The notes below the pieces were generated by a model. It was not told the DNA's origin and made no database searches. It saw nothing but the letters and a program-made list of their open reading frames with translations. Positions 1 to 64,000 of a stretch of 64,000 nucleotides of DNA are shown here, one piece after another. This DNA comes from Ectothiorhodospiraceae bacterium (GTDB taxonomy: Bacteria > Pseudomonadota > Gammaproteobacteria > Nitrococcales > Aquisalimonadaceae). The number at the start of each line of letters is the position of its first letter. Position 1 is the first letter of the stretch. The DNA is taken from contig JAFIFU010000007.1 of assembly GCA_020831885.1 (NCBI GenBank), positions 1-64,000 of the forward strand, in the 5' to 3' direction. A program made the translations under genes and the position numbers.

Positions 1-21
1 CAGCGCACGCGAATGGCTCCG

Positions 22-55
22 CAGAGCATCATGGGAATAGATCAGTGTTTCCTTA
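22..55 (+). repeat. Dispersed short repeat, copy a
   Basis: This is one of about ten copies of a short dispersed sequence whose core reads ATGGGAATAGATCAGTG followed by a TTCCTTA tail. Longer copies lie near 2829, 7288 (inverted), 24644 (inverted) and 55545. Shorter cores sit at gene ends. It is non-coding here. It could be the end of an old mobile element or a miniature transposable element; no transposase is visible nearby. Confidence 0.6.
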
Positions 56-168
56 GCCGCAAGTGACGGGCAACTTCAATTCCTTCTGAACAAGCGAGTA
101 AGCTCGCAAACCGGAAGATGATTCGGTAGCGCCGGGAGTTTGTAACATTTCATGGGTGCTTTCAAGGA

Positions 169-196
169 AACGGGTGCTTCCGGGAAAGCACCCGTT
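169..196 (-). terminator. Hairpin downstream of the alpha/beta hydrolase
   Basis: A perfect 11-bp stem (AACGGGTGCTT / AAGCACCCGTT) with a 6-nt loop lies 24 nt past the stop codon of the minus-strand hydrolase. The T run after the stem is weak, so this is a plausible but not certain intrinsic terminator. The rest of positions 1-219 holds only the repeat copy at 22-55. Confidence 0.5.
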
Positions 197-219
197 GACA
201 GCCTTTCCGGCGGGTGAAT

Positions 220-984
220 TCAGGAGCCGCTGGCGATGCGGTTGACCCGCCCCGAATGCCCGGCCACGGACGCCAGATCATCCAGCATCGCAAGTGTGCC
301 GCCGGGATCCGTCAGTTGCAGGTCGTGGGCCGTCTCCAGCTCCCGGTACAGCCAGCCATCGGCCCGGGCCCTGGCGGCGAAGGGACCCAGGATGTCCGTT
401 TCCGGGTCCACTTCCCCGGTGCAGCGGACGTAGGCCCGGGGCAGGTCAGCAATCGCGCCGGATAGGCTGACCGGCTCGGTGAAGCTTGCCATGGGGTGTG
501 GGCACAGTCGCCGGATATAGCGCTGCCGCGTCTCCGCCGGAATGACCCCTTCCGGAGGAAGCAGGTCCGGCGGTATCGGCCCCCGGTTGTCATCCCGCTC
601 GCTGGCGGTCTGCAGCAGTGCGTCGATGAACGGCTGAGGCAGGAGCCCGCCCAGTGCCTGGCCGTTTTCCGGCACGAAGGCATCCAGATACACCAGCAGG
701 CGGATCCTTTCGGGAATCCGGTCGGCCACGCCGGTGACCACCATGCCGCTGTAGCTGTGGCCGCACAGGATGACGTCGTGAAGGTCTTCGTACCGGAACA
801 CGGCCAGCAGATCCTCCACATGCTCGGACAGCCCCGTTCGGGAATCCCCGAGATGGGCGCGTTCACCCAGCCCCGTGAGCGTGGGGGTGTAAACCCGGTG
901 TCCGCGTTCCCGGAGCCCATCGGCCACCGGCGTCCATTCCCAGCCGCCGCCCCAGGCGCCGTGTGAAATGACGAATGTTGCCAT
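220..984 (-). CDS. Alpha/beta hydrolase (esterase-like)
   Basis: A 254-residue single-domain alpha/beta hydrolase, probably a cytoplasmic carboxylesterase. The N-terminus carries the oxyanion-type HGAWGGGW segment (residues 8-15). The nucleophile elbow GHSYSG places the catalytic serine at about residue 77, and the general base is probably His220 in the TAHD segment. The closest recognisable group is the salicylate/pyrethroid-esterase type of small hydrolase, but the substrate is unknown. The ATG at 984 follows a strong AGGAGGAG ribosome binding site. The gene diverges from a TetR regulator, and a perfect palindrome lies between the two start codons, so repression by that TetR protein with release by a small ligand is likely. 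Confidence 0.8.
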   Translation of the reverse strand: MATFVISHGAWGGGWEWTPVADGLRERGHRVYTPTLTGLGERAHLGDSRTGLSEHVEDLLAVFRYEDLHDVILCGHSYSGMVVTGVADRIPERIRLLVYLDAFVPENGQALGGLLPQPFIDALLQTASERDDNRGPIPPDLLPPEGVIPAETRQRYIRRLCPHPMASFTEPVSLSGAIADLPRAYVRCTGEVDPETDILGPFAARARADGWLYRELETAHDLQLTDPGGTLAMLDDLASVAGHSGRVNRIASGS

Positions 985-1012
985 CGTAGTCTCCTCCTGA
1001 CGTTGCTATTAA

Positions 1013-1056
1013 ATAGCACGATCGTGCTATCTATAAAAAATAGACGACCGTGCTAT
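1013..1056. promoter_or_regulatory. Probable TetR operator with two dyads
   Basis: Positions 1013-1030 form a perfect 18-bp palindrome (ATAGCACGATCGTGCTAT). A second, imperfect copy of the same motif (ATAGACGACCGTGCTAT) lies at 1040-1056, 26-27 bp further on. They fill the gap between the divergent hydrolase and TetR genes, and the second dyad ends just before the regulator start. This is the arrangement expected for an autoregulated TetR repressor that also controls its divergent neighbour. Confidence 0.75.
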
Positions 1057-1066
1057 CTTGTCAACC

Positions 1067-1714
1067 ATGACGCGGACACATGATCACGGGCTTCCCCGGC
1101 GACGATCCGATGGCGAGCAAACCCATGCCGCTATTCTGGAAGCGGCCATGCGGCTTGCCTCGGTCGAGGGGCTCGGGGCGCTCACCATCGGTCGGCTTGC
1201 CGCCGAGCTGGGTATCAGCAAGAGCGGGGTGTATGCGCATTTCCGTTCCAAGGAGCGCTTGCAGATGGAAACCATCCATGCAGCCCGCGCCATCTTCCAG
1301 CAAGAGGTGCTGGCGCCGGGGCTGGCCGCACCGGATGGGCGGGCACGGCTGGAGGCGCTCGCCGAGGCGTTCCTGTCGTATGTGGAGCGGGGTGTATTCC
1401 CGGGGGGCTGTTTTTTCGCGCAGATGCTGGGGGAATTCGACGCCCAGACCGGCGTGATCCACGACGCGGTGGCCGGCGATCACGGGGGCTGGTTTTCCCT
1501 GCTGGAGGACGCTGCAGCCGCAGCGGTGGCACGGGGCGAGTTCGATCCCCGCACTGACTTGAAGCAGCTTGCGTTCGAGCTCACCGCTGCGCTTGAGGTG
1601 GCCAACTACCTGTCGGTCCTGCACCGGGATCCGTCCATGATCGCGCATGGCCGCCGGGCCGTGCGGGGTATCCTGTCCCGTGCGTCCGGATCGGCCCCGG
1701 GGCACCAGGCCTGA
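1067..1714 (+). CDS. TetR/AcrR family transcriptional regulator
   Basis: A 215-residue TetR-type repressor from the ATG at 1067; an in-frame TTG at 1058 would add three residues. The N-terminal helix-turn-helix (about residues 20-65) has the family core GISKSGVYAHFRSKERL. The remaining helical part is the ligand and dimer domain, of ordinary family length. No clear ribosome binding site precedes the start, which lies immediately after the operator dyad, so translation may begin from a very short leader. It most likely regulates itself and the divergent hydrolase. The ligand is unknown. Confidence 0.85.
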   Translation: MTRTHDHGLPRRRSDGEQTHAAILEAAMRLASVEGLGALTIGRLAAELGISKSGVYAHFRSKERLQMETIHAARAIFQQEVLAPGLAAPDGRARLEALAEAFLSYVERGVFPGGCFFAQMLGEFDAQTGVIHDAVAGDHGGWFSLLEDAAAAAVARGEFDPRTDLKQLAFELTAALEVANYLSVLHRDPSMIAHGRRAVRGILSRASGSAPGHQA

Positions 1715-1813
1715 GGCTGCGCAGCCTGCTCCCCGAACCGCCAACTCCCGTAGCAGGTGACGTTTCCGGCAACGGGGACAGGCTCGGGAGAGTCCGCCGG
1801 CATCGGGGCCCGT

Positions 1814-2167
1814 TCAGCGTTCTTTGGGGCAGCAAACGTTCAGCCGGTTTCCGTCCCGGTCCAGGAAATCGAAGGTGCTCAGCACCTCGGTCTCGATGAG
1901 TTCGCCCACAGTCACGCCGTGGGACTCCAGGTGTCGGCGCGCCGCGTGTATGTCATCGGTCAGGAAGTTGAACAATGGATGGTGACGGTTCGGGCTGTCG
2001 CGCCGCACCAGGGTCAGAGGCGTCTCTCCGGCCCCGCCCATGACCGTAATGAATGCATCCTCCCAGAGGATGTCCAGCCCCAGGCATTCCTGATACCACG
2101 CAACGCTCGGCCCCATGTCCTCGACGGTCACAAACACGGTGTCGATCTTCTTGAACAGGCGGCTCAT
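1814..2167 (-). CDS. VOC (glyoxalase/bleomycin-resistance) family protein
   Basis: A 117-residue single-module VOC-fold protein. It begins with a beta-strand and helix pattern typical of the fold (TVFVTVEDMGPSVAWYQECL, residues 10-29) and ends with the FDFLDRDGNRLNVC strand characteristic of glyoxalase I-like proteins. Members are metal-dependent lyases, dioxygenases or drug-binding proteins and act as dimers. Which reaction applies here cannot be read. The start is an ATG preceded by AGGAGCC. The gene lies on the same strand, about 95 nt after the CYTH gene, and converges with the TetR gene. Confidence 0.75.
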   Translation of the reverse strand: MSRLFKKIDTVFVTVEDMGPSVAWYQECLGLDILWEDAFITVMGGAGETPLTLVRRDSPNRHHPLFNFLTDDIHAARRHLESHGVTVGELIETEVLSTFDFLDRDGNRLNVCCPKER

Positions 2168-2247
2168 GGCTCCTCCTTGATGATGGGTGGTGGCGTCAGC
2201 AACTCAGGGAACAGCTCAGCGCTTCCTGAATTTGTACGGGTGCGCCC

Positions 2248-2267
2248 GGGTGACATTGCTGTCACCC
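2248..2267 (-). terminator. Hairpin overlapping the stop of the CYTH gene
   Basis: A perfect 8-bp stem (GGGTGACA / TGTCACCC) with a 4-nt loop overlaps the stop codon of the CYTH gene. There is no T run, so it may only reduce read-through into the VOC gene. Confidence 0.3.
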
Positions 2268-2795
2268 CGTGTTGGCGGTGGCGGGTACCAGCAGGTCCAG
2301 GTAGGAACCCCTCGTCCACTGGTTTTCCCGGATGGCCAGCGCACGCATCAGGCCATCGGCGATGGTCACCCCTTCCAGCGGACCCATGCCGTTCCGGAGA
2401 GGGACGTCAATCCTGATGAAGTCGCCCAGGCCATCCACCGTGTCCAGGCTGATCCGATACGCATCGGTCCGGAAAACACGACGTGCCCCCCCCACGACTC
2501 CGCGGATTCCAAGGGCGCTGCCGAGTGCCGTTTTCATCCAAACCGGGTCGTTCACCGGTGCACGGATGCACACCACCTGTTTGGGACCAAGGCTGTCCGA
2601 GCGCCGATAATGTAGGAGCTCTGCGTTTCCGTCCCCGCATTTCCTGAGCTTCAATGCACCTGCAGACGCATTGAAATAGGTGTCCGTTTGCCGAAGGCAG
2701 ACCGGCGCCCCGTTCGCAAGCTCGGCTGCCATACGTCGTTGCGCGTGGATGTTTTCGGCCTTCGCCTTGAGTTCGATGCTGCATGCGTATGTCAC
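2262..2795 (-). CDS. CYTH-domain protein (class IV adenylate cyclase-like)
   Basis: About 177 residues from the GTG at 2795. An upstream in-frame ATG at 2840 would add 15 residues that lie in a dispersed repeat, so the GTG is preferred. The CYTH signature is visible in order: IELKAKAENI near the N-terminus, a TDTYFNASAGALKLRKC strand pair, and RISLDTVDGLGDFIRIDV near the C-terminus. CYTH enzymes bind triphosphates in a beta-barrel tunnel with divalent metal. Members include CyaB-type adenylate cyclase and thiamine or inorganic triphosphatases. The leading glutamate of the ExExK signature is a serine here (SIELK), so the exact activity is uncertain. Confidence 0.7.
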   Translation of the reverse strand: MTYACSIELKAKAENIHAQRRMAAELANGAPVCLRQTDTYFNASAGALKLRKCGDGNAELLHYRRSDSLGPKQVVCIRAPVNDPVWMKTALGSALGIRGVVGGARRVFRTDAYRISLDTVDGLGDFIRIDVPLRNGMGPLEGVTIADGLMRALAIRENQWTRGSYLDLLVPATANTG

Positions 2796-2828
2796 GTTCC
2801 CCGCCTCGCCCCCGAACACGCTGCTAAG

Positions 2829-2864
2829 CCAGAGCGCCATGGGAATGGATCAGTGCTTCCTAAA
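2829..2864 (+). repeat. Dispersed short repeat, copy b
   Basis: A full-length copy of the family, with the motif GCGCCATGGGAATGGATCAG followed by TGCTTCCTA. It matches the inverted copy at 24644-24681 almost base for base over about 30 bp. It overlaps the upstream alternative start of the CYTH gene. Confidence 0.65.
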
Positions 2865-2927
2865 GACTCCTCCGGAGGTACGCGAAACCCTACGGGAATC
2901 CGCGCCACAGGCGCTTGTATGAATGCG

Positions 2928-3761
2928 TCATGGGGTTTGGTGCCAGCAGTGGTCGATGAAGTTGAGCGCCACGCCCTGGCGGCGGGCGTAGTAGTCCCGC
3001 GGGGGCATACCGGCGAAGACCCGGAATTCGCGCACGAAATGTGATTGATCGTAATAGCCCCCGTCCTGGGCGATATCCACCAGTTTTGAGCGCACCGGAA
3101 TGTGGCCCATGCGTAACGCTCCTTGAAAGCGCAACACCCGTGCAAACACCTTTGGGCTCATGCCTGTTTCAAACTGAAAGCGACGCTCGAACTGGCGTCT
3201 GGATAACCCGGAGGCGGCGATGAGCGCGCCGATGGCACAACGTCCTTCGGACTGGATCTGAGCGTGGATAGCGCGCTGCAGCGGATCGGGTTCCAGCCCG
3301 AGGGCGGCAAGCCGGTTGAGAATCCAGTTGCGCAGATGATGAAGGCGGGTGGTGGTGTCCGGGCATCTGGACAAGCCCGATTCGAGGGATGCACCCACCG
3401 GACCCAGGACCGCCTGGACGGGCTCCACCCGATTGGCCAGGGTCATGGTGGGCACGCCGAACAGCGTGTTGAGTGCGTGGGGCAGGAAGCTGACGCCGAT
3501 TACCTCAAGCGTTCCGATACCGGTGGCGTCATGATCGCTGAAGCGATCACTGGGGCCGTGAATGTGGCAGGCGTCGTAGATCCTGCCTGCCCCGCTCCCG
3601 GGCGCCAGGCGTTCCACCCGCTGGAATGTGATCCCAGGGCAGGCCTCGGCGAACAGCCGGAATCGCCGCTGGTTCGCCGGCAAGGCATCCGTCCGCAGTA
3701 GCCAGAACCCGTAAACGACCGGCCTCAGCGCGGTCGGGGCGCGAAACTCCTTGTATTCCAT
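2928..3761 (-). CDS. AraC family transcriptional regulator
   Basis: A 277-residue regulator. The C-terminal 100 residues are the AraC double helix-turn-helix: SGLSRRQFERRFQFETGMSP is the first reading-head region, and the second half carries DGGYYDQSHFVREFRVFAGM followed by PRDYY. The N-terminal portion resembles the DUF6597-type cupin-like sensor of AraC proteins (residues 1-150) and has no recognisable ligand motif. The ATG at 3761 starts the first conserved residues (MEYKEFRAP). It lies downstream of the dehalogenase block on the same strand, separated by about 205 bp in which no gene is seen. The target is unknown. Confidence 0.85.
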   Translation of the reverse strand: MEYKEFRAPTALRPVVYGFWLLRTDALPANQRRFRLFAEACPGITFQRVERLAPGSGAGRIYDACHIHGPSDRFSDHDATGIGTLEVIGVSFLPHALNTLFGVPTMTLANRVEPVQAVLGPVGASLESGLSRCPDTTTRLHHLRNWILNRLAALGLEPDPLQRAIHAQIQSEGRCAIGALIAASGLSRRQFERRFQFETGMSPKVFARVLRFQGALRMGHIPVRSKLVDIAQDGGYYDQSHFVREFRVFAGMPPRDYYARRQGVALNFIDHCWHQTP

Positions 3762-3966
3762 GCGACTGTCCTACTCCGGCGTCCAATGCGCATCACGGTG
3801 CGTGCTCATCCGCGGCTCCGGTACGGAACCATGGTCTGATCGCCGTGGATGCGATCGTAGCGTACATGGAATCTGATGTCTTGGCACTATGATCAGCCGG
3901 GCGGCGGTCGCGGCGTCCGGTTCCTGCTCATCCCGCTGCCCGGGTCGTCTGTGCCGGGTGCGGATC

Positions 3967-4881
3967 TCAGGTGTCAGGCGTGCTTGCGATGAAGTCGTTC
4001 ACCACCTCGGCCAGTCGCTCGCCCTGATCCTCCTGAAGGAAATGGCCCGCGTCCTGGATCGTCACGTTGGGCTGGCCCTGGGCTCCGGGGATCAGCTTCT
4101 GAAACGGTTTTTCCCCGCCGCGTGTGACCGGATCCTTATCCGAGAACGCGGTCAGAAACGGCTTGTTCCACTGTTTCAGGACCTCCCAGGCGGCCCGGTT
4201 GGCTTCGCTGGCGGGATCGTCCGGACGGATCGGCACCAGTACCGGGAACTGGCGGGCGCCGGCCTTGTAGCGTTCGTCCGGGAAGGGAGCGTCATAGGCG
4301 CTGATGATGTCCTCGCTGATCGGCCGCGCCACACTTTTCTGGATGATCTTCCCTGCAGGGAAGACAGGCGTCTGCTGGGAGAACGTCTGCCATTTCAGAA
4401 ACGCGTCGCCCGGGTGGTGGTCGCCGGTGGGGAGCATGGTGTTGGCCGCCACCACGCGGGCGAAGCGGTCCGGGTTGTCCGCCACCAGGCGCAGGCCGAT
4501 CAGGCCGCCCCAGTCCTGGCACACCAGTGTGATACGGCGCAGGTCCAGTTGATCGAGCGCCTGCTGCATCCAGTCCACGTGACGCTGATAGGTGTAGTCA
4601 TGGCGTTCCGTGGGTTTGTCCGAGCGGCCGAAGCCGATCAGGTCCGGTGCGACGACCCGGTGCCCGGCGTCGGTGAGCGGGCCGATCATCTTCCGGTACA
4701 GGTAACACCAACTCGGCTCGCCGTGCATCAGCAGCACCGGCGCGGCATCGGGTGGCCCCTCATCCAGGTAATGCAGGCGCAGTTCGCCGCCCTCGCCATC
4801 ATCGATGTTCAGGTAGTGGGGTGCGAATTGGTAACCGGGTAAACCGTCAAAACAGGCGTCCGGGGTGCGTAGCGCTTTCAC
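3967..4881 (-). CDS. Haloalkane dehalogenase (HLD-I type alpha/beta hydrolase)
   Basis: A 304-residue alpha/beta hydrolase that would cleave carbon-halogen bonds by an Asp nucleophile. Visible are HGEPSW (residues 54-59, with a halide-binding Trp), the nucleophile elbow CQDWGG with Asp123 and Trp124, a second Trp at 164, an acid at Asp250 (SDKDPVTRG), and the catalytic His280 (DAGHFLQED). The Asp-Trp pair in place of GxSxG, with the HGEPSW motif, is specific to haloalkane dehalogenases. I chose the GTG at 4881 because GGAGGAG lies 8 nt upstream; the open frame runs much further but those codons are the HxlR gene in another frame. It follows the HxlR gene by 20 nt, probably as an operon. Confidence 0.8.
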   Translation of the reverse strand: MKALRTPDACFDGLPGYQFAPHYLNIDDGEGGELRLHYLDEGPPDAAPVLLMHGEPSWCYLYRKMIGPLTDAGHRVVAPDLIGFGRSDKPTERHDYTYQRHVDWMQQALDQLDLRRITLVCQDWGGLIGLRLVADNPDRFARVVAANTMLPTGDHHPGDAFLKWQTFSQQTPVFPAGKIIQKSVARPISEDIISAYDAPFPDERYKAGARQFPVLVPIRPDDPASEANRAAWEVLKQWNKPFLTAFSDKDPVTRGGEKPFQKLIPGAQGQPNVTIQDAGHFLQEDQGERLAEVVNDFIASTPDT

Positions 4882-4901
4882 AATGATACTCCTCCATGGG
4901 A

Positions 4902-5399
4902 TTAGCTTGGATTCCGCCTGCGGCTGCGTGCCGGGAGCAGGCCTTGCCCGGCCCAGGCGGGCGATTCCTCCACAGCCACATCCCGGGGGTGAAGCTCCTC
5001 GCCGCAGGCGCTGCAGATGAGGATACCCCGCATGTGCTGTCCGCAGTGCCGGTGGCGATGGCGGACCGGCGGCCCCTGCGCATCCGCCATGTACCGGTCG
5101 CCCCAGTGCACCAGTGACAGGATAACGGGGTACAGGTCCAGCCCCTTGTCCGTCAAGCGGTACTCCTCCCGCAGCGGGCGTTCCTGGTAAGGGTGCTTCT
5201 CCAGGACACCGGCGTCCACCAGTTTCCGCAATCGATCCGCCAGCACATGACGGGTGATGCCCAGGCGTGCTTCGAAGTCGTCGAAGCGTCGTACCCCCAG
5301 GAAGCAGTCCCGCAGTATCACCAGCGTCCAGCGATCGCCCACCACGGACAGGGTACGGGCGAGTGAGCAGGGTTGTTGATCCAGTTCGTCCCAACGCAT
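4902..5399 (-). CDS. HxlR family transcriptional regulator
   Basis: A 165-residue HxlR-type winged-helix regulator. The family features are the N-terminal CSLARTLSVVGDRWTLVILR segment (residues 11-30), the wing and recognition region RRFDDFEARLGITRHVLADR, and the strand EEYRLTDKGLDLYPVI. The conserved cysteine near residue 11, used for electrophile or redox sensing in some relatives, is present. An unusual C-terminal extension holds a CGQH...CSACGEEL zinc-ribbon-like pattern (about residues 119-136). It is transcribed towards the dehalogenase. It diverges from the SDR gene, whose promoter holds two matching dyads that are its likely operators. Confidence 0.85.
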   Translation of the reverse strand: MRWDELDQQPCSLARTLSVVGDRWTLVILRDCFLGVRRFDDFEARLGITRHVLADRLRKLVDAGVLEKHPYQERPLREEYRLTDKGLDLYPVILSLVHWGDRYMADAQGPPVRHRHRHCGQHMRGILICSACGEELHPRDVAVEESPAWAGQGLLPARSRRRNPS

Positions 5400-5473
5400 T
5401 GGGGTCTCCGTGGGTCGGTGCTGGGGAGGCGCGATCCCGCTTTAGCTTAAGAAGTCCCTAAGAGCAGTCTAGC

Positions 5474-5526
5474 TTGACAAGTTCCAAAATAGAACTTTAC
5501 TGTCAGGAAGAGTTCCATAATAGAAC
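5474..5526 (+). promoter_or_regulatory. Promoter with two HxlR-type operator dyads
   Basis: A perfect -35 box TTGACA lies at 5474-5479 and a fair -10 (TTTACT) at 5496-5501, 16 bp apart. Two copies of GTTCCAWAATAGAAC, each a dyad with GTTC and GAAC arms, lie at 5481-5495 and 5512-5526. They are 31 bp apart, about three helical turns. The first occupies the spacer of the promoter and the second abuts the ribosome binding site of the SDR gene. This geometry suggests repression by the divergently encoded HxlR protein. Confidence 0.7.
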
Positions 5527-5537
5527 CTGGAGGTCTG

Positions 5538-6278
5538 ATGGCTATACGACCGGCGGTACTGGTTGTCGGGGCGGGGGATGCCACCGGCGGGGCGGTGGCA
5601 CGGCGCTTTGCCCGGGAAGGGTTGGTTGCCTGCGTGGCGCGCCGCAACGGCGACAAGCTGGCGCCGCTGGTGTCCGCCATAGAGGAGGAGGGCGGCGTGG
5701 CCAGACCGTTCGCCTGTGACGCACGCCAGGAAGCGCAGGTGGTGGACATGGTGACGACCATCGAGCGCGAGGTGGGACCGATCAAGGCGGCTGTGTTCAA
5801 CGTCGGCGGCAACGTCAACTTCCCGCTCCTGGAGACCACGGAGCGAGTGTATCGCAAGGTCTGGGAAATGGCTGCGTATGCGGGCTTTCTCACCGGGCGC
5901 GAAGTGGCGCGGGTGATGGTGCCCCGCGGGGAGGGCACCATCATCTTTACGGGTGCAACCGCGTCGGTCCGGGGTCGTGCCGGTTTTGCCGCGTTCTCCG
6001 GGGGAAAACATGCACTCAGGGCCCTGGCCGAGAGCATGGCCCGGGAGCTGAGCCCGAAGGGGATTCACGTGGCCCACCCGATCATCGACGGTGCCATCGA
6101 CACCGCGTTCATCCGGGAGAACTTTCCGGAACGTTACAAGGCCCGGGAGCATGGCGGTATCCTGGACCCGGACCACATTGCGGACGCCTATTGGCATCTG
6201 CACACACAACCCCGGGACTGCTGGACCTTCGAACTGGATCTGCGCCCGTGGAGTGAGAGTCTCTACGGCATTACCTGA
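5538..6278 (+). CDS. SDR-family oxidoreductase-like protein lacking the catalytic Tyr
   Basis: A 246-residue short-chain dehydrogenase fold. The N-terminal dinucleotide motif is GAGDATGG (residues 11-18). At the active site the usual YxxxK reads FSGGK, with Phe153 in place of the catalytic tyrosine and Lys157 kept. The C-terminal IHVAHPIIDGAIDT segment matches an SDR subgroup known to lack the canonical site. It may bind NAD(P) or act on an unusual substrate. The ATG follows CTGGAGG. The next gene (isomerase-like) begins 9 nt after its stop, so the two form an operon. Confidence 0.75.
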   Translation: MAIRPAVLVVGAGDATGGAVARRFAREGLVACVARRNGDKLAPLVSAIEEEGGVARPFACDARQEAQVVDMVTTIEREVGPIKAAVFNVGGNVNFPLLETTERVYRKVWEMAAYAGFLTGREVARVMVPRGEGTIIFTGATASVRGRAGFAAFSGGKHALRALAESMARELSPKGIHVAHPIIDGAIDTAFIRENFPERYKAREHGGILDPDHIADAYWHLHTQPRDCWTFELDLRPWSESLYGIT

Positions 6279-6287
6279 GGAGGGGTC

Positions 6288-6872
6288 ATGAGCAAAACGG
6301 TGGAATTCTTCTTCGATGTGGGCAGCCCCGCCAGTTACCTGGCGTGGACCCGGTTGCCCGGGATCACCGACCGCACCGGGGCCGAGATCATCTGGCGGCC
6401 CATGTTGCTGGGCGGTGTGTTCAAGGCCACCGGCAACCGTTCACCGGCGGAAGTGCCGGCCAAGAGCCGATATCTCCGCCAGGATATCGCCCGCTATGTG
6501 AAGCGTTACGGCATCCGTTTCAGACACAATCCGGATTTTCCCATCAACACCCTGTTCCTGATGCGAGGCGTTGAGGCGTACCGGGGCACGCCGGATTTCC
6601 ATCGCTACCTCACGGCCGTCTTCGAGGCCATGTGGGCCGAGCCCCGCAACCTGAACGATCCGGACGAGGTCGCCAAAGTGCTGCAGGCCGCCGGATTCGA
6701 TCCCGCCGAGGTAATGCGCCGGGCGGAGAGCCAGGAAGTCAAGGACCGGCTGAAGGCGGCCACGGCGGAGGCTGTGGAGCGTGGCGTATTCGGCGCACCC
6801 ACGTTCTTCGTCGGTGACGTGATGTGGTTCGGCCAGGATCGTCTGGAATGGGTGGAGGAGGCGCTGGCCTGA
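6288..6872 (+). CDS. 2-hydroxychromene-2-carboxylate isomerase / DsbA-like (kappa GST fold)
   Basis: A 194-residue thioredoxin-fold protein of the HCCA isomerase family, related to NahD and kappa-class glutathione transferases. The family start FFFDVGSPASYLAW (residues 7-20) holds the nucleophile-position serine, and the C-terminal FGAPTFFVGDVMWFGQDRL contains the cis-proline and the conserved WFGQDRL end. NahD uses glutathione to isomerise a chromene intermediate of naphthalene breakdown. No ring dioxygenase is nearby, so here it may act as a general glutathione-dependent isomerase or lyase. It is co-transcribed with the SDR-like gene. Confidence 0.8.
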   Translation: MSKTVEFFFDVGSPASYLAWTRLPGITDRTGAEIIWRPMLLGGVFKATGNRSPAEVPAKSRYLRQDIARYVKRYGIRFRHNPDFPINTLFLMRGVEAYRGTPDFHRYLTAVFEAMWAEPRNLNDPDEVAKVLQAAGFDPAEVMRRAESQEVKDRLKAATAEAVERGVFGAPTFFVGDVMWFGQDRLEWVEEALA

Positions 6873-6951
6873 TCGACTGACCAGGCCGGCGCTCAGGCCC
6901 TTCCGCACCCCGCCCGGTCCGTTGCCCGACGGTGGCGGCGGGGTTCGCCGG

Positions 6952-7091
6952 GCCGCCGCAGTCCGCCGCATGGAGGTGGTCCACCTGGGCCACCTCGGGG
7001 TGCTGGCGGCCTCCAGGCTATCCTGCGGAATGAACAGATAACCCCGCATATCGCCGCATTTCAGCGTGCGCAGGATTGACGCCTGCGCCTC
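6952..7091 (-). pseudogene. Remnant of an EAL-domain C-terminus (frameshifted)
   Basis: Read on the minus strand, this stretch encodes ASILRTLKCGDMRGYLF followed by DSLEAAST. That matches the last 50 codons of the GGDEF-EAL gene at 40578-42734, which reads ASILRKLKCSDMQGYLF and DTLEAAST. One base is missing after AAST, and beyond it the frame resumes as VAQVDHLHAADC against VAQVAHLHAVDC. By eye about 85% of bases agree. No upstream part of the gene is present. It is the only coding trace in the 738-bp gap 6873-7610, which otherwise holds a repeat copy and an operator-like site. Confidence 0.75.
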
Positions 7092-7287
7092 CGATCAGGT
7101 TGGTCTTCTTTCATAGCGCCCCGAACCGGACTCATGTTCCCGCGTGCCCATGTGCGTGATGCCCTGGACGTCAGGGCTTTCCGGGCATGGGCGTCATTGC
7201 AACGGCCTCAAATGCCGTATGGCGTCGGCGGCACCCGGCTTTCCAGGGCGATACAAGCTTGTGTTGCCGCTTCCCGCCGAACGCAAC

Positions 7288-7319
7288 TCAAGGAAGCGCT
7301 GAGGTATTCCCGGGGTGCT
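7288..7319 (-). repeat. Dispersed short repeat, copy c (inverted)
   Basis: Reverse-complemented, it reads CCCGGGAATACCTCAGCGCT followed by TCCTTGA, a diverged full-length copy of the repeat family. It lies in the gap between the EAL remnant and the acyl-CoA dehydrogenase operon. Confidence 0.5.
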
Positions 7320-7520
7320 GGAATGGCCCGCCCTGCGGGGTTTTGCGGCGGGCTCCGGTGTCGGCAGGTGACCGGCTTGCAGCATGCTGCCCAGGCAAAC
7401 GTGAACCCCTTCCCGCCCGGCAAACCGTTTCACGGCGGGCGCCTCCTTGCGTGTGACCCGTTCGAAGCCCCTGTTGCCCCTCCTGTCGCGTGGTCAGGAT
7501 TTTATGAAAGTATCACCTTG

Positions 7521-7535
7521 CGGAATTGAATTTCA
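7521..7535 (+). promoter_or_regulatory. Operator-like site, possibly for an IclR-type regulator
   Basis: The 15-mer CGGAATTGAATTTCA is an imperfect dyad about 76 bp before the acyl-CoA dehydrogenase start. It agrees at 13 of 15 positions with the site at 24816-24830 before the second catabolic operon, and has the spacing and AT core of IclR-type operators. Two IclR genes lie between the operons. Confidence 0.45.
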
Positions 7536-7610
7536 TGTTCTAGCATCGAAATCAGGAGCCATGCCGTGTCGATTGGTCATGGTGAGAAGGCATAACGAAG
7601 TGGGGGGGCA

Positions 7611-8771
7611 ATGGCTGACGAGGCGTTCCGTGATTTCGGGCTGGGGTTTGAGCACGAGGCATTCCGTACCCAGTTCCGGCGGTTCTGCGAGGCGGAACTG
7701 CTGGACGTGGTGAAGGTTGGCGAGCAGGAAAAGCGCTTTCCGCTGGAGGTTTACGCCAAACTGCGGGATGCCGGCTATCTGGCCGTGGACATTCCCGAAG
7801 ATGTTGGAGGGGGAGGCGGCGATCTGATCATGGGCTGCCTCTTCTACGAGGAACTGACCCGAGCAGCCGCCGGCGTTTCCGCGGGCGTGTTCGCCCACCA
7901 GCATCTGGCGTGCAAGCCCATCATGCGGGCGGGTACACCGGAGCAGAAGGAGGAGTTCCTTTATCCCGCCCTGCGGGCTGAGCGGATCGGTGCCTTTGGC
8001 CTCACCGAGCCGGACGCGGGCAGCGATATCCGCGGTATTCGTACCACCGCGCGGCCGGCCGGGGGCGATTATGTGCTCAACGGCAGCAAGGTCTATATCA
8101 CCAACGGTGGCATCGCCGATTACATCCTCGTCGCGGCGCGCACCGGGGAGGAAAAACGCGGTAGCGGCAGCTTGTCCCTGTTCATCGTGGATGCGGAGGC
8201 TCCCGGTATCCATCGCTCGGAACTGGACAAAGTCGGTAATCATTCCTCGTCAACCGCATTGATCACTCTGGACAACGTGCGAGTCCCAGGCACCCGGGTG
8301 CTGGGGGAAATCGGCCGCGGACTCACGCAGCTCAAGCAAACACTCACCGAAGGGCGGATTCTGGTGGCCAACCGGGGGCTCGCCATCGGTCAGGAGGCGC
8401 TGGATCACACATTGCGTTATGCCGGCGAACGCCGGGCCTTCGGTCAGGAGATCGGCAAGTTCCAGGGTGTGGCCTTCAAGGTGGCCGATATGGCGGCCAG
8501 GGCCGATGCGGCACGGTTGATGATCTATCGCGCCGCCCGTCTGTTCATGGCGGGCCAGGAATGCACCCGTGAGGCGTCCATGGCGAAGTTGCTGGCCAGC
8601 GAACTGGCCATGCAGTCCGCCAGCACGGCGCTGCTGCTGCACGGCGGCGCAGGCTACATGGAAGAGATGAAGGTTGCGCGTCTCTATCGGGATGCGCCGG
8701 AGGCCTGGATCGGCGAGGGTCCCAATGAGATTCAGTTGATGGTCATTGCGAAATCCCTGGGGCTGCTGTGA
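7611..8771 (+). CDS. Acyl-CoA dehydrogenase (first copy)
   Basis: A 386-residue acyl-CoA dehydrogenase, an FAD enzyme that makes 2-enoyl-CoA and passes electrons to ETF. The three domains are visible: N-terminal helical (1-120), beta-barrel with FGLTEPDAGSDIRGI and YVLNGSKVYITNGG, and C-terminal helical ending in GEGPNEIQLMVIAKSLG. The C-terminal GEGPNEIQ keeps the glutamate that acts as base in the short- and medium-chain class. It opens a long same-strand operon and overlaps the next start by one base. Another acyl-CoA dehydrogenase at 28101 serves the second operon. The acyl substrate is unknown. Confidence 0.85.
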   Translation: MADEAFRDFGLGFEHEAFRTQFRRFCEAELLDVVKVGEQEKRFPLEVYAKLRDAGYLAVDIPEDVGGGGGDLIMGCLFYEELTRAAAGVSAGVFAHQHLACKPIMRAGTPEQKEEFLYPALRAERIGAFGLTEPDAGSDIRGIRTTARPAGGDYVLNGSKVYITNGGIADYILVAARTGEEKRGSGSLSLFIVDAEAPGIHRSELDKVGNHSSSTALITLDNVRVPGTRVLGEIGRGLTQLKQTLTEGRILVANRGLAIGQEALDHTLRYAGERRAFGQEIGKFQGVAFKVADMAARADAARLMIYRAARLFMAGQECTREASMAKLLASELAMQSASTALLLHGGAGYMEEMKVARLYRDAPEAWIGEGPNEIQLMVIAKSLGLL

Positions 8772-10735
8772 TGAGCCAACCCGGGCAGACAGACAGCGTC
8801 ATGGACGCGGGGGATGACACCGGATACCCGCGGTTGTATTCGCCGTTGCGGCTTGGTCGGGTCACCGTGCCGAACCGTTTCGTGGTGCCGGCACTGACCA
8901 CCAATTTTGCCGAAGCGGACGGGGTCATCGGCGACCGTTTAATCGACTACCTGGAGGCGCGCTTCGCCGGCGGCTACGGGCTGGTCGTGACCGAGAACAT
9001 CGGTGTCCATCCGTCCGGACGTGTGATGCCCCGGATGGCCATGGCCCACGACGACCGTTTCCTGGGGGGGCTTCGGCGACTGGCGGAGCGGGTCCAGGGC
9101 TACGACGGTGTGCTGTTCGGGCAGCTTAGCCACGCCGGGCGCCAGACCCGCAGCGCCATCACCGGCATGCCCCTGGTGGCCGCCTCGGCCATCCCGTGTC
9201 CGCTGAACCGGGAGGAGCCCCGGGCGCTGGAAACCCACGAAGTGGAGGACATGGAGCGCGCCTTCGTGGAGGCCGCCTGCCGCTTGGCCGAGGCCGGATT
9301 CCAGGGCGTGGAAATCCATGGCGCCCACGGTTACCTCGTTGGTGGCTTCCTGTCCCGCTATTCCAACATCAGAACAGACCACTACGGCGGTTCGTTGTCG
9401 AACCGTATGCGGTTCCTCCTGAACATTGTTGCCGGCATCAAAAGCGCCTTGGGGCAGGGTTTTCCTGTCTCCGTCCGCATCAGCGCCCGGGAGTTCGTTC
9501 CGGATGGGCTGGATCTCCCGGAGTCCATTGAGGTGGCGCGGAGGCTGGCGGACGCCGGGGTGGATGCCCTTTCCGTATCGGTGGGTGTCTATGCCTCCTT
9601 CAATCGCCTGTCAATGATCACCGGCGAGCCGGAGGGGCGTTGGCTGGATCTGGCAGGTGCCCTGCGGCGGGAGGTCTCCCCCATGCCGGTGATCGGCGTG
9701 GGCCGTATTAAACGGCCTGAGATCGCAGAGCGGGCGCTGGCAGACGGCCTGGTGGATCTGGCCGCGTTCGGGCGAGCCTCGATCGCCGATCCGCATCTTC
9801 CCCGCAAGGTGCGAGAGGCGCGGTCCGAGGAGGTGATGTGGTGCCTGGGCTGCAACGTGTGTCTGGGGCGCTCGTCCCGCCCGGAAAGTATCTGTCCGGT
9901 TAATCCCGCGGTGGGTCTCGAACGGCGCCATGTCGTCTCGCCCGCTGCGCGTCCGATGCGTGTGCGGGTCCTGGGCGCCTCGCTGTCGGCGCTGACCGCG
10001 GCCTGGATTGCGGCTCGCCGTGGGCATCAGGTCACCGTAACGACTCCCGGCGGTGTACTGGGCGGCATGCAGCGCTGGCGTGCCGGGGTTCCCGGTCAGG
10101 AGGAATACGAGGAAGTGATTGCCGCAGCGCATCGCCGTGCTGCGGGGGTCGGTGTCCGGTTTGCGGACTGGGTTCCGTCGTCCCGGGTCGATGCGACCTG
10201 GCGGGTTCACAACTATCAACCGGTGGATGACGCCTTGCTGCAGCGGCATACCGACGCAGTGGACGTTTACCGGGTGCTCTCCGGTGATGTGGCGCCAGGG
10301 GCCGGTGAACGGGTTCTGGTTTACGGCGCCGACCTGGCGACGGTGGAGGCGGGAGCGCTGCTGCGGGCTGCCGGTTGCGAGGTGCGATTGCGCGTGCCGG
10401 CGCGGGATGTGGCGTTGGATGCGCACCCCGGCTACCGGGAGGCCAACCGGCAGCTGCTGGAGACGCGCCGGGTGGATTTGCGGATCGCCCGCGATATCGA
10501 CGGCTTGGAAGCCGGGGACATCCGCTGGGCGGATCACATCGTTATCGGAGATACAGGGAAGCCCCGTTACGAGGATCCGGCGGCCTGGAGGGAGTCGGCG
10601 GTACATGCAGGGGAACCCACGGAGTCGGTGCGTGCCGACGCGGTGCTGGCGGATGCCTATGAGCCCGGTCTGATGACCCGTGGGATCTACGACGCCGTTG
10701 ACATGGCGCTGGAATTCGAGGGCCAGCCTCAGTGA
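8771..10735 (+). CDS. Old-yellow-enzyme / 2,4-dienoyl-CoA reductase-like FMN-FeS protein
   Basis: A 654-residue member of the 2,4-dienoyl-CoA reductase group. Residues 20-345 form the FMN-binding TIM barrel (GQLSHAGRQTR at 118-128, EIHGAHGYLVGGFLSRYSN at 181-199). Cysteines 358, 361, 364 and 375 are placed to hold a [4Fe-4S] cluster. Residues 396-654 form a pyridine-nucleotide-disulfide-type domain, but its dinucleotide motif reads GASLSAL instead of GxGxxG, so NADPH or FAD binding there may be weak. Such enzymes reduce conjugated double bonds or cleave activated C-N or C-O bonds. ATG 8771 overlaps the previous stop; a GTG three bases earlier is also possible. Confidence 0.8.
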   Translation: MSQPGQTDSVMDAGDDTGYPRLYSPLRLGRVTVPNRFVVPALTTNFAEADGVIGDRLIDYLEARFAGGYGLVVTENIGVHPSGRVMPRMAMAHDDRFLGGLRRLAERVQGYDGVLFGQLSHAGRQTRSAITGMPLVAASAIPCPLNREEPRALETHEVEDMERAFVEAACRLAEAGFQGVEIHGAHGYLVGGFLSRYSNIRTDHYGGSLSNRMRFLLNIVAGIKSALGQGFPVSVRISAREFVPDGLDLPESIEVARRLADAGVDALSVSVGVYASFNRLSMITGEPEGRWLDLAGALRREVSPMPVIGVGRIKRPEIAERALADGLVDLAAFGRASIADPHLPRKVREARSEEVMWCLGCNVCLGRSSRPESICPVNPAVGLERRHVVSPAARPMRVRVLGASLSALTAAWIAARRGHQVTVTTPGGVLGGMQRWRAGVPGQEEYEEVIAAAHRRAAGVGVRFADWVPSSRVDATWRVHNYQPVDDALLQRHTDAVDVYRVLSGDVAPGAGERVLVYGADLATVEAGALLRAAGCEVRLRVPARDVALDAHPGYREANRQLLETRRVDLRIARDIDGLEAGDIRWADHIVIGDTGKPRYEDPAAWRESAVHAGEPTESVRADAVLADAYEPGLMTRGIYDAVDMALEFEGQPQ

Positions 10736-10809
10736 CGGGGAAGAGCGAATCCGGTCCGGTGCAGCCGGCCGGGGCAGCGGGGAGTTGCCAGTTGACCGGT
10801 TCTGGTGCG

Positions 10810-10831
10810 TTGTATACATTAGGATACATGT
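10810..10831 (+). promoter_or_regulatory. Possible operator upstream of the Liv transporter
   Basis: The 287-bp gap between the reductase and the binding-protein gene contains TTGTATACATTAGGATACAT, with the perfect 8-mer palindrome TGTATACA. Sequences of this kind serve as operators for FCD-type GntR proteins, and one such regulator lies at 38738. No other gene or clear promoter is seen in the gap. Confidence 0.25.
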
Positions 10832-11022
10832 GGGTACAGCATCCTTTCCTGATGCCCGGCCCTTCCCGTGATCCCCGGCGGCGGCGCCCTGTTGCGCAGC
10901 GGCGTGACAAAACAGCGACTTTTTCCTTGCGTGCACGGATCGAAAGCCGTGCCGCCGGGAGGGTAAGAGAGGTCAGCAGCCGTACGCCGGTCGCTGCGTC
11001 TATGTGAGGAGGAGAGATAGTG

Positions 11023-12192
11023 ATGAGAAAATCGATTCAGGCAGGGGTGATTGCCGTCGCGGGGCTTGCCGCTTTCGGTAGCTTTCAGGCCAGCGCGGAT
11101 GAGGTCCTGACCATTGGTGTGGTCAGTGCGCTGGAGGGGCCCGGTTCGGAATGGGGCCGGGGTGTGGATGGTGGCACCAGGATCGCCGCCAAGGAGATCA
11201 ACGAGGCCGGCGGTCTGACCGTCAACGGCACGACGTATCAGATCCGGGTTCGTTCCTACGATGATGGTTACGCGGCGGCCCGCGCCGTTGCCGCCGTGAC
11301 CCGGCTGATTGAGCAGGACCGGGTCAATTTCGTACTCGGGCCGCTTGGTTCCGGTGCTGCCCTCGCGGTCAAGCCCATGTACGAGGAGCATGGCATTCTC
11401 GCACTGGTGAACAGCTACACGCCGGAGACGCTGGCGGACAATCCCCAGTACACCTACCGTGTGCTGCCAACCACTGCGGAATATGTGGGGCCGATCGTGG
11501 GGTGGATCAACGAAAACCACCCGGATATCCAGCGGGTGGCCATCATTTCGCCCAACGATCAGACCGGCTGGGATAGCCAGAAGAGTCAGGTGGCCACCTA
11601 TGAAGAGTTCGGGTACGACATCGTCGGTACCGAGCTCTTCGAGCGTGCCACCCGGAACTTTCAGCCGTTCGTGACGCGGATTATGGCCCAGCAGCCGGAT
11701 CTGATCGAGCTCGATACCACGCCGCCGGGCACCGCCGGGCTGATTATCCGGCAGGCCCGGGAAATGGGCTATCAGGGGATGTTTTCCAAGATCGGCGGTC
11801 CGGGTGTGCCGGAGATCGTGGATGCCGCCGGCAAGGAGTTTGCGGAAGGCACCGTCGTCTACGTTGCCGCCGACACGGAAAATCCCAAGTACGCGGAAAT
11901 GGAGGAGGCTTACGCTGAGATCTATCCGCCGCCCATGAACGCCTTCAACGTCTTCTTCTATGACGCTGCCCACATGCTTTTCGAGGCCATGCAGCGTGCC
12001 GGCACCGTCGAGGACGTCGAAGCGGTGCGTGCCGAACTCCTCGCGATGGCCCCGTACGAGGGCATGCAGGGCACCCTGGTCTGGGGTGGCGAGGAGCTTT
12101 ACGGTAACAACAATCAGCTCCAGACGCCGACGTTCGTTGGTCTGATCCAGGACGGTAAAGAGGTGATCGTGGACCGGATCGCCGTGGAGTAA
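11023..12192 (+). CDS. ABC transporter substrate-binding protein (LivK-like, family 6 periplasmic)
   Basis: A 389-residue periplasmic binding protein of the branched-chain amino-acid/amide/aromatic-acid type. A signal peptide covers about residues 1-26 (short basic start, hydrophobic core, cut after ASA before DEV). The mature protein opens with LTIGVVSALEGPGSEWGRGV, typical of the family. ATG 11023 lies 8 nt after AGGAGGAG. It is the ligand-capturing part of the Liv-type importer that follows, and in this catabolic context it may bind a carboxylic acid instead of an amino acid. A strong hairpin follows it, so it is probably made in excess over the membrane parts. Confidence 0.9.
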   Translation: MRKSIQAGVIAVAGLAAFGSFQASADEVLTIGVVSALEGPGSEWGRGVDGGTRIAAKEINEAGGLTVNGTTYQIRVRSYDDGYAAARAVAAVTRLIEQDRVNFVLGPLGSGAALAVKPMYEEHGILALVNSYTPETLADNPQYTYRVLPTTAEYVGPIVGWINENHPDIQRVAIISPNDQTGWDSQKSQVATYEEFGYDIVGTELFERATRNFQPFVTRIMAQQPDLIELDTTPPGTAGLIIRQAREMGYQGMFSKIGGPGVPEIVDAAGKEFAEGTVVYVAADTENPKYAEMEEAYAEIYPPPMNAFNVFFYDAAHMLFEAMQRAGTVEDVEAVRAELLAMAPYEGMQGTLVWGGEELYGNNNQLQTPTFVGLIQDGKEVIVDRIAVE

Positions 12193-12200
12193 ACGCGGGA

Positions 12201-12234
12201 GAATCCCCGGCCCACGGGGCCGGGGATTCATTTT
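12201..12234 (+). terminator. Terminator or attenuator between binding protein and permeases
   Basis: A perfect 13-bp stem (GAATCCCCGGCCC / GGGCCGGGGATTC) with a 3-nt loop is followed by ATTTT. It lies 8 nt after the binding-protein stop and 34 nt before the permease start. It probably lets most transcripts end here and protects the binding-protein message. Confidence 0.8.
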
Positions 12235-12267
12235 CTGGTCGCGCCCTGCACAACGTCGGTGAGTAAC

Positions 12268-13128
12268 ATGCTCCAGCTAACTATACAGATCGCAGTGAAC
12301 GGTCTGACGTTTGGCCTGATTTACATCCTGATGGCTCTCGGATTCACGCTGATTTTCGGCATCATGCGTGTGGTGAACTTTGCTCATGGCGAGTTCTACA
12401 TGGTGGGTGCCATCGGTATCCTGCTCCTGTTCGGAACTCTTGGATTCAATTACTACCTGTCCATTGTCTTCGCGGTGCTGTGCGTTGGCCTGTTGGGCGT
12501 TATCGTGGAGCGGGTCCTGCTCCGCGGTTTTGTCGGCCGCGAACTGAATTCCATGATCATGGCCCTGGCCGTGGCCATCACGCTGCAGGCACTCGCGGCC
12601 ATCCTGTTCGGCCCCCAGGAGCAGTCCGTTGCCCGGCCTGTCACCGGGGTGCTGCAGGTGGCCGGTGTCTTCATTCCCCGTGACCGGATCGTGGTGGGGG
12701 TGATTGCCCTGGCGGTGCTGATCGCCTTCTATCTGTTCCTCCGCTATGCCCGTTACGGGCTGGCGATGCGGGCTGTCGCCCAGGATCCGGCCGCCGCTGC
12801 GCTGCAGGGCATTCGGCCCGGGTTCATCTACAGCCTGGCATTCGGTGTCGGCAGCCTTCTGGCCGGCCTGGCCGGCGCCCTCATGGCTCCGGTCTACACG
12901 ATCTCGCCGTTCATGGGTGATGTTCCCATGATGATGGCCTTCATCGTTGTCATCCTCGGTGGGTTGGGCAGCATTCCGGGTGCCGTTGTCGGTGGATTGT
13001 TGCTGGGATTCGTGGAGTCCCTGTTCTCCACCTTCTTCGGTTCGACGATTGCCACCATGATCGCCTTCGGGATGGTGGTGCTGATACTGCTCTTCAAACC
13101 GAGTGGACTGATGGGGCGGGCACAATGA
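12268..13128 (+). CDS. livH: Branched-chain-type ABC permease LivH
   Basis: An inner-membrane permease of 286 residues from ATG 12268; a GTG at 12259 would add three residues. The typical LivH start NGLTFGLIYILMALGFTLIF and IMRVVNFAHGEFYMVGA are present, followed by about eight hydrophobic segments and the EAA-like loop near FIVVILGGLGSIPGAVVGG. It pairs with LivM to form the channel for the ligand delivered by the upstream binding protein. Its stop overlaps the LivM start (ATGA). Confidence 0.9.
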   Translation: MLQLTIQIAVNGLTFGLIYILMALGFTLIFGIMRVVNFAHGEFYMVGAIGILLLFGTLGFNYYLSIVFAVLCVGLLGVIVERVLLRGFVGRELNSMIMALAVAITLQALAAILFGPQEQSVARPVTGVLQVAGVFIPRDRIVVGVIALAVLIAFYLFLRYARYGLAMRAVAQDPAAAALQGIRPGFIYSLAFGVGSLLAGLAGALMAPVYTISPFMGDVPMMMAFIVVILGGLGSIPGAVVGGLLLGFVESLFSTFFGSTIATMIAFGMVVLILLFKPSGLMGRAQ

Positions 13129-14105
13129 CGATGAGAAGCGTACTCCTGGCACTGGGTTTCGTTGCGATCGTGGTATGGCCATTTCTGGTGGACAACACGT
13201 TCTACACCCATATCGGTGTTTCCGTCTGGATGTTCACGATCCTGGCGCTGAGCATGAATCTCATGCTGCGGATGGGCCAGCTCTCCCTGGCGCACGGCGC
13301 GATCATGGGGCTGGGCGCCTACACCGCGGCGCTGCTCATGCTGCGTCTGGATGTCCCGTTTCTTCCGGCTTTCATCTGTTCCGGTCTGGTGGGGGCGCTC
13401 GTGGCCGCCATTACCGGTCCCGTGATGTTGCGGGTGAAAGGCGTGTATTTCGTCCTGCTCACGTTCGCCTTCGGTGAGATCATCGTTCTGATGTTCATTG
13501 ACTGGGTCAGCCTGTTCGGTGGTCACAATGGCATTTTCGGCGTGCCCAGGGCCGAACTTTTCGGCTTCGTGTTACGCGATCGCTCATACAGCTATCTGTT
13601 CGCCTTGGGGCTGGCGGCCCTGGCCTACCTGATTCTGCGCTGGATTTACAGCACGGAAACCGGTGCGGTCATCGACGCCCTGCACGATGACGAGGATCTC
13701 GCCCGTTCCCTGGGTGTGAACGCCCTGGGCTACCGCATTGGCATTTTCATTGTCAGCGGTTTCATGGCGGGGATCGCCGGTGGCTTTTACGCCAGCTATT
13801 TCACGTTCGTGACGCCGGAATCGTTCACCTTCTGGACAGCGGTGGATGCCCTGGTGATGAACATCCTCGGCGGCATCGCCCTCCCCCTCGGCGCTGTGAT
13901 CGGGGCCGTCATGTTGGTGCCGTTACCGGAGTTGCTGCGGGATAGCCAGGAATACCAGATTCTCTTCTATGGTCTGATCCTGATTTTCTTCCTGAAATTC
14001 CTGCCGGACGGCGTTGTGGGTGTCATAAAGTCTCTGAGCACCGATTCCAGCCGTAGTCTGGGCAAGCGATTCATGAAGATCCTGGCCTGGAGGCAAGTGA
14101 AATGA
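13125..14105 (+). CDS. livM: Branched-chain-type ABC permease LivM
   Basis: A 326-residue second permease of the importer, with 8-10 membrane segments. Family landmarks are LSMNLMLRMGQLSLAHGAIM (about residues 41-60), GVYFVLLTFAFGEIIVLMF in the middle, and the EAA-type loop around NILGGIALPLGAVIGA. It begins by a four-base overlap with livH and ends by a four-base overlap with livG, showing tight translational coupling. Confidence 0.9.
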   Translation: MTMRSVLLALGFVAIVVWPFLVDNTFYTHIGVSVWMFTILALSMNLMLRMGQLSLAHGAIMGLGAYTAALLMLRLDVPFLPAFICSGLVGALVAAITGPVMLRVKGVYFVLLTFAFGEIIVLMFIDWVSLFGGHNGIFGVPRAELFGFVLRDRSYSYLFALGLAALAYLILRWIYSTETGAVIDALHDDEDLARSLGVNALGYRIGIFIVSGFMAGIAGGFYASYFTFVTPESFTFWTAVDALVMNILGGIALPLGAVIGAVMLVPLPELLRDSQEYQILFYGLILIFFLKFLPDGVVGVIKSLSTDSSRSLGKRFMKILAWRQVK

Positions 14106-14861
14106 GTGGATTGCTGGAAGCCAAAGGTCTGGTGAAACGGTTCGGCGGGCTCAGCGCTGTCGATGACGTGAGTTTTTCCACCGGGGAGAGGGAGATTCTC
14201 GGCGTTATCGGCCCCAACGGTGCGGGCAAGAGCACCCTGTTCAATCTGATCACCGGGACGATTCCCATTACCGCGGGTACGGTGCATTTCGACGGGAAGG
14301 ATATCACCGGGCTTAAACCCGAACAGGTGGCCAATCTGGGTATCGTGCGGACCTTCCAGGCCGCCACGGTGTTCACCGAAAAGACGGTGCAGGAAAATAT
14401 CCGCATCGGTTACCAGTTCAATCAACTGGGACGGCCCACGTCGCTGTTCAACCGGCGGCGGGTAAAGGAGTTTCGCCGGAAGGCGGAATCGTTGGTGACC
14501 GAGGTCCTTGACTTCGTTCAACTGACATCCTACCGGGACCGGGCCGCCGGCGAGCTCTCCTACGGTCGGCAGAAAGTTCTGGGTGTGGCCATGGCACTGG
14601 CCGCGGGTCCCCGCCAGTTGCTCATGGACGAGCCGGCCGCCGGGCTCAATGCGGTGGAAACCGAGAGGATGGGGCAGCTCATAAAACTCATCCGTGACGT
14701 GAAAGGAATCGATGTGGTCCTGGTGGAGCACGATATGGCCATGGTCACCAGCGTCTGCGACCGGATTCTGGTCATCGACCGGGGGCGGCTCATTGCGGAA
14801 GGGTCTCCGGAAGAGATTCAGCAGAATCCGGATGTCATCGAAGCCTATCTGGGGGTCGACC

Positions 14862-14875
<14 letters not shown>
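14102..14875 (+). CDS. livG: Liv-type ABC ATPase LivG
   Basis: A 257-residue ATP-binding subunit. It has Walker A GPNGAGKST, the LivG-type insertion with FQAATVFTEKTVQENI, a signature-like motif AAGELSYGRQKVLGVAMAL, Walker B LLMDEPAAGLN and the H-loop VLVEHDMAMV. The signature reads ELSYGRQ, which is usual for LivG proteins. It energises transport with LivF on the cytoplasmic face. Its last 14 bases overlap the start of livF. Confidence 0.92.
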
Positions 14876-15577
<702 letters not shown>

Positions 15578-15581
<4 letters not shown>

Positions 15582-16387
15582 GTGGCCAGCAATGGACAGC
15601 ATCGGGTTCAGACGACATCTTGCCCACACAGCTGCGGGATGGGGTGTTAACCGTCACCATCAACCGGCCGGAGCGCCGGAATGCCCTGTCCGTGGAACTG
15701 GCAAACCGGTTGCATGCGCTCTGGGAGGCAGTGGATGCCGATGACGCCGTGAACGTGGTGGTTTTGACCTCCGCTGACTGCGGCACGTTCTGCGCCGGCA
15801 TGGATCTGAAGGAGGCGGCGGAGATCCGGGAGCGGGAAGGCCGGGATGTGCTGACGCTGATCAAGGATCCTTTTCACCAACGCATGCGCTCGGTACGCAA
15901 GCCCATCATCGCGGCCATGACAGGCCACTTTGCCGCCGGCGGCATGATGCTGACCCTGAACGCCGATCTGCGCGTGGGCCTGGCGGGGACGCGCGGCGGC
16001 ATCACCGAATCCAAGATCGGCCGTGGTTCTCCCTGGGGGGTGCCCCTGCTCTGGATGCTGCCGCAGCCGGTGCTCATGGAGATGACCCTCTGCGGCGAGA
16101 TGTTCCCCATCGAACGGCTCCAGGCGTTGGGGCTGGTGAACTACGTGGAGCCGACCCCGGACGCGGTCCGCGAGCGGGCGCAGGCACTTGCCGGGAACAT
16201 CTGCGGCAATGCGCCCCTGTCTGTCCGCGCCGGCAAGGCGAGCATTCTCAATGCCATGAACGTGGGCTGTGAGCAGGGGTTGAAGGATGCCGCCCGGATC
16301 TATGAGCCCGTTTACCGGAGCCGGGACGCCCAGGAAGGGCCGCGTGCGTTCGCCGAGAAGCGCGCACCGGAGTGGAAGGGATGTTGA
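15578..16387 (+). CDS. Enoyl-CoA hydratase/isomerase family protein (first copy)
   Basis: A 269-residue crotonase-fold protein. Visible are TVTINRPERRNALSVEL near the N-terminus, the oxyanion-hole loops CGTFCAGMDLKEAAE and IAAMTGHFAAGGMMLTLNAD, and a glutamate-bearing segment GGITESKIGRGSPWGVP. It would hydrate or isomerise an enoyl-CoA. It overlaps livF by four bases, so transport and metabolism are co-expressed. A second crotonase in this window (29263) belongs to the atu-like operon, and the two are not close paralogues by eye. Confidence 0.82.
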
Positions 16388-16421
16388 TCCGGATATTGGT
16401 CAGGTCCAAGCGGGGGCAGTC

Positions 16422-17666
16422 ATGAGCGAATCCGCGCAGCGGCGAGCGGAACGCCGTTTCGAGCGTATCCCCGAACTGGTCAACGGCCGTGAACCGCTCG
16501 TGCGCCGGGGGCGTTGGCTTTCCGGTGAGTTCCTGGTGACCCTGGGCGGCGCGGAATACTACGTCGGCGTGTCCGGCGGCCGCATAGCGCTCCAGGCCGG
16601 CCCTGTGCTGATGCGCCCCTGGCGGTTCGCCATCAGGGGCGATGCGGACACCTGGCTGCGGTTCTGGGAGCCGGTCCCGGAGCCCGGTTGGCATGATCTG
16701 TTCGCCTTGTCCAAGCGGGGTTTCCTCCGCATGGAGGGCGATCTGCATCCATTCATGGCCAACCTCCAGTACATCAAGGATGTGCTGTCGGCGCCGCGAA
16801 CCGATAGGGGGGCTGAGACAATGGGCGCGTATATCGAACCGATCGTGGGGCGCTATGTCCACCTGGCCATCGAGGGGCGACAGCACCGGGTTTACTATGA
16901 AGAGGCGGGTGAGGGCATTCCGCTGGTCTGTCTGCATACCGCTGGTGCGGATGGGCGGCAGTTCCGCCATCTGATGACCGATGCCGTCGTCACGGACCAC
17001 TATCGGGTCATTGCGTTCGACCTGCCCTGGCACGGGAAATCCAATCCGCCCTCGGGCTGGCAGGACGAGGAGTACCGTCTTACCACCCGGCTCTACACGG
17101 AGACCATTCGCGCATTCTGCTCCGGTCTGGAGCTGGAACGGCCCGTGGTGATGGGGTGCTCCATTGGCGGGCGCATCGTGCTGAATCTGGCCATTCATCA
17201 TCCAGAAGAATTCCGTGCCCTGATCGGCCTGGAGTCGGCCGACTTCCAGGCGCCGTGGTACGACACCGCCTGGCTGCACCGACCGGATGTTCACGGGGGT
17301 GAGGTCTGCGCGGCCCTGGTCTCCGGATTGATCGGCCCCGAGGTGCCGGACGAAAGGCGCCATGAGACGCTCTGGCACTACATGCAAGGCGGCCCCGGGA
17401 TCTTCAAGGGCGATCTGTACTTCTACCGGGTGGACGGCGATCTGCGCGATCAGGTGACGCGTATCGACACCGGCTGCTGCCCGCTCTACCTGCTGACCGG
17501 GGAGTACGACTTTTCCTGCACCCCGGAGGATACGTCACGTACCGCCGACCGGATTCCCGGGGCTGAGGTCACGGTGATGAAAGGGCTTGGCCATTTCCCG
17601 ATGAGCGAGGATCCGGCCCGGTTCCAACGTTACATCCTGCCCGTGCTCGACCGCATCCGCGGTTGA
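16422..17666 (+). CDS. Alpha/beta hydrolase with N-terminal SCP2-like domain
   Basis: A 414-residue protein from the ATG at 16422. Residues 1-125 look like an SCP2 sterol-carrier-type domain, including GRWLSGEFLVTLGGAEYYV and a helix with DLHPFMANLQYIKDVL. Residues 140-414 are an alpha/beta hydrolase with HTAGADGRQFR at the oxyanion region, the nucleophile elbow GCSIGG and the base in GLGHFPMSEDP. The SCP2-like part may present a hydrophobic or CoA-linked ester to the hydrolase. It sits between the hydratase and the flavin dehydrogenase, so ring or lactone opening or thioester hydrolysis are the best guesses. Confidence 0.72.
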   Translation: MSESAQRRAERRFERIPELVNGREPLVRRGRWLSGEFLVTLGGAEYYVGVSGGRIALQAGPVLMRPWRFAIRGDADTWLRFWEPVPEPGWHDLFALSKRGFLRMEGDLHPFMANLQYIKDVLSAPRTDRGAETMGAYIEPIVGRYVHLAIEGRQHRVYYEEAGEGIPLVCLHTAGADGRQFRHLMTDAVVTDHYRVIAFDLPWHGKSNPPSGWQDEEYRLTTRLYTETIRAFCSGLELERPVVMGCSIGGRIVLNLAIHHPEEFRALIGLESADFQAPWYDTAWLHRPDVHGGEVCAALVSGLIGPEVPDERRHETLWHYMQGGPGIFKGDLYFYRVDGDLRDQVTRIDTGCCPLYLLTGEYDFSCTPEDTSRTADRIPGAEVTVMKGLGHFPMSEDPARFQRYILPVLDRIRG

Positions 17667-17759
17667 GACGGTCCGGGTTCCAGATCCGGCACAGCACGCT
17701 TGAAAGAACGGGCGGCCCGCAGGCGCCAGGGTGGCCCATTGACACCTCGGAGGACATGC

Positions 17760-19268
17760 ATGAACGACTGCGACGTTTTGGTGGTTGGCGGCGGCAATGC
17801 CGCCTTGTGTGCGGCACTGTCCGCGCATGAGACGGGGGCGTCCGTCATGGTTCTGGAGCGGGCGCCGGAGGCGGAGCGGGGCGGCAACACCACCTTCACG
17901 GCCGGAGCCATGCGGGTGGTCTACAACGGTCTGGATGACGTCCTGCGGATCACGCCGGACCTCAGCAAGGAAGAGATCGAGAACACGGATTTCGGCACCT
18001 ACACCGAGGACCGCTTCTTCGATGACATGGCCACGGTGACCGAATACCGTGCCGACCCGGACATGGTGGAGACGCTGGTACGCCGCAGCCAGGATACCAT
18101 GCTGTGGATGCGCTCCAAGGGCGTACGCTTCGCGCCCATCTACGGCCGGCAGGCTTTCAAGGTGGACGGGCGGTTCAGGTTCTGGGGCGGGCTCACGTTC
18201 GAGGCGTGGGGGGGTGGTCCAGGACTGGTGGAAGCGCTGACCAAGGCCTGTCGTGAGGCGGGTATCCGGATACTGTACGGTACCCGGGCCATCGCACTGC
18301 TGGCGGACGACGACGGCGTGCATGGTGCTCGCGTCCGCTCCGGCGGCCGCACCCGGGAGATCCGCGCCGGCAGCGTGGTCCTGGCGGCCGGCGGCTTCCA
18401 GGCAAACGCCGAATGGCGCACCCGCTATCTGGGTCCGGGCTGGGATCTCGCCAAGGTGCGCGGCACACGCTTCAACACCGGTGACGGCATCCGCATGGCT
18501 CTGGAGGTCAGCGCCATGCCCTATGGAAACTGGTCCGGTTGTCACGCCGTGGCCTGGGAGCAGAATGCGCCGGAGTTCGGTGATCTGAGTGTGGGCGACA
18601 GCTTCCAGAAACACAGCTACCCCTTTGGTATTGTGATCAACGCCGAAGGCCGGCGCTTCATTGATGAAGGCGCGGACTTCCGGAACTACACGTATGCCAA
18701 GTACGGCCGCGAGGTGCTCAAGCAGCCCGGGCAGTTCGCCTGGCAGGTGTTCGATAACAAGGTGGCCCATCTGCTGCGTGATGAGTACCGCATCCGCGAG
18801 GTCACCAAGGTGGAGGCGAATACCCTGGAGGAACTGGCGGAGAAGCTGGATGGCGTGGACGCTCAGGCGTTTCTGGACAATGTGCATGCCTATAACGCAG
18901 CCGTGCGGCAGGAGGTCCCGTTCGATCCCAACCGGAAGGATCAGCGCTGTACCGTGGGGATCACACCGCCCAAATCCAATTGGGCCAACACCATCGATGA
19001 GCCGCCCTTCCAGGCGTTTCAGGTGACCTGCGGCATCACGTTCACCTTTGGTGGCCTGCGTATCACCCAGGACGCCCAGGTCGTGGATACCGAGGGTGAG
19101 CCCATCCCGGGGCTCTACGCTGCCGGGGAACTGGTGGGCGGCCTGTTTTATTTCAATTACCCGGGTGGTACCGGTCTGATGGCGGGCGCCGTGTTCGGAC
19201 GTATCGCCGGCAGCAGCGCCGGTGCCAGCGCCACTGCCGGGACTACCGCCCAGGGAGGGACCGCCTGA
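17760..19268 (+). CDS. FAD-dependent dehydrogenase, TcuA / fumarate reductase flavoprotein type
   Basis: A 502-residue flavoprotein from ATG 17760, preceded by CGGAGGA. The N-terminal FAD site reads DVLVVGGGNAALCAALSA with an acidic strand end at VMVLERAP, then RGGNTTFTAGAMR. The C-terminal segment has GLYAAGELVGGLFYFNYPGG and TGLMAGAVFGRIAG, as in tricarballylate dehydrogenase TcuA and urocanate/fumarate reductase relatives. It would oxidise a C-C bond next to a carbonyl or carboxylate. The stop codon overlaps the next start. The substrate is not known. Confidence 0.82.
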   Translation: MNDCDVLVVGGGNAALCAALSAHETGASVMVLERAPEAERGGNTTFTAGAMRVVYNGLDDVLRITPDLSKEEIENTDFGTYTEDRFFDDMATVTEYRADPDMVETLVRRSQDTMLWMRSKGVRFAPIYGRQAFKVDGRFRFWGGLTFEAWGGGPGLVEALTKACREAGIRILYGTRAIALLADDDGVHGARVRSGGRTREIRAGSVVLAAGGFQANAEWRTRYLGPGWDLAKVRGTRFNTGDGIRMALEVSAMPYGNWSGCHAVAWEQNAPEFGDLSVGDSFQKHSYPFGIVINAEGRRFIDEGADFRNYTYAKYGREVLKQPGQFAWQVFDNKVAHLLRDEYRIREVTKVEANTLEELAEKLDGVDAQAFLDNVHAYNAAVRQEVPFDPNRKDQRCTVGITPPKSNWANTIDEPPFQAFQVTCGITFTFGGLRITQDAQVVDTEGEPIPGLYAAGELVGGLFYFNYPGGTGLMAGAVFGRIAGSSAGASATAGTTAQGGTA

Positions 19269-20719
19269 TGGAAGGCGGTGCCGCCACGCCTCGCGCGCTG
19301 CTGCTGGCCGGAGAATGGGTTCCGGGCGAAGGGGAACCCATTCAGGCCATCAATCCGGCGGATGGGAGCCTGTACGGGATTGCCGGAACCGCGTCGGTTC
19401 GCCAGGTGGAACACGCGGTGGCCGCCGCCCGGGCGGCTGTGGACAAGGGAGGGTGGAGCCGGCTGCTTCCCCACCAGCGTGCCGACGTCCTCTATCGGAT
19501 CGGCGAGCTGATCCGCGAGCGTGCAGACGAGATCGCCCGGATGCAGGTGAGCGAGAACGGAAAAACCTACAAGGAGTCTCTGGGCCAGGTCAACAGCGCC
19601 GCTTCCTATTTCCGCTATTACGCAGCGGTCTGCGAGACCCTGCCGGAGAGCCTGCCACCGGCGCGTGGCAACTACCTGTCCATGACGGTCCACGAGCCCG
19701 TGGGGGTGGTGGCCGCCATCACCCCCTGGAACTCCCCGCTCACGATGGGGGCGCAGAAACTCGCCCCCGCCCTTGCCGCGGGCAATGGCGTGATCATGAA
19801 GCCGGCGGAGTGGACCTCCATTGCCTCGCTGGAGCTTGGCCGTGTTTGTGTGGATGCCGGTCTGCCCCCCGGCCTGGTCAGCGTGCTGCCCGGCCGGGGG
19901 GATGTGGGCAAGGCGCTGATCGAGCACCCCGGCGTGGGCATGGTGTCGTTCACCGGGGGTACCGAGACCGGCAAGGCCATCGCCCAGGCTGTGGCCCGGC
20001 GGTTGATCCCGGTGATCCTGGAGCTGGGTGGCAAGTCGCCGAACATTGTTCTGGCCGATGCGGACCTGGAGCGGGCCGCAGCCGGCGTGGCGGACGGCAT
20101 TTTCGCCTCCGGCGGGCAGTCCTGTGTGGCCGGCTCCCGGGTGCTTGTGCACGATAGCATCCATGCCGCTTTCATGGAGCGCCTGCTGGAGCGCGCCCGC
20201 GCCTTGCGCGTGGGGCCGCCCGCGGCGCCGGATACGGATCTGGGCCCGTTGGCGGCCTTCGCCCATCGGGAGCGGGTGGAACGGTACGTGGCCATTGCGC
20301 GGGAGGAGGGTGCCACCGTGGCGCTGGGCGGCCAGCGCCCCACGGGCAGTCACTATGCGGCCGGCGCCTACTACCTGCCGACCATCCTCACCGATGTTGA
20401 TGAGACCCACCGGGTGTTCCGCGAGGAGATCTTCGGCCCGGTGCTCACGGTGGTCCGTTTCAGTACGGAGGACGATCTCGTGCGGCTGGCCAATGCCACT
20501 GATTTCGGTCTGGGTTGCGGGATATGGACCGGGAACTATCAGGCGGCCTGGCGGGTTGCCCGGGCAGTGGATGCGGGCAGCGTGTGGGTCAACACCTATA
20601 AGCAGCTCAGCATCGCCGCACCGTTCGGCGGCTTCAAGGACAGCGGTCTGGGCCGGGAGAAGGGTGTGGATGGGCTGCGTGCCTACCAGCAGGCGAAGAC
20701 TGTCTACTGGGGGTTGTGA
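19268..20719 (+). CDS. NAD(P)-dependent aldehyde dehydrogenase
   Basis: A 483-residue aldehyde dehydrogenase oxidising an aldehyde to an acid. Catalytic residues are all present: Asn155 (TPWNSP), Lys178 (MKPAEW), Glu252 (LELGGKSPN) and the nucleophile Cys286 (GGQSCVAGSR). The C-terminal EEIFGPVLTVVRF and PFGGFKDSGLGRE are also intact. The length is normal. It starts at a TGATG overlap with the flavin dehydrogenase gene, so the two are translated together. It probably handles an aldehyde intermediate of the same pathway. Confidence 0.92.
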   Translation: MEGGAATPRALLLAGEWVPGEGEPIQAINPADGSLYGIAGTASVRQVEHAVAAARAAVDKGGWSRLLPHQRADVLYRIGELIRERADEIARMQVSENGKTYKESLGQVNSAASYFRYYAAVCETLPESLPPARGNYLSMTVHEPVGVVAAITPWNSPLTMGAQKLAPALAAGNGVIMKPAEWTSIASLELGRVCVDAGLPPGLVSVLPGRGDVGKALIEHPGVGMVSFTGGTETGKAIAQAVARRLIPVILELGGKSPNIVLADADLERAAAGVADGIFASGGQSCVAGSRVLVHDSIHAAFMERLLERARALRVGPPAAPDTDLGPLAAFAHRERVERYVAIAREEGATVALGGQRPTGSHYAAGAYYLPTILTDVDETHRVFREEIFGPVLTVVRFSTEDDLVRLANATDFGLGCGIWTGNYQAAWRVARAVDAGSVWVNTYKQLSIAAPFGGFKDSGLGREKGVDGLRAYQQAKTVYWGL

Positions 20720-20747
20720 GCAAGGTGATCATGGGGGAGAAAACACA

Positions 20748-21737
20748 ATGACAACCGTGCGCTGGGAGGATTTCCGCCTCAAGCCCGAGGATATCCGCGA
20801 AGTGGCCAGGGGGCTCCATCGCCCCGAGTGCGTGCTCTGCACGGAGTCCGGGGACATGTATGTTTCGCACCGGGCCCGCGGGGTCAGTCACGTGACCTCG
20901 GACGGCCGGGTCACGCCGCTGAGCGACATCCCGGAAGTGGAAGGCCATGAGCTGATTCCCAACGGGATCGCCATGCAGCCCGATGGGACCTTTCTGATAG
21001 CCAATATCGGCGAAGCCGGCGGGATCTGGAAGCTGGACCGTGAGGGCGGCATCCTGCCGTTCCTCACCGAAGTGGACGGGCAGCCCCTGTCCGCCGCCAA
21101 CTTCGTGTGCATTGACGCCGATGGCCGTGTCTGGATCACGGTCAGCACCACCTCCCTGCCGCGCTTCAAGGCCTACACCCCGGATGTGGCGGATGGCTTC
21201 GTGGCGGTGGTGGACGGCAAGGGCGCGCGCATCGTGGCAGATGGTCTGGCCTTCACCAACGAATGCCGGGTGGGCCCCGACGGCGCTCATCTCTACGTGA
21301 GCGAGACCTTCGGACGCCGCATCCGGCGGTTTCCTTTGCGAGATGGTGTCCTGGGCCAGGGGGAGACCTTCGCCCAGTTCGGCCGCGGCGCGTTTCCGGA
21401 TGGCTGCGAGTTCGACGAGGAAGGCGGACTCTGGGTGACCAGCATCGTCAGCAACCGGCTGTACCGGGTGGACCGGGACGGCGGGGATCAGCTCATCCTC
21501 GAAGACAGCGATACGGACTTCGTGGACCAGGTGGAGCGCGCCGTCCAGGAGCGCCGCATGGGACGGGATCACTTTTACACCGTGCGCAGCGAACGCCTGC
21601 GCAACATTGCCAGTATCGCCTTTGGCGGGCCTGACCGCCGGACCGCCTACATGGGCTCACTTCTCGGTGAGACCCTGTACAGTTTCCGCTCGCCGGTGCC
21701 GGGACGCGAGCCCGTGCACTGGCGTTACCGCAGATAG
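20748..21737 (+). CDS. SMP-30/gluconolactonase family protein
   Basis: A 329-residue six-bladed beta-propeller of the SMP-30/gluconolactonase/LRE type. The probable metal ligands are in RPECVLC near residue 26, in LAFTNECRVGPDG, and in FPDGCEFDEEGGLWV. Such enzymes open lactones with a divalent metal. I place the start at ATG 20748, following a GGGGGAG ribosome binding site; the open frame runs far upstream only as a shadow of the aldehyde dehydrogenase. It is 28 nt after that gene and likely acts on a lactone in the same pathway. Confidence 0.82.
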   Translation: MTTVRWEDFRLKPEDIREVARGLHRPECVLCTESGDMYVSHRARGVSHVTSDGRVTPLSDIPEVEGHELIPNGIAMQPDGTFLIANIGEAGGIWKLDREGGILPFLTEVDGQPLSAANFVCIDADGRVWITVSTTSLPRFKAYTPDVADGFVAVVDGKGARIVADGLAFTNECRVGPDGAHLYVSETFGRRIRRFPLRDGVLGQGETFAQFGRGAFPDGCEFDEEGGLWVTSIVSNRLYRVDRDGGDQLILEDSDTDFVDQVERAVQERRMGRDHFYTVRSERLRNIASIAFGGPDRRTAYMGSLLGETLYSFRSPVPGREPVHWRYRR

Positions 21738-21747
21738 GAGTGCCCGT

Positions 21748-22668
21748 ATGGAGAATGGCATGGTCAGCAGCAATACCACCGTGGGGTTCATCGGCCTCGG
21801 CGTCATGGGCGAACCCATGTGCCGCAATATTGCCCGCCATTCCGGAAACCGGGTGATCGCCTTCGATCCGCGCCCGGAGCCTCTGAAGCGTCTTGCCCCG
21901 GATGGCGTTGAAGCCGCGGACAGCGTCGCGTCACTGGCGCGGGTGGCGGATGTTGTGATGATGTCCCTGCCCGGCGGTGAGCAGGTGCGGGAGGTGGTGC
22001 TCGGACGTGAGGGCATCAGAGCGCACGCCCGCGCCGGGACCACCGTCGTGGACACGTCCACCTGCCCGGTGAGTGTGGCCCGGGAAGTGGCCACGGCGCT
22101 GGCGGAACGGGATATCGACTTCGCCGACGCACCCATCGCCCGCACCCGGGCGGCGGCCGAGGAGGGTACCCTCAGCATCATGGTGGGCGGTACTGACGCG
22201 GTGTTCGGGCGCCTCCGCCCGTTGCTGGGCGCCACCGCCACCGATATCACCCATTGCGGTCCCGTGGGGTGCGGGCAGGTGGCAAAGCTGCTCAACAACA
22301 TGGTGTTGTTCGAGACCGTGGCCGCCCTGGCGGAGGCGATGGCGATCGGGCGGCGGGCCGGTATGGATCCGCAGTTGCTGCTGGAGACCTTGTCCAAGGG
22401 TTCCGCGGATAGCTTCGCCCTGCGTAACCACGGGATGAAGGCCATGCTGCCGGGGGTTTTTCCGGAAAACGCCTTCTCCACCGAGTACGCCCTCAAGGAC
22501 ATCGCGTATGCCCTTGATCTGGCCGGTGATGTGGGCGTGGATGCGCACGGTGCGCGGGTGGCGGAGGAACGGCTCAGGATGGCCAGGGAACTGGGCTACG
22601 GAAAGGCGTATTTCCCGGCGGTGCTGAAAGTGCTGGATAATGACAGCGACACCCACGGGAGCCAGTGA
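21748..22668 (+). CDS. NAD-dependent beta-hydroxyacid dehydrogenase (3-hydroxyisobutyrate dehydrogenase family)
   Basis: A 306-residue enzyme from ATG 21748. The N-terminal Rossmann motif is TVGFIGLGVMGEPM, and the catalytic lysine lies in GCGQVAKLLNNMVLF. The substrate-binding loop, usually DAPVSGG, reads DAPIARTRAAAEEGTL, a variant seen in a branch that does not use 3-hydroxyisobutyrate. It would oxidise a 2-alkyl-3-hydroxyacid or a related compound. It begins 10 nt after the lactonase gene and closes the first catabolic operon. Confidence 0.82.
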   Translation: MENGMVSSNTTVGFIGLGVMGEPMCRNIARHSGNRVIAFDPRPEPLKRLAPDGVEAADSVASLARVADVVMMSLPGGEQVREVVLGREGIRAHARAGTTVVDTSTCPVSVAREVATALAERDIDFADAPIARTRAAAEEGTLSIMVGGTDAVFGRLRPLLGATATDITHCGPVGCGQVAKLLNNMVLFETVAALAEAMAIGRRAGMDPQLLLETLSKGSADSFALRNHGMKAMLPGVFPENAFSTEYALKDIAYALDLAGDVGVDAHGARVAEERLRMARELGYGKAYFPAVLKVLDNDSDTHGSQ

Positions 22669-22850
22669 GGAAACGCGAATCCACTCCCATGATGCGCCGC
22701 GGAACCTTGCAGCGTGCCCGGGGGCGGCGGTGCGTCGCGCCGGGCGGACCGGCGTGACGCCCGGATACGGACGTCCGCCGCGGCCGTTCTCCCGGACAGG
22801 GTTGCTCCCGCCCGGGGAACGCCGGGATAATCAGTCTCTTGGATCTGACA

Positions 22851-23660
22851 ATGACGGTGCAAGCCTGGATGGCCAGAAGCAGTGAAGGAAGTGCGGTTTC
22901 CCTGAAGCGCGGACTCGATGTCCTGCGGGCGTTTCAGGCACAGAACGTCACGCTGACCCACAATGAGCTGGTGGCGCGCACCGGCCTGCCCAATTCGACC
23001 CTGGCCCGTTTCACCTACACCCTTACGCGGCTGGGTTATCTGCGCAGGGAAGAGACCACCGGCGGCTACCAGTTGGGCGACAAGGGGGCCCACCCCGGCC
23101 GTGCATTGATGGCCAATCTTCCCGTGCGGAAGGTGGCCGAACCGCTGATGCAGGAGCTTGCGGATCGCTTCAATATCGCCGTAGCCCTTGGCGGGGGCGA
23201 CAGGGATTTCATGGTGTACATCGTCTACTGCCACGGTCGGGACGCCACACCCAGGCGCATGCGGGTGGGCGCCATGGTGCCCATGGCCCGCACCGCCATG
23301 GGGCGGGCCTATCTGTTCGGTTTGCCGCCCGCTCGCCGGGCCTGGCATCTCGGGCAGATCGGCGAGGCGGCCGGTGAAGGGGCGGATGAACAGATCGTCG
23401 GTATCGAGAAGAGTATCCAGGAACTGCGGCAGCATGGGTTCTGTTTTCTGGAGGGTGAGTACCGTCGCGAGATCAGCTCACTGGCGGTTCCGGTGATCGT
23501 CGATCAGGGTGATGTGGTCCTGGCCCTCAACTGTGCCTTCGCCCCCCATTCGCTGTCTGTCGCGCATGTCCGGGAAACGCTGGGTCCGGCGCTGGCCAAT
23601 GTGGCAGGGGAAATCTCCAACCGGATGGCGGAGCTCGGCCTCACCTTCTGGGATGATTAG
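22851..23660 (+). CDS. IclR family transcriptional regulator (first copy)
   Basis: A 269-residue IclR-type regulator from ATG 22851; a TTG 12 bases earlier is in frame. The N-terminal winged helix spans about residues 17-75 (SLKRGLDVLRAF, LVARTGLPNSTLARFTYTL). The C-terminal effector domain follows, with VPMARTAMGRAYL and EISSLAVPVI. The usual ligand-loop cysteine and glycine residues are partly changed, so it may sense a different acid. It is downstream of the first catabolic operon, 182 nt after its last gene, and converges with a second IclR gene. Confidence 0.85.
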   Translation: MTVQAWMARSSEGSAVSLKRGLDVLRAFQAQNVTLTHNELVARTGLPNSTLARFTYTLTRLGYLRREETTGGYQLGDKGAHPGRALMANLPVRKVAEPLMQELADRFNIAVALGGGDRDFMVYIVYCHGRDATPRRMRVGAMVPMARTAMGRAYLFGLPPARRAWHLGQIGEAAGEGADEQIVGIEKSIQELRQHGFCFLEGEYRREISSLAVPVIVDQGDVVLALNCAFAPHSLSVAHVRETLGPALANVAGEISNRMAELGLTFWDD

Positions 23661-23674
23661 GGAATCGTTGAGCG

Positions 23675-24625
23675 TCAGCCGCTGTGTCTGCCGGCATGGT
23701 GACCGGCGGTCTCCCGCTCATCCGTCCTGCCTTCCGCCCGCTGGATTTCCCGTGCGATATCCCGGGCCACCTCCAACAACCGGCGACCGATCACGTCCAT
23801 TTTCCTGCGCGGCAGATGGCGTGCCGGCGCACCGCAGGAAATCGCCCGGACCGGATCACCGGGACCGAGGCGTAACGGGCAGGCGACGCCGTTGATATCC
23901 GTGTGCCAGCCGCCTTCCGATCGGGTGTAGCCGATGCGCTCCACGTGTTCGATGTCCGCCTCGATACCCCGGCGCAGCTCCGTCCAGTGTTTTGAGTGTC
24001 GCCGTTCCAGTTCTTTCATCAGGTAGGCGCGCTCCTTTTCGTCCAGGGCGGCCAGTAACGCATGACCGGTGGCGGTGCCTGCCAGCGGAATACGAGACCC
24101 CGGTTCCAGTCGCAGGGTCATGAGCGTGTTGCTGCTATGGCAGACATCCAGATGCATCACGTCGGTTTGGCTGTAGCCGACGAGGGAGGCGTGCACGCCG
24201 AACTCGTCGGCGATCCGTTGCAGGTATGGGCGGGCGATCTCATTGATGGTCAGTTCGGAACGGGCCCCGTAGCCCAGGCTGAGCACGCCCAGGCCCAGTC
24301 GGTATTTCCGTCGCCGGGAGGAGTAATGCAGATAGCCAAGCGCTGCCAGGGACTGGGCAAGCCGGGATGCTGTCGGCTTGGGGAGGTCCGCCCGGATGCT
24401 TATCTCCGTACTGCCCAGCCAAACGTCGGAAACAGTGTACGCGCTCAGGATACGAAACGCCTTATCGAGTATGGCGAGAAACTGCGGATCCCGACGGCTC
24501 CTGCTCTGATGGGTTCTGGTGATCTCTTCGCTGTCACTCACATTGCGCTCCAGTGGTTCGAGAGCATCCCCAAACCTTGGTCCAGTCATCATGCCGTAGG
24601 CGCCGGCGTGGCGACGGCTGTTCAT
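23675..24625 (-). CDS. IclR family transcriptional regulator (second copy)
   Basis: A 316-residue IclR-type regulator; the first 45 residues are weakly conserved, so an internal start such as the Met at residue 12 is possible. The winged helix is visible as FLAILDKAFRILSAYTVSDV, RADLPKPTASRLAQSLAALG and GYLHYSSRRRKYRLG. The effector domain contains RIPLAGTATGHALLAALDE and VACPLRLGPGDPV. It diverges from the atu-like operon at 24915, and an operator-like 15-mer stands in between. It is the best candidate controller of that operon and, through a matching site at 7521, of the first one. Confidence 0.85.
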   Translation of the reverse strand: MNSRRHAGAYGMMTGPRFGDALEPLERNVSDSEEITRTHQSRSRRDPQFLAILDKAFRILSAYTVSDVWLGSTEISIRADLPKPTASRLAQSLAALGYLHYSSRRRKYRLGLGVLSLGYGARSELTINEIARPYLQRIADEFGVHASLVGYSQTDVMHLDVCHSSNTLMTLRLEPGSRIPLAGTATGHALLAALDEKERAYLMKELERRHSKHWTELRRGIEADIEHVERIGYTRSEGGWHTDINGVACPLRLGPGDPVRAISCGAPARHLPRRKMDVIGRRLLEVARDIAREIQRAEGRTDERETAGHHAGRHSG

Positions 24626-24643
24626 TGGCCTCGTTTGCGTAGC

Positions 24644-24681
24644 TTAAGGGAAGCACTGAACTATTCCCATGGCGCTCTGGT
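24644..24681 (-). repeat. Dispersed short repeat, copy d (inverted)
   Basis: The reverse complement contains GCGCCATGGGAATAGTTCAG followed by TGCTTCCCTTAAG. It agrees with copy b at 2829 over the whole length, including the preceding CCAGA. It lies in the 289-bp regulatory gap before the atu-like operon. Confidence 0.65.
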
Positions 24682-24815
24682 TTCACGAGTAGGTTGCTCT
24701 CCGGCCCGCACCCGAATCCCGGTCTGTCTTCCCGTGAAACCCGTTCACCGCCCGCGCCGGGAGCAGGGTGAAGACCGACCTGTTATCACCTATATTACGT
24801 GAAAGGACCACATCG

Positions 24816-24866
24816 CGGAATTAAATTTTAAATTTATTGACAGAAGTTGAGGCTGCCGGATATGGT
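24816..24866 (+). promoter_or_regulatory. Promoter and operator of the atu-like operon
   Basis: A perfect -35 box TTGACA (24837-24842) and a TATGGT -10 box (24861-24866) are 18 bp apart and precede the SDR start by about 50 bp. The site CGGAATTAAATTTTA (24816-24830) is just upstream of the -35 box and matches the site at 7521 at 13 of 15 positions. That position suits an activator or a repressor of the IclR type. Confidence 0.6.
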
Positions 24867-24914
24867 GAGCAGAAGCCCTGTGGGTACTTGCACGGACACT
24901 GAGTCGAGGGGGTC

Positions 24915-25712
24915 ATGAAGGGTTTCGAATCGTTCAACGGCAAGACGGCCATGGTGACCGGTGCCGGTACCGGTCTGGGTCGGGGGTTCGCACTGCGACT
25001 GGCGGAGCTTGGGGCCACGGTTGTCTTGGCGGCCCGACGTGAGGATCGTCTGGAAGCGGTGGCGAAGGAGATCCGGGATGCCGGCGGCAAGGCCCTCGTG
25101 GTTCCGCTGGACATCCGGGACGCCGACGCCGTGGAAGCGGCGGTAGCCCGAATCGTCGACGAGACGGGCCGCCTGGATATTCTCATCAATAACGCGGCCG
25201 GCAACTTCCTGGCCCGTGCGGAAGACATCACCCCGAACGGCTGGACGGCGGTGGTGAACATCGTGCTCAACGGCTCGTTTTTCTGCGCCCGTGCCGCAGG
25301 GCTCCGGATGCTGGAGCAGGGCGGCGGCAAGATCCTTAACGTCACCGCCAGCTACGCCTGGGTCGGTGGACCGAATACCGCACACTCCGCCTCCGCCAAG
25401 GCCGGCCTGATCACCATGGCGAAAACCCTGGCTGTCGAGTGGGGTGGCCGCAATGTGCAGGTTAACTGCCTTTGCCCCGGGTTTATCGATACGGAGCAGT
25501 CGCGGGAAAAGCTCTGGCCCACCGAGGCCGCCCGCAACCATATCCTGGAGCGGGTGCCGGCCGGGCGCTTCGGGACGGTGGAGGAGACCGTGGAGGCAGG
25601 CCTGTTCCTGTGCTCCGACGCTGCCAATTACGTCAACGGTGAGGTGTTTACCATCGATGGCGGTGAATGGCTTAACAAGGGCGCCCTGCAGGCCCCGGAG
25701 AAAGGCGCGTGA
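24915..25712 (+). CDS. SDR oxidoreductase, 2,4-dienoyl-CoA / trans-2-enoyl-CoA reductase-like
   Basis: A 265-residue short-chain dehydrogenase. The coenzyme motif is VTGAGTGLGRG and the structural NNAAG motif is present (INNAAGN). At the active site, the Tyr position of YxxxK is replaced: the sequence reads AHSASAKAGLITMAKTLAVE, with Ser four residues before the Lys. This arrangement and the LAVEWG extension are characteristic of the peroxisomal-type enoyl- and dienoyl-CoA reductase subfamily. It may therefore reduce an unsaturated CoA ester. ATG 24915 follows GAGGGGG. The gene overlaps the next SDR by four bases. Confidence 0.78.
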   Translation: MKGFESFNGKTAMVTGAGTGLGRGFALRLAELGATVVLAARREDRLEAVAKEIRDAGGKALVVPLDIRDADAVEAAVARIVDETGRLDILINNAAGNFLARAEDITPNGWTAVVNIVLNGSFFCARAAGLRMLEQGGGKILNVTASYAWVGGPNTAHSASAKAGLITMAKTLAVEWGGRNVQVNCLCPGFIDTEQSREKLWPTEAARNHILERVPAGRFGTVEETVEAGLFLCSDAANYVNGEVFTIDGGEWLNKGALQAPEKGA

Positions 25713-26449
25713 GCGGCGCGGCGCTGGTCACCGGCGCGAGTCGGAACATCGGCCGGGGGATCGCACTGGCACTGGCACGGGACGGGTATCCAGTGGCGTG
25801 TTTCGGCAGGGATCGGTCCGCGCTGACGGAGACCGCGGACCTGATCGGCGAAGCCGGCGGTACCGCCTCCGTCCACGTGGGCGATGCCTCGTCGGACACG
25901 GACCTGGAGGTGTTCGCCCGGGACGCCGCGGAACGGCACGGAGGCATTGCCGCCGTGGTGAACAACGCCGGTGTGATGCGCGAGGCCCGGGTGGGGGACA
26001 CCACGCCGGATGCCTTCCGTGAGGTCATCAACGTCAACCTGGTAGCGGCATTTGTGCTGGCCCGCGCCGCGTACCCGCATCTGCGGGAGCGTGGCGGCGT
26101 GGTGATCAACATCGGTTCCATGTTTGCCAGCCTGGGTGTGCCCGCCGCCGCTTCCTATTGCGCTTCCAAGGCCGGCATCGAGGGGCTGACCCGTTCCCTG
26201 GCCGCCGAGTGGGGACGAGACGGCATCCGGGTGGTCAATGTGGCTCCCGGGTACGTGCGTAGCGATATCTCCGCCGCCGCGTTGGACGACCCGGCGCTGG
26301 CGAAGCGCATCCTCTCCCGTATTCCCCTCAAGCGGGTCAGCGAGCCCGAGGAAATCGGTGATCTGGTGGCGTTCCTCGCGTCGCCCCGGGCGGGCTTCAT
26401 GACCGGCGAGACGGTGATGATCGACGGCGGGCAGCGCATGCACGTCTAG
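25709..26449 (+). CDS. SDR oxidoreductase, classical type
   Basis: A 246-residue classical short-chain dehydrogenase. The coenzyme motif is VTGASRNIGRG, the NNAG motif is intact, the serine is in INIGSMFAS, and the catalytic YxxxK is canonical (YCASKAG). The C-terminal PGYVRSDI and MTGETVMIDGGQRM are also typical. It would oxidise a hydroxyl or reduce a carbonyl in the CoA pathway. It overlaps the preceding SDR by four bases. The pair resembles AtuB and AtuG of the terpene utilisation cluster, but assignment to one or the other is not safe. Confidence 0.85.
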   Translation: MSGAALVTGASRNIGRGIALALARDGYPVACFGRDRSALTETADLIGEAGGTASVHVGDASSDTDLEVFARDAAERHGGIAAVVNNAGVMREARVGDTTPDAFREVINVNLVAAFVLARAAYPHLRERGGVVINIGSMFASLGVPAAASYCASKAGIEGLTRSLAAEWGRDGIRVVNVAPGYVRSDISAAALDDPALAKRILSRIPLKRVSEPEEIGDLVAFLASPRAGFMTGETVMIDGGQRMHV

Positions 26450-26532
26450 CGTGCGGTATGCCCGGACGCCCCCAGGGCGCCCTGCTGTCCGGGTTGGCGC
26501 GGGACAACGAATAAATCACACCGCGGGAATGG

Positions 26533-28104
26533 ATGGAGGAGGAGATGCTTCTGCGCGACGGTGATAAACGCATTGACCGGGTGTTTCACCTGGCTGCAAA
26601 GGATTCCGCTGACCGGGTGCATCTGTTGCTCCCGGACGGCACGGCGGTGAGCTACGCGGAGACCTACGACCGGGTCCGGCGCCTGGCCACCGTGCTGCGG
26701 GACGGGGGCGTCATGCCCGGTGACCGGGTTGCCGCGATGCACCGGAACGCGCGTGAGCTGGTGGAGTTCTTCATCGCCTGCGGCCTGTGCGGCGCCATCG
26801 GCGTGGCCATCAACACCCTGGGTACCCGCCGGGAGGTTGCCACATTGATGGCGGACTGCACCCCGGCCGCGCTCATCGCCAGCGGCGAGTTTTTGCCGGT
26901 ACTCCAGGATGACCTGATGCCGGAGTCGATGCGACTCCGGCTGGTCACCGACACCGCGCCGCCCCATGGCTGGAGGTCCTATGCCGAGGCGGTTGCGATG
27001 GCGGAGCGTCTGGACGACGCGCCGGGACGGGATCCGGAAGAAGCGGCGCTGATGATATACAGCTCCGGCACCACGGGCCGCCCGAAAGGCATTCTTCTCT
27101 CCCACCGAGCCTTGGTGGAGAACGCGATTCGCACCGCCGAGGTGCTGGGTTACCGTGCCGACGACCGGTTTCTGACCCTGCTGCCGCTGTTCAGCAGCTT
27201 CGGCTTTGCCTTCGATCTGCTGCAGGCGGCACTGAGCCGTGCATCCACCGTGCTGATGGACCGTTTTGACGAGAAAGTCGCCGTGGACCTGCTGGAGCGC
27301 CACCGGGTTACCTTCCTGGCGGGGGTGCCCACCATGTTCGCCCGGATGTTCGACACCGCCAACCTCAAGGGGCGCGACATCAGCAGCCTGCGGCTCATCG
27401 ACGTGGGCGGCGGACCGGTGTCCCTCAAGCTCAAGACCATGCTCCGCCAGGAGCTGGGGGTCGGTGTGGTGGAGAGTTACGGGCTGACGGAAATATCCCC
27501 GGTGGCCAGCGTCCAGCGGGATCCGTACAGCGCCACCACCAGTTCCTGCGGCGAGCCGCTGCCCGGGTTTCGGGTGCGTGCGGTCGACCTGGACGGCAAG
27601 GAACTGCCCCGTGGGGAGCCAGGGGAGCTGGTGTTCCAGTCCAACACTTTCATGCTCGGCTACTGGAATCAGCCTGAGGAGACGGCGCGTTCGCTCCGGG
27701 ACGGCTGGCTTTACACCGGCGATGTGGGCCGTGTGGATGCGAACGGCGAGATCCACATCCTGGACCGCACCAAGGACATGATCGTCAGCAACGGGTTCAA
27801 CGTGTACCCGAAGGAAGTGGAAAACGTGATCGCCGAGCTGCCGGAAGTGGAATCGGTGGCGGTGGTGGGCAAGCCGGACGAGATTCGCGGCGAGGTGGTG
27901 CACGCCTTCGTGGTGCCACGCGTCGGGAGGGAGCTGAACGAGGAGCAGGTGTTGACCTACTGCCGGGAAAACCTGGCCCGCTTCAAGACCCCATGGGGTG
28001 TCAGCTTTCTGGAGCAACTGCCGCTGACCGGGTCCGGAAAAATCCAGCGGTATCGGCTGCGGCAGATGCTTCTGGAGAATGATCAGGAGCAACAAGCGCA
28101 ATGA
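26533..28104 (+). CDS. Acyl-CoA synthetase (AMP-dependent, class I adenylate-forming)
   Basis: A 523-residue adenylate-forming ligase. The P-loop is [11 protein letters not shown] (residues 176-186), followed by [12 protein letters not shown], the hinge region [12 protein letters not shown] and [20 protein letters not shown]. The C-terminal lysine of motif A10 is Lys503 in TGSGKIQR. It activates a carboxylic acid to its CoA thioester and would commit the substrate to the pathway. An ATG at 26545 sits only two bases past a GAGGAGG stretch, so either ATG may be used. It overlaps the dehydrogenase start by four bases. In the atu cluster, AtuH has this role. Confidence 0.9.
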
Positions 28105-29255
28105 ACAAGTATCAGTTGACCGAGGAGCAGCAGGCGTTCCACGAGGCCGTGAAGCGCTTCGCCGATGACCGGATCGCCCCCCTGGCGGCCGAGATTGACC
28201 GTACCGCCGAATTCCCCACAGCGCTGTTCCGGGAGATGGCCGAACTGGGGTACCTGGGCGCCCCGCACCCCGAGGCGTACGAGGGGACCGGCTGCGATGC
28301 GGTGATGGTCTGCCTGTTACTGGAAGAGGTTTCCCGGGCGTCCGGTGCCGTTGGCAGCTCCCTGAACGCACATATCAGCCTGGCTTCCTCGGTGATCGCC
28401 GAGCACGGCAGCGAGGCGCAGAAGGACAAGTACCTGCGCGACCTGGCCAGTGGCCGCAAGCTGGGCGCCTTCGGGCTGACCGAGCCCAGTGGCGGTTCCG
28501 ATGCCGCCGGCTGCCGTTCGCGGGCCGTGCGCCAGGGGGATCATTTCGTGCTGAACGGTTCCAAGGCGTTCATCACCAACAGCACGGAGGCGGATACCTT
28601 CGTGGTCACCGCCCGCACCAGCGACGAGCCCGGCTCCCGGGGTGTGTCCGCCTTCATCCTGGAGCGCGGCATGGACGGCCTCAGCGTCGGTCCGGCCGAC
28701 AAGAAGATGGGCATGAACGGCTCTCCCACCGCCATGGTGTTCTTCGACAATGTCCGGGTGCCCGCGGAAAACCTGATTGGCGAGGAGGGGCGGGGTTTTC
28801 GCCAGTTCGCCCAGACCCTGGACCGGGGGCGGATCAATGTGGCGGCGCTATCCGTGGGCCTCGCTCAGGCCGCCCTGGATGCCGCCGTTCCTTATGCGAA
28901 GGAGCGGGTTCAGTTCGGCCGCCCCATCGCCGCCTTCCAAGGGGTGCAATGGCCCATCGCGGAAATGGCGGCGGAGATCGAGGCGGCGCGGCTGCTGACC
29001 CTGAACGCCGCGCGTATGCACGACGCCGGCCTGCCGGTGAAGGCCGAGGGGGCCATGGCGAAGTTCATGGCGGCCGAGATCTCCATTCGCGCTGCAAACC
29101 ACGCCGTGGAGCTGCACGGTGGCTACGGCTATCTCCGGGATTTCCCGGTGGAGCGCATCCTGCGGGACGCCAAGATGTATCAGATTGGCGAGGGTACCAG
29201 CCAGATCCAGCGCATGGTCATCGCGCGGGAGTTGCTGGGGCGTTACGAGGACTGA
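28101..29255 (+). CDS. Acyl-CoA dehydrogenase (second copy, AtuD-like position)
   Basis: A 384-residue FAD enzyme. It contains [34 protein letters not shown], and the C-terminal [20 protein letters not shown] with [18 protein letters not shown]. The glutamate in GEGT is in the position of the catalytic base of the short- and branched-chain class. It would form the alpha-beta double bond that the downstream carboxylase needs. It is coupled by ATGA to the ligase. It occupies the place held by citronellyl-CoA dehydrogenase AtuD in the atu cluster. Confidence 0.88.
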
Positions 29256-29262
29256 GGGCACG

Positions 29263-30036
29263 ATGATGGCGGAACAAGAAATCCTGGTGGAAAAAACGGG
29301 CCCGGTGGCGCGCATCGTGCTCAACCGGCCGGAGAAGCGGAATGCACAGGGCGTGACCTTCAGCGCCAGCATGCTGCGTGCCCTGGATGCGGTGGAGCAG
29401 GATCCGGATGTGCATGTCGTGGTCCTGGCCGCCAACGGACCGGTGTTCGGTGGTGGTGGGGATCTCGCCGAGATCATGAGCACCGAACGCACGGACCGGG
29501 AATGGGAGTTCGAGCTGATCCGCGGCTACAACAAGGTGGTGGCGCGGATCGCCAGTCTGGATCGCCCGATCATCGCGGCGGTCAACGGACCTGCCTATGG
29601 CGGCGGCGTCTGCCTGGCGCTGGCCTGTGACTTTGCCGTGGCCGGCGAGTCGGCAGGTTACCACTTCGCGTTCGCCCGCATCGGCCTCTCGGCGGCGGAC
29701 ATGGGGGCGCCAACACTCCTGCAGCGTGCCCTGGGCAGCAACCTGGCCGCGTACTATCTGCTCACCGGCGGCACCATCGACGCCACCCGGGGGCGGGAAC
29801 TCGGGCTGTTCGCGGATGTGGTGCCGGACGTGGATCTGGTCGGGCGGGTGGATGAGATCGCCCGGAATATCGCCGCCCAGTCCCGGCGCGGCACGACCAT
29901 CACGAAGCTTGCGTTGCGTCTCGGTGCCGAAACGGGGTTTGAGACCAGCCTGGAGTACGAGGCCTATCTCCAGAGCTTTGCGTTTCGAACGGATGAGCAC
30001 AAGCGCCGTTTGGGACGTTTTCTCAAGAAGGACTGA
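29263..30036 (+). CDS. Enoyl-CoA hydratase family protein (AtuE-like position)
   Basis: A 257-residue crotonase-fold enzyme from ATG 29263; the longer open frame upstream is a shadow of the acyl-CoA dehydrogenase. Present are RIVLNRPEKRNAQGVTF, the oxyanion loop FGGGGDLAEI, IIAAVNGPAYGGGVCLALAC and the active-site region FARIGLSAADMGAPTLL. It would hydrate the carboxylated enoyl-CoA, as AtuE does with isohexenylglutaconyl-CoA or as methylglutaconyl-CoA hydratase does in leucine breakdown. It starts 7 nt after the dehydrogenase stop. Confidence 0.85.
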   Translation: MMAEQEILVEKTGPVARIVLNRPEKRNAQGVTFSASMLRALDAVEQDPDVHVVVLAANGPVFGGGGDLAEIMSTERTDREWEFELIRGYNKVVARIASLDRPIIAAVNGPAYGGGVCLALACDFAVAGESAGYHFAFARIGLSAADMGAPTLLQRALGSNLAAYYLLTGGTIDATRGRELGLFADVVPDVDLVGRVDEIARNIAAQSRRGTTITKLALRLGAETGFETSLEYEAYLQSFAFRTDEHKRRLGRFLKKD

Positions 30037-30087
30037 ATCACGCCTCCGTGCGCGCGATTGCCAAGCCTAACGATACAGGTGAAAGCC

Positions 30088-31455
30088 ATGAAAGATGCTC
30101 TCCGAATAGGTGCAGGGTCCGGATTCTGGGGGGATGCCCTGGATCCGGCGGAAGAACTGCTGAAGGGAGGTGAACTGGACTATATGTCCATGGATTACCT
30201 GGCGGAGCTCACCATGGCCCTGCTGCAGCGGCAAAAACTCAAGAATCCGGAGGCAGGCTACATTCCGGACATCGTGCCGCACCTGCGCACCCTGATGCCT
30301 CTGGCCCGGGAGCACGGGACCCGGCTGATCTGCAACGGGGGTGGGGTCAACCCTCGTGCCGGCGCCAGGCGGGTGGCGGAGACGGCCGCCGAGCAGGGGC
30401 TCAAGGGCACCCGGGTCGCCTTGGTGGAGGGTGACGACGTCCTGCACCGGCTGGACGAGCTCCTGGCCAGCGGGGAGACCCTGGCAAACATGGAGACCGG
30501 TGATGAGGACTTCGCCGCTATCCGTGACCGTGTGGTGGCCGCCAACGTCTACACGGACGCCAGCGGTATCGCCGGTGCGCTGGCCGAGGAGGCGGACGTG
30601 GTGATCGCCGGTCGCGTCTCCGACAACGCCCTGTACGTTGGGCCGATCATGCACGAGCTGGGCTGGCGCTACGACGCCGCCCACGCGGACCGGGTCGGGG
30701 CCGCCATCACCATCGGTCACGTGATGGAATGCGCTGCCGCCTGTACCGGCGGCATGTCGTCGCGCTTCGCCGAGATGCCACGCATGGGTGAGGTGGGCTT
30801 TCCCATCGCCGAGGTGGCGGCAGATGGTTCCGCAGTGATCTCCAAGCTGCCGGGAACCGGCGGTCGGGTGGATGCCCACACCATCAAGGAGCACCTGGTC
30901 TACGAGATCGCCGACCCGGGGAACTACATCATGCCGGACGGCATCGCCGATTTCACCACCCTGCGCCTGACCGATCTGGGGGATGACCGCGTGCGAATGG
31001 ACAACATGACCGGCAAGGGGCAACCCGACCGGCTCAAGCTCATTGTCGGCTATCAGGACGGCTGGATCGGCGAGGGCTTGTTGTTCTTCCCCTGGCCGTA
31101 CGCCCTGGAGCGGGCCCACAAGGCCCGGGAGACGCTGGGTGAGCGCTTCCGGCGTCTGGGTCTTCAGGCGGAGCAGATCCACTTCGACCTGGTGGGCATC
31201 AACGCCTTACACGGGCCGTCCGCCCCCATCCCCGAGCACGACGACCTCAACGAGGTGGGTCTGCGGGTGGCCGTGCGCACCCGCACCCGCGAGGAGGCGG
31301 AGAAGGTGCGGCGGGCGTGTTCCCAGCTCTGGATCATGGGGCCCGGTGGCACGTCCTTCGGCACGCCAATGAAACCCCGGCCCGTGGTCTCGGTGTGGCC
31401 GACGCTGATTCCGCGCGCCGCCGTCAGCCAGTCCGTCGACATCCTGGAGGCCTGA
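30088..31455 (+). CDS. atuA: AtuA-family protein (DUF1446), main domain
   Basis: A 455-residue protein of the AtuA/DUF1446 family, which is essential for acyclic terpene use in pseudomonads but has no agreed reaction. It starts at ATG 30088 (MKDALRIGAGSGFWGD), preceded by AGGTGA. Recognisable family segments are GGELDYMSMDYLAELTMALL, LICNGGGVNPRAGAR, TDASGIAGALAEEADVVIAG and GHVMECAAACTGG. In Pseudomonas the protein continues with a C-terminal ferredoxin-like domain. Here that part is a separate gene that begins 2 nt later. It lies in an operon with ligase, dehydrogenase, hydratase and carboxylase genes. Confidence 0.85.
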   Translation: MKDALRIGAGSGFWGDALDPAEELLKGGELDYMSMDYLAELTMALLQRQKLKNPEAGYIPDIVPHLRTLMPLAREHGTRLICNGGGVNPRAGARRVAETAAEQGLKGTRVALVEGDDVLHRLDELLASGETLANMETGDEDFAAIRDRVVAANVYTDASGIAGALAEEADVVIAGRVSDNALYVGPIMHELGWRYDAAHADRVGAAITIGHVMECAAACTGGMSSRFAEMPRMGEVGFPIAEVAADGSAVISKLPGTGGRVDAHTIKEHLVYEIADPGNYIMPDGIADFTTLRLTDLGDDRVRMDNMTGKGQPDRLKLIVGYQDGWIGEGLLFFPWPYALERAHKARETLGERFRRLGLQAEQIHFDLVGINALHGPSAPIPEHDDLNEVGLRVAVRTRTREEAEKVRRACSQLWIMGPGGTSFGTPMKPRPVVSVWPTLIPRAAVSQSVDILEA

Positions 31456-31457
31456 TC

Positions 31458-31775
31458 ATGACCGCACTGCTGCGAGACATCGCTTACGTCCGCTCCGGGG
31501 ATAAGGGCAACACGCTCACCATCGGCGTCATAGCCCGGGAGCCCGAGCATTACGCCACCGTTCTCAGAACCGTGACGCCGGACCGCGTCAAGGCACTGTT
31601 CGGGGATTGGGTCCACGGTCCGGTGCATGTTTATCCCATGGACAATATCGAGGCGGTGGTGGTGTACATGGAGAACGCCCTGGGTGGTGGCGCCACCAGC
31701 ACCCTGCGTCTTGACCAGACCGGCAAATCCATCGGCAACGCCATCCTGCGCCTGAGACTGCCGGGAGACGTCTGA
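31458..31775 (+). CDS. AtuA C-terminal-like small protein
   Basis: A 105-residue protein from ATG 31458. It contains LRDIAYVRSGDKGNTLTIGV and ends in LDQTGKSIGNAILRLRLPGD, patterns found at the C-terminus of full-length AtuA proteins. It is separated from the main AtuA domain by a stop and 2 bases, and its own stop overlaps the next ATG by one base. Together the two genes match the length of one AtuA, so they probably form a complex. No catalytic residue can be assigned. Confidence 0.8.
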   Translation: MTALLRDIAYVRSGDKGNTLTIGVIAREPEHYATVLRTVTPDRVKALFGDWVHGPVHVYPMDNIEAVVVYMENALGGGATSTLRLDQTGKSIGNAILRLRLPGDV

Positions 31776-33379
31776 TGGCCGTACTGCAGTCCCGTGTTGA
31801 TGTGGGCGGCGAGGCCTTCCGGGCCAATGCCGAGGCGTACGGGCGCATGCGGGCGGAGATCGCCGCAGCGCGGGACATGGCCGTGACCGGCGGCGGAGAC
31901 CGTGCGCGGGAGGTTCACGCCTCCCGGGGCAAAATGATGCCCCGGGAACGGATTTCCGCCCTGTTGGACATGGGTACCCCGTTTCTGGAAATCGGCCAGC
32001 TCGGCGGCCACGGCCTGTACGATGACGACATCCCCAGCGGCGGCATCATCACCGGCGTGGGCGTCGTGTCCGGCCGCGCCTGCGTGGTGGTGGCCAACGA
32101 TGCCACCGTCAAGGGCGGTACCTACTACCCCATCACCATCCGCAAGCACATCCGTGCCCAGCAGGTGGCCCGGGAGAACGGGCTGCCCTGCATCTATCTG
32201 GTGGACTCCGGTGGCGCCTTTCTGCCCCTGCAGGAGGATATCTTCCCGGACGAGCATCACTTCGGCCGGATTTTCCGGAATATCGCCGAAATGTCCGCCA
32301 TGGCTCTGCCGCAGATCGCGGTTGTGATGGGCTCGTGCACGGCGGGCGGTGCGTATATCCCGGCAATGTGCGACGAGACCATCATCGTCAAGGATAACGG
32401 CACGATTTTCCTGGGTGGCCCGCAACTGGTGAAGGCCGCCACCGGCGTCGAGGTGGACGCCCAGACCTTGGGCGGTGCCGACGTGCATACCCGTGACAGC
32501 GCGGTGGCTGATCATTACGCCGTGGACGAACGCCACGCGCTGTCCCTGGTACGCGAGATTGTCGCCCGGGAGCCCGGTGCGGCACCTGTCGGTCCGCCGC
32601 TCCTGCCGGAAGACCCGCTGTACGATCCCGCCGAACTTCCGGGCATCATCAGCGCCAACCCGCGTGAGCCCATTCCCGCCCGGGAGATCCTGGCGCGGCT
32701 GCTGGATGGCAGCCGGCTGACGGAATACCGGGAGCGCTGGGGCAACACCATCATCTGCGGTACCGGCGCCATCGGCGGATTTCCGGTGGGTGTGCTGATC
32801 AACGATGGTGTGCTGTTTGCCGAGAGCGCCCAGAAGGCCGCGAACTTCATTGAGATCTGCTGCCAGCGGGACATCCCGCTCCTGTTCCTGCACAACATCA
32901 GCGGTTTCATGGTGGGCCAGGAGTACGAGGCGGGCGGAATCGCCCGCCATGGAGCCAAGATGGTCAGCGCCGTCTCCTGTGCCCGGGTGCCCAAATACAG
33001 TCTGCTGATCGGTGGCAGTTATGGTGCCGGGAACTTCGCCATGTGTGGCCGCGCCTTCGGGCCGCGGCTGATGGGTATGTGGCCTAATGCCCGCACTGCG
33101 GTCATGGGTGGCGAGCAGGCCGCAACCGTGCTTTCGCTGGTGCGGGAGTCCCAACTCGCCAAACAGGGCAAGCCTTTTTCCAGTGAGGAGGTGGAGGCCT
33201 TCAAGCAGCCCATCCGGAATACCTATGAACGGAGCAGCCATCCGCTCAACGCTGCCGCCAACATGTGGGTGGACGCCGTGGTGGATCCGGAGGATACCCG
33301 GGCCTGGCTGGCACTGGCACTTGCCCTGGCGGCGGGTTCGCCGAAGGACGACACGCGCTTCGGCGTGTTCAGGATGTAA
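31775..33379 (+). CDS. Biotin-dependent acyl-CoA carboxylase, carboxyltransferase (beta) subunit, atuC-like
   Basis: A 534-residue carboxyltransferase with N- and C-terminal crotonase-like halves. Visible are MPRERISALLDMGTPFLEIG, CIYLVDSGGAFLPLQEDIFP, MGSCTAGGAYIPAMCDE, and in the second half LFLHNISGFMVGQEYEAGG and SYGAGNFAMCGRAFGPR with MWPNARTAVMGGEQAA. These features match geranyl-CoA and 3-methylcrotonyl-CoA carboxylases. It transfers CO2 from biotin to the gamma carbon of a 3-methyl-2-enoyl-CoA. The neighbouring AtuA genes favour the geranyl-CoA type, but leucine-type activity cannot be excluded. Confidence 0.87.
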   Translation: MAVLQSRVDVGGEAFRANAEAYGRMRAEIAAARDMAVTGGGDRAREVHASRGKMMPRERISALLDMGTPFLEIGQLGGHGLYDDDIPSGGIITGVGVVSGRACVVVANDATVKGGTYYPITIRKHIRAQQVARENGLPCIYLVDSGGAFLPLQEDIFPDEHHFGRIFRNIAEMSAMALPQIAVVMGSCTAGGAYIPAMCDETIIVKDNGTIFLGGPQLVKAATGVEVDAQTLGGADVHTRDSAVADHYAVDERHALSLVREIVAREPGAAPVGPPLLPEDPLYDPAELPGIISANPREPIPAREILARLLDGSRLTEYRERWGNTIICGTGAIGGFPVGVLINDGVLFAESAQKAANFIEICCQRDIPLLFLHNISGFMVGQEYEAGGIARHGAKMVSAVSCARVPKYSLLIGGSYGAGNFAMCGRAFGPRLMGMWPNARTAVMGGEQAATVLSLVRESQLAKQGKPFSSEEVEAFKQPIRNTYERSSHPLNAAANMWVDAVVDPEDTRAWLALALALAAGSPKDDTRFGVFRM

Positions 33380-33382
33380 ACC

Positions 33383-35365
33383 ATGCGGCTATTCCGTCGA
33401 ATTCTGATTGCGAATCGGGGCGAGATCGCTGTTCGCATCGCCCGTACCTGCCGCCGCCTGGGGGTGGAGTACGTGGCCATCTATTCCGAGGTGGACGCCG
33501 GGGCACCGCATCTGGATGGGGCCGTAAGGACCGTTTGTGTCGGCCCCGGGGCCGCCGCCGAAAGCTACCTGGACGTGGAGCGCGTTGTCCGCGCGGGGGT
33601 GGAAACGGGCTGTGAGGCGGTGCATCCCGGCTACGGTTTCCTGTCCGAGAATCCACGTTTCGCCCGGGCCGTGGCCGAGGCGGGGATGACCTTCATCGGC
33701 CCGTCCCCGGAGACCATCCAGGCCATGGGTGACAAAGCCACCGCCAAGGCTCTGATGGCCGAGGCCGGTGTCCCCGTGGTGCCTGGCACAAGCGAGGCGG
33801 ACGAGGACCCGGAGCGGATTGCCTCGGCGGCGGAACGGGTGGGCTTCCCCGTCCTCCTGAAGCCCGTGGCGGGGGGTGGCGGCAAAGGGATGAGCGTCGT
33901 GGAGCGGATGGCGGATCTGCCTGACGCCGTCGCCGCCGCCGTGCGGGTGGCTCGGACCAGCTTTGGCGATGGCCGGTTGCTGGTGGAGCGTTTCGTGCAG
34001 CGGCCCAGACATATCGAGATCCAGGTGTTCGGGGACGCCCACGGCAACGTCGTGCACCTGTTCGAGCGGGAATGCTCCTTGCAGCGGCGTCACCAGAAGA
34101 TCGTCGAGGAAGCGCCCGCCGTGGATCTGCCTGAAGATGTCCGTGCGGCCATGCGCGAGGCGGCCGTGGCCGGCGCGCGTGCCATCGGCTACCGCAACGC
34201 CGGCACCTTCGAGTTCATTCTTTCCGAGGAAGGGGAGTTTTATTTCCTGGAAGTGAATACCCGCCTCCAAGTGGAGCACCCGGTCACTGAGATGGTGGTC
34301 GGCGTGGACCTGGTGGAATGGCAGCTTCGGGTGGCCTGCGGGGAACCTCTGCCGCTGGCCCAGGAGGCGTTGCGGGTTCAGGGGCATGCAGTGGAGTGCC
34401 GCGTCTACGCGGAGGACGCGGAACAGGGTTTTCGACCTGCGCCGGGCCGGGTGCTGGCCTTGCGCTGGCCCGAGGGCATCCGCGTGGATGCGGGCATCCG
34501 CGCCGGCGGCGAGGTCACCGCGTTCTACGATCCCATGGTGGCCAAGCTTATTGCCCATGACGTGGATCGCACCGCCGCCCTGGCGCGCATGCACGACGCC
34601 TTGGGGGAAACGGCGCTGCTGGGCCTTACCACCAACCTGGGTTTCCTATCCGACCTGCTTGCCCATCCGGCTGTCCTCCAGGGGCAGATCCATACGGGTT
34701 TCGTGGATGCCCACCTGGATGCGCTTGTTCATGGACAGCCCCGGGAGGCCATGGCCGTGGCCTGTGCCGCGGCCGTGAACCTGGTGGAGGCTGCCGGGCA
34801 TATGGATGACCGCAGCCCCTGGTGTGGCGTTGTCGGCAGCCACGACCGCCGTCACCTGGAGCAGACGGCGCCTTACGGCCGCTGCGCGGTCCGCATCCAC
34901 GAGGATTGGCGGGACGCCCGTGTGGTGGAATGGCACGCCGGTTGCGCGACCGTGGATGTGGATGGTGACCGGTTCAGGGTTGAACCAGGAGAAGCGGAAC
35001 GAGGCGACCTGCTCGGGGGGTGCCTGGATAATGGCAGGCGCTGGTTTGCCAGGCGCCACGGCGATGCTCTGGAAATGCAGATCCATGGCGGCCGTTTTCG
35101 TCTGCTCACCGGCGCGGCCGCCGAGGCCGTCGAGGTGGGCGATGGCGGCGCGCTGTCACCCCTGCCCGGGCTTGTGGCGGCGGTTCGGGTGACCGAAGGG
35201 GATCAGGTGGCCAAGGGTGACCCGCTGGTGATCATCGAGGCCATGAAGATGGAGAACACGGTGGTGGCGCCGGTGGATGGTGTCGTCGCCGAGGTGCGGG
35301 TCCGCACCGGAGACCAGGTGGACAGCAACCAGCTTCTGGTGCAGGTTGCCAGCAGTGACACCTGA
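33383..35365 (+). CDS. Biotin-dependent acyl-CoA carboxylase, biotin carboxylase (alpha) subunit, atuF-like
   Basis: A 660-residue subunit. The biotin carboxylase part (1-445) starts with FRRILIANRGEIAVRIARTC and has the ATP-grasp stretches PVAGGGGKGMSVVERM and FLEVNTRLQVEHPVTE. The C-terminal biotinyl domain carries EAMKMEN, with biotinyl-Lys622. It charges biotin with bicarbonate and ATP, then hands it to the carboxyltransferase encoded 3 nt upstream. The architecture and length fit geranyl-CoA and methylcrotonyl-CoA carboxylases. It is the last carboxylase gene of the atu-like operon. Confidence 0.9.
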   Translation: MRLFRRILIANRGEIAVRIARTCRRLGVEYVAIYSEVDAGAPHLDGAVRTVCVGPGAAAESYLDVERVVRAGVETGCEAVHPGYGFLSENPRFARAVAEAGMTFIGPSPETIQAMGDKATAKALMAEAGVPVVPGTSEADEDPERIASAAERVGFPVLLKPVAGGGGKGMSVVERMADLPDAVAAAVRVARTSFGDGRLLVERFVQRPRHIEIQVFGDAHGNVVHLFERECSLQRRHQKIVEEAPAVDLPEDVRAAMREAAVAGARAIGYRNAGTFEFILSEEGEFYFLEVNTRLQVEHPVTEMVVGVDLVEWQLRVACGEPLPLAQEALRVQGHAVECRVYAEDAEQGFRPAPGRVLALRWPEGIRVDAGIRAGGEVTAFYDPMVAKLIAHDVDRTAALARMHDALGETALLGLTTNLGFLSDLLAHPAVLQGQIHTGFVDAHLDALVHGQPREAMAVACAAAVNLVEAAGHMDDRSPWCGVVGSHDRRHLEQTAPYGRCAVRIHEDWRDARVVEWHAGCATVDVDGDRFRVEPGEAERGDLLGGCLDNGRRWFARRHGDALEMQIHGGRFRLLTGAAAEAVEVGDGGALSPLPGLVAAVRVTEGDQVAKGDPLVIIEAMKMENTVVAPVDGVVAEVRVRTGDQVDSNQLLVQVASSDT

Positions 35366-35396
35366 CCAATTGACAGACCAAGACAGGATTTCAACC

Positions 35397-36584
35397 ATGC
35401 AGGGTTCCGGATCCAGCCTCTCCTCGGCGCTGACGCTACGTTCCGTCACGCTCAAGAACCGCCTGGCCGTCTCGCCCATGTGCCAGTATTCGGCCACCGA
35501 CGGCGTCGCGGATGACTACCATCTGGTGCACCTGGGCCGGTTCGCTCTTGGCGGCGCCGGGCTGGTGTTCGTGGAAGCCACGGCCGTGGTGCCCGAGGGG
35601 CGGATCACCCATGGTGATCTGGGGTTGTGGCGTGATGACCAGATACCGGGGCTCAGGCGCATCGCCGGGTTTCTGAGCGCGCACGGCGCGGTGCCGGCCA
35701 TCCAGCTCGCCCATGCAGGCCGCAAGGCCAGCATGCAGCGCCCCTGGAACGGTAATGGTCCTCTCAACGATGACGATGTGCGACGCGGCGATCGGCCCTG
35801 GGAGATCGTGGGACCCAGTCCCGTGCCGGTGGACGAGGGCTGGCTCGTTCCCCGTGAGATGACGCCCGGTGACATGGCCGCGCTGAGGGATGCCTGGTGC
35901 CAGGCGGCCCGACGCGCGCTTGATGCCGGTTTCCAGGTGCTGGAGGTCCATGCGGCGCACGGGTACCTGCTGCACAGCTTTCTCTCGCCCCTCAGCAACC
36001 GGCGTACCGATGCCTACGGCGGCGATCTGGAGAGCCGCTGCCGCTTCCCGCTGGAGGTGGTGGAAGCGGTGCGCGCCGTCTGGCCGGAGGACAAGCCCCT
36101 GTTCGTCCGGGTGTCCGCCGTGGACGGCATGGAGGGTGGCTGGGAACTGGATGATACGGTGTACCTGGCGCGCAGGCTCAAGGCGCTGGGCGTGGATGTG
36201 GTGGATTGCTCCTCCGGCGGGCTGGCGGGCTCCGCCACGGCGGCGCGGGTGCGCCGCGGCCCCGGGTTCCAGGTGCCGTTCGCCGCGCGGGTCCGGGAGG
36301 ACGCGGATATGGCCACCATGGCCGTGGGTCTGATCCTGACGCCCCGGCAGGCGGAAGAGGTGGTGCGTGGCGGCCAGGCGGACATCGTTGCCATTGGCCG
36401 GGAGGCCCTGTTCAACCCCAACTGGCCGGTCCATGCGCTGGGGGAGCTGGATGAGAAATCCGGTTTCGAGCCCTGGCCGGTGCAGTCGGGTTGGTGGCTG
36501 GAAAATCGCGACCGGGCGTTGACCCGGCTGGGCATCCGGCAGACGCCCGTCTCCAGCCTCTGGGATATTGAAGGTGTGGACTAG
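35397..36584 (+). CDS. NADH:flavin oxidoreductase, YqjM-type old-yellow enzyme
   Basis: A 395-residue FMN TIM-barrel enzyme from ATG 35397. The thermophilic-like/YqjM class is indicated by Cys29 (SPMCQYSA), AIQLAHAGRKAS (101-112), His185 and His188 (VHAAHGYLLHSFLSPLSNRR), and the C-terminal IGREALFNPNWP. It reduces activated C=C bonds such as enones of terpenoids or xenobiotics. The first old-yellow enzyme (8771) has an extra FeS/Rossmann half, so the two are not redundant by design. It follows the carboxylase after 31 nt. Its stop codon joins a repeat core. Confidence 0.85.
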   Translation: MQGSGSSLSSALTLRSVTLKNRLAVSPMCQYSATDGVADDYHLVHLGRFALGGAGLVFVEATAVVPEGRITHGDLGLWRDDQIPGLRRIAGFLSAHGAVPAIQLAHAGRKASMQRPWNGNGPLNDDDVRRGDRPWEIVGPSPVPVDEGWLVPREMTPGDMAALRDAWCQAARRALDAGFQVLEVHAAHGYLLHSFLSPLSNRRTDAYGGDLESRCRFPLEVVEAVRAVWPEDKPLFVRVSAVDGMEGGWELDDTVYLARRLKALGVDVVDCSSGGLAGSATAARVRRGPGFQVPFAARVREDADMATMAVGLILTPRQAEEVVRGGQADIVAIGREALFNPNWPVHALGELDEKSGFEPWPVQSGWWLENRDRALTRLGIRQTPVSSLWDIEGVD

Positions 36585-36600
36585 ATCAGTGCTTCCCTAC
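36583..36600 (+). repeat. Short repeat core at a convergent gene junction
   Basis: AGATCAGTGCTTCCCTAC begins inside the stop codon of the old-yellow enzyme gene and lies in the 33-nt gap before the convergent cyclase gene. It matches the 3' core of the dispersed family. Confidence 0.55.
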
Positions 36601-36617
36601 CCGGTTGTTGGCGCGCC

Positions 36618-37520
36618 TCAGATCAATGCGATCGGTCGGACCGGGCTGCCCGTGGCGCCGGCGAAGCGGGCGGGCAGCATGATGAAGCAGAAGGGTGTCG
36701 TTACCGAAGCCGTCAGTCCGTCCAGTGCCAGATTCTCGATCAGATACACACCGCGGTCCACCAGGGCGTGCTGGTGGACGGGCATGGACACCTCGCGGTC
36801 GACGCCGGGCAGTACCTCCACGGCCATGTTGTCCGAGCCGATCGCGTACACGCCCTGGCCCGTCAGCCACTGCGCCGCGTCCAGGTCGATACCCGGCTCG
36901 CCCGCGGTGTAGCGGGCATTGTCGCGCATATAGTGGCGGCTCCAGCCGGTGCGGATCAGGACCGTATCGCCGGGTTGGATGGTGATTTCCTGCTGGTTCA
37001 GCGTCTGCTGCAGATCATCCGCGCTGACAGCACGTCCCGCCTCCAGGTGATCACCGCCGTCAAGCCCCGCGACATCAATGCAGATGCCCCGGGTGATCAG
37101 GCTGGGGACGTGTTCCACCCCCAGCCGGCGTAATCCCTGGTTGCCCACGATCTCCGCGGCGCTGTGGCCGCCGTACATACGGTCTCCCACCGAGAAGTGA
37201 CCCAGTGCGTCCACGTGCGTGCCCACGTGAAAGGTCATGTGCACATGTTCCAGGTTCACGCCGGGATCGTTGCGGACCCCCTGACCGCGCACCGCCCGGA
37301 TAACCCGGTCGGCGGTGCTCCAGAAGCTCATCAGAAAGGGCGGCTGAATGCGCTCCCAGAAAGGTGCGCCGGCCTTGATGGGGTGGTCCAGCTCGAACAG
37401 CCGGCCCTCGCGAATCAGGGACAGGGCGGCCAGTCGCGATGCGTTCGTTTGACCGCCACCGGCGCCGATCTGGTCACCGGGGGCGGGCGGAAAATGCACG
37501 GCGGGATCGTCTGCCATCAC
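36618..37520 (-). CDS. Cyclase-family hydrolase (PF04199, kynurenine formamidase-like), first copy
   Basis: A 300-residue protein of the metal-dependent cyclase/kynurenine formamidase family. The metal-site motif is FHVGTHVDALGHF, with His98, His102, Asp104 and His108. A second conserved block is GDTVLIRTGWSRHYM, and the C-terminus ends in the family segment ATGSPVRPIALI. Members hydrolyse amides, lactones or cyclic diketones. Its stop is 34 nt from that of the old-yellow enzyme (convergent). The DUF169 gene lies 2 nt upstream on the same strand. It may open a ring in the pathway encoded nearby. Confidence 0.8.
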   Translation of the reverse strand: MMADDPAVHFPPAPGDQIGAGGGQTNASRLAALSLIREGRLFELDHPIKAGAPFWERIQPPFLMSFWSTADRVIRAVRGQGVRNDPGVNLEHVHMTFHVGTHVDALGHFSVGDRMYGGHSAAEIVGNQGLRRLGVEHVPSLITRGICIDVAGLDGGDHLEAGRAVSADDLQQTLNQQEITIQPGDTVLIRTGWSRHYMRDNARYTAGEPGIDLDAAQWLTGQGVYAIGSDNMAVEVLPGVDREVSMPVHQHALVDRGVYLIENLALDGLTASVTTPFCFIMLPARFAGATGSPVRPIALI

Positions 37521-37522
37521 CC

Positions 37523-38317
37523 TTAGCTGTTGCCGTAACTGGCGGCCAGGCCCTCGGCCGGGTCGGCGCTGGCGCTGAACGGTGAAATGGGGTAACGCAG
37601 CCCCGCCTTGTAAAGGCCTTCCAAGCCCTCCACCCCCCGGGCCAGTTCCTCCGGTGGCAGGGCCATGAGCAGTTCGTCATCGGCAACACCGCCGTAGCGC
37701 CGCTCAGCGTAGCAAGGGATTGACAGGCTGGTTTCCCGGGTGGCCAGCGCCCGACCCCAGGAATCGGCGCAGGCACTTTCCCCGGTGATGGTGAAATCGT
37801 AGCGCCGATAGGTTTTCCATTGCAGGCCGTTGATGAACAGGATCATCTGGCCCGGTGTGGCGTAGAACAGGCAGATGTCGGGTGGATCCAGGCGACCCAT
37901 GCGCAGTGGCGAGACGGCCAGCCCCTGATAGCGGCCGGCTGGAACCCGTGGCATCTGTTCCTGATGCTTTTTCGATGCCTCCAGGTTTTCGAACCAGACG
38001 CGGTGGAACTTGCGTCCGGACAGGTAATCCTCGCCAGGGGCGTTGAGGCCCACCACGCCGCCGCAGTTGGAGTTGGGCAGGACGTTCTCGTGCTGGATCC
38101 CCAGGGTCAGCCCGGCCATGCGGGCCTGGGTGACGAGCTGGCAGGTGGAGTGGCGGCGTCCCTCCTTTGGGTGCCGCAAGCCAGGAACCTGCGCCATCTG
38201 CTCCAGGTCCTCGAACAATTTCATGCCGATCGGCAAGGTCCGCAGGCGCAACAGCTCGGTGAGTCGCCCGGACAGGCGTTTCAACTCGGCAGCATCGACT
38301 CCACTTTGATCAGTCAT
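37523..38317 (-). CDS. DUF169 family protein
   Basis: A 264-residue protein of the DUF169 family from the Met at 38317, six bases after a GGGAG ribosome binding site; two earlier in-frame ATGs are less well placed. The family pattern is LRLRTLPIGMKLFEDLEQM, an invariant-looking CQLVTQAR segment, and NCGGVVGLN, with a later ESACADSWGRAL. Several conserved cysteines suggest metal or cofactor binding. The function is not known. It is the upstream partner of the cyclase-family gene, with only 2 nt between them. Confidence 0.72.
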   Translation of the reverse strand: MTDQSGVDAAELKRLSGRLTELLRLRTLPIGMKLFEDLEQMAQVPGLRHPKEGRRHSTCQLVTQARMAGLTLGIQHENVLPNSNCGGVVGLNAPGEDYLSGRKFHRVWFENLEASKKHQEQMPRVPAGRYQGLAVSPLRMGRLDPPDICLFYATPGQMILFINGLQWKTYRRYDFTITGESACADSWGRALATRETSLSIPCYAERRYGGVADDELLMALPPEELARGVEGLEGLYKAGLRYPISPFSASADPAEGLAASYGNS

Positions 38318-38737
38318 GCACATCTCCCGACATTTTCGCTCGTGCGAGCCCGGTGTCATTGACCGGGTGATTCCGCCTCATCCCCGGAGCAGGCTCAGTC
38401 CATTATCCGGAGTTTATCAGCCGGATATATACTATGAAATAGTGTTCTGCAATGTGATACATCTTCCTTGCTAGGACACGGCGCTCCTGCCTGCGGTCGG
38501 AGGGGATTTGCCGAAGCGGACCGCGCCGGAGGTGCACAGCAATCGAACATGCTTCGCATGGTAAAATTCCCGCTTTGATTCCGTGGGGCGTGACCCGGCA
38601 GTGCTGAGCCGGTGAAACTGACGGAGTGCATCGCGATTTCCTGCGCGGTCGGCCTGCCCGGACGATACGGCTGGGAGAAGCGCCACAGAGGGTCATGTGC
38701 AACCGTGACAGCAACAGTAGGCAGCGGAGAGACCGGG
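38318..38737. other. Intergenic region between DUF169 and GntR genes
   Basis: This 420-bp stretch separates two divergent transcripts. No convincing gene is seen. It is AT-richer near 38400-38470, where ACTATGAAATAGT (38431-38443) makes a short dyad next to TATATACTATG. The dyad could belong to a promoter or operator for the GntR protein. The remainder is GC-rich without repeats that I can recognise. Confidence 0.4.
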
Positions 38738-39409
38738 GTGAGTTCTGGCTCGAGAAAGACATCACGGGCGCAGTGGGTTTACGATGCGCTGCGCGCCGCT
38801 ATTGGTGAGGGCAGGTTCCGCAGTGGCGAACGTATCCTTGAAGAAGAGGTGGCCCGTTCGCTTGGCGTCAGTCGGACCCCGGTTCGTGCCGCGCTCTCGC
38901 GCCTCCAGTCCCAGGGGCTTCTGGAGCTGGCTCCAGGAGGGCTGGTCGTTGCCCGGCTGAGTCGCCCCCAGGTGTTGGAGCTTTATGCCATGCGGGAGAT
39001 CCTCGAGGGGTCCGCCGCCCGTTTTGCGGCGCAGCATGCATCCCCGTCCGAAATCGCGAGTCTGTATACGCTGGCGGATGCCTTTTCCCGATCCATGGGT
39101 GATCCGGACCGGCTTGCCCGTATCAACCGGGAGTTCCACGGCGCCATCTATGAGGCCGCGCATAACCGTTACCTGTTGCGTACCCTGAGTGAGCTGCAGG
39201 ATGCGCTGACCCTGTTGCCGGGCACCACATTCACGGTCAATGGCAGGCCCGAAGCGTCGGTCATGGAGCACGGGAGCATCGTTGCCGCCATTGAAGGCCG
39301 CGATCCCGACGCCGCCGAGCGCGCCGCCCGGCATCACATCCGCAAGGCGCAGGAGGCGCGATTGGAAATGATGATATTCTCTCCAGGGGGGGTGGCGATC
39401 GACGAGTAG
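38738..39409 (+). CDS. GntR family regulator, FCD subfamily
   Basis: A 223-residue GntR/FadR-type regulator from the GTG at 38738, preceded by GGAGAG; the upstream open frame has no conserved residues. The winged helix reads VYDALRAAIGEGRFRSGERI, LEEEVARSLGVSRTPVRAAL and LSRLQSQGLLELAPGGLVV. The FCD helical domain holds the metal-site pattern ALEM-like start YAMREILEGSAARFAA, then NREFHGAIYEAAHN and a histidine in ERAARHHIRKA. It precedes the second cyclase-family gene by 104 nt and probably controls the local cyclase/DUF169 genes. Confidence 0.85.
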   Translation: MSSGSRKTSRAQWVYDALRAAIGEGRFRSGERILEEEVARSLGVSRTPVRAALSRLQSQGLLELAPGGLVVARLSRPQVLELYAMREILEGSAARFAAQHASPSEIASLYTLADAFSRSMGDPDRLARINREFHGAIYEAAHNRYLLRTLSELQDALTLLPGTTFTVNGRPEASVMEHGSIVAAIEGRDPDAAERAARHHIRKAQEARLEMMIFSPGGVAIDE

Positions 39410-39513
39410 CCTGCCACGGGAAGATGGCTTCCACCGCGGCCGTCATGATGTGGTTTTCCCGGCTTCCCTTGGTGAATCCGCTCTTTCGACGGTGACAAAT
39501 CAGGGTTCTGGAT

Positions 39514-40563
39514 ATGACGGCACGATGGACACGGCGACCCGACGGGTCCAACTGGGGTGATTTCGGTCCCGATGATCAGATTGGTCGTCTGAATTATCTT
39601 ACCCCGGCGAAGGTGCGGGAAGCGGCAGGGGAGATACGGGAGGGTCTGGTGTTCCCGCTCAGTCTCCCGCTTGATTATCCCGGCGGTAACGTGCTGAATC
39701 CGAACCGCCTGCCTCCCATTCTCAGACCGAGCCTGCGTGATGGCGAGGTCAATATGAATTTCGATTTCCGCAAGAAAAATGCCGATTCCAAAGATGTGCT
39801 GTCCGATGATTTGGCAATACTCCACTTGCAGTATTCCACCCAGTGGGACGCCTTGAGTCACGTTGGTTCCAGGTTCGATGTTGACGGTGCCGGAGTTGAA
39901 AAACCGGTTTACTACAACGGTTTCGCGGCGGGGGAGGATGTGGTGGGCCCGACCTCGACGGATGACTGCGGGCTGGTGGGTAACGTCGGCATGAGCAGCA
40001 CTTCAGGTGCCAAGGCGCTGGGGATTGAAAACATGGCGGCCGCCGGCGTTCAGGGCGTCGGGGTAATGATCGACCTCCGTCACCATCTCGGCGATGCTAG
40101 GACGGTGGTGGGTTATGATCAGCTCATGCGTATCCTGGAATCGGACGATGTCTCTGTGGAAAAGGGCGATATGGTTTGTTTCCATACCGGTCTTGCAGAT
40201 CTCATTCTGGGGATGAAAAAACACCCTGATCCGGCGACGCTTGCAAGCAGTTGTGCCGTATTGGACGGGAATGACCGCAAGTTGTTGAACTGGATAACGG
40301 ATTCCGGGCTTGCAACGATTGTGGCGGACAATTACGCCGTTGAGGATTTCCCCAGCAGCCTGCCGAACACCTCGTGCTCCATACTGCCATTGCATCATCA
40401 TTGCCTGTTCAAGCTGGGGATTCACCTTGGGGAACTCTGGCATCTGACACCGCTTGCAGAATGGTTGCGTCAGGCAGGGCGATCAAGGTTTTATCTCAGC
40501 GCTCCTCCGTTAAGGCTGCCCGGTGCGGTGGGATCCCCCGTGTCGCCGGTTGCAGTGGTCTGA
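39514..40563 (+). CDS. Cyclase-family protein, second copy (TQWDALSH subgroup)
   Basis: A 349-residue cyclase-family protein, longer than the first. Its metal-site block reads LQYSTQWDALSHVG (residues 105-118), so the two leading histidines of HxGTHxDxxxH are Gln106 and Gln110, while Asp112 and His116 remain. Gln and Trp here define a recognised subgroup. GDMVCFHTGLADL and a C-terminal AVGSPVSPVAVV are conserved. Its codons are visibly more AT-rich than those of its neighbours, hinting at separate acquisition. The ATG follows a region with no strong ribosome binding site. Confidence 0.75.
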   Translation: MTARWTRRPDGSNWGDFGPDDQIGRLNYLTPAKVREAAGEIREGLVFPLSLPLDYPGGNVLNPNRLPPILRPSLRDGEVNMNFDFRKKNADSKDVLSDDLAILHLQYSTQWDALSHVGSRFDVDGAGVEKPVYYNGFAAGEDVVGPTSTDDCGLVGNVGMSSTSGAKALGIENMAAAGVQGVGVMIDLRHHLGDARTVVGYDQLMRILESDDVSVEKGDMVCFHTGLADLILGMKKHPDPATLASSCAVLDGNDRKLLNWITDSGLATIVADNYAVEDFPSSLPNTSCSILPLHHHCLFKLGIHLGELWHLTPLAEWLRQAGRSRFYLSAPPLRLPGAVGSPVSPVAVV

Positions 40564-40581
40564 TGATCAGCGCTTCCCTAA
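40564..40581 (+). repeat. Short repeat core at a convergent junction
   Basis: The sequence TGATCAGCGCTTCCCTAA fills the 14-nt gap between two convergent genes. Its terminal CTA supplies the stop codon (TAG) of the GGDEF-EAL gene on the minus strand. Confidence 0.55.
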
Positions 40582-42734
40582 CGGCTGCAGTCCACGGCAT
40601 GCAGATGGGCCACCTGGGCCACCCGGAGGGTGCTGGCGGCCTCCAGGGTGTCCGGCGGGCTGAACAGATAGCCCTGCATGTCGCTGCATTTCAGCTTGCG
40701 CAGGATTGAGGCCTGTTCCACGGTTTCCACGCCTTCGGCGATCACCTTCAACCCCATGCTCTGCCCCATGGCGACGATGGCGCCCACCAGGTGGCCCTGA
40801 TCCCCGTCCCGGGCCAGTCGCTGGACGAAGGACTGGTCGATCTTCAGTGCATGAATGGGTAACTGCTGCAGATAGCTGAGCGAGGAGTAGCCCGTACCGA
40901 AATCGTCCACCGCGAAGGTGATGCCGAACTGGGTCAGGGCCCGGAGCTTGGCCGCCACCGCCTCCACGTCTTTCATGAACAGCTGTTCCGTGATCTCCAG
41001 TTCCAGGCTGCTGGGCGGAAATCCGGTCTCCTCCAGAATCTGCAGCAACTGCTCGGCGAAGTCAGGCTCCTGCAGCTGCACCGGCGACAGGTTCACCGCC
41101 AGCCGGACGGTGGCGTGCCCCTGGGCGCACCAGTCCCGGAGCTGGGTGCATGCGGTCCGGATCAGCCAGTAGCTGATGGGCACGATGAGGCCGGTCTGTT
41201 CGGCAACCGGGATGAAATCCTTTGGCGAGATCATGCCGGCGGACGGATGCTGCCAGCGCAGCAGGGCCTCCATCACGTGCACCCGACCGGTGGCCAGTTC
41301 CACCTGAGGCTGGTAGAGCACACGCAGCTCGTTCCGGGCCAGGGCCTGGCGCAGGCCCACTTCCAGGTTGAAATGCTGGTCCACCCGGTCGCTCATGGAG
41401 GGTTCGTACACCGCCCAGCCCCCGCCGCCCGCGTCCTTGCTGTGATACATGGCCACATCGGCGTGCTTTACCAGGGTGTCCACATCGGTGCCGTGATCCG
41501 GGCTGATGGCGATACCCGCGCTGATGCCCACGTGGATTTCGTGGTTGTCCATCTGGAAGGGGTTGCTCATGGCCTCAATGAATTTGCCGGCCACCCGTTC
41601 GGCATCCTCCACGTCACGGATGAGCGGCAGCAGGGCCACGAATTCATCGCCACCCAGGCGGGCCAGTGTGTCGCCGTCACGGATGCAGCCGCGCAGCCGG
41701 CGCGCCACGGCTTCCAGCAGGCGATCGCCGAAGGCATGGCCCTGGCTGTCGTTCACCAGCTTGAAGCGGTCCAGATCCAGGAACAGGACGGCCAGCCGGT
41801 TGCCGTCCCGGGCATTGTTGTCCAGGGCGGCCCGCAGCCGGTGCTTGAACAGCATCCGGTTGGGCAAGGCGGTGAGCTGGTCGTGGTGCGCCTGGTAACG
41901 CACGGCGTCCTCGGCGCGCTTGCGGTCGGTGATGTCCCTGGCGACTCCATAGGTGCCCAGGTAGCGACCGTCCCGGCCGTCCTCCTGCTCCGCGTACATG
42001 CCCATGGCCGTGAGCTCCACGGTGACCATGCTGTCGATGGAGCCGTCGTCGTCGGCGCGTACCAGGCGGAGTTCCGTGCGCAGATTGACGCGGGGGTCAG
42101 CGCGCCGCTCCTCGATGACATGGCGCGCCCGTTCCTGGTCCTCCGGCGCCACAATTGTGCTGTAATGCTGGCCCAGCAGGGTGTCCGGCACATAGCCCAG
42201 CAGGCGCTCCACGGCCGGGTTGACGAACCGGAAGCAGCCGTTGTGGTCCAGCACGTAAATCAGGTCCGGTGAGCGCTCGACAATGAACCGGTAGAGTTGC
42301 CCGCTGGACTTCAGGCGGGACTGGAAGTGGCGGTTCTCCCGCTGCAGACGGCGGTTTTCCAGCGCATTCCGCAGGGAGAACAGCAGTTCCTCCGGGGCGT
42401 AGGGCTTGCGCAGGAAATCCTGGGCGCCCAGCCGCAGCGCCCGCACGGCGGCCCGCTGGGAGGGATCCCCGGTTGCCACCACCACATGCACGTCCTGCCC
42501 GGTTTCCTGAACGTAGGTCAGCAGCCGGTCGCCGGCGGCCGGGTCCTGGAACGGATCCAGCAGCAGCACCCCGTAGTTGCCGCGGGAGAGCCGCGCACGG
42601 GCGTCGTCCTCGGTTTCCGCCAGATCCAGCGGAAGCCCGTCGGCAAGCGCTAAAGCCCGCAAGCTCTCCTGAACACTGGGCTGCAACTCCAGTGCCAGGA
42701 TGCGTTCAGTGCCTGGCCCGATCGGCATGCGCAT
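40578..42734 (-). CDS. Cyclic-di-GMP protein with REC-like, PAS, GGDEF and EAL domains
   Basis: A 718-residue protein from the Met at 42734 (MRMPIGPGT). Domains in order are receiver-like (about 8-125; VLLLDPFQD and FLRKPYAPEEL), PAS (145-260; FIVERSPDLIYVLD, ending in the DITDRKRAE linker), GGDEF (285-445; intact LARLGGDEFVAL) and EAL (460-710; intact MEALLRWQHP, NLSP, DDFGTGYSSL, KIDQSF). Both catalytic motifs are kept, so it could make or degrade c-di-GMP. The receiver lacks the usual acidic pair near its start. It lies 76 nt downstream of the HDOD gene. A decayed copy of its last 50 codons is at 6952-7091. Confidence 0.9.
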   Translation of the reverse strand: MRMPIGPGTERILALELQPSVQESLRALALADGLPLDLAETEDDARARLSRGNYGVLLLDPFQDPAAGDRLLTYVQETGQDVHVVVATGDPSQRAAVRALRLGAQDFLRKPYAPEELLFSLRNALENRRLQRENRHFQSRLKSSGQLYRFIVERSPDLIYVLDHNGCFRFVNPAVERLLGYVPDTLLGQHYSTIVAPEDQERARHVIEERRADPRVNLRTELRLVRADDDGSIDSMVTVELTAMGMYAEQEDGRDGRYLGTYGVARDITDRKRAEDAVRYQAHHDQLTALPNRMLFKHRLRAALDNNARDGNRLAVLFLDLDRFKLVNDSQGHAFGDRLLEAVARRLRGCIRDGDTLARLGGDEFVALLPLIRDVEDAERVAGKFIEAMSNPFQMDNHEIHVGISAGIAISPDHGTDVDTLVKHADVAMYHSKDAGGGGWAVYEPSMSDRVDQHFNLEVGLRQALARNELRVLYQPQVELATGRVHVMEALLRWQHPSAGMISPKDFIPVAEQTGLIVPISYWLIRTACTQLRDWCAQGHATVRLAVNLSPVQLQEPDFAEQLLQILEETGFPPSSLELEITEQLFMKDVEAVAAKLRALTQFGITFAVDDFGTGYSSLSYLQQLPIHALKIDQSFVQRLARDGDQGHLVGAIVAMGQSMGLKVIAEGVETVEQASILRKLKCSDMQGYLFSPPDTLEAASTLRVAQVAHLHAVDCSR

Positions 42735-42810
42735 CCCGCCCCTTCTTGTTATGTTGCAAGCATCACCCTCAGCCAGGGGGCGGAACCCCGCCGTCCCGTC
42801 CTTGGGCCTC

Positions 42811-44472
42811 TCACTCATCCGGCTTCGCGTCCCCGGCGAGCGGGTCGTCGTTACCCATGCGCTGGAGCAGTTCGCTGACGCGTTCCACCTCATCGCCGAT
42901 CCGGTCCACCCGTTCCAGGGAAGGGTGGTCCGATGACAGCTCGCTTTTCAGCACATGCAGGTAATTACGGATCACCGTGAGGGGGTCCGCCACGGCCTGG
43001 CTGATGGACCCCAGCTCCTGTTCCACCCGCGCGGTCTTATCCGCTTGCTGTTCTTCCTGCCGCCGCTGCTCGTTGCGCAGCCTGGCCACCACCCGCGCCA
43101 CCTCGCCGGCGAACGCGAGCAGGAGCGGCGAGAGATCCAGTACGGCGGAGATCTGCGTTTCCCGGATACCCAGTGCCAGCACGCCCTGGGGCTGCTCCTG
43201 CCAATGCAGCGGCAGGCAGAGCATGCTGTCGCCGCCCAGCCGCTGGATCAGTTGGCGGTCGATGACGGGCAGCGTTCGCGTCAGTTCCGGATCCAGGGTG
43301 TGCAGTGGCCGCGCCTCGAGCACGGTGCGGGCCAGCACACTGCGTTCCGCCACCAGTGGCAGGGAGACGCCTTCCAGGTCCTCGGCCAGCCTGCCGCCGG
43401 GGCACCGTCGCAATTCCCGGCTGTCGCTGTCCAACTGGAAGCAGACCACCCCCTCCAGCCCGAACAGGATCAACAGGGCACGTTCTATGCCCTGAATCGC
43501 GTCGTGGTCCGGCCAAGCCTGGAGCTGGTTTTGCACCGCACCCAGCAGTGCCTGTGCGCGGATGCCCTCGGCCAGCGGCTGCCAGACGGTGAAACTGTCA
43601 CCGGCCAGCCGGGCATCCGGGCGGGCGCCGGTCTCGGCCAGGGCCGCCGCCAGCCGGGCCGCGTCCTCCTGGGCCTGGCGATGCAGCCGTGCCGTCAGGC
43701 TCCGGCCCAGATCCAGCAGCTCCGCCGAGGCGTACAGGGTGCCTGCATCCGGTTCCAGGCCGGAGTTGGCCATCGCGTTGGCCACATGCACGATGCGCAC
43801 CAGGGGCTGGGCGTCCCGGATGGCGTCCACCGGGTAGTGATGGTAGCGGATCGCGTCCACAAGGGAGTCCGGCAGGCCACAGCGGGCAAGCATGGCCGTA
43901 CCCACTTCGTCATGGCTGTGGCCGAAACGCTGCCGCTCCTCTTCCTGAAGAGCCGGGGAACTCCAACCGAACTCTCTGGTGAGCTCCTCCATGGAATCCG
44001 GGTACAGGGTTGCCAGCAGTGGGCGGCCGATGTCGTGCAGCAGACCGGCAAGGCGCGCTTCCTCGACGCTGGCGCCGCGGCCGAACTCCCGTGCCAGTAG
44101 CCCGGCGCCCATGGAGCATGCCAGGCTGTGCTGCCAGTAGGGCGTCCACCAGGACCGCTCACCGCCCTCCAGATGCTGGAAGAACTGGATGATCCCCGCG
44201 GTCAGGCTCAGCGCCTGAACGGTATCAAGGCCAAGCAGCCGGATCGCCTCGGCAACGCTGCGCGGGCTGCCGGAGCGGTTGAAAACGGGGGATGCGGACA
44301 CGGCAAGCAGGCGGAGGCTGATGGCGGAATCCTGTTCCACCAGGCTCTCCACTTCGCCAGGGTCCGGCTCCGGACTCTGGAATTGACGCATCAGGCCGAG
44401 CAGCGCCGGTGGAAAACTGGGCAGCTGATCGAGCCGGTGCGTCTCGCTGAGGCTATCAAGAGACGCCTTCAT
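42811..44472 (-). CDS. HDOD-GAF protein with degenerate histidine-kinase-like tail
   Basis: A 553-residue signalling protein. Residues 10-210 form an HDOD domain (LPSFPPALLGLMRQF, SVAEAIRLLGLDTVQALSL, GLLHDIGRPLLATL). Residues 285-455 resemble a GAF domain. A coiled stretch follows, then ISQAVADPLTVIRNYLHVL (about residues 490-508), which looks like a HisKA dimerisation helix, but the phosphoacceptor His position is not a histidine and no ATPase domain follows. It may therefore act only as a scaffold or dimer partner. It probably forms an operon with the GGDEF-EAL gene. Confidence 0.82.
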   Translation of the reverse strand: MKASLDSLSETHRLDQLPSFPPALLGLMRQFQSPEPDPGEVESLVEQDSAISLRLLAVSASPVFNRSGSPRSVAEAIRLLGLDTVQALSLTAGIIQFFQHLEGGERSWWTPYWQHSLACSMGAGLLAREFGRGASVEEARLAGLLHDIGRPLLATLYPDSMEELTREFGWSSPALQEEERQRFGHSHDEVGTAMLARCGLPDSLVDAIRYHHYPVDAIRDAQPLVRIVHVANAMANSGLEPDAGTLYASAELLDLGRSLTARLHRQAQEDAARLAAALAETGARPDARLAGDSFTVWQPLAEGIRAQALLGAVQNQLQAWPDHDAIQGIERALLILFGLEGVVCFQLDSDSRELRRCPGGRLAEDLEGVSLPLVAERSVLARTVLEARPLHTLDPELTRTLPVIDRQLIQRLGGDSMLCLPLHWQEQPQGVLALGIRETQISAVLDLSPLLLAFAGEVARVVARLRNEQRRQEEQQADKTARVEQELGSISQAVADPLTVIRNYLHVLKSELSSDHPSLERVDRIGDEVERVSELLQRMGNDDPLAGDAKPDE

Positions 44473-44630
44473 TGTTCGTTCTGGCGCAGCGAAAGCAATC
44501 GCCCGCGGTTTCCACCCCTGTTACGTAACCGCCCACCCGGACAGGACAAGTCTCCACTATTCCGAAAGTAGTACGCGACGTCAACGTGTTAGTTCGATTT
44601 TCCACCGCTGATACGGGCCATGCGCCGTGA

Positions 44631-45767
44631 TCAGAGCCGGTAGAAGGCGGGCGGCGCGGTGGTCAGGGCTGCGGAGAACAGCGAGAGGCCGGCAAACAGG
44701 ATCAGCAGCCCTCCCGCCAGGGCCGCCACGTCGCCGGCCCGGGTCCAGCGTGCCGCGCCGCCGCGGCTGGCGATCCGGACTGCCCAGGAGCGCGCCTTGA
44801 TCGCCAGCACGGCCAGCGCCGAGACGGTGAGCGCGGTGCCCAGGGCCATGGCGAATACGGCGAACAGGCCTGCTGTCCATAGTCCCAGGAGGTTGGCGGC
44901 AACCAGGATGAGTACGGCGCCGGTGCAGGGACGGATGCCCACGGCGAGCACGGTGGCGATCATCGGCCAACGGCCCTGGCCCGGCGCGACCGCGTCCGGG
45001 GCCACATGATGGGCATGGCCGCAGGCACAGCCGGCGGTAGGGTGGTGCCCGGCCTGCGGTGTGTCCGGGGCGCCGCCGCCGGTGTGTGGCGACGGACTGA
45101 GCCCGGCTGTGACGGGCACCATCGGGCCATCGTCATGGGGGTGCTGATGGTGAACCGGTACCGGCCGGCGCAGCAGTCCCCGGCAGGCGCGGACGCACAA
45201 CAGCGCACCCAGCGTGGCCACCAGACCGAAGCTCACCAGCTCCACGGTGGCCACCTGCTGCATGGCGTCACGGCTGAGCCATCCGGCAAGCCTGACCAGA
45301 CCGAAGACCAGCACGATGGCGGTGACCGCCTGCAGGAACGAGGCTGCGAAGGAGAGTGTCAGGCCGCGCCGAACCCGGGCGCGGTGCGTGAGCAGGTAAG
45401 TGGATATCACGGCCTTGCCGTGTCCGGGGCCGGCAGCGTGAAACATGCCGTAGAGAAAGCTGATGAGGATCAGCCAGAGACCGTTGGTTGCGGAGGCTTC
45501 GTGTCGCAGATCCCGCATGCCGCTGGTCAGGTCACGGTGCAACTGCCGTTGTGTGATCAGCATCCACGCGGCCAGCCGGCGGGCCGGGTTGGTCTCCGTT
45601 TCCTGGTGCTCCTGGTGCGGCGCGTGTTCCGCGGTCTGGGGATCATCCTCCCGCAGGGCGTCCGGAGCCAACGGTGAGGCATGCGCGGTGGACAGCAGCA
45701 ACAGCAGCGCTGCGGCCATCAGTCCGCAGACCGGCGTGCGTCGGCACAGGAGGATCAGGCGGCGCAT
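44631..45767 (-). CDS. zevB: NicO-family metal permease, ZevB-like
   Basis: A 378-residue inner-membrane protein of the nickel/cobalt (NicO) family. A signal-like first helix (residues 8-30) is followed by LYGMFHAAGPGHGKAVISTY, with its HAAGPGHGK metal motif, and later GIRPCTGAVLILVAANLLG. A His-rich loop of about 70 residues (HHQHPHDDG, HHPTAGCACGHAHH) sits between membrane segments and could collect metal. Together with the adjacent DUF1007 gene this forms the ZevAB pair described as a zinc system in Haemophilus and other gammaproteobacteria. The upstream Zur box supports zinc instead of nickel. Confidence 0.82.
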   Translation of the reverse strand: MRRLILLCRRTPVCGLMAAALLLLLSTAHASPLAPDALREDDPQTAEHAPHQEHQETETNPARRLAAWMLITQRQLHRDLTSGMRDLRHEASATNGLWLILISFLYGMFHAAGPGHGKAVISTYLLTHRARVRRGLTLSFAASFLQAVTAIVLVFGLVRLAGWLSRDAMQQVATVELVSFGLVATLGALLCVRACRGLLRRPVPVHHQHPHDDGPMVPVTAGLSPSPHTGGGAPDTPQAGHHPTAGCACGHAHHVAPDAVAPGQGRWPMIATVLAVGIRPCTGAVLILVAANLLGLWTAGLFAVFAMALGTALTVSALAVLAIKARSWAVRIASRGGAARWTRAGDVAALAGGLLILFAGLSLFSAALTTAPPAFYRL

Positions 45768-45770
45768 GGA

Positions 45771-46430
45771 TCAGCCCCCCCGGGCGGTGGGTTGGCAGCG
45801 GACCCGGACCCGTTGGGCGAAGTGCTCGCCGAGCCCGTCCGCGCTGGCCGCGCCCAGGTCCACGGCGGCCGCACGGGCAATCTGCGCCGGCGTCGGTGAA
45901 GGCTGGACGATATCCACCTGGCAGCGGTTGTCGGGGCCGTTGACCGCGACCGCGTCAGGGGAGGGATGCAGCATCTCGATGTAGTAGGTCGGATCGAAGA
46001 TGGTGTACTCCAGCGCCTCGCCGTCCAGAGGAATCGGCTCGCTCAAGGGCAAGCTGAAACGAAACTCCAGTTGGTCATCGTCGTTCAGACGGATATGCAT
46101 GTTCTCGGCCGTTCCGGTGCCCACCCGGGCACCGCCATGGCGGATCCGGGTCAGGTAGTCATAGGCAGCCATGCTGTGCAGCATCCGTTGCCCCAGTGCG
46201 TCCAGTTGCTCCTGCCGCCCGGCATCGGCCAGCTCCTGTTCGAACTCCTCCACCAGTAGCAGGGTGTAGACCGGGTCGAATACCCAGGTCTGCGACACGG
46301 CGGTGATCCGCTGCTCCGCATCCAGATCCAGGTTCACGTGCAGGTCGATCCAGGCGTGGGGGTGCGCCAACGCGGCCAGGGGCGTGAGCAGCAGTAGCGC
46401 AGCCAATCGGGTCACGGAATCGCCTCGCAT
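45771..46430 (-). CDS. zevA: DUF1007 periplasmic protein, ZevA-like
   Basis: A 219-residue DUF1007 protein with a cleavable signal peptide (RLAALLLLTPLAALAHP), then HPHAWIDLHVNL, the His-containing start typical of the family, and FDPVYTLLLVEEFEQEL. I use the Met at 46430; a GTG 15 bases inside has a better-placed AGGCG ribosome site, and the frame is open further up to an ATGA at 46619. ZevA is thought to pass zinc to ZevB from the periplasm. Its stop is 3 nt from the zevB start. It lies below the Zur box and the CobW remnant. Confidence 0.8.
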   Translation of the reverse strand: MRGDSVTRLAALLLLTPLAALAHPHAWIDLHVNLDLDAEQRITAVSQTWVFDPVYTLLLVEEFEQELADAGRQEQLDALGQRMLHSMAAYDYLTRIRHGGARVGTGTAENMHIRLNDDDQLEFRFSLPLSEPIPLDGEALEYTIFDPTYYIEMLHPSPDAVAVNGPDNRCQVDIVQPSPTPAQIARAAAVDLGAASADGLGEHFAQRVRVRCQPTARGG

Positions 46431-46615
46431 GCCTCTGTCCCACCCGGCGGGATGCCAGGCTTTCTGCAGGAAACCACGTTGCGGCATGGCTATCGGCGCT
46501 GGGAGCCTGCCTGCCGGAGCCGCCAATGAACCGGCCGCCGGCGCCGGGCCGGCGGCGTCGGTATTGTACCTGGCTGCCTGATCGAATGAATACCGCGGCG
46601 ACGGCTGTTCTGTGG

Positions 46616-46835
46616 TCATGTTGTGGTCGTTTCGGCGGCGTCGGCGGCGCTCCAGCCGGGGAATGGGTCCGGCAGAGAGCGCCATGTGGCCTGTCCCTTG
46701 GCGAATGCCTCATCGGTGAGCAGACAGGCGTCGAAGCGGGCGCGGAGGGCGGGCGCATCCATGTTGATGCCGATCAGGACCGGTTCCTGCTGGCGGTCGC
46801 CGTACAGTTCTTCCCAAGACGGGTAGCTTGTTCAT
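46616..46835 (-). pseudogene. Internally deleted CobW-type zinc GTPase (ZigA/YeiR-like) remnant
   Basis: A minus-strand ATG at 46835 begins MNKLPV, the usual first residues of CobW-type zinc GTPases, preceded by a GGAG site. The next bases jump directly to the conserved C-terminus in another frame: WEELYGDRQQEPVLIGINMD from 46815, then FDACLLTDEAFAKGQATW and LPDPFPGW, ending at a TGA at 46616. The P-loop and all middle parts, about 300 codons, are missing, and the two ends are out of frame. It lies immediately under the Zur box, as the intact gene would. It is the main content of the gap 46431-46948. Confidence 0.78.
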
Positions 46836-46892
46836 GCCGGAGGGAGCTCCGTGTTGGACTGAATAGAGTGATGCCATCTGTTGTCAGGTACC

Positions 46893-46915
46893 AAAATGTT
46901 ACAATATAACGTTTC
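46893..46915. promoter_or_regulatory. Zur box between divergent zinc-starvation genes
   Basis: The site contains AAAATGTTACAATATAACGT followed by TTC. It has the dyad GTTA-N5-TAAC with flanking A and T tracts. This matches the gammaproteobacterial Zur consensus (GTTATAATATAAC type) closely. It lies 34 nt before the DUF1826 start and about 58 nt before the CobW-remnant start on the other strand, so zinc-bound Zur would block both directions. Confidence 0.85.
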
Positions 46916-46948
46916 TGGTGCAACCGCTGACGGCAGGAGTTTTTTGCG

Positions 46949-47587
46949 ATGCAGGCCATTGCTGAACGGGAACGGCCCCATGCTCGGGTGCATGATGTGG
47001 ACGCCCTGGGACGAATTCTGAATCGCGGCGTGAATCTCTGTGTCTGGCAACGCCGGCCGGATCCTGTGGTGGTGGCGGAGGTGGAGGGCCTGTGCGCGGA
47101 TGCGCTGCCCGATGTCCGCTGCGGGATTTCTCCCTCCGACCCGGAGGCGGATATCCGCGGGTTGCTGGAGCGCTGCGGCTTGCGGCCAGGCCGGCTTGGT
47201 CACTGGGTCCGGGATATGGCGATGCTCACCGAGCGGTTCATCAGACTCGCTCCGGGCCGGCCGGTCACGCTACGGCTCGAGACCCTCGCGGACGACGGCT
47301 GCCCCCGCTTCCATGTGGATCGCACCGCGCTGCGTCTGGTCTGCACCTACCGCGGTCCGGGTACGGAGTGGCTGAGCAATGATCAGGTGGACCGCCACGC
47401 GCTGGTTTCACGGATGCCTAACCAGGCCATCATCCGTTCCGGTGTGCCGGCGCGCATGTCCACCCATGCCGTTGGTATCATGAAAGGCGGCCTGTTTCCG
47501 GGTAACGAGACCAACGGCCTGGTCCATCGATCGCCCCCCATCGCCCGTTCCGGTCAGATGCGTGTCCTGCTGTGCCTGGATACGTGA
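46949..47587 (+). CDS. DUF1826 family protein
   Basis: A 212-residue DUF1826 protein. ATG 46949 follows GCAGGAG. Family landmarks are NLCVWQRRPDP near the N-terminus, the segment FIRLAPGRPVTLRLETL, FHVDRTALRLVCTYRGPGTEW, and the His-containing end GLVHRSPPI. A possible metal-ligand set (DRTALRL, HVD, HRSPP) suggests binding of zinc or another metal. The function has not been defined. DUF1826 genes typically lie next to zinc GTPase genes under Zur control, and here they share the box at 46893. Confidence 0.8.
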   Translation: MQAIAERERPHARVHDVDALGRILNRGVNLCVWQRRPDPVVVAEVEGLCADALPDVRCGISPSDPEADIRGLLERCGLRPGRLGHWVRDMAMLTERFIRLAPGRPVTLRLETLADDGCPRFHVDRTALRLVCTYRGPGTEWLSNDQVDRHALVSRMPNQAIIRSGVPARMSTHAVGIMKGGLFPGNETNGLVHRSPPIARSGQMRVLLCLDT

Positions 47588-47667
47588 CGGGTGGTATGGT
47601 CTTGCGGCAAGGGTAGCCAGCGCGGCTCCGGGGAATGATGCGACGCCGGGCGCATGGGGTGAATCCC

Positions 47668-47877
47668 ATGGCGGAAGTGCTGGAATCGGAAATCGCGTGT
47701 CCACGGTGCAGTCACCGGGAAACCGAAACCATGCCCACGGACGCGTGCCAGTGGTTTTACGAGTGCAAGGCTTGTGGGTCTTTGTTGAGGCCTGAACCGG
47801 GGGATTGCTGCGTGTTCTGCTCTTATGGGTCGGTGCGGTGCCCGCCCGTGCAGGCGCAGGACGATGGGTGTTGTTAG
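47668..47877 (+). CDS. GDCCVxC-domain small cysteine-rich protein
   Basis: A 69-residue protein from ATG 47668, the start that gives the usual family length; an ATG at 47635 adds 11 unconserved residues. It has two Cys pairs of zinc-ribbon type (CPRC, ECKACG) and the hallmark GDCCVFCSYGSVRCPPVQ (residues 45-62). The family is named GDCCVxC and some members carry selenocysteine; here all such positions are cysteine. The role is unknown, perhaps in metal handling. It is downstream of DUF1826 in the Zur-controlled cluster. Confidence 0.85.
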   Translation: MAEVLESEIACPRCSHRETETMPTDACQWFYECKACGSLLRPEPGDCCVFCSYGSVRCPPVQAQDDGCC

Positions 47878-47914
47878 GCGCGCCGGCGACCGCCGGCAGG
47901 CAGTGGAGAACGGA

Positions 47915-48385
47915 GTGGATGGACGCAAGCAGTTGTTTTTGGAGGATTTCCTGGCTGGAAGGGTGTGGACCGGCGGGCCGCGGGCCATTGATCAGGATGA
48001 GATCGTTGCCTTCGCGCGGGCGTACGATCCCCAGTATTTTCACCTGGATCCGGAGTTGGCCCGCAGCAGCCCACTGGGCGTGCTCTGTGCCAGTGGAATT
48101 CAGACCTTCGCCATCGCTCACCGATTGATGGTTGACGCTCTGCTCGGACAGACGGATGTCGTGGCCGGTGGTGGGATGGATCAATTCCGCATGCGCCTGC
48201 CGGTGGTGCCCGGAGACCGGCTGTACGTGCGGGTCGAGGTTCAGGGGGTGAAGCCGCACTCGAGACGGCCGGACCGGGGATGGGTGATTTTCCTCGTTCA
48301 CCTGACGCGGGAGGATGGAGAAACGGTGCTGGACTACCAGACCACGATCCTGGTCATGCGCAGGGAGCCGCTAAGCAAGCGCTGA
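47915..48385 (+). CDS. MaoC-family hydratase
   Basis: A 156-residue hot-dog-fold protein. The hydratase motif is FARAYDPQYFHLDPELARSS, with the Asp-His pair expected of (R)-specific enoyl-CoA hydratases and MaoC proteins, followed by LGVLCASGIQTFAIAHRL. I choose the GTG at 47915, behind GGAG; an ATG at 47864 is in frame but overlaps the preceding gene. It could hydrate an enoyl-CoA. It stands alone between a metal cluster and katG and may not be tied to the catabolic operons. Confidence 0.8.
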   Translation: MDGRKQLFLEDFLAGRVWTGGPRAIDQDEIVAFARAYDPQYFHLDPELARSSPLGVLCASGIQTFAIAHRLMVDALLGQTDVVAGGGMDQFRMRLPVVPGDRLYVRVEVQGVKPHSRRPDRGWVIFLVHLTREDGETVLDYQTTILVMRREPLSKR

Positions 48386-48436
48386 TCGCTTCCCACGGCG
48401 GTTGTCGGCGGCACGGTGCTGAGCCGGTGGGAAAGC

Positions 48437-48463
48437 GGGCGCAGCCGGTATCCGGCTGCGCCC
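48437..48463. terminator. Bidirectional terminator between MaoC and katG
   Basis: A perfect 12-bp stem (GGGCGCAGCCGG / CCGGCTGCGCCC) with a 3-nt loop is placed between the convergent MaoC and katG genes, 51 nt and 24 nt from their stops. No T run follows it on either strand. Confidence 0.7.
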
Positions 48464-48486
48464 GTGGCGCGCTGCATCGGCGATGA

Positions 48487-50970
<2,484 letters not shown>

Positions 50971-51450
50971 CTAAAGAAAACGCACCACCAGAAAAAGCCC
51001 GAGCATGGAGAGCCCCAAGGCCACCTTGGCAGCGGTACCCAGCATCAGCCCGAGGGTGGCGCCCCAGCCGGCACGCCCTGCCGCCAGAAAGCCCCTGCGG
51101 GCGGAAAGCTCTCCCAGCAGCGCGCCGATAAAGGGGCCGAGCAACAGGCCGGGCAACCCGAAGAAGATCCCCACCACGGCACCCAGCGCAGCCCCCGCAA
51201 CGGAGCGAGGCGAGGCGCCGTAGCGCCGGGCACCGAAGGCGCCGGCAACGAAGTCGGCCAGTGAGGCCAGCGCAGCCATGAGCGCCAGCACGACCAGGGT
51301 TCTCGTGCCCACATGCACGAACCCCTCCGCCCAGGCCGCCGCCCAGAGCCCGGCGAACAGCAGCAGCGGCCCCGGCAGCGCCGGCAGCACCAGGCCGGCC
51401 AGGCCGATGCTGACCAGCAGGATGGCGAGGATCCAGATGAGAACGCTCAT
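50971..51450 (-). CDS. DUF456 membrane protein
   Basis: A 159-residue small membrane protein with four or five hydrophobic segments. It starts MSVLIWILAILLVSIGLAGL and contains the Gly/Pro-rich motif LPALPGPLLLFAGLW and GIFFGLPGLLLGPFIGALLGE, characteristic of DUF456. The function is unknown. It stands alone, divergent from the permease at 51596. The start ATG at 51450 is followed by regular codon use. Confidence 0.75.
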   Translation of the reverse strand: MSVLIWILAILLVSIGLAGLVLPALPGPLLLFAGLWAAAWAEGFVHVGTRTLVVLALMAALASLADFVAGAFGARRYGASPRSVAGAALGAVVGIFFGLPGLLLGPFIGALLGELSARRGFLAAGRAGWGATLGLMLGTAAKVALGLSMLGLFLVVRFL

Positions 51451-51595
51451 GCAGGTGCACTATAAGCGAATGGCCCTGGGCGGAAGAAGCGGGCCGTTCG
51501 GGGAGCCTCTGGGTGTGGCCTCTCAACAGGTTGTCCATCGGGCGGACCGATAGGTCACAATGCCGGCGACAAGGACGGAAAACGGAGGATAGGAC

Positions 51596-52561
51596 TTGCA
51601 GCACCGGCTGGAACGCTTCCAGGTATGGATCTACCTCGCGGCCATCGGTCTCGGGTTGACCGTGGGGACCGTGGCGCCGGCGGGCGGGGCGGCTCTGCAG
51701 GTGCTGGTCTGGCCGGTGCTGGGTTTACTGCTCTACGCGACCTTCACCCAGGTGCCGCTGGCGCATCTTCCCGCCACCGTTCAGGATTGGCGCTTCCCGT
51801 GCGCGCTGTTGCTGGGCAATTTTCTGATCCTGCCACTGCTGGTCTGGGGGCTGCTATGGTTGCTTCCCGCCGAGCCGGCCATCCGGCTGGGGGTGTTGCT
51901 GGTGCTGCTGGTGCCCTGTACGGACTGGTTCATCAGCTTCACCCATCTGGGGCGCGGCGACACGGGGCGGGCCATCGCGGCCACGCCCCTGCTGTTGCTT
52001 GGCCAACTGCTCATGCTGCCGGTGTATCTATGGCTGTTTCTGGGGGAGGCGGTGGTCCAACTGGCGGTGGGGACGCATCTGCTGCTCGCCTTCGCCGGCC
52101 TGATCCTGTTACCGCTGCTTCTTGCCTGGCTGACCGAACGGGCGGCGGAACGGCGAGGCAATGCGCGGCGGATCGTCGCAGGCCTGGCGTGGCTTCCCGT
52201 ACCGCTTCTGGCCATGGTGGTGTTCCTGATCGCCGCCTCCCAGGTACAACTGGTGTCGGGCATGCTGGAGGTGTTGGCCCGGGTCCTGTTGGTGTTCCTG
52301 CTGTTTCTGGTCCTCGCCGCCGCCCTCGGAAAAGCTCTCGGTCACCTGTTCGGGCTTGCCCCTGCGCCAACACGGACGCTGGTGTTCAGTTTTGGAACCA
52401 GGAACTCCTTCGTCGTGCTGCCGCTGGCGCTCGCCCTTTCCGAGTCCTGGGAGGCGGCGGTGGTGGTGATCGTGTTCCAGTCCCTGGTGGAGCTTTTCGG
52501 CATGGCGGCCTATCTGCACTGGGTGCCGCGGCGGCTGGTTCCAGCACGCCCACCGGGGTGA
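51596..52561 (+). CDS. Bile acid:sodium symporter / ACR3-like permease
   Basis: A 321-residue inner-membrane protein with nine or ten predicted segments. Landmarks are LVPCTDWFISFTHLGRGDTG (a Cys in the fourth segment, as in ACR3 arsenite pumps) and FSFGTRNSFVVLPLALAL in the C-terminal half. It starts at a TTG at 51596, after ACGGAGGATAGGAC. Arsenite export is the best guess but no arsR, arsC or arsenic gene is adjacent, so transport of an organic anion is possible. Its stop is 10 nt from the convergent stress protein. Confidence 0.72.
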   Translation: MQHRLERFQVWIYLAAIGLGLTVGTVAPAGGAALQVLVWPVLGLLLYATFTQVPLAHLPATVQDWRFPCALLLGNFLILPLLVWGLLWLLPAEPAIRLGVLLVLLVPCTDWFISFTHLGRGDTGRAIAATPLLLLGQLLMLPVYLWLFLGEAVVQLAVGTHLLLAFAGLILLPLLLAWLTERAAERRGNARRIVAGLAWLPVPLLAMVVFLIAASQVQLVSGMLEVLARVLLVFLLFLVLAAALGKALGHLFGLAPAPTRTLVFSFGTRNSFVVLPLALALSESWEAAVVVIVFQSLVELFGMAAYLHWVPRRLVPARPPG

Positions 52562-52571
52562 TGCTTCAGGC

Positions 52572-53036
52572 TCAGTCCATTGGCGGCAGATAAGGGGCTT
52601 GGTCGGCCGCCAGTTCCACATCATGAACCACCAGGATGGGTTGTCGGGCGTGGCGGACCAGCCACTCGGTGGCGGACCCGTGGAGGAACTGCTGGAGTCC
52701 GGTGCGGCTCCGGGTGCCCATGGCGATCAGGTGGGCGTCCCACTGGTCGGCATGCTCGATGATTTTGTCCGCCGGGCTGCCGACTTCCACGGCAATCTCT
52801 TCCCCATCCCGCTGCCAGGTCTCCAGCCTCTGCCGCGCGGCGTGCTCGGCCTTGGCGCGTTCTTCCCTGGCGTGTGTGGGATTGATGACCGGGTTTGCCG
52901 TGGCCGAGGCGATATCGCTGGGATTGACGACATACAGCAGGCGGATTGTCGCCCCGGGGTGGTAGGCCCTGGTGACCGCCAGTGCCCGGGCGGAGGCGGT
53001 GGAGAAATTAACCGGGACCAGAATGCGTTGCAGCAT
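52572..53036 (-). CDS. Universal stress protein (UspA family)
   Basis: A 154-residue UspA-fold protein from the Met at 53036 ([12 protein letters not shown]). The ATP-binding signature G-x2-...-G-x-(S/T) is complete as [17 protein letters not shown] (residues 107-123) with the following QPILVV strand. It would bind ATP and may act in the stress response. It diverges from the SulP transporter at 53354; UspA proteins often accompany SulP carriers, and some SulP proteins even carry Usp domains. Confidence 0.85.
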
Positions 53037-53353
53037 GAAGCGCCTGCCTGTCGAGTAGCAAACGGCCATGGTAGCCGAAAACGGACCGGGGGATTAAGTT
53101 GTGTAGGTCACAGGAGTTTCCCCGGCGTTCCTGGTTGTTCTGTCTTGTGGCAGTGCAGCAAACCGCGTATGGTACACGCCTTCTCGCAGTTGGCAACGTG
53201 GGTGTCGCCCTCCCGGCCCCGGGATGTGGAAGCCATGCTTCCAGCCATGTGCTTGTGGCACCCGTGCAGGATCCTGCCAGTTGTTCGAACACCGTGCGGC
53301 CGTCAGCCGTAACCCCCGGCATGAGTGATTCCGCCCCGGCGTAAAGGAAAGGA
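53037..53353. other. Intergenic region between universal stress protein and SulP genes
   Basis: This 317-bp stretch lies between two divergent genes and must carry both promoters. No coding region is convincing. It contains no repeat or strong hairpin that I can recognise. Confidence 0.4.
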
Positions 53354-54850
53354 ATGCTGTCTGAAACGCTGAAACGGCAGGCGGAGAGCCTGCGGCGAAC
53401 CTGGTTCTTCAATGTCCGTGGCGACCTGATCGCGGGCATGGTGGTTGCGCTGGCGCTGATTCCGGAGGCGATTGCCTTCTCGATCATTGCCGGGGTTGAT
53501 CCCAAGGTCGGCCTGTACGCTTCGTTCTGCATGGCGGTGGTGATCGCGTTCACCGGCGGGCGCCCCGGCATGATCTCCGCCGCCACCGGCGCGATGGCGC
53601 TGCTGATGATTACCCTGGTGGCGGAACACGGGGTGGAGTATCTGTTCGCTGCGACGGTCCTCACCGGCCTGCTGCAGATCGTCTTCGGCTGGCTCAAGCT
53701 GGCCCGGTACATGATGTTCATCCCGCGCACCGTGATGCAGGGCTTCGTCAATGCGCTGGCCATTCTGATTTTCATGGCGCAGGTGCCGCATTTCGTCGGC
53801 TTGGGTGTTCCGACCTACATCATGGTGGCTGCGGGGTTGGCGATTCTCTACCTGTTCCCGTATATCAATCGCACCATCCCGCCGCCCCTGGTGGCCATTG
53901 TTGCGCTCACCGCGACGGCCTACTTCCTCAACGTGCCGTTCAATACGGTGGGTGATATGGGCGAGCTCCCGTCCGGCATGCCGCTGTTCGGAATTCCGGC
54001 GGTGCCGCTGAGCTGGGAGACCTTGCAGATCATCCTCCCCACCGCCCTGACGCTGACGATTGTCGGCCTGCTGGAGTCGCTGCTCACCGCCTCCATCGTC
54101 GACGACCTGACCGATACACCCAGCAAGAAGAACCGGGAATGCAAGGGGCAGGGCCTGGGCAATATCGTGTCCGGGTTCTTTGGCGGCATGGCGGGCTGCG
54201 CCATGATCGGTCAGTCCATCATCAACGTGAAATCCGGTGGGCTGGGCCGCCTTTCCAGTCTTGCAGCCGGCGTGTATCTGCTGTTTTTCATCCTGGTGCT
54301 GGGCGACCTGGTCTCCATCATCCCCATGCCGGCGCTGGTGGCCGTGATGATCATGGTGGCCATCGGCACTTTTGACTGGAGCTCCTTCGCCATGCTGCGC
54401 AGGATGCCGAAGACCGATGCCTTCGTGTTGATCGTCACGGTGGTCACCGTGGTGGTGACCCATGATCTGGCCAAGGGTGTGTTCGCCGGCGTGCTGCTCA
54501 GCGCCGTGTTCTTCGTGCGCAAGCTGGCCCGCCAGATCCGGATCACACACGAGGACAGCGCGGATGGCAGCAGTCGTGTTTATCGGGTCCGGGGCGTGCT
54601 GTTCTTCGTGGCCGTGGACAATTTCCTGGCCGGCTTCGACTATGACACACGTATTCCCGAGGTCACCATTGATCTCACCGGGGCAACGCTCTGGGACAGC
54701 TCGGCGGTCGGGGCCGTGGACAAGGTGGTGGGCAAACTCCGGCGCACCGGGGCCGAGGTGACCGTCATTCACCCGGTGGGCGAAGGTGCCGGGCTGATGG
54801 ACCGGCTGGCGGCCTATGACAGCCCGGGCTCGGGCGCAATCGGCCACTGA
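53354..54850 (+). CDS. SulP-family anion transporter with STAS domain
   Basis: A 498-residue SLC26/SulP carrier. Residues 15-390 form the membrane part with about 12-14 segments, including [20 protein letters not shown] and [20 protein letters not shown]. Residues 400-498 form a shortened STAS domain ([29 protein letters not shown]). The gap of STAS length suggests the sulfate/bicarbonate type seen in bacteria. It could bring in sulfate or bicarbonate with sodium. It stands alone, divergent from a Usp gene. The ATG follows AAAGGAAAGGA. Confidence 0.85.
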
Positions 54851-54910
54851 GGCTCCGGGACCCGCTTTCGGGAATAATCATGTCTTCCGTTTCGGCCCGG
54901 GGATGTCTTG

Positions 54911-54942
54911 CCGGCCCGGCCCCGGGGAACGGGCCGGGCCGG
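54911..54942. terminator. Bidirectional terminator between SulP and cupin genes
   Basis: A perfect 12-bp GC stem (CCGGCCCGGCCC / GGGCCGGGCCGG) with an 8-nt loop lies between two convergent genes. It is 60 nt past the SulP stop and 4 nt from the end of the cupin gene. A short T-rich stretch follows. Confidence 0.7.
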
Positions 54943-54946
54943 GTCT

Positions 54947-55426
54947 TCAGTCCCGCCGGATGTGGCCGGCGGCACCGTTATCGGCTGCCAGTTGGTACAT
55001 GAGGTCGTTGTCGATCAACCCGGCCGGGTTGCCCTGCTCGTCATAGCCCATGACCGGCCCATAGGCCACGACGAACAGAATCAGCTCTCCGTGGGATTCG
55101 GGCTGGTGCACAACCCCGCCAGGCTCGTAGACGTAGCCGCCCGTTTTCACGGTACCCTCCTCGTAGCTGAACGAACCCTTGACGACGAAGGCTTCCACGG
55201 CGGCCAGGTGGCGGTGAATGTCGGTAACCACACCGTCGGGTACCTTGAGCAGCAGTGTGGCCTTGCCGTGATTGTCATCCAGATGCAACAGTTTGAAATA
55301 GGTGCCGGGTAAGGCGAACGGTGTCCAGGGGAGCTGTTCGGTATCCAGCATCATCCCGCCGGCGCGGCGAACCGGTGCAATGTGGGGATGTGTCGCCTGG
55401 CGGGGCATTTCGTGTGCGGTGCTCAT
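54947..55426 (-). CDS. ChrR-like cupin / 2,4'-dihydroxyacetophenone dioxygenase-like protein
   Basis: A 159-residue cupin from the ATG at 55426 (MSTAHEMPRQ), after GGAGGAGAAG. The metal-binding cupin motif is IHRHLAAVEAFVVKGSF, with the second motif GGVVHQPESHGEL. This arrangement resembles ChrR-type cupins and 2,4'-dihydroxyacetophenone dioxygenase, which cleaves an aromatic ketone. Which applies is unknown. It lies downstream of an AraC-type regulator on the same strand, with about 150 nt between, so that regulator may control it. Confidence 0.68.
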   Translation of the reverse strand: MSTAHEMPRQATHPHIAPVRRAGGMMLDTEQLPWTPFALPGTYFKLLHLDDNHGKATLLLKVPDGVVTDIHRHLAAVEAFVVKGSFSYEEGTVKTGGYVYEPGGVVHQPESHGELILFVVAYGPVMGYDEQGNPAGLIDNDLMYQLAADNGAAGHIRRD

Positions 55427-55544
55427 GAGACTTCTCCTCCAATGGGGTGATGTTTTGATTCGTATGTGAACGATCATGGCGATCGTCCTGTATCACTTTG
55501 CCCTGAGCACCCGTATGCGTATTGCACGAAATTCAGGATGTCAC

Positions 55545-55575
55545 TGCACCATGGAATAGCTCAGTGCTTTCCGAG
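55545..55575 (+). repeat. Dispersed short repeat, copy e
   Basis: CACCATGGAATAGCTCAGTG followed by CTTTCCGA is a full-length, slightly changed copy of the repeat. It lies in the gap between the AraC regulator and the cupin gene, just before the stop codon of the AraC gene. Confidence 0.55.
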
Positions 55576-55578
55576 ATG

Positions 55579-56457
55579 TCAGGCGGAACGGCGGGGTCCG
55601 TGGTTCAGGACTGAATGGCTGCGGAAGTATCCTGGCGTCATTCCCAGGTATTGCTTGAAGCAGCGGGTCATGTGGCTTTGGTCGGCGAAGCCGGTTTCCG
55701 CTGCGATCACGGAAAGCGGGGCTCCGGTGCTGATCAGTTGTCGGACCCGGTCAACCCGGACTGCAATCTGGAAACGGTGGGGCGTGATTCCGGTCCGGGC
55801 GCGGAACACGTCGATCAGATAATGGCGGTGGAGCCCGGTCAGCCGGGCCAGCGTACTGAGGTCCACATCTTCATCGCAGTGGGTGGCGAGATAGTCCCGG
55901 ATCAGTGCAACCGCACGGTGCTCCCGCACCCGGCTGGTATGTCGCCTGCCGGTGGTTTGCCCGGGGTGGCCCAGCAGGGCGTGAAGCAGTTCCAGCAGCA
56001 GTGATTCCTGCTCCAGCCGTGAGGCGCCCCCGCGGCAACGCTGGTGCAGGTGTTCCACGCGCCAGATGACGTCCTGAGCCGTGACGTGACGGGCAGGCAG
56101 TGCGTTGGCCATGTCGCCGCCGGGTATTCCCGGATCCGTCGCGAGTGCGTTCAGCAGTTCACGATCCACCAGCGTGGAGGCAAAGCGAAACGTCCCGTTC
56201 TCCGGCGAGCCGCCCGCGTGTGGCTCGCCAGGGCAGATGACATAGAGGGTTCCGGCCGGCAGGCGGGTGGTGCGACCACAATGCCGGACGAGGCCTTCCC
56301 CGGCCTGGACGTGGATGAGTTCCAGGCCATCGTGCAGGTGGTCCGGATACCAGTGCCGATGCCGGGTGGTTTGTACCAGATGCAGGCCGGGAGGCGAATC
56401 CCACAGGGAGAATCCCGCGGCGGGCGCCTCCTGGGGCAAACCGACTGTTTGTGCCAT
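55579..56457 (-). CDS. AraC family transcriptional regulator with cupin sensor
   Basis: A 292-residue AraC regulator. The N-terminal AraC-binding cupin domain (about 15-160) holds DHLHDGLELIHVQAGEG and LYVICPGEPHAGG. The C-terminal DNA-binding region (190-290) has LARLTGLHRHYLIDVFRART, GITPHRFQIAVRVDRVRQL and IAAETGFADQSHMTRCFKQY. The ATG at 56457 lies near a GGGATTTCAG sequence without a strong ribosome site. The likely target is the cupin gene immediately downstream on the same strand. Confidence 0.85.
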   Translation of the reverse strand: MAQTVGLPQEAPAAGFSLWDSPPGLHLVQTTRHRHWYPDHLHDGLELIHVQAGEGLVRHCGRTTRLPAGTLYVICPGEPHAGGSPENGTFRFASTLVDRELLNALATDPGIPGGDMANALPARHVTAQDVIWRVEHLHQRCRGGASRLEQESLLLELLHALLGHPGQTTGRRHTSRVREHRAVALIRDYLATHCDEDVDLSTLARLTGLHRHYLIDVFRARTGITPHRFQIAVRVDRVRQLISTGAPLSVIAAETGFADQSHMTRCFKQYLGMTPGYFRSHSVLNHGPRRSA

Positions 56458-56626
56458 TGATCTGCTGCCGACTGAAATCCCATGGAACCCGGCGGTGATC
56501 GCCCGGGGCGTTGCGGCAAGTCACTTCCTTAGCACGAGGCGCCGTGACCTTCTAGAAAAATACTCAGATCGCCCGCTTCTCTACCGTTGCGCGCCTGGTG
56601 TCCCGGCGCACGCCGCGGACCCCGGT

Positions 56627-57688
56627 TTACCGTCGTGATTCCCGGAATGCGTCCGGCGAGGAGCCCGTCCAGCGTTTGAATGCGCGATGGAAGGCGCTGG
56701 GCTCCGAGTAGCCGAGCAGGAAGGCGACCTGGGCGACGCTGAGGCCGGGGTCATTCAGATGGTGTTCCGCCAGTTCCCGGCGCAGTGTGGTGACAAGCTG
56801 ACGGAAACCGGTGCCCTCCGCCGCCAGTCTACGGTGCAGCGTGCGCGGACTCATATGGAGTTTGCGGGCCACCCGTTCCAGTACCGGCTCGCCATCGCAG
56901 AGCTCGTCCAGCAGGGCGCGCCGGACGCGCGCCACGTATCCCCCGGAGGAGGGCAGGGCCTCCAGCAGCGTGGCGATCCGGGACTCCACAATCGGTTGCA
57001 GAACGGGGTCGGCGCCCACCAGGGCGCGTTCAAGCAGCTCCGCCGGAAACCGGAGTTCGCTGCGGTGGTGCTCGAACCGCAGCGGCGCGGAAAAGATCCG
57101 CTGGTGCGCGCTCCGGTCCGCCGGCATCGGATAGGGGAAGCACACGGCGGTCAGTCTGAAGCCCATACCGGTTATACGGCGCAGCATGGACAGCCAACCT
57201 GCCAGGACGTAGTCGGCCACAGGACGCGGAGCGCCGCCGGGCACGGGCAGCCGATGGGCGAGTACGGCCACGTCGCCCTGCCGTTCCAGGCTTACCTGGG
57301 CGGCATCGTGCAGGACCCGGTGATACCGCACCAGGCGCTCCAGTCCGTCTCCCAGTCGGGAACTGGTGAGGACCGCGTACTCCAGCGCGCCAAAGGTCCC
57401 GGGCCGGATGGCTTCACCCACGTGCAGGCCGATGTTCCGGTCCCCTGCAAGCTGTCCCGCCGCTTCCCAGAGGGCCAGGGCCTTGCCATGGGGAATGCGT
57501 CCTTCGGCATCGTCCAGGACCGCGTGGTCGATGCCCGCTGTGCGCAGCAGGTCGGCAGATCGCCGGCCGTGTTCCTCCACGTAATCCAGCACCGGCCGGA
57601 CCGAGCGGACGGAGATGAAGGGTTCACTGGCATCCGGTACCGGTGCGGCATGGCGGGAAATGTCAGTCTTCTTGTCCGACCCGGTCAT
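56627..57688 (-). CDS. AraC family regulator, OruR-type (Arabinose_bd + HTH_18)
   Basis: A 353-residue regulator from the Met at 57688. The N-terminal two thirds correspond to the Arabinose_bd-type sensing domain found in OruR- and ArgR-like AraC proteins (RPVLDYVEEHGRRSADLLRT, then IGLHVGEAIRPGTFGALEYA). The C-terminal HTH is visible as VARKLHMSPRTLHRRLAAEG and VAQVAFLLGYSEPSAFHRAF with KRWTGSSPDAFR. It diverges by 123 bp from the SRPBCC gene. It might control that gene and the following hydrolase. Confidence 0.82.
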   Translation of the reverse strand: MTGSDKKTDISRHAAPVPDASEPFISVRSVRPVLDYVEEHGRRSADLLRTAGIDHAVLDDAEGRIPHGKALALWEAAGQLAGDRNIGLHVGEAIRPGTFGALEYAVLTSSRLGDGLERLVRYHRVLHDAAQVSLERQGDVAVLAHRLPVPGGAPRPVADYVLAGWLSMLRRITGMGFRLTAVCFPYPMPADRSAHQRIFSAPLRFEHHRSELRFPAELLERALVGADPVLQPIVESRIATLLEALPSSGGYVARVRRALLDELCDGEPVLERVARKLHMSPRTLHRRLAAEGTGFRQLVTTLRRELAEHHLNDPGLSVAQVAFLLGYSEPSAFHRAFKRWTGSSPDAFRESRR

Positions 57689-57811
57689 CTGATCCCTTGC
57701 CCGTGCGCGGTAAGCTCCGTGCTGTGATTGCCAAAACGGAGTGATGAGAGAATGATACAGCCATCCCGCGCTGACGCGATGCCTGTGGTGTCGCAGGAAA
57801 GGAGTCACCGG

Positions 57812-58249
57812 ATGAAGCACCTGGAAACGGAGATTCTCATCAAGGGCCGGCCGGAGCAGGTCTGGGCCGTGCTCACGGACTTCCCGCGCTATCCGGAGTG
57901 GAACCCGTTCATTCGCCAAGCGGAGGGCGACCTCCGCACGGGTGGCCGGCTGCGGGTCAGGATCCACCCCCCAGGGGGCCGCCCCATGACCTTTCGGCCC
58001 CTGGTACGGGCGGCGCGGCCGGGAACGGAATTGCGCTGGCAAGGCCGGGTGCTGCTGCCCGGGCTGTTTGACGGTGAGCACGTTTTCCGTATGGAACCCA
58101 CGGGGGATGGTCAGGTGCGTTTCACGCAGAGTGAGCGGTTCCGGGGGCTGTTGGTGCCCCTGTTCCCCGGGTCGCTGTATGCGAACACCCTGCGGGGGTT
58201 CGAGGCCATGAATCTGGCGCTGAAGGATCGCGTTGAAGGCAACCGATGA
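57812..58249 (+). CDS. SRPBCC-domain (START-like) protein
   Basis: A 145-residue START-like (Bet v 1 fold) protein from ATG 57812, seven bases after GGAG; upstream in-frame ATGs are unconserved. It begins ETEILIKGRPEQVWAVLTDF and continues PRYPEWNPFIRQAEGDL, typical of the polyketide-cyclase/SRPBCC fold, with a C-terminal helix that closes the hydrophobic cavity. It binds a small hydrophobic molecule. The next gene, a beta-lactamase-like hydrolase, begins 83 nt later and may be co-transcribed. Confidence 0.8.
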   Translation: MKHLETEILIKGRPEQVWAVLTDFPRYPEWNPFIRQAEGDLRTGGRLRVRIHPPGGRPMTFRPLVRAARPGTELRWQGRVLLPGLFDGEHVFRMEPTGDGQVRFTQSERFRGLLVPLFPGSLYANTLRGFEAMNLALKDRVEGNR

Positions 58250-58332
58250 TTGCCGTTGCCCGGGCAGTCGCGGGGGGCTCCGTCGCTGGCGGGCGTTGAC
58301 CGGCGGTATCGCGGGTCCCGAGGGAGGCAGAC

Positions 58333-59709
58333 ATGAAAGCCGGATTGCCAGGGATTGATCTGGCCGGGCGCCTGTCCGGGCTGATCCGGACGTACCACGT
58401 GCCCGGCGCCGTTGCGGCCGCCTATCACCGCGGGGACATGGCGCAGGCGGCGGCCGGTGTCGCGCATCTGGGCACGGGCCTCCCGGTCACCCCGGACACG
58501 CTGTTCCAGATCGGTTCCATCACCAAGCTCTACACGGCGACGCTGGTGATGCAACTGAGCGATGCCGGCGAACTGAATCTGGATATGCCCATCCGGCAAT
58601 ACCTCCCGGAACTGCGGTTTGCGGACTCACTGGCCAATGCCATCACGCCCCGCCACCTGCTCACGCACACCGCGGGCCTGGAGGGCGATGTGTTTGCGGA
58701 CGGTGGCCGCGGCGATGATGCCATCGCGTGCTACGTCCGTGATCTGCAGGCACTGCCCCTGCTCCATGCGCCCGGTGAGCTCCTGTCCTATTGCAACAGC
58801 GGGTTCGTGGTACTGGGGCGGTTGGTGGAGCGGCTCACTGGCAGGCCGTTTCATCAGGCTTTCGGGGCGTACCTGACGCAGCCGGCCGGTCTGGATCGTA
58901 CGCTGCTGCTCCCGGAAGACGTGATGCTGCACCGGTTCGCCGTCGGCCATCTGGGGCCGGGAGGGGGCGAAGAGCAGCACGTGGCGCCGATCTGGTCGCT
59001 GCCTCAGGCCATGGCGCCCGCCGGCACCATGACGTGCGCGACGGCGGCGGATGTGGTGCGGTTTGCGCGGCTGCATCTGGCGGACGGCGTTGCGGTCTGC
59101 GGGAAACGCCTGTTGTCCCCGGAATCCGCCAGGGCCATGCGTACCCGGCAGTTCTCCTGCCCGGATGTCCATACCCTGGGGGACGCCATTGGACTGGGCT
59201 GGTTCCTGGAGACACGGGGCGACCGCACGGTGCTTGCACATGATGGCGGCACCATCGGCCAGTCCGCCGCTCTGCGTATCCTGCCGGAGGAAGAGCTCAT
59301 CATGGTCGTGCTGGCCAACGGTGGCGACGCCGCGGTGATGGGCAGGCGGCTGATCGACGGCCTGTTCCAGGCTTTGGCCGATCTGCCCCCGCGGCCGGCC
59401 CCCCGACCATGGGAACAGGCGGATGCTGGAGATTTCGCCCACTACGCCGGGTGTTATCAGCGGGCGAACCTTCGGCTGGAATTCCGGTTCCAAAGGGGCC
59501 ATCTGCTGATGGATATGACGCCCGATGGCCCGTTGGCGGAGTGGATGCCATCCCGAAGGGGGCTGGCGCTAGTCCCCTGTGGGAATGGCGTGTTCGCGCC
59601 CGCGGATTCGGGGACCGGGGAAGCGGTGGTGTTCCACGGCGGCGGCGCTTGTGCGGCGCCCGATTGGGTTTTTCTGGGAGGGCGCGCCCACCGGCGTTGT
59701 GGCGGATAA
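58333..59709 (+). CDS. Serine hydrolase, class C beta-lactamase/penicillin-binding-protein-like
   Basis: A 458-residue protein of the beta-lactamase-like serine hydrolase family. The active-site triad is in SITK (Ser62, Lys65), YCN (Tyr153, Asn155) and HDGG (303-306, in place of KTG). No signal peptide is apparent at the N-terminus, so it is probably cytoplasmic, like esterases of this family. Likely activities are an esterase or D-aminopeptidase; resistance to lactams is not indicated. It ends 25 nt from the convergent chemoreceptor gene. Confidence 0.8.
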   Translation: MKAGLPGIDLAGRLSGLIRTYHVPGAVAAAYHRGDMAQAAAGVAHLGTGLPVTPDTLFQIGSITKLYTATLVMQLSDAGELNLDMPIRQYLPELRFADSLANAITPRHLLTHTAGLEGDVFADGGRGDDAIACYVRDLQALPLLHAPGELLSYCNSGFVVLGRLVERLTGRPFHQAFGAYLTQPAGLDRTLLLPEDVMLHRFAVGHLGPGGGEEQHVAPIWSLPQAMAPAGTMTCATAADVVRFARLHLADGVAVCGKRLLSPESARAMRTRQFSCPDVHTLGDAIGLGWFLETRGDRTVLAHDGGTIGQSAALRILPEEELIMVVLANGGDAAVMGRRLIDGLFQALADLPPRPAPRPWEQADAGDFAHYAGCYQRANLRLEFRFQRGHLLMDMTPDGPLAEWMPSRRGLALVPCGNGVFAPADSGTGEAVVFHGGGACAAPDWVFLGGRAHRRCGG

Positions 59710-59734
59710 GACCGCCGGCCCCGCCGGGGTTGGC

Positions 59735-61246
59735 TCAGATCCGGAAGGTGTCCACCGATTCCGCCAGGTGCCGGGCGCGTCGTTCCAACTGCTCGCAGGC
59801 CTCGGTCGTTGTTTCCGCCACCCGGCTGCTGTCAGCCGAGGAGTGGCGGACTGAGGCAAGGCGCCGGTTGATCTCTTCCGTAGCGGAGGTCTGCTCCTCC
59901 GAGGCGCTGGCAATCTGATCGTTCATCTGGTTAATGGCCTGCACCGACCGCTCGATATCCTGCAGCCGTTCATCCACCGCCTGCACGGCCTGAACGGCCT
60001 CTGCAGAGGACGCATTACCCGCGGTTATCACCTGGTAGACGCCGTTGGCCTCCTCCCGCAGTCGGTCGATCATACCGCCGATCTCCTCGGTGGATTCCCG
60101 TGTGCGCTGGGCCAGTAGCCGCACCTCCTCCGCGACCACGGAAAAGCCCCGTCCGTGTTCCCCGGCTCGTGCCGATTCGATGGCCGCGTTCAGCGCCAAC
60201 AGGTTGGTCTGCTCGGAAACAGACCGGATCACATCCACCACGGTGCCGATGCGTTCGCTTTCCCCGTTCAGCCGCTCCACCACGGCAGATGCCTGTTCCA
60301 CGGCGCGGGCAAGGGTGTTGATGCGCTCCTGTGCCCGGTCCAACTCTGTTCGGCCGCTGCCGGTGGCCTGCTCCGCCTGGCGGGCGGATTCGGCCGCCGT
60401 GGCGGCATTGCGTGCCACCTCCTGCGTGGTGGCGGCCATCTGTTGCATGGCGCCGGCGATTTCGTCCGTGTCCTCCTGCTGCCGACGAACGCGCTGGCGG
60501 TTCTCATCCAGTTCGCCCCGGAGCTGGGCCACCGTGTCCATCACCGCGTCGGCGGCCTTGCGCGCACTGACCACGCCGGCGTGCACCTTGTCCAGAAAGG
60601 CATGAATCCCCTGGGTCACGCGTCCGCGGGCCGATGGGTGACGCCAGGTGAGGTCCACCCGGTCGCCTTCCGCGGCTAGGTGTTCACCCACCTCACCCAA
60701 CTCGGCTGCCTGGGCCGCATCCCGGTGAAGAATCCGCGCCATGTGGATCAGCAGAGAAGCCTGGAAGACCACATAGCCCGCATGGAGGAACACCAGACCC
60801 CATCCATGCTCGCCTTGGGGAAACACATAGAGCGGAGAACCGGCGTGCTGCAGGATGTGCCCCAGCACATGGTGCAGAGCCGTGGCTGCGGCGCCGGCCG
60901 CGATCACGGCCCAGTCACGGTAGTAGAGCAACAGGGCGAGCAGGGCGAAGATGCCGAAATGCATCTCGATCATGCCCTCGGCCAGGTGGATCGCCAGTGC
61001 GGAATAGCCCATGAAGGCAACCGCTACGGTGATGCGGGTCGCCCGCTGCCCCGGCTGCACGGCGATCAATCCGCCGGACACAGCCAGGAGGATCAGCCCG
61101 TACAGCAGGGCCTGGGCCACTGAGGTGCCAAGGATCAGCGCGATTCCCAGGCAATAGACCAGGTGCAGCACCAGGACGCCGGCCATGAGCCGGTCCGCCT
61201 GCCTGTAGTGGACCGCCAGGGCGCGACCATCTTCCCGTACGCTCAT
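59735..61246 (-). CDS. Methyl-accepting chemotaxis protein with multispan membrane sensor
   Basis: A 503-residue chemoreceptor. Residues 20-185 hold five or six membrane segments, without a large periplasmic domain, and include MHFGIFALLALLLYYRDWAV and a histidine pair LHHVLGHIL. A HAMP-like linker follows. The signalling hairpin near 365-400 has the conserved tip NLLALNAAIESARAGEHGRG and FSVVAEEVRLLAQRT. The lack of a periplasmic domain implies sensing within or next to the membrane, perhaps of redox or an aromatic compound. No other chemotaxis gene lies in the window. Confidence 0.9.
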   Translation of the reverse strand: MSVREDGRALAVHYRQADRLMAGVLVLHLVYCLGIALILGTSVAQALLYGLILLAVSGGLIAVQPGQRATRITVAVAFMGYSALAIHLAEGMIEMHFGIFALLALLLYYRDWAVIAAGAAATALHHVLGHILQHAGSPLYVFPQGEHGWGLVFLHAGYVVFQASLLIHMARILHRDAAQAAELGEVGEHLAAEGDRVDLTWRHPSARGRVTQGIHAFLDKVHAGVVSARKAADAVMDTVAQLRGELDENRQRVRRQQEDTDEIAGAMQQMAATTQEVARNAATAAESARQAEQATGSGRTELDRAQERINTLARAVEQASAVVERLNGESERIGTVVDVIRSVSEQTNLLALNAAIESARAGEHGRGFSVVAEEVRLLAQRTRESTEEIGGMIDRLREEANGVYQVITAGNASSAEAVQAVQAVDERLQDIERSVQAINQMNDQIASASEEQTSATEEINRRLASVRHSSADSSRVAETTTEACEQLERRARHLAESVDTFRI

Positions 61247-61489
61247 CGGATCACCTCGCTGTGTGCAGCCGGACCGGGTTGCGAAACCCCATGCTCTGTA
61301 TCGGCACGTCCGGGTTGCCCTTGAGCGAGGGCATGGGTATGTCCCGACGTGGCGGGTATGTCAGTCGGTCCGTGGCGGCTGCGGCAGACCTGCGGTAGTC
61401 TGAAAACAAGACATACCCGGTTCCGCGGGCGTATCGGCCAATGGCAAGGCGCCCGGAAAGCGGGTTTCGGTTGGCGTTTGGGGGGTGCC

Positions 61490-61903
61490 ATGACGATCGA
61501 GTACAGGGTCAACGCGCCCGTTACCGCGGATCAGTTCATTCAGGTGCTGGAAAGCTCCACCCTTGGTGCGCGCCGGCCTGTGCATGACCGGGCCTGCATG
61601 GAGGGCATGGTTGCCAACGCCAACCTGACGGTGAGCGCCTGGGACGGTGCCGACCTGGTGGGCATCGCCCGAAGTGTCACGGATTTTCACTATGCCTGTT
61701 ATCTGTCGGACCTGGCGGTTCACCGGGCATACCAGAGAGCGGGAATCGGCAAGCGGCTGCAGGCCTTCACCCAAGAGCAACTGGGGCCCCGGTGCAAGCT
61801 GATTCTCATTGCGGCGCCGGCGGCCAACAGCTACTACGGCCGGATCGGATACACACACAATGATCGCTGCTGGATTCTGGAGCGGGAGCAACCCATCGAC
61901 TGA
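61490..61903 (+). CDS. GNAT family N-acetyltransferase
   Basis: A 137-residue acetyltransferase from ATG 61490, preceded by GGGGGG. The acetyl-CoA loop is visible as LAVHRAYQRAGIGKRLQAF, preceded by a YLSDL strand, and the C-terminal APAANSYYGRIGY closes the fold. It would transfer an acetyl group to an amine. The partner is unknown. The next gene follows after about 70 bases on the same strand. The 240-bp stretch before it holds no recognised site. Confidence 0.82.
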   Translation: MTIEYRVNAPVTADQFIQVLESSTLGARRPVHDRACMEGMVANANLTVSAWDGADLVGIARSVTDFHYACYLSDLAVHRAYQRAGIGKRLQAFTQEQLGPRCKLILIAAPAANSYYGRIGYTHNDRCWILEREQPID

Positions 61904-61971
61904 TGAGGCAGCCCGCCGTTTCATGCGCGATTGACGGGAAAAGCGCTTCGGGCCGGCGTATGGAGGGGGCG

Positions 61972-62388
61972 ATGAGTACATCGGCGGTTGTCTTTGGGGG
62001 CTTTATTGCCTGGACGCTGTTTCTCCTTGTGTTGATGGAGCTACTGCGCTCCTATCTGGTGGTGACGGGGCAGCAGGCATCCAACGCGTTCCGGCCGGAT
62101 AACGCGAACCTGTCGCCATTCATGCAGCGCCTGGCGCGTGCCCATGCGAACTGCGTGGAGAGTCTGCCCGTCTTTGGCGGCCTGCTGGTGCTGGCCCTGG
62201 TGACCGGCCAGAGCCACGTGACCGATCCGCTGGCGCCATGGTTCCTGGCGGCCCGGGTGATCCAGTCCGGGATTCACCTGAGCTCGCTCAGTGTTCCCGC
62301 GGTCAACGCCCGCTTTGCGGCCTTCGCGGTGCAAATCGTGATTGGCGTCTACTGGGCCTGGTCGCTGTTGGCGGGAACCGGCGGGTAG
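61972..62388 (+). CDS. MAPEG family membrane protein
   Basis: A 138-residue protein from ATG 61972, after GGAGGGGG. Four hydrophobic segments are visible: FGGFIAWTLFLLVLMELLRS, then RLARAHANCVESLPVFGGLL, with the RAHANxxE motif characteristic of MAPEG proteins. MAPEG enzymes are glutathione transferases or eicosanoid-related proteins in the membrane. The N-terminal Met cluster is uncertain because the open frame starts earlier at 61903. A soluble acetyltransferase gene lies directly upstream. Confidence 0.8.
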   Translation: MSTSAVVFGGFIAWTLFLLVLMELLRSYLVVTGQQASNAFRPDNANLSPFMQRLARAHANCVESLPVFGGLLVLALVTGQSHVTDPLAPWFLAARVIQSGIHLSSLSVPAVNARFAAFAVQIVIGVYWAWSLLAGTGG

Positions 62389-62497
62389 GGTCTCCGTACC
62401 GCGAAAGCGCGATCCATCCTCTTTCGATGCTGTGGGCGAGTGTGGATTCGGAGACCCTGCACGCGCTGTGGTCGCCAAGCACATTCCGGGCACCGCT

Positions 62498-63283
62498 TCA
62501 GTGTCCGGGAACCATTGACGGCATCCATTCCGGGCTGATCGCCACAAGCATCCCGAGAGCGATCAGGACCATGCCCACGGGGCGGGCAGCAGCGTCTCCG
62601 CCCGGTCCGGCCTTTTCGTACAGCATCAGCAGCGCCAGCGGCACCATCCAGGCCAGATTGGCGATACCGACGATGAACATCACTAGCATCAGCGCCCAGC
62701 AGCAGCCCAGACAGAACAGGCCGTGACTGGCGCCCAGCTTCAGCGCCGCTGGCACGCCGCGCCGGTAGTGACTCATCAGGAACGCCGCCGGGTGGCGGCA
62801 TTTGTCCAGGCAGCGGTCCTTGAGGGCGGTGAACTGAAAGCCGCCGGCCAGCATCAGCACGCCACCGCCGACCAGCTCGGGGCGATGCATCAGCCAGTGC
62901 CAGTGATGCAAGGCGTAGTGGAGCGCGGAGTCTCCCAGCAGGGCGGCGAAGCCGAAGCCGGTCCATACCAGCAGATAGCCCCCGAGGAATGCGGCACGCA
63001 CGGCGGCAGGGCGGGGTTGGCTGGCGGACACCCGACGGAACAGGCCGATCATGGGCAGCGATGACGGGAGCATCATGGCGGCGATGTGGATCTGCCAGGC
63101 GATGAAGAACAGCCCCACGCTTGCCCACAGTGTGAGGTCCGCCACATGTAACTGGTGGTGGTGCGCCCACTGAACCCGGCCTGTGAACTCAGCCATGATC
63201 GCGATGGTCCACGCGGCGGCGATGACTCCCAGCAGAGTCGGTGATGGCAGCCAGACGCGGCGGGGAAGGACGGCGGTGCTCAT
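62498..63283 (-). CDS. DUF2182 predicted metal-binding membrane protein
   Basis: A 261-residue integral membrane protein with six or seven segments, of the DUF2182 family. The landmarks are HHHQLHVADLTLWASVGLFF near the N-terminus, AMMLPSSLPMIG, and the C-terminal KDRCLDKCRHPAAFLMSHYR with GLFCLGCCWALMLVMF. The Cys and His residues suggest metal binding, but the role is unknown. The ATG start overlaps the stop of the DUF1326 gene by four bases, so the two are coupled. Confidence 0.8.
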   Translation of the reverse strand: MSTAVLPRRVWLPSPTLLGVIAAAWTIAIMAEFTGRVQWAHHHQLHVADLTLWASVGLFFIAWQIHIAAMMLPSSLPMIGLFRRVSASQPRPAAVRAAFLGGYLLVWTGFGFAALLGDSALHYALHHWHWLMHRPELVGGGVLMLAGGFQFTALKDRCLDKCRHPAAFLMSHYRRGVPAALKLGASHGLFCLGCCWALMLVMFIVGIANLAWMVPLALLMLYEKAGPGGDAAARPVGMVLIALGMLVAISPEWMPSMVPGH

Positions 63284-63906
63284 GGCCGGTGCTCCATCTT
63301 CCAGGCCGTCTGGATGGAGTTCTGACCATCATACGACCAGGCCATGCCGTGCCGCGGCAGATTGACCCGGTACCGTGCGGATTTCCCCACATAGGCCGGT
63401 GCTCCCTCCACGGTGGCGAAGGCGCTGCCATACAGGGTGGCAGTACTGCCGTCCGGGGACGACTGGATGGGCTGCAGGTCCGCCTCGATGATGCCGTCCA
63501 CACGCAGCCTGCCGGTGACCTTTTCCACCTCGTGGGTCATCGGCGCCCGTTCCACAGCGACCAACTCGCCCACCAGTCCGGCCAGGTCCGCCAGACCCCC
63601 GCCGAGCTTCCCGGAGAACGCGTCCAGCAGCGCCTGGTACTGGGCATCGGTGGCCTGGTCGTCCACCAGCATCACCGAGCGCCACCCGCCGGCCAGTGCG
63701 TTGCCCGGAATCTGGGCGATATTCACCACGGTGAGCCCGGAGACATCCGTATTGCCGACCATCCCCCGATCCAGATGGAAGGCAATGACACCATGGCATT
63801 TTCCCCCGTCCGGATCCTCCCCGATGAAGCAGGGGCAGGGCGATCCGCATGAGCAGATCTCCAGCAGCGTTCCTTCCAGCGAGTATCCGCCTGCACTGTT
63901 CATCAT
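63280..63906 (-). CDS. DUF1326 family protein
   Basis: A 208-residue DUF1326 protein. Its N-terminus carries a cysteine-dense motif ICSCGSPCPCFIGED (about residues 17-31), followed by HGVIAFHLDRG. The cysteine arrangement suggests metal or redox chemistry, but no reaction is known. DUF1326 and DUF2182 genes are frequently neighbours, and here DUF2182 follows by a four-base overlap. The ATG at 63906 has an in-frame ATG three bases later. Confidence 0.78.
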   Translation of the reverse strand: MMNSAGGYSLEGTLLEICSCGSPCPCFIGEDPDGGKCHGVIAFHLDRGMVGNTDVSGLTVVNIAQIPGNALAGGWRSVMLVDDQATDAQYQALLDAFSGKLGGGLADLAGLVGELVAVERAPMTHEVEKVTGRLRVDGIIEADLQPIQSSPDGSTATLYGSAFATVEGAPAYVGKSARYRVNLPRHGMAWSYDGQNSIQTAWKMEHRP

Positions 63907-63938
63907 GCACCTCCGACTGTTTTGCGGTTCATGGGCTT

Positions 63939-63956
63939 CTAGGGAAGCGTTGATCG
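63939..63956 (-). repeat. Short repeat core near the window end
   Basis: The sequence CTAGGGAAGCGTTGATCG is the reverse complement of the repeat core (GATCAACGCTTCCCTAG). It lies upstream of the DUF1326 gene. Positions 63957-64000 hold nothing else that I can recognise. Confidence 0.5.
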
Positions 63957-64000
63957 TTGAGACCTACGGGCTAGTGTGGGCACGGGTGGCCGGTGCCCGC

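What the first reader, a model, noticed from the sequence alone, without database searches (positions are those of the whole stretch)
7611..40563. Large two-operon catabolic region with an atu-like core and extra ring- or lactone-opening enzymes
Seen in sequence: a same-strand run with acyl-CoA dehydrogenase, OYE/FeS reductase, a full Liv-type importer, crotonase, SCP2-like/hydrolase, flavin dehydrogenase, aldehyde dehydrogenase, lactonase and beta-hydroxyacid dehydrogenase, followed by IclR pairs and an atu-like operon, then two cyclase-family proteins and DUF169. Known: AtuA, AtuC/F-type carboxylase, ligase, dehydrogenase and hydratase form the acyclic terpene (citronellol/geraniol) route. 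Inference: an extended isoprenoid, terpenoid or branched-ring pathway with its own importer, of which the first and last blocks are not part of the classic atu set.
Basis: partly seen in the sequence, partly recalled or inferred. Interest (0 to 1): 0.72.

Follow-up and report, generated by a model that had tools for sequence, protein, structure and literature searches.

The report
Atu-like carboxylic-acid breakdown gene cluster
About thirty neighbouring genes appear to import and break down an unidentified branched or ring-shaped carboxylic acid; they resemble the bacterial geraniol pathway but use a different carboxylase and a two-part AtuA protein, and most of the same genes sit together in a distantly related marine bacterium.

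Summary
The halves belong together: about 44 kb of one Roseovarius contig holds 23 of the 29 genes at about 51% identity or more, importer, ACAD1-OYE, DUF169 and lactonase/ALDH genes included. It is not the citronellol/geraniol pathway: the genome has a canonical atu locus and a leucine-type carboxylase elsewhere; the window carboxylase forms a third clade and keeps the small-pocket Phe of methylcrotonyl-CoA carboxylase. AtuA models onto a solved citramalate lyase subunit, CmlA (Z 32.1 over 420 residues). Best reading: acid import, CoA ligation, dehydrogenation, gamma-carboxylation, hydration, then cleavage by AtuA plus small subunit with loss of acetate. All catalytic steps and the substrate are inferred. 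Window-type AtuA was not found in 58 other sampled relatives, while close matches occur in other classes and on plasmids, so horizontal spread is likely. A new variant of a known pathway kind.

The parts
7611..8771 (+). ACAD1, acyl-CoA dehydrogenase
   Evidence: Pfam PF00441/02770/02771; 68% to Roseovarius contig
8768..10735 (+). OYE, long Oxidored_FMN protein with FAD region (BaiCD / mycofactocin OYE_2 type)
   Evidence: PF00724 222 bits; TIGR03997 381 bits, below its cut-off of 793; 54% in Roseovarius
11020..12192 (+). Liv-type substrate-binding protein
   Evidence: PF13458; 69% in Roseovarius
12259..13128 (+). LivH permease
   Evidence: PF02653; 67%
13125..14105 (+). LivM permease
   Evidence: PF02653; 63%
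14102..14875 (+). LivG ATPase
   Evidence: PF00005, PF12399; 61%
14865..15581 (+). LivF ATPase (exact start uncertain)
   Evidence: PF00005; 67%
15578..16387 (+). ECH1, crotonase-family enzyme that recurs with this AtuA
   Evidence: PF00378; 63-70% copies in 8 of 8 loci with AtuA at 66-68%
16422..17666 (+). ABH, PcaD-like alpha/beta-hydrolase with an N-terminal part that is a separate ORF in several relatives
   Evidence: PF00561; NCBIfam PcaD-type hits below cut-off; two-ORF relatives
17760..19268 (+). TcuA-like FAD dehydrogenase
   Evidence: PF00890; NF006130 608 bits, cut-off 369; only 34% in Roseovarius
19268..20719 (+). aldehyde dehydrogenase
   Evidence: PF00171; 57% in Roseovarius
20748..21737 (+). 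SMP-30/gluconolactonase-like protein
   Evidence: PF08450; 55% in Roseovarius
21748..22668 (+). 3-hydroxyisobutyrate-dehydrogenase-like oxidoreductase
   Evidence: PF03446, PF14833; 60% in Roseovarius
22839..23660 (+). IclR-family regulator 1
   Evidence: PF01614, PF09339; IclR pairs near AtuA in 8 of 8 close loci; 45% in Roseovarius
23675..24625 (-). IclR-family regulator 2
   Evidence: PF01614, PF09339; 48% in Roseovarius
24915..25712 (+). SDR1 (best NCBIfam match 2,4-dienoyl-CoA reductase, below cut-off)
   Evidence: PF13561; NF005811 279 bits, cut-off 318; 75% in Roseovarius
25709..26449 (+). SDR2
   Evidence: PF13561; 65%
26533..28104 (+). acyl-CoA ligase (AtuH-like position)
   Evidence: PF00501; 57%
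28101..29255 (+). ACAD2, acyl-CoA dehydrogenase (AtuD-like position)
   Evidence: PF00441; 79%
29242..30036 (+). ECH2, enoyl-CoA hydratase family (AtuE-like position)
   Evidence: PF00378; 67%
30058..31455 (+). AtuA without its C-terminal domain; CmlA-like fold
   Evidence: PF07287 447 bits; model pLDDT 87; 9evf E 2.3e-26, Z 32.1
31452..31775 (+). separate AtuA ferredoxin-like small subunit
   Evidence: PF23544 82.7 bits; 70% in Roseovarius
31775..33379 (+). carboxyltransferase beta, third clade beside MCC and GCC rows
   Evidence: PF01039
33383..35365 (+). biotin carboxylase / biotin carrier alpha subunit
   Evidence: PF02786, PF00289, PF02785, PF00364; 54%
35397..36584 (+).
   Evidence: PF00724 225 bits; 63% to Roseovarius OYE2
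36618..37520 (-). cyclase-family protein A
   Evidence: PF04199 107.7 bits; 51% in Roseovarius
37523..38359 (-). DUF169 protein
   Evidence: PF02596 141.5 bits; 74% in Roseovarius
38612..39409 (+). GntR/FCD regulator
   Evidence: PF00392, PF07729; no kept match in the Roseovarius stretch
39514..40563 (+). cyclase-family protein B, divergent
   Evidence: PF04199 36.5 bits, cut-off 23.1; no kept match in the Roseovarius stretch

Best explanation
A single, probably horizontally acquired catabolic gene set imports a small branched or alicyclic carboxylic acid and degrades it as CoA thioesters. Core steps: the Liv importer brings in the acid; the ligase makes the thioester; an acyl-CoA dehydrogenase makes the 2-enoyl-CoA; the biotin carboxylase pair (a third clade of the MCC/GCC lineage) carboxylates the gamma carbon; a crotonase hydrates the product to a tertiary 3-hydroxy-3-alkylglutaryl-CoA-type compound; AtuA with its separate small subunit, working like citramalate lyase CmlA, cleaves it with loss of an acetate unit and leaves a 3-oxoacyl-CoA. 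ACAD1, the two OYE proteins and SDR1 would deal with further double bonds; ABH, SMP-30-like, TcuA-like, ALDH and HIBADH-like enzymes would feed in a lactone- or aldehyde-derived acid. Shown: gene content, conservation as one cluster, carboxylase clade and pocket residues, AtuA fold match. Inferred: every catalytic step, their order and the substrate class.
For: Roseovarius contig: 23 of 29 genes at about 51% or more between 41956 and 86229, against at most 37% in the 27 kb before it. ECH1 and an IclR pair near AtuA in 8 of 8 close loci. Carboxylase clade of seven rows, 100/100, apart from the MCC and GCC rows; the length and Phe that mark MCC in Jurado 2015 (PMC4673880, passages) are in the window enzyme, the Phe in 6 of 7 clade rows. 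AtuA model on 9evf, citramalate lyase-ADP-pyruvate complex; profile match to 9erq, CmlA, E 6.4e-7. The known atu chemistry removes acetate, a step that one paper gives to AtuA (PMC4847356, passages). None of the 29 proteins matched an HMG-CoA-lyase Pfam domain, whereas a Paracoccus liu-type operon has that gene beside its carboxylase.
Against: AtuA and the carboxylase are separable: Cupriavidus and Paraburkholderia plasmids have AtuA, small subunit and ECH1 without a carboxylase hit in 37 kb, and a Pantoea plasmid has a third-clade carboxylase without AtuA in the 20.6 kb read. TcuA is only 34% in Roseovarius and 36-37% in the two plasmid modules; ABH, GntR and CycB have no kept match on the Roseovarius stretch. 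A 2014 review gives the acetate lyase step to LiuE (PMC4097962, passages). A fold match at 18% identity does not prove activity, and nothing I saw says whether CmlA itself releases acetate or acetyl-CoA.
Confidence: 0.5

Rival explanations
1. Alicyclic or cyclic-monoterpenoid acid ring-cleavage pathway: ACAD1 plus OYE act like the MrcB/MrcC pair of the limonene island, the cyclase-family or hydrolase proteins open the ring, and the carboxylase/AtuA part finishes the branched chain.
For: An acyl-CoA dehydrogenase next to a 2,4-dienoyl reductase also occurs in the C. defragrans mrc cluster, where an mrcC mutant lacked growth on limonene (PMC4109377, passages); two cyclase-family proteins and a PcaD-like hydrolase are present here.
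Against: No C. defragrans sequence could be compared; ring-opening BadI/BadK-type enzymes were not tested for; the resemblance is at family level only.
Confidence: 0.25
2. A second leucine/isovalerate-type (liu) pathway that uses 3-methylcrotonyl-CoA itself, with AtuA in place of HMG-CoA lyase.
For: MCC-type Phe and length; 585-672 bits to MCC-type structures.
Against: The genome already has a carboxylase scoring 903 bits to the MCC structure 3u9r; the window enzyme is in another clade with 15 fixed differences from the three rows taken as MCC; importer, two OYE and lactonase-like genes are not needed for leucine.
Confidence: 0.12
3. Two or three unrelated operons that lie side by side, with the lactonase/TcuA block independent of the rest.
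For: A block of ABH, Liv importer, ALDH, SMP-30, HIBADH-like and TcuAB stands without AtuA on a Martelella plasmid and beside an AtuA of another subfamily on a Palleronia plasmid; in two beta MAGs ABH, HIBADH-like and a Liv importer lie on another contig than AtuA; TcuA is only 34% in Roseovarius.
Against: HIBADH-like, SMP-30 and ALDH relatives at 55-60% lie about 17-19 kb from DUF169 on the same Roseovarius contig.
Confidence: 0.09
4. The classical citronellol/geraniol Atu pathway with extra genes.
For: Same set of protein families as atuA-H.
Against: A canonical atu locus (fused AtuA, carboxylase with 623 bits to 5ikl) is on contig C117; the window carboxylase lacks the GCC signature.
Confidence: 0.04

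Closest known systems
Atu (acyclic terpene utilization) operon of Pseudomonas
   Same: Same protein families: AtuA, two SDRs, ligase, acyl-CoA dehydrogenase, hydratase, two-subunit carboxylase.
   Different: Carboxylase is not GCC-type; AtuA is split in two genes and lies on a different branch from the genome's fused AtuA; importer, ACAD1, two OYE, DUF169, cyclases and lactonase-like block are extra; a canonical atu locus exists elsewhere in the genome.
Liu (leucine/isovalerate utilization) operon
   Same: MCC-like carboxylase pocket; dehydrogenase, carboxylase, hydratase logic.
   Different: Separate carboxylase clade; no HMG-CoA lyase domain among the 29 proteins; AtuA present.
Citramalate lyase CmlA (PDB 9erq, 9evf)
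   Same: Same whole-chain fold as the window AtuA model (Z 32.1, 420 residues).
   Different: 18% identity; substrate of the window AtuA unknown; I saw only the PDB names and titles of CmlA, no paper.
Monoterpene island / mrc cluster of Castellaniella defragrans
   Same: Island of acquired genes; acyl-CoA dehydrogenase next to a 2,4-dienoyl reductase.
   Different: C. defragrans has no atuC/atuF homologues (PMC4109377, passages); BadI/BadK-type genes were not tested for here.
TcuA tricarballylate dehydrogenase
   Same: NCBIfam equivalog model passed (608 against 369 bits).
   Different: No TcuB recognised among the window proteins scanned; 63-67% relatives sit in varied contexts, several with PrpF, MmgE/PrpD or LeuCD genes.

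Membership tests
Atu pathway | AtuA-family protein with carboxylase, ligase, dehydrogenase, hydratase and SDR genes together | tested here: met
   Pfam
Atu pathway | Geranyl-CoA-type carboxylase: Gly in place of Phe191 and no three-residue insertion | tested here: not met
   Window Phe163 aligns with human MCC Phe191 and the loop has MCC length; rule from PMC4673880 passages. The matching PaGCC Gly counted as 161, one off the published 162
Atu pathway | Carboxylase beta groups with canonical AtuC | tested here: not met
   Third clade 100/100; 436 bits to 5ikl against 585-672 to eight MCC-type chains
Atu pathway | AtuA fused to its ferredoxin-like domain, as in the genome's own atu locus | tested here: not met
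   Window split into 30058-31455 and 31452-31775; C117 copy fused
Liu pathway (MCC) | Carboxylase beta inside the MCC group | tested here: not met
   three rows taken as MCC: C29, L086 (liu-type operon), L087 (unannotated record)
Liu pathway (MCC) | HMG-CoA lyase in the operon | tested here: not met
   No HMGL-like Pfam domain among the 29 proteins
MCC/GCC lineage of acyl-CoA carboxylases | Carboxylase beta in the MCC/GCC branch, far from other carboxyltransferases | tested here: met
   585-672 bits to MCC-type chains, 436 to GCC, 251 or less to the next, PCC-like, chains
CmlA-type citramalate lyase | CmlA fold along the whole chain | tested here: met
CmlA-type citramalate lyase | Citramalate cleavage activity | not testable with these tools
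   No assay possible
TcuA | Passes the NCBIfam TcuA equivalog cut-off | tested here: met
   608 against 369 bits
TcuA | TcuB electron-transfer partner next to it | tested here: inconclusive
   None recognised among the window proteins scanned; no dedicated TcuB search was made
mrc-type ring cleavage | BadI/BadK/BadH-type ring-opening enzymes | not tested
   No reference sequences at hand; only family-level crotonase and SDR matches

The most novel reading that the evidence does not exclude
A previously undescribed mobile degradation pathway built on a third lineage of gamma-carboxylating acyl-CoA carboxylase, in which AtuA plus a separate small subunit acts as a CmlA-like acetate-releasing lyase in place of HMG-CoA lyase, coupled to a dedicated importer and a lactone-processing module; AtuA would then be a general lyase for tertiary hydroxy acids, not a terpene-specific protein.
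Probability: 0.4. Interest if true: 0.7.

Novelty: new variant of a known kind. Interest (0 to 1): 0.55.

Why it matters
118 plasmid records hold an AtuA relative at E 1e-60, and most of those listed with an annotation are named 'acyclic terpene utilization AtuA'. If AtuA proteins of this kind are acetate-releasing lyases, that label misleads, and the open 'LiuE or AtuA' question of the atu pathway becomes testable by expressing two genes. The third carboxylase clade gives a defined enzyme whose substrate would reveal a branched-acid route other than the leucine and geraniol pathways.

Tried and rejected
Geraniol/citronellol assignment: rejected on the carboxylase signature, its clade and the genome's own atu locus. 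Leucine pathway: disfavoured by the separate MCC-like carboxylase. Composition: G+C of the blocks (0.62-0.68) does not stand out from the flanks (0.64-0.66), so it gave nothing. Empty site: of seven relatives searched, five have an HDOD match; in the two whose 19-kb stretches I read, an HDOD/GGDEF pair stands without any cluster gene, but the upstream flank was not found there, so no clean empty site was shown. OYE and ACAD1 against plasmids: no match at E 1e-80. DUF169 structure from a single sequence: pLDDT 31, useless, no fold search made. PDB search with the AtuA small subunit: no match. The AtuA Foldseek and VIA lists hold no other whole-chain match; that absence is no evidence about other families. 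Organism: 16S was found in 2 of 6 genomes searched, not in the own one; that of a same-order genome has its 25 listed plasmid matches in gammaproteobacteria (Methylomagnum 89%, Halomonas and Legionella 86%) and 86% to E. coli, so the class is inferred. Paper searches: searches showed no paper on CmlA or on this cluster among their listings; one search was swamped by Portuguese words and says nothing; subscription journals and preprints are not held.

Rows dropped or limits: trees used one best hit per locus, at least 400 (carboxylase) or 350 (AtuA) residues long; four duplicate carboxylase rows and near-identical AtuA rows were removed, though L016 and L036 are both the window AtuA. In the carboxylase tree the MCC-plus-GCC group has only 83/89 and a long GCC branch; the separate window clade has 100/100. 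tblastn tables keep only the best query per place, so weaker overlapping matches are hidden. The region of the Roseovarius contig compared was 14000-88000.
Full report
OBSERVATION. The open frames listed were scanned in Pfam and NCBIfam. Two genes were not in its list: a second old-yellow-enzyme protein at 35397-36584 and a short gene at 31452-31775 with the AtuA ferredoxin-like domain (PF23544). I count 29 genes in the finding. The 'SCP2-like' part of the hydrolase has no Pfam match at E 0.001; in several relatives that part is a separate open frame beside the hydrolase.

DO THE HALVES BELONG TOGETHER? The AtuA protein was used to fetch relatives (13 loci, 3 of them at 60% identity or more; 118 plasmid records, 5 at 60% or more). 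These eight close loci were read with the window proteins. In the Roseovarius locus the ACAD1-OYE pair of the first block runs into SDR1-SDR2-ligase-ACAD2-ECH2-AtuA-small subunit-carboxylase pair, then OYE2 and DUF169. Reading further along the same contig, the stretch 41956-86229 holds ECH1 67%, CycA 51%, SBP 69%, LivH 67%, LivM 63%, LivG 61%, LivF 67%, ACAD1 68%, OYE 54%, SDR1 75%, SDR2 65%, ligase 57%, ACAD2 79%, ECH2 67%, AtuA 67%, small subunit 70%, CT 72%, BC 54%, OYE2 62%, DUF169 74%, HIBADH-like 60%, SMP-30 55% and ALDH 57%: 23 of 29 genes. IclR1 and IclR2 are at 45% and 48%, TcuA at 34%; ABH, GntR and CycB have no kept match. Controls in the same call: the 27 kb before this stretch have 13 kept hits of at most 37%, and of nine window genes outside the finding that were tried, none was kept. 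A same-order relative of the window genome has a 16S closest to gammaproteobacterial records, whereas Roseovarius is alphaproteobacterial, so the shared cluster very likely crosses classes.

CORE AND MODULES. In 8 of 8 close loci an ECH1 relative at 63-70% lies near AtuA (about 16 kb away in Roseovarius), and an IclR pair at 30-51% is present (in L089 the IclR2 match is in pieces). The two Achromobacter plasmids L057 and L089 are nearly alike, so about seven loci are independent. A carboxylase pair accompanies AtuA in 5 of these 8 (L003, L012, L057, L060, L089; in L089 the alpha subunit is in two pieces) and was not seen in L004 (only about 4 kb read downstream), L058 and L059. Liv importers also lie near AtuA in L057, L058 and L059, but at 27-45% identity. 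A block of ABH, importer, ALDH, SMP-30, HIBADH-like and TcuAB stands without AtuA on a Martelella plasmid and next to an AtuA of another subfamily on a Palleronia plasmid; their TcuA is only 36-37% to the window's. Both beta MAGs with close AtuA carry ABH (68-69%), HIBADH-like (52%) and a Liv importer (36-50%) on another contig. ABH relatives lie in benzoate/catechol clusters and beside a muconate cycloisomerase, which fits a lactone hydrolase.

THE CARBOXYLASE. In one search the genome's best matches to the window carboxyltransferase are one on C29 (57%; 903 bits to the P. aeruginosa MCC structure 3u9r) and one on C117 (42%; 623 bits to the geranyl-CoA carboxylase structure 5ikl), the contig that also carries the fused AtuA; the rest are at 32% or less. 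The window protein scores 585-672 bits to eight MCC-type chains (five deposited as MCC; the top one, 9tps, is deposited as propionyl-CoA carboxylase, but it also scores 886 bits with the C29 enzyme) and 436 to 5ikl. In an 18-row tree the window clade of seven rows has 100/100; beside it a weaker group (83/89) holds three rows taken as MCC and two GCC rows. By the published rule (PMC4673880, passages) MCC has Phe191 preceded by a three-residue insertion and GCC has Gly; the window enzyme has the Phe (its residue 163; the human chain counts exactly 191) and MCC length, and 6 of 7 clade rows have the Phe (Ile in the Pantoea row); 15 positions are fixed in the clade and differ from the three MCC rows. 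A small substituent next to the carboxylated carbon is therefore predicted, not a geranyl chain.

ATUA. The model made from 14 aligned relatives has mean pLDDT 87 and pTM 0.85. Its one strong solved match is 9evf, a citramalate lyase complex with ADP and pyruvate (Foldseek E 2.3e-26; Z 32.1, rmsd 3.3, 420 residues; the next, single-domain, match has Z 9.6). The same chain, named 'Acyclic terpene utilization AtuA family protein / Citramalate lyase, subunit A (cmlA)', is found by sequence profile (9erq, E 6.4e-7). In the printed alignment several residues invariant among the window's relatives recur in CmlA, among them GR..D, EC and YE..DP. I saw no paper on CmlA; the older, clostridial citramalate lyase makes pyruvate and acetate, and a DUF1446 gene of unknown function was noted beside the enterobacterial methylaspartate genes (PMC4682846, passages). 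The Atu pathway removes acetate from 3-hydroxy-3-isohexenylglutaryl-CoA; one paper lists AtuA for this step among enzymes 'characterized or tentatively identified' (PMC4847356, passages), a review gives it to LiuE (PMC4097962, passages). The CmlA match favours a lyase role for AtuA. That the window AtuA does this is inference.

SPREAD. In one search none of the 58 relatives other than the own genome has an AtuA above 37% identity (five have one at 37%). At E 1e-100 it is found in 1 of 369 genomes of the class (the own genome) and in 3 of 398 of the phylum draw, the other two at 38% and 44%. Five of the eight close loci are plasmid-borne, but they come from a search of a plasmid collection, so that share says only that plasmids can carry it. 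Together this fits horizontal acquisition; base composition does not show it.

VERDICT. A real, conserved and probably horizontally moving catabolic gene set; it resembles Atu and Liu in logic but is a member of neither by the tests above. The substrate is unknown.

Noticed in passing
G000 contig C117 (L044, 1-20000): A canonical atu locus in the same genome: fused AtuA, GCC-type carboxylase, biotin carboxylase, ligase, SDR and dehydrogenase relatives.
   Followed up: partly
window 16422-17666: The hydrolase and its N-terminal part are one protein here but two neighbouring open frames in several relatives; possible gene fusion.
   Followed up: partly
L058, L059, L062, L088: AtuA with its small subunit occurs without a carboxylase hit, in L062 and L088 next to TAXI-type TRAP transporters, which suggests a wider AtuA role than terpenes.
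   Followed up: partly
L013, L014, L008, L010: AtuA relatives at 40-52% with the separate small subunit in Dehalococcoidales, Desulfosporosinus and Thermodesulfobacteriota MAGs.
   Followed up: no
L065 (Pantoea agglomerans plasmid), 8945-18567: A third-clade carboxylase pair without AtuA in the stretch read, near fadA- and 3-hydroxyacyl-CoA-dehydrogenase-type genes, with Ile where the clade has Phe.
   Followed up: partly
window 48487-50805: Large protein with peroxidase domains (PF00141, two stretches) near the cluster.
   Followed up: no
window 44631-46685: NicO nickel-transport-like protein next to a DUF1007 protein.
   Followed up: no
G000:C76:64001-104000 (L045, L046): Weak SDR, SMP-30-like and acyl-CoA dehydrogenase hits downstream on the same contig, perhaps another catabolic region.
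   Followed up: no

Follow-up and report, generated by a model that had tools for sequence, protein, structure and literature searches.

The operators of IclR-family regulators have been surveyed across 32 orthologous groups (Suvorova and Gelfand 2021, PMC8222616). As set out in the main text of that survey, group 1 has WTTYCRYW3RYGRAAW as one of its consensus variants, and group 2 follows TGRAACAN1-2TGTTYCA; three-box sites combine group 1 with group 2, as in PcaU, which requires the third box (PMC8222616). Here, we describe a stretch of 64,000 nucleotides (the window) from an Ectothiorhodospiraceae bacterium, in which three predicted sites of this kind precede three sets of genes. From sequence comparison, we consider it very likely that these sites are the operators of one local regulon under the IclR-family regulator or regulators encoded between the operons.

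The original prediction had singled out two 15-mers, CGGAATTGAATTTCA at 7521-7535 and CGGAATTAAATTTTA at 24816-24830, as agreeing at 13 of 15 positions and lying 70-90 bp before the first genes of two operons. Both statements hold at these coordinates: two positions differ, and the sites end 75 bp 5' of the ATG of ACAD1 (7611) and 84 bp 5' of the ATG of SDR1 (24915). The perfect TTGACA said to lie directly 3' of the second site is present at 24837-24842. Alignment of the upstream regions gave a full site of 25 bp with three boxes, NNYCA-N5-CGGAA-N5-TTYYA, of which the 15-mers are the right two thirds, and matches with one mismatch revealed a third copy in the window. The sites and the genes that they precede are as follows.

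7511-7535, plus strand: operator 1 (predicted), TATCA-CCTTG-CGGAA-TTGAA-TTTCA, upstream of ACAD1
7611-8771, plus strand: ACAD1, acyl-CoA dehydrogenase, first gene of operon 1
8768-10735, plus strand: OYE1, OYE/FadH-type oxidoreductase
24806-24830, plus strand: operator 2 (predicted), GACCA-CATCG-CGGAA-TTAAA-TTTTA, upstream of SDR1
24837-24866, plus strand: predicted sigma-70 promoter of the SDR1 operon, TTGACA-18-TATGGT (10/12), with TATGGT at 24861-24866
24915-25712, plus strand: SDR1, short-chain dehydrogenase, first gene of operon 2; the nearest model is 2,4-dienoyl-CoA reductase
25709-36584, plus strand: rest of operon 2, with SDR2, acyl-CoA ligase, ACAD2, enoyl-CoA hydratase, AtuA family, a small ORF, carboxyltransferase, biotin carboxylase and OYE2
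36618-38359, minus strand: third target, a DUF169 protein (37523-38359) and a putative cyclase (36618-37520)
38435-38459, minus strand: operator 3 (predicted), TATCA-CATTG-CAGAA-CACTA-TTTCA, upstream of the DUF169-cyclase pair

Box 3 (TTYYA) stands 5 bp 3' of CGGAA or CAGAA in all three window sites; it alternates in direction and pairs with box 2 as in group 2, which makes these three-box sites. Counted by hand, boxes 1 and 2 agree with the group 1 pattern TTYCRYW3RYGRAA at 12/15 (24806), 13/15 (7511) and 13/15 (38435) positions. In operon 1, a livKHMGF-like transporter begins 284 bp after OYE1 and is followed by further catabolic genes; the motif scan found no site at livK in the window. A palindrome-like element, TTGTATACATTAGGATACATG, lies upstream of the livK-like gene at 10809-10830; it is the only TTGTATACAW site within the window and possibly serves a GntR-type regulator. 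Operator 3 is situated in the intergenic region between the DUF169-cyclase pair and a divergent GntR/FCD regulator gene (38612-39409), and a second cyclase gene is found at 39514-40563.

The cluster was also found in betaproteobacteria, most closely in two MAGs, G144 (locus L065) and G206, whose SDR1 proteins are each 75% identical to that of the window. In both, the SDR1 operon, IclRb, IclRa and ECH1 run leftward in this order, followed by a divergent ACAD1-OYE1-OYE2 set and, farther on, the liv set. The 25-bp site recurs upstream of the orthologous acyl-CoA dehydrogenase operon, the SDR operon and the liv genes, in each case with box 3 at the same distance from CGGAA, and the orthologous IclR genes accompany it; the motif scan found no site at DUF169 in either genome. 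The sites in G144 are the following.

Upstream of SDR1: GTCCA-TTGTG-CGGAA-CGCAA-TTCCA
Upstream of ACAD1: TACCA-CTGTG-CGGAA-CCTTT-TTTCA
Upstream of liv: GTCCA-CAGTG-CGGAA-CGTGA-TTTTA, about 690 bp from livK (L176 7882-8597)

When G144 is compared with G206, the 25-mers agree at 25/25, 24/25 and 22/25 positions, against 196/242 (81%), 142/162 (88%) and 277/392 (71%) outside them. These two genomes count as roughly one independent lineage, since they are close relatives with IclR proteins that are 94% identical. Computation established where the sites lie, how they are built, that they recur at orthologous promoters and that IclR genes are linked to them.

Two IclR-family genes, rather than one, lie between the operons.

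22839-23660, plus strand: IclRa, the second IclR-family regulator
23675-24625, minus strand: IclRb, IclR-family regulator and favoured binder; the start codon is uncertain

They adjoin each other and the operons in the window, in G144 and in G206. Both match IclR-family models far below the cut-offs of named subfamilies and equivalogs; the best model for both is TIGR02431 (PcaR/PcaU/PobR), and they are not members of that subfamily because they score 118 and 92 bits against a cut-off of 284.75. The IclR gene at 23675 had been put forward as the likely binder. An IclR-type binder fits the three-box motif and the local genes, and to this extent the proposal is supported; the adjacent IclR genes, however, number two. 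Judged from motif and gene context, one or both of the adjacent IclR proteins very probably bind the sites.

More distant clusters occur in G145 (L066) and G211, with SDR1 identities of 65%, and in Cupriavidus sp. U2 (G146, L067; 63%). In G145, ACAD1 and SDR1 diverge from one intergenic region; the gene arrangement in G144, G206 and G145 therefore links operons 1 and 2 through neighbourhood alone. G145, G211 and G146 carry IclR pairs about 29-36% identical to the window pair, and the motif scan found no strong CGGAA site at their corresponding promoters. The promoters of SDR1, ACAD1, AtuA and ECH1 in these genomes instead share TTYCA-N15-TTYCR, in which the outer boxes have the same 20-bp spacing as in the window. 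This pattern has 12 matches in four loci, against shuffle means of 0.09-0.41 per locus, and nine of them are the following.

L177: 6180 (ACAD1) and 6349 (SDR1)
L181: 5864 (AtuA) and 5998 (ECH1/IclR side)
L190: 6913 (ECH1), 7027 (SDR1) and 1546 (upstream of a TcuA-like gene)
L179: 3373 (SDR1) and 14402 (AtuA)

Given the diverged IclR pairs and the altered boxes, the site seems to have diverged in step with its regulator, with the regulon maintained. Closer to the window genome, no SDR1 orthologue was found at E 1e-60 in 58 relatives of the same genus, family, order or class, and the short motif was absent from the 13 further genomes that belong to its genus or family; within genus and family, relatives without the genes are also without the motif. 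Over 144 relatives, the short pattern, which is blind to diverged versions, gave scattered matches in distant genomes. Candidate IclRb orthologues in same-order relatives reached at most 41% identity and were taken as paralogues. A plasmid search returned only SDRs of Streptomyces at about 52%, and a sample of 398 genomes from the family of Cupriavidus U2 contained no further cluster. Set beside the lack of an SDR1 orthologue in the sampled genomes of the same genus and family, the presence of the cluster on a Cupriavidus plasmid contig and in betaproteobacterial MAGs suggests horizontal transfer.

Similar sites could in principle arise by chance, where upstream DNA is AT-rich and the genome as a whole GC-rich, and the 15-mer pair alone is weak evidence: with three mismatches allowed, 28 of 100 shuffled versions of the window had at least two matches, so that the 15-mer by itself is not significant there. 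However, GC-rich boxes (CCA, GCGGAA) are among the conserved letters, and the boxes keep their register. Statistical support for the shared sites comes from a PWM built from the six G144/G206 sites only (three promoters each) and applied to about 128,000 window positions. It ranked 24806, 38435 and 7511 first, second and third, with 19.9, 19.7 and 16.0 bits and a fourth score of 11.9; the test is not fully blind, because the window motif guided the locating of the G144 sites. None of 300 dinucleotide shuffles had a third-best score as high as 16.0 (maximum 12.2), and 16 of them reached that value with their best single score. The genome-wide scans used patterns rather than the PWM. Within one mismatch of GCGGAATTNAATTTNA, only the two 15-mer sites occur in the 4.13-Mb genome, and exact matches to YCAYNNNGCGGAANNNNNTTYYA number two in this genome, three in G144 and two in G206, all within this cluster. 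We thus regard chance similarity as highly improbable. Equally improbable is binding by another regulator such as the GntR/FCD protein (38612-39409): although its gene is divergent from operator 3, the architecture of the motif is that of IclR sites, and a first-pass tblastn at E cut-offs of 1e-8 and 1e-5 found no GntR homologue in the site-carrying regions of G144 and G206. A more serious alternative, which we nevertheless hold to be less likely, is that the operators and the single regulon are real and are bound by IclRa or an IclRa/IclRb hetero-oligomer rather than by IclRb alone. The window, G144 and G206 all retain IclRa and IclRb side by side, and in G145, G211 and G146, too, a pair of IclR genes is found near or with cluster genes. 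Against this, IclRb is better conserved than IclRa (56-57% versus 44-45%), and all three genomes (window, G144 and G206) share its recognition-helix stretch LPKPTASRL, whereas the corresponding stretch of IclRa varies (LPNSTLARF versus LPKATVARL). On these sequence features IclRb is favoured as the binder. Our literature search found no paper on paired IclR regulators.

The direction of control can be argued both ways. Read by eye, the distance from the C of CGGAA to the start of a -35-like hexamer (TTGACG, TTGCGC, TTGGCC or TTGGTC) is 22 nt at the G144/G206 sites, and to the -35 hexamer of the window SDR1 promoter it is 21 nt; at operators 1 and 3 the placement of the boxes is less clear-cut. 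Activation appears the somewhat likelier mode at the window SDR1 promoter and the three G144/G206 promoters because the boxes lie immediately 5' of the -35 hexamer, where an activator would be expected. A repressor reading, in which IclR would keep the promoters shut and be released by a pathway intermediate, is possible though less favoured. Repression is common among IclR proteins, and the SDR1 sites of G145 and G211 overlap or follow the predicted -10 region by our reading; on the other side stand the boxes that end 6-7 bp 5' of the -35 hexamer at the window SDR1 promoter and the three G144/G206 promoters. The activator layout varies between operators, since the promoter search found no consensus sigma-70 promoter beside operator 1. 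A weak TTGCGG-17-TAGCAT would place operator 1 within the promoter, an arrangement that suits a repressor, and repression is possible at that operator.

In the activation mechanism that we propose, an IclR dimer or tetramer would bind an operator whose three half-sites, each of 5 bp, alternate in orientation at intervals of one helical turn (10 bp). This oligomer would most likely be formed by IclRb, perhaps with IclRa as a second component. With a pathway intermediate as its ligand, it would recruit RNA polymerase in a PcaU-like manner from just upstream of the -35 hexamer at SDR1; binder, activation and inducer are what we infer here. It is a speculative and rather improbable extension that the two differing adjacent IclR proteins act jointly on the three-box operator, for example as a hetero-oligomer, and that, between relatives, the regulon moved from an activator layout, with boxes 5' of the -35, to a repressor layout, with boxes covering the -10, as the pair diverged, with the 20-bp outer spacing kept.

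That the two operons form one regulon, as originally predicted, is borne out by a motif conserved upstream of the orthologues of both in genomes that keep the genes and the regulators. A search for the motif at homologous operons had been named as the means of refutation; the sites proved to be conserved in genomes with both the genes and the regulators, and absent from relatives of the same genus and family in which the genes are absent. With the same 25-bp site at all three gene sets and in distant bacteria, the genes are probably under one local switch, and the regulon is predicted to extend to a third operon, DUF169-cyclase. The ligase/dehydrogenase/AtuA/carboxylase, acyl-CoA dehydrogenase/OYE and DUF169-cyclase operons would then constitute one predicted pathway with one inducer. 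Such predicted co-regulation narrows the substrate search and gives context to uncharacterised genes.

Among the regulons discussed in the main text of PMC8222616, none comprises SDR1, ACAD1, AtuA and a carboxylase, and our literature search found no paper that connects IclR and AtuA with a cluster of this kind. Another related operator is the E. coli IclR box TGGAAATNATTTCCA, which follows the GGAA-N5-TTYC(A) plan of boxes 2 and 3 (CGGAATTGAATTTCA) and agrees at 10 of 14 defined positions; unlike the sites described here, it has two boxes only and serves other genes (glyoxylate bypass). With up to two mismatches, TTYCRYWWWRYGRAA-N5-TTYC has 28 matches in this genome compared with three for a reversed control, and 7511 and 38435 are among them at two mismatches. 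Four matches are perfect (L225, L226, L227 and L228, on contigs C72, C82, C110 and C114 of the window genome, G000), two of which adjoin paralogous IclR genes. Taken together, the consensus match, the third box and the genome-wide association with IclR make IclR-type control well founded. The perfect match on C110 separates a paralogous IclR gene from an acyl-CoA ligase gene that diverges from it; the match on C82 is flanked by genes for an IclR protein and an acyl-CoA ligase, and the one on C72 closely precedes an acyl-CoA dehydrogenase gene. A similar site, TCAAAAAGCGGAACGTATTTCCA, precedes another IclR gene of Cupriavidus sp. U2 by about 80 bp (L222, G146 C20 398538-398560).

The sites of PcaU, PobR and HmgR are likewise three-box IclR-family sites; their half-sites are GTTCG-like or similar, whereas that of the window is CGGAA. 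With the three-box operators described in the main text of PMC8222616, the window sites share three alternating half-sites, an adjacent IclR gene and catabolic operons, and boxes 2 and 3 fit group 2 of the GRAA-N5-TTYC type; the left box is a degenerate NNYCA instead of the TTYCR of the published three-box class. As a clean three-box case, the locus could be used to test the proposed alternative IclR dimerisation and the role of paired IclR genes. The type of switch is already known, and the regulon described here is a fresh example of three-box IclR control.
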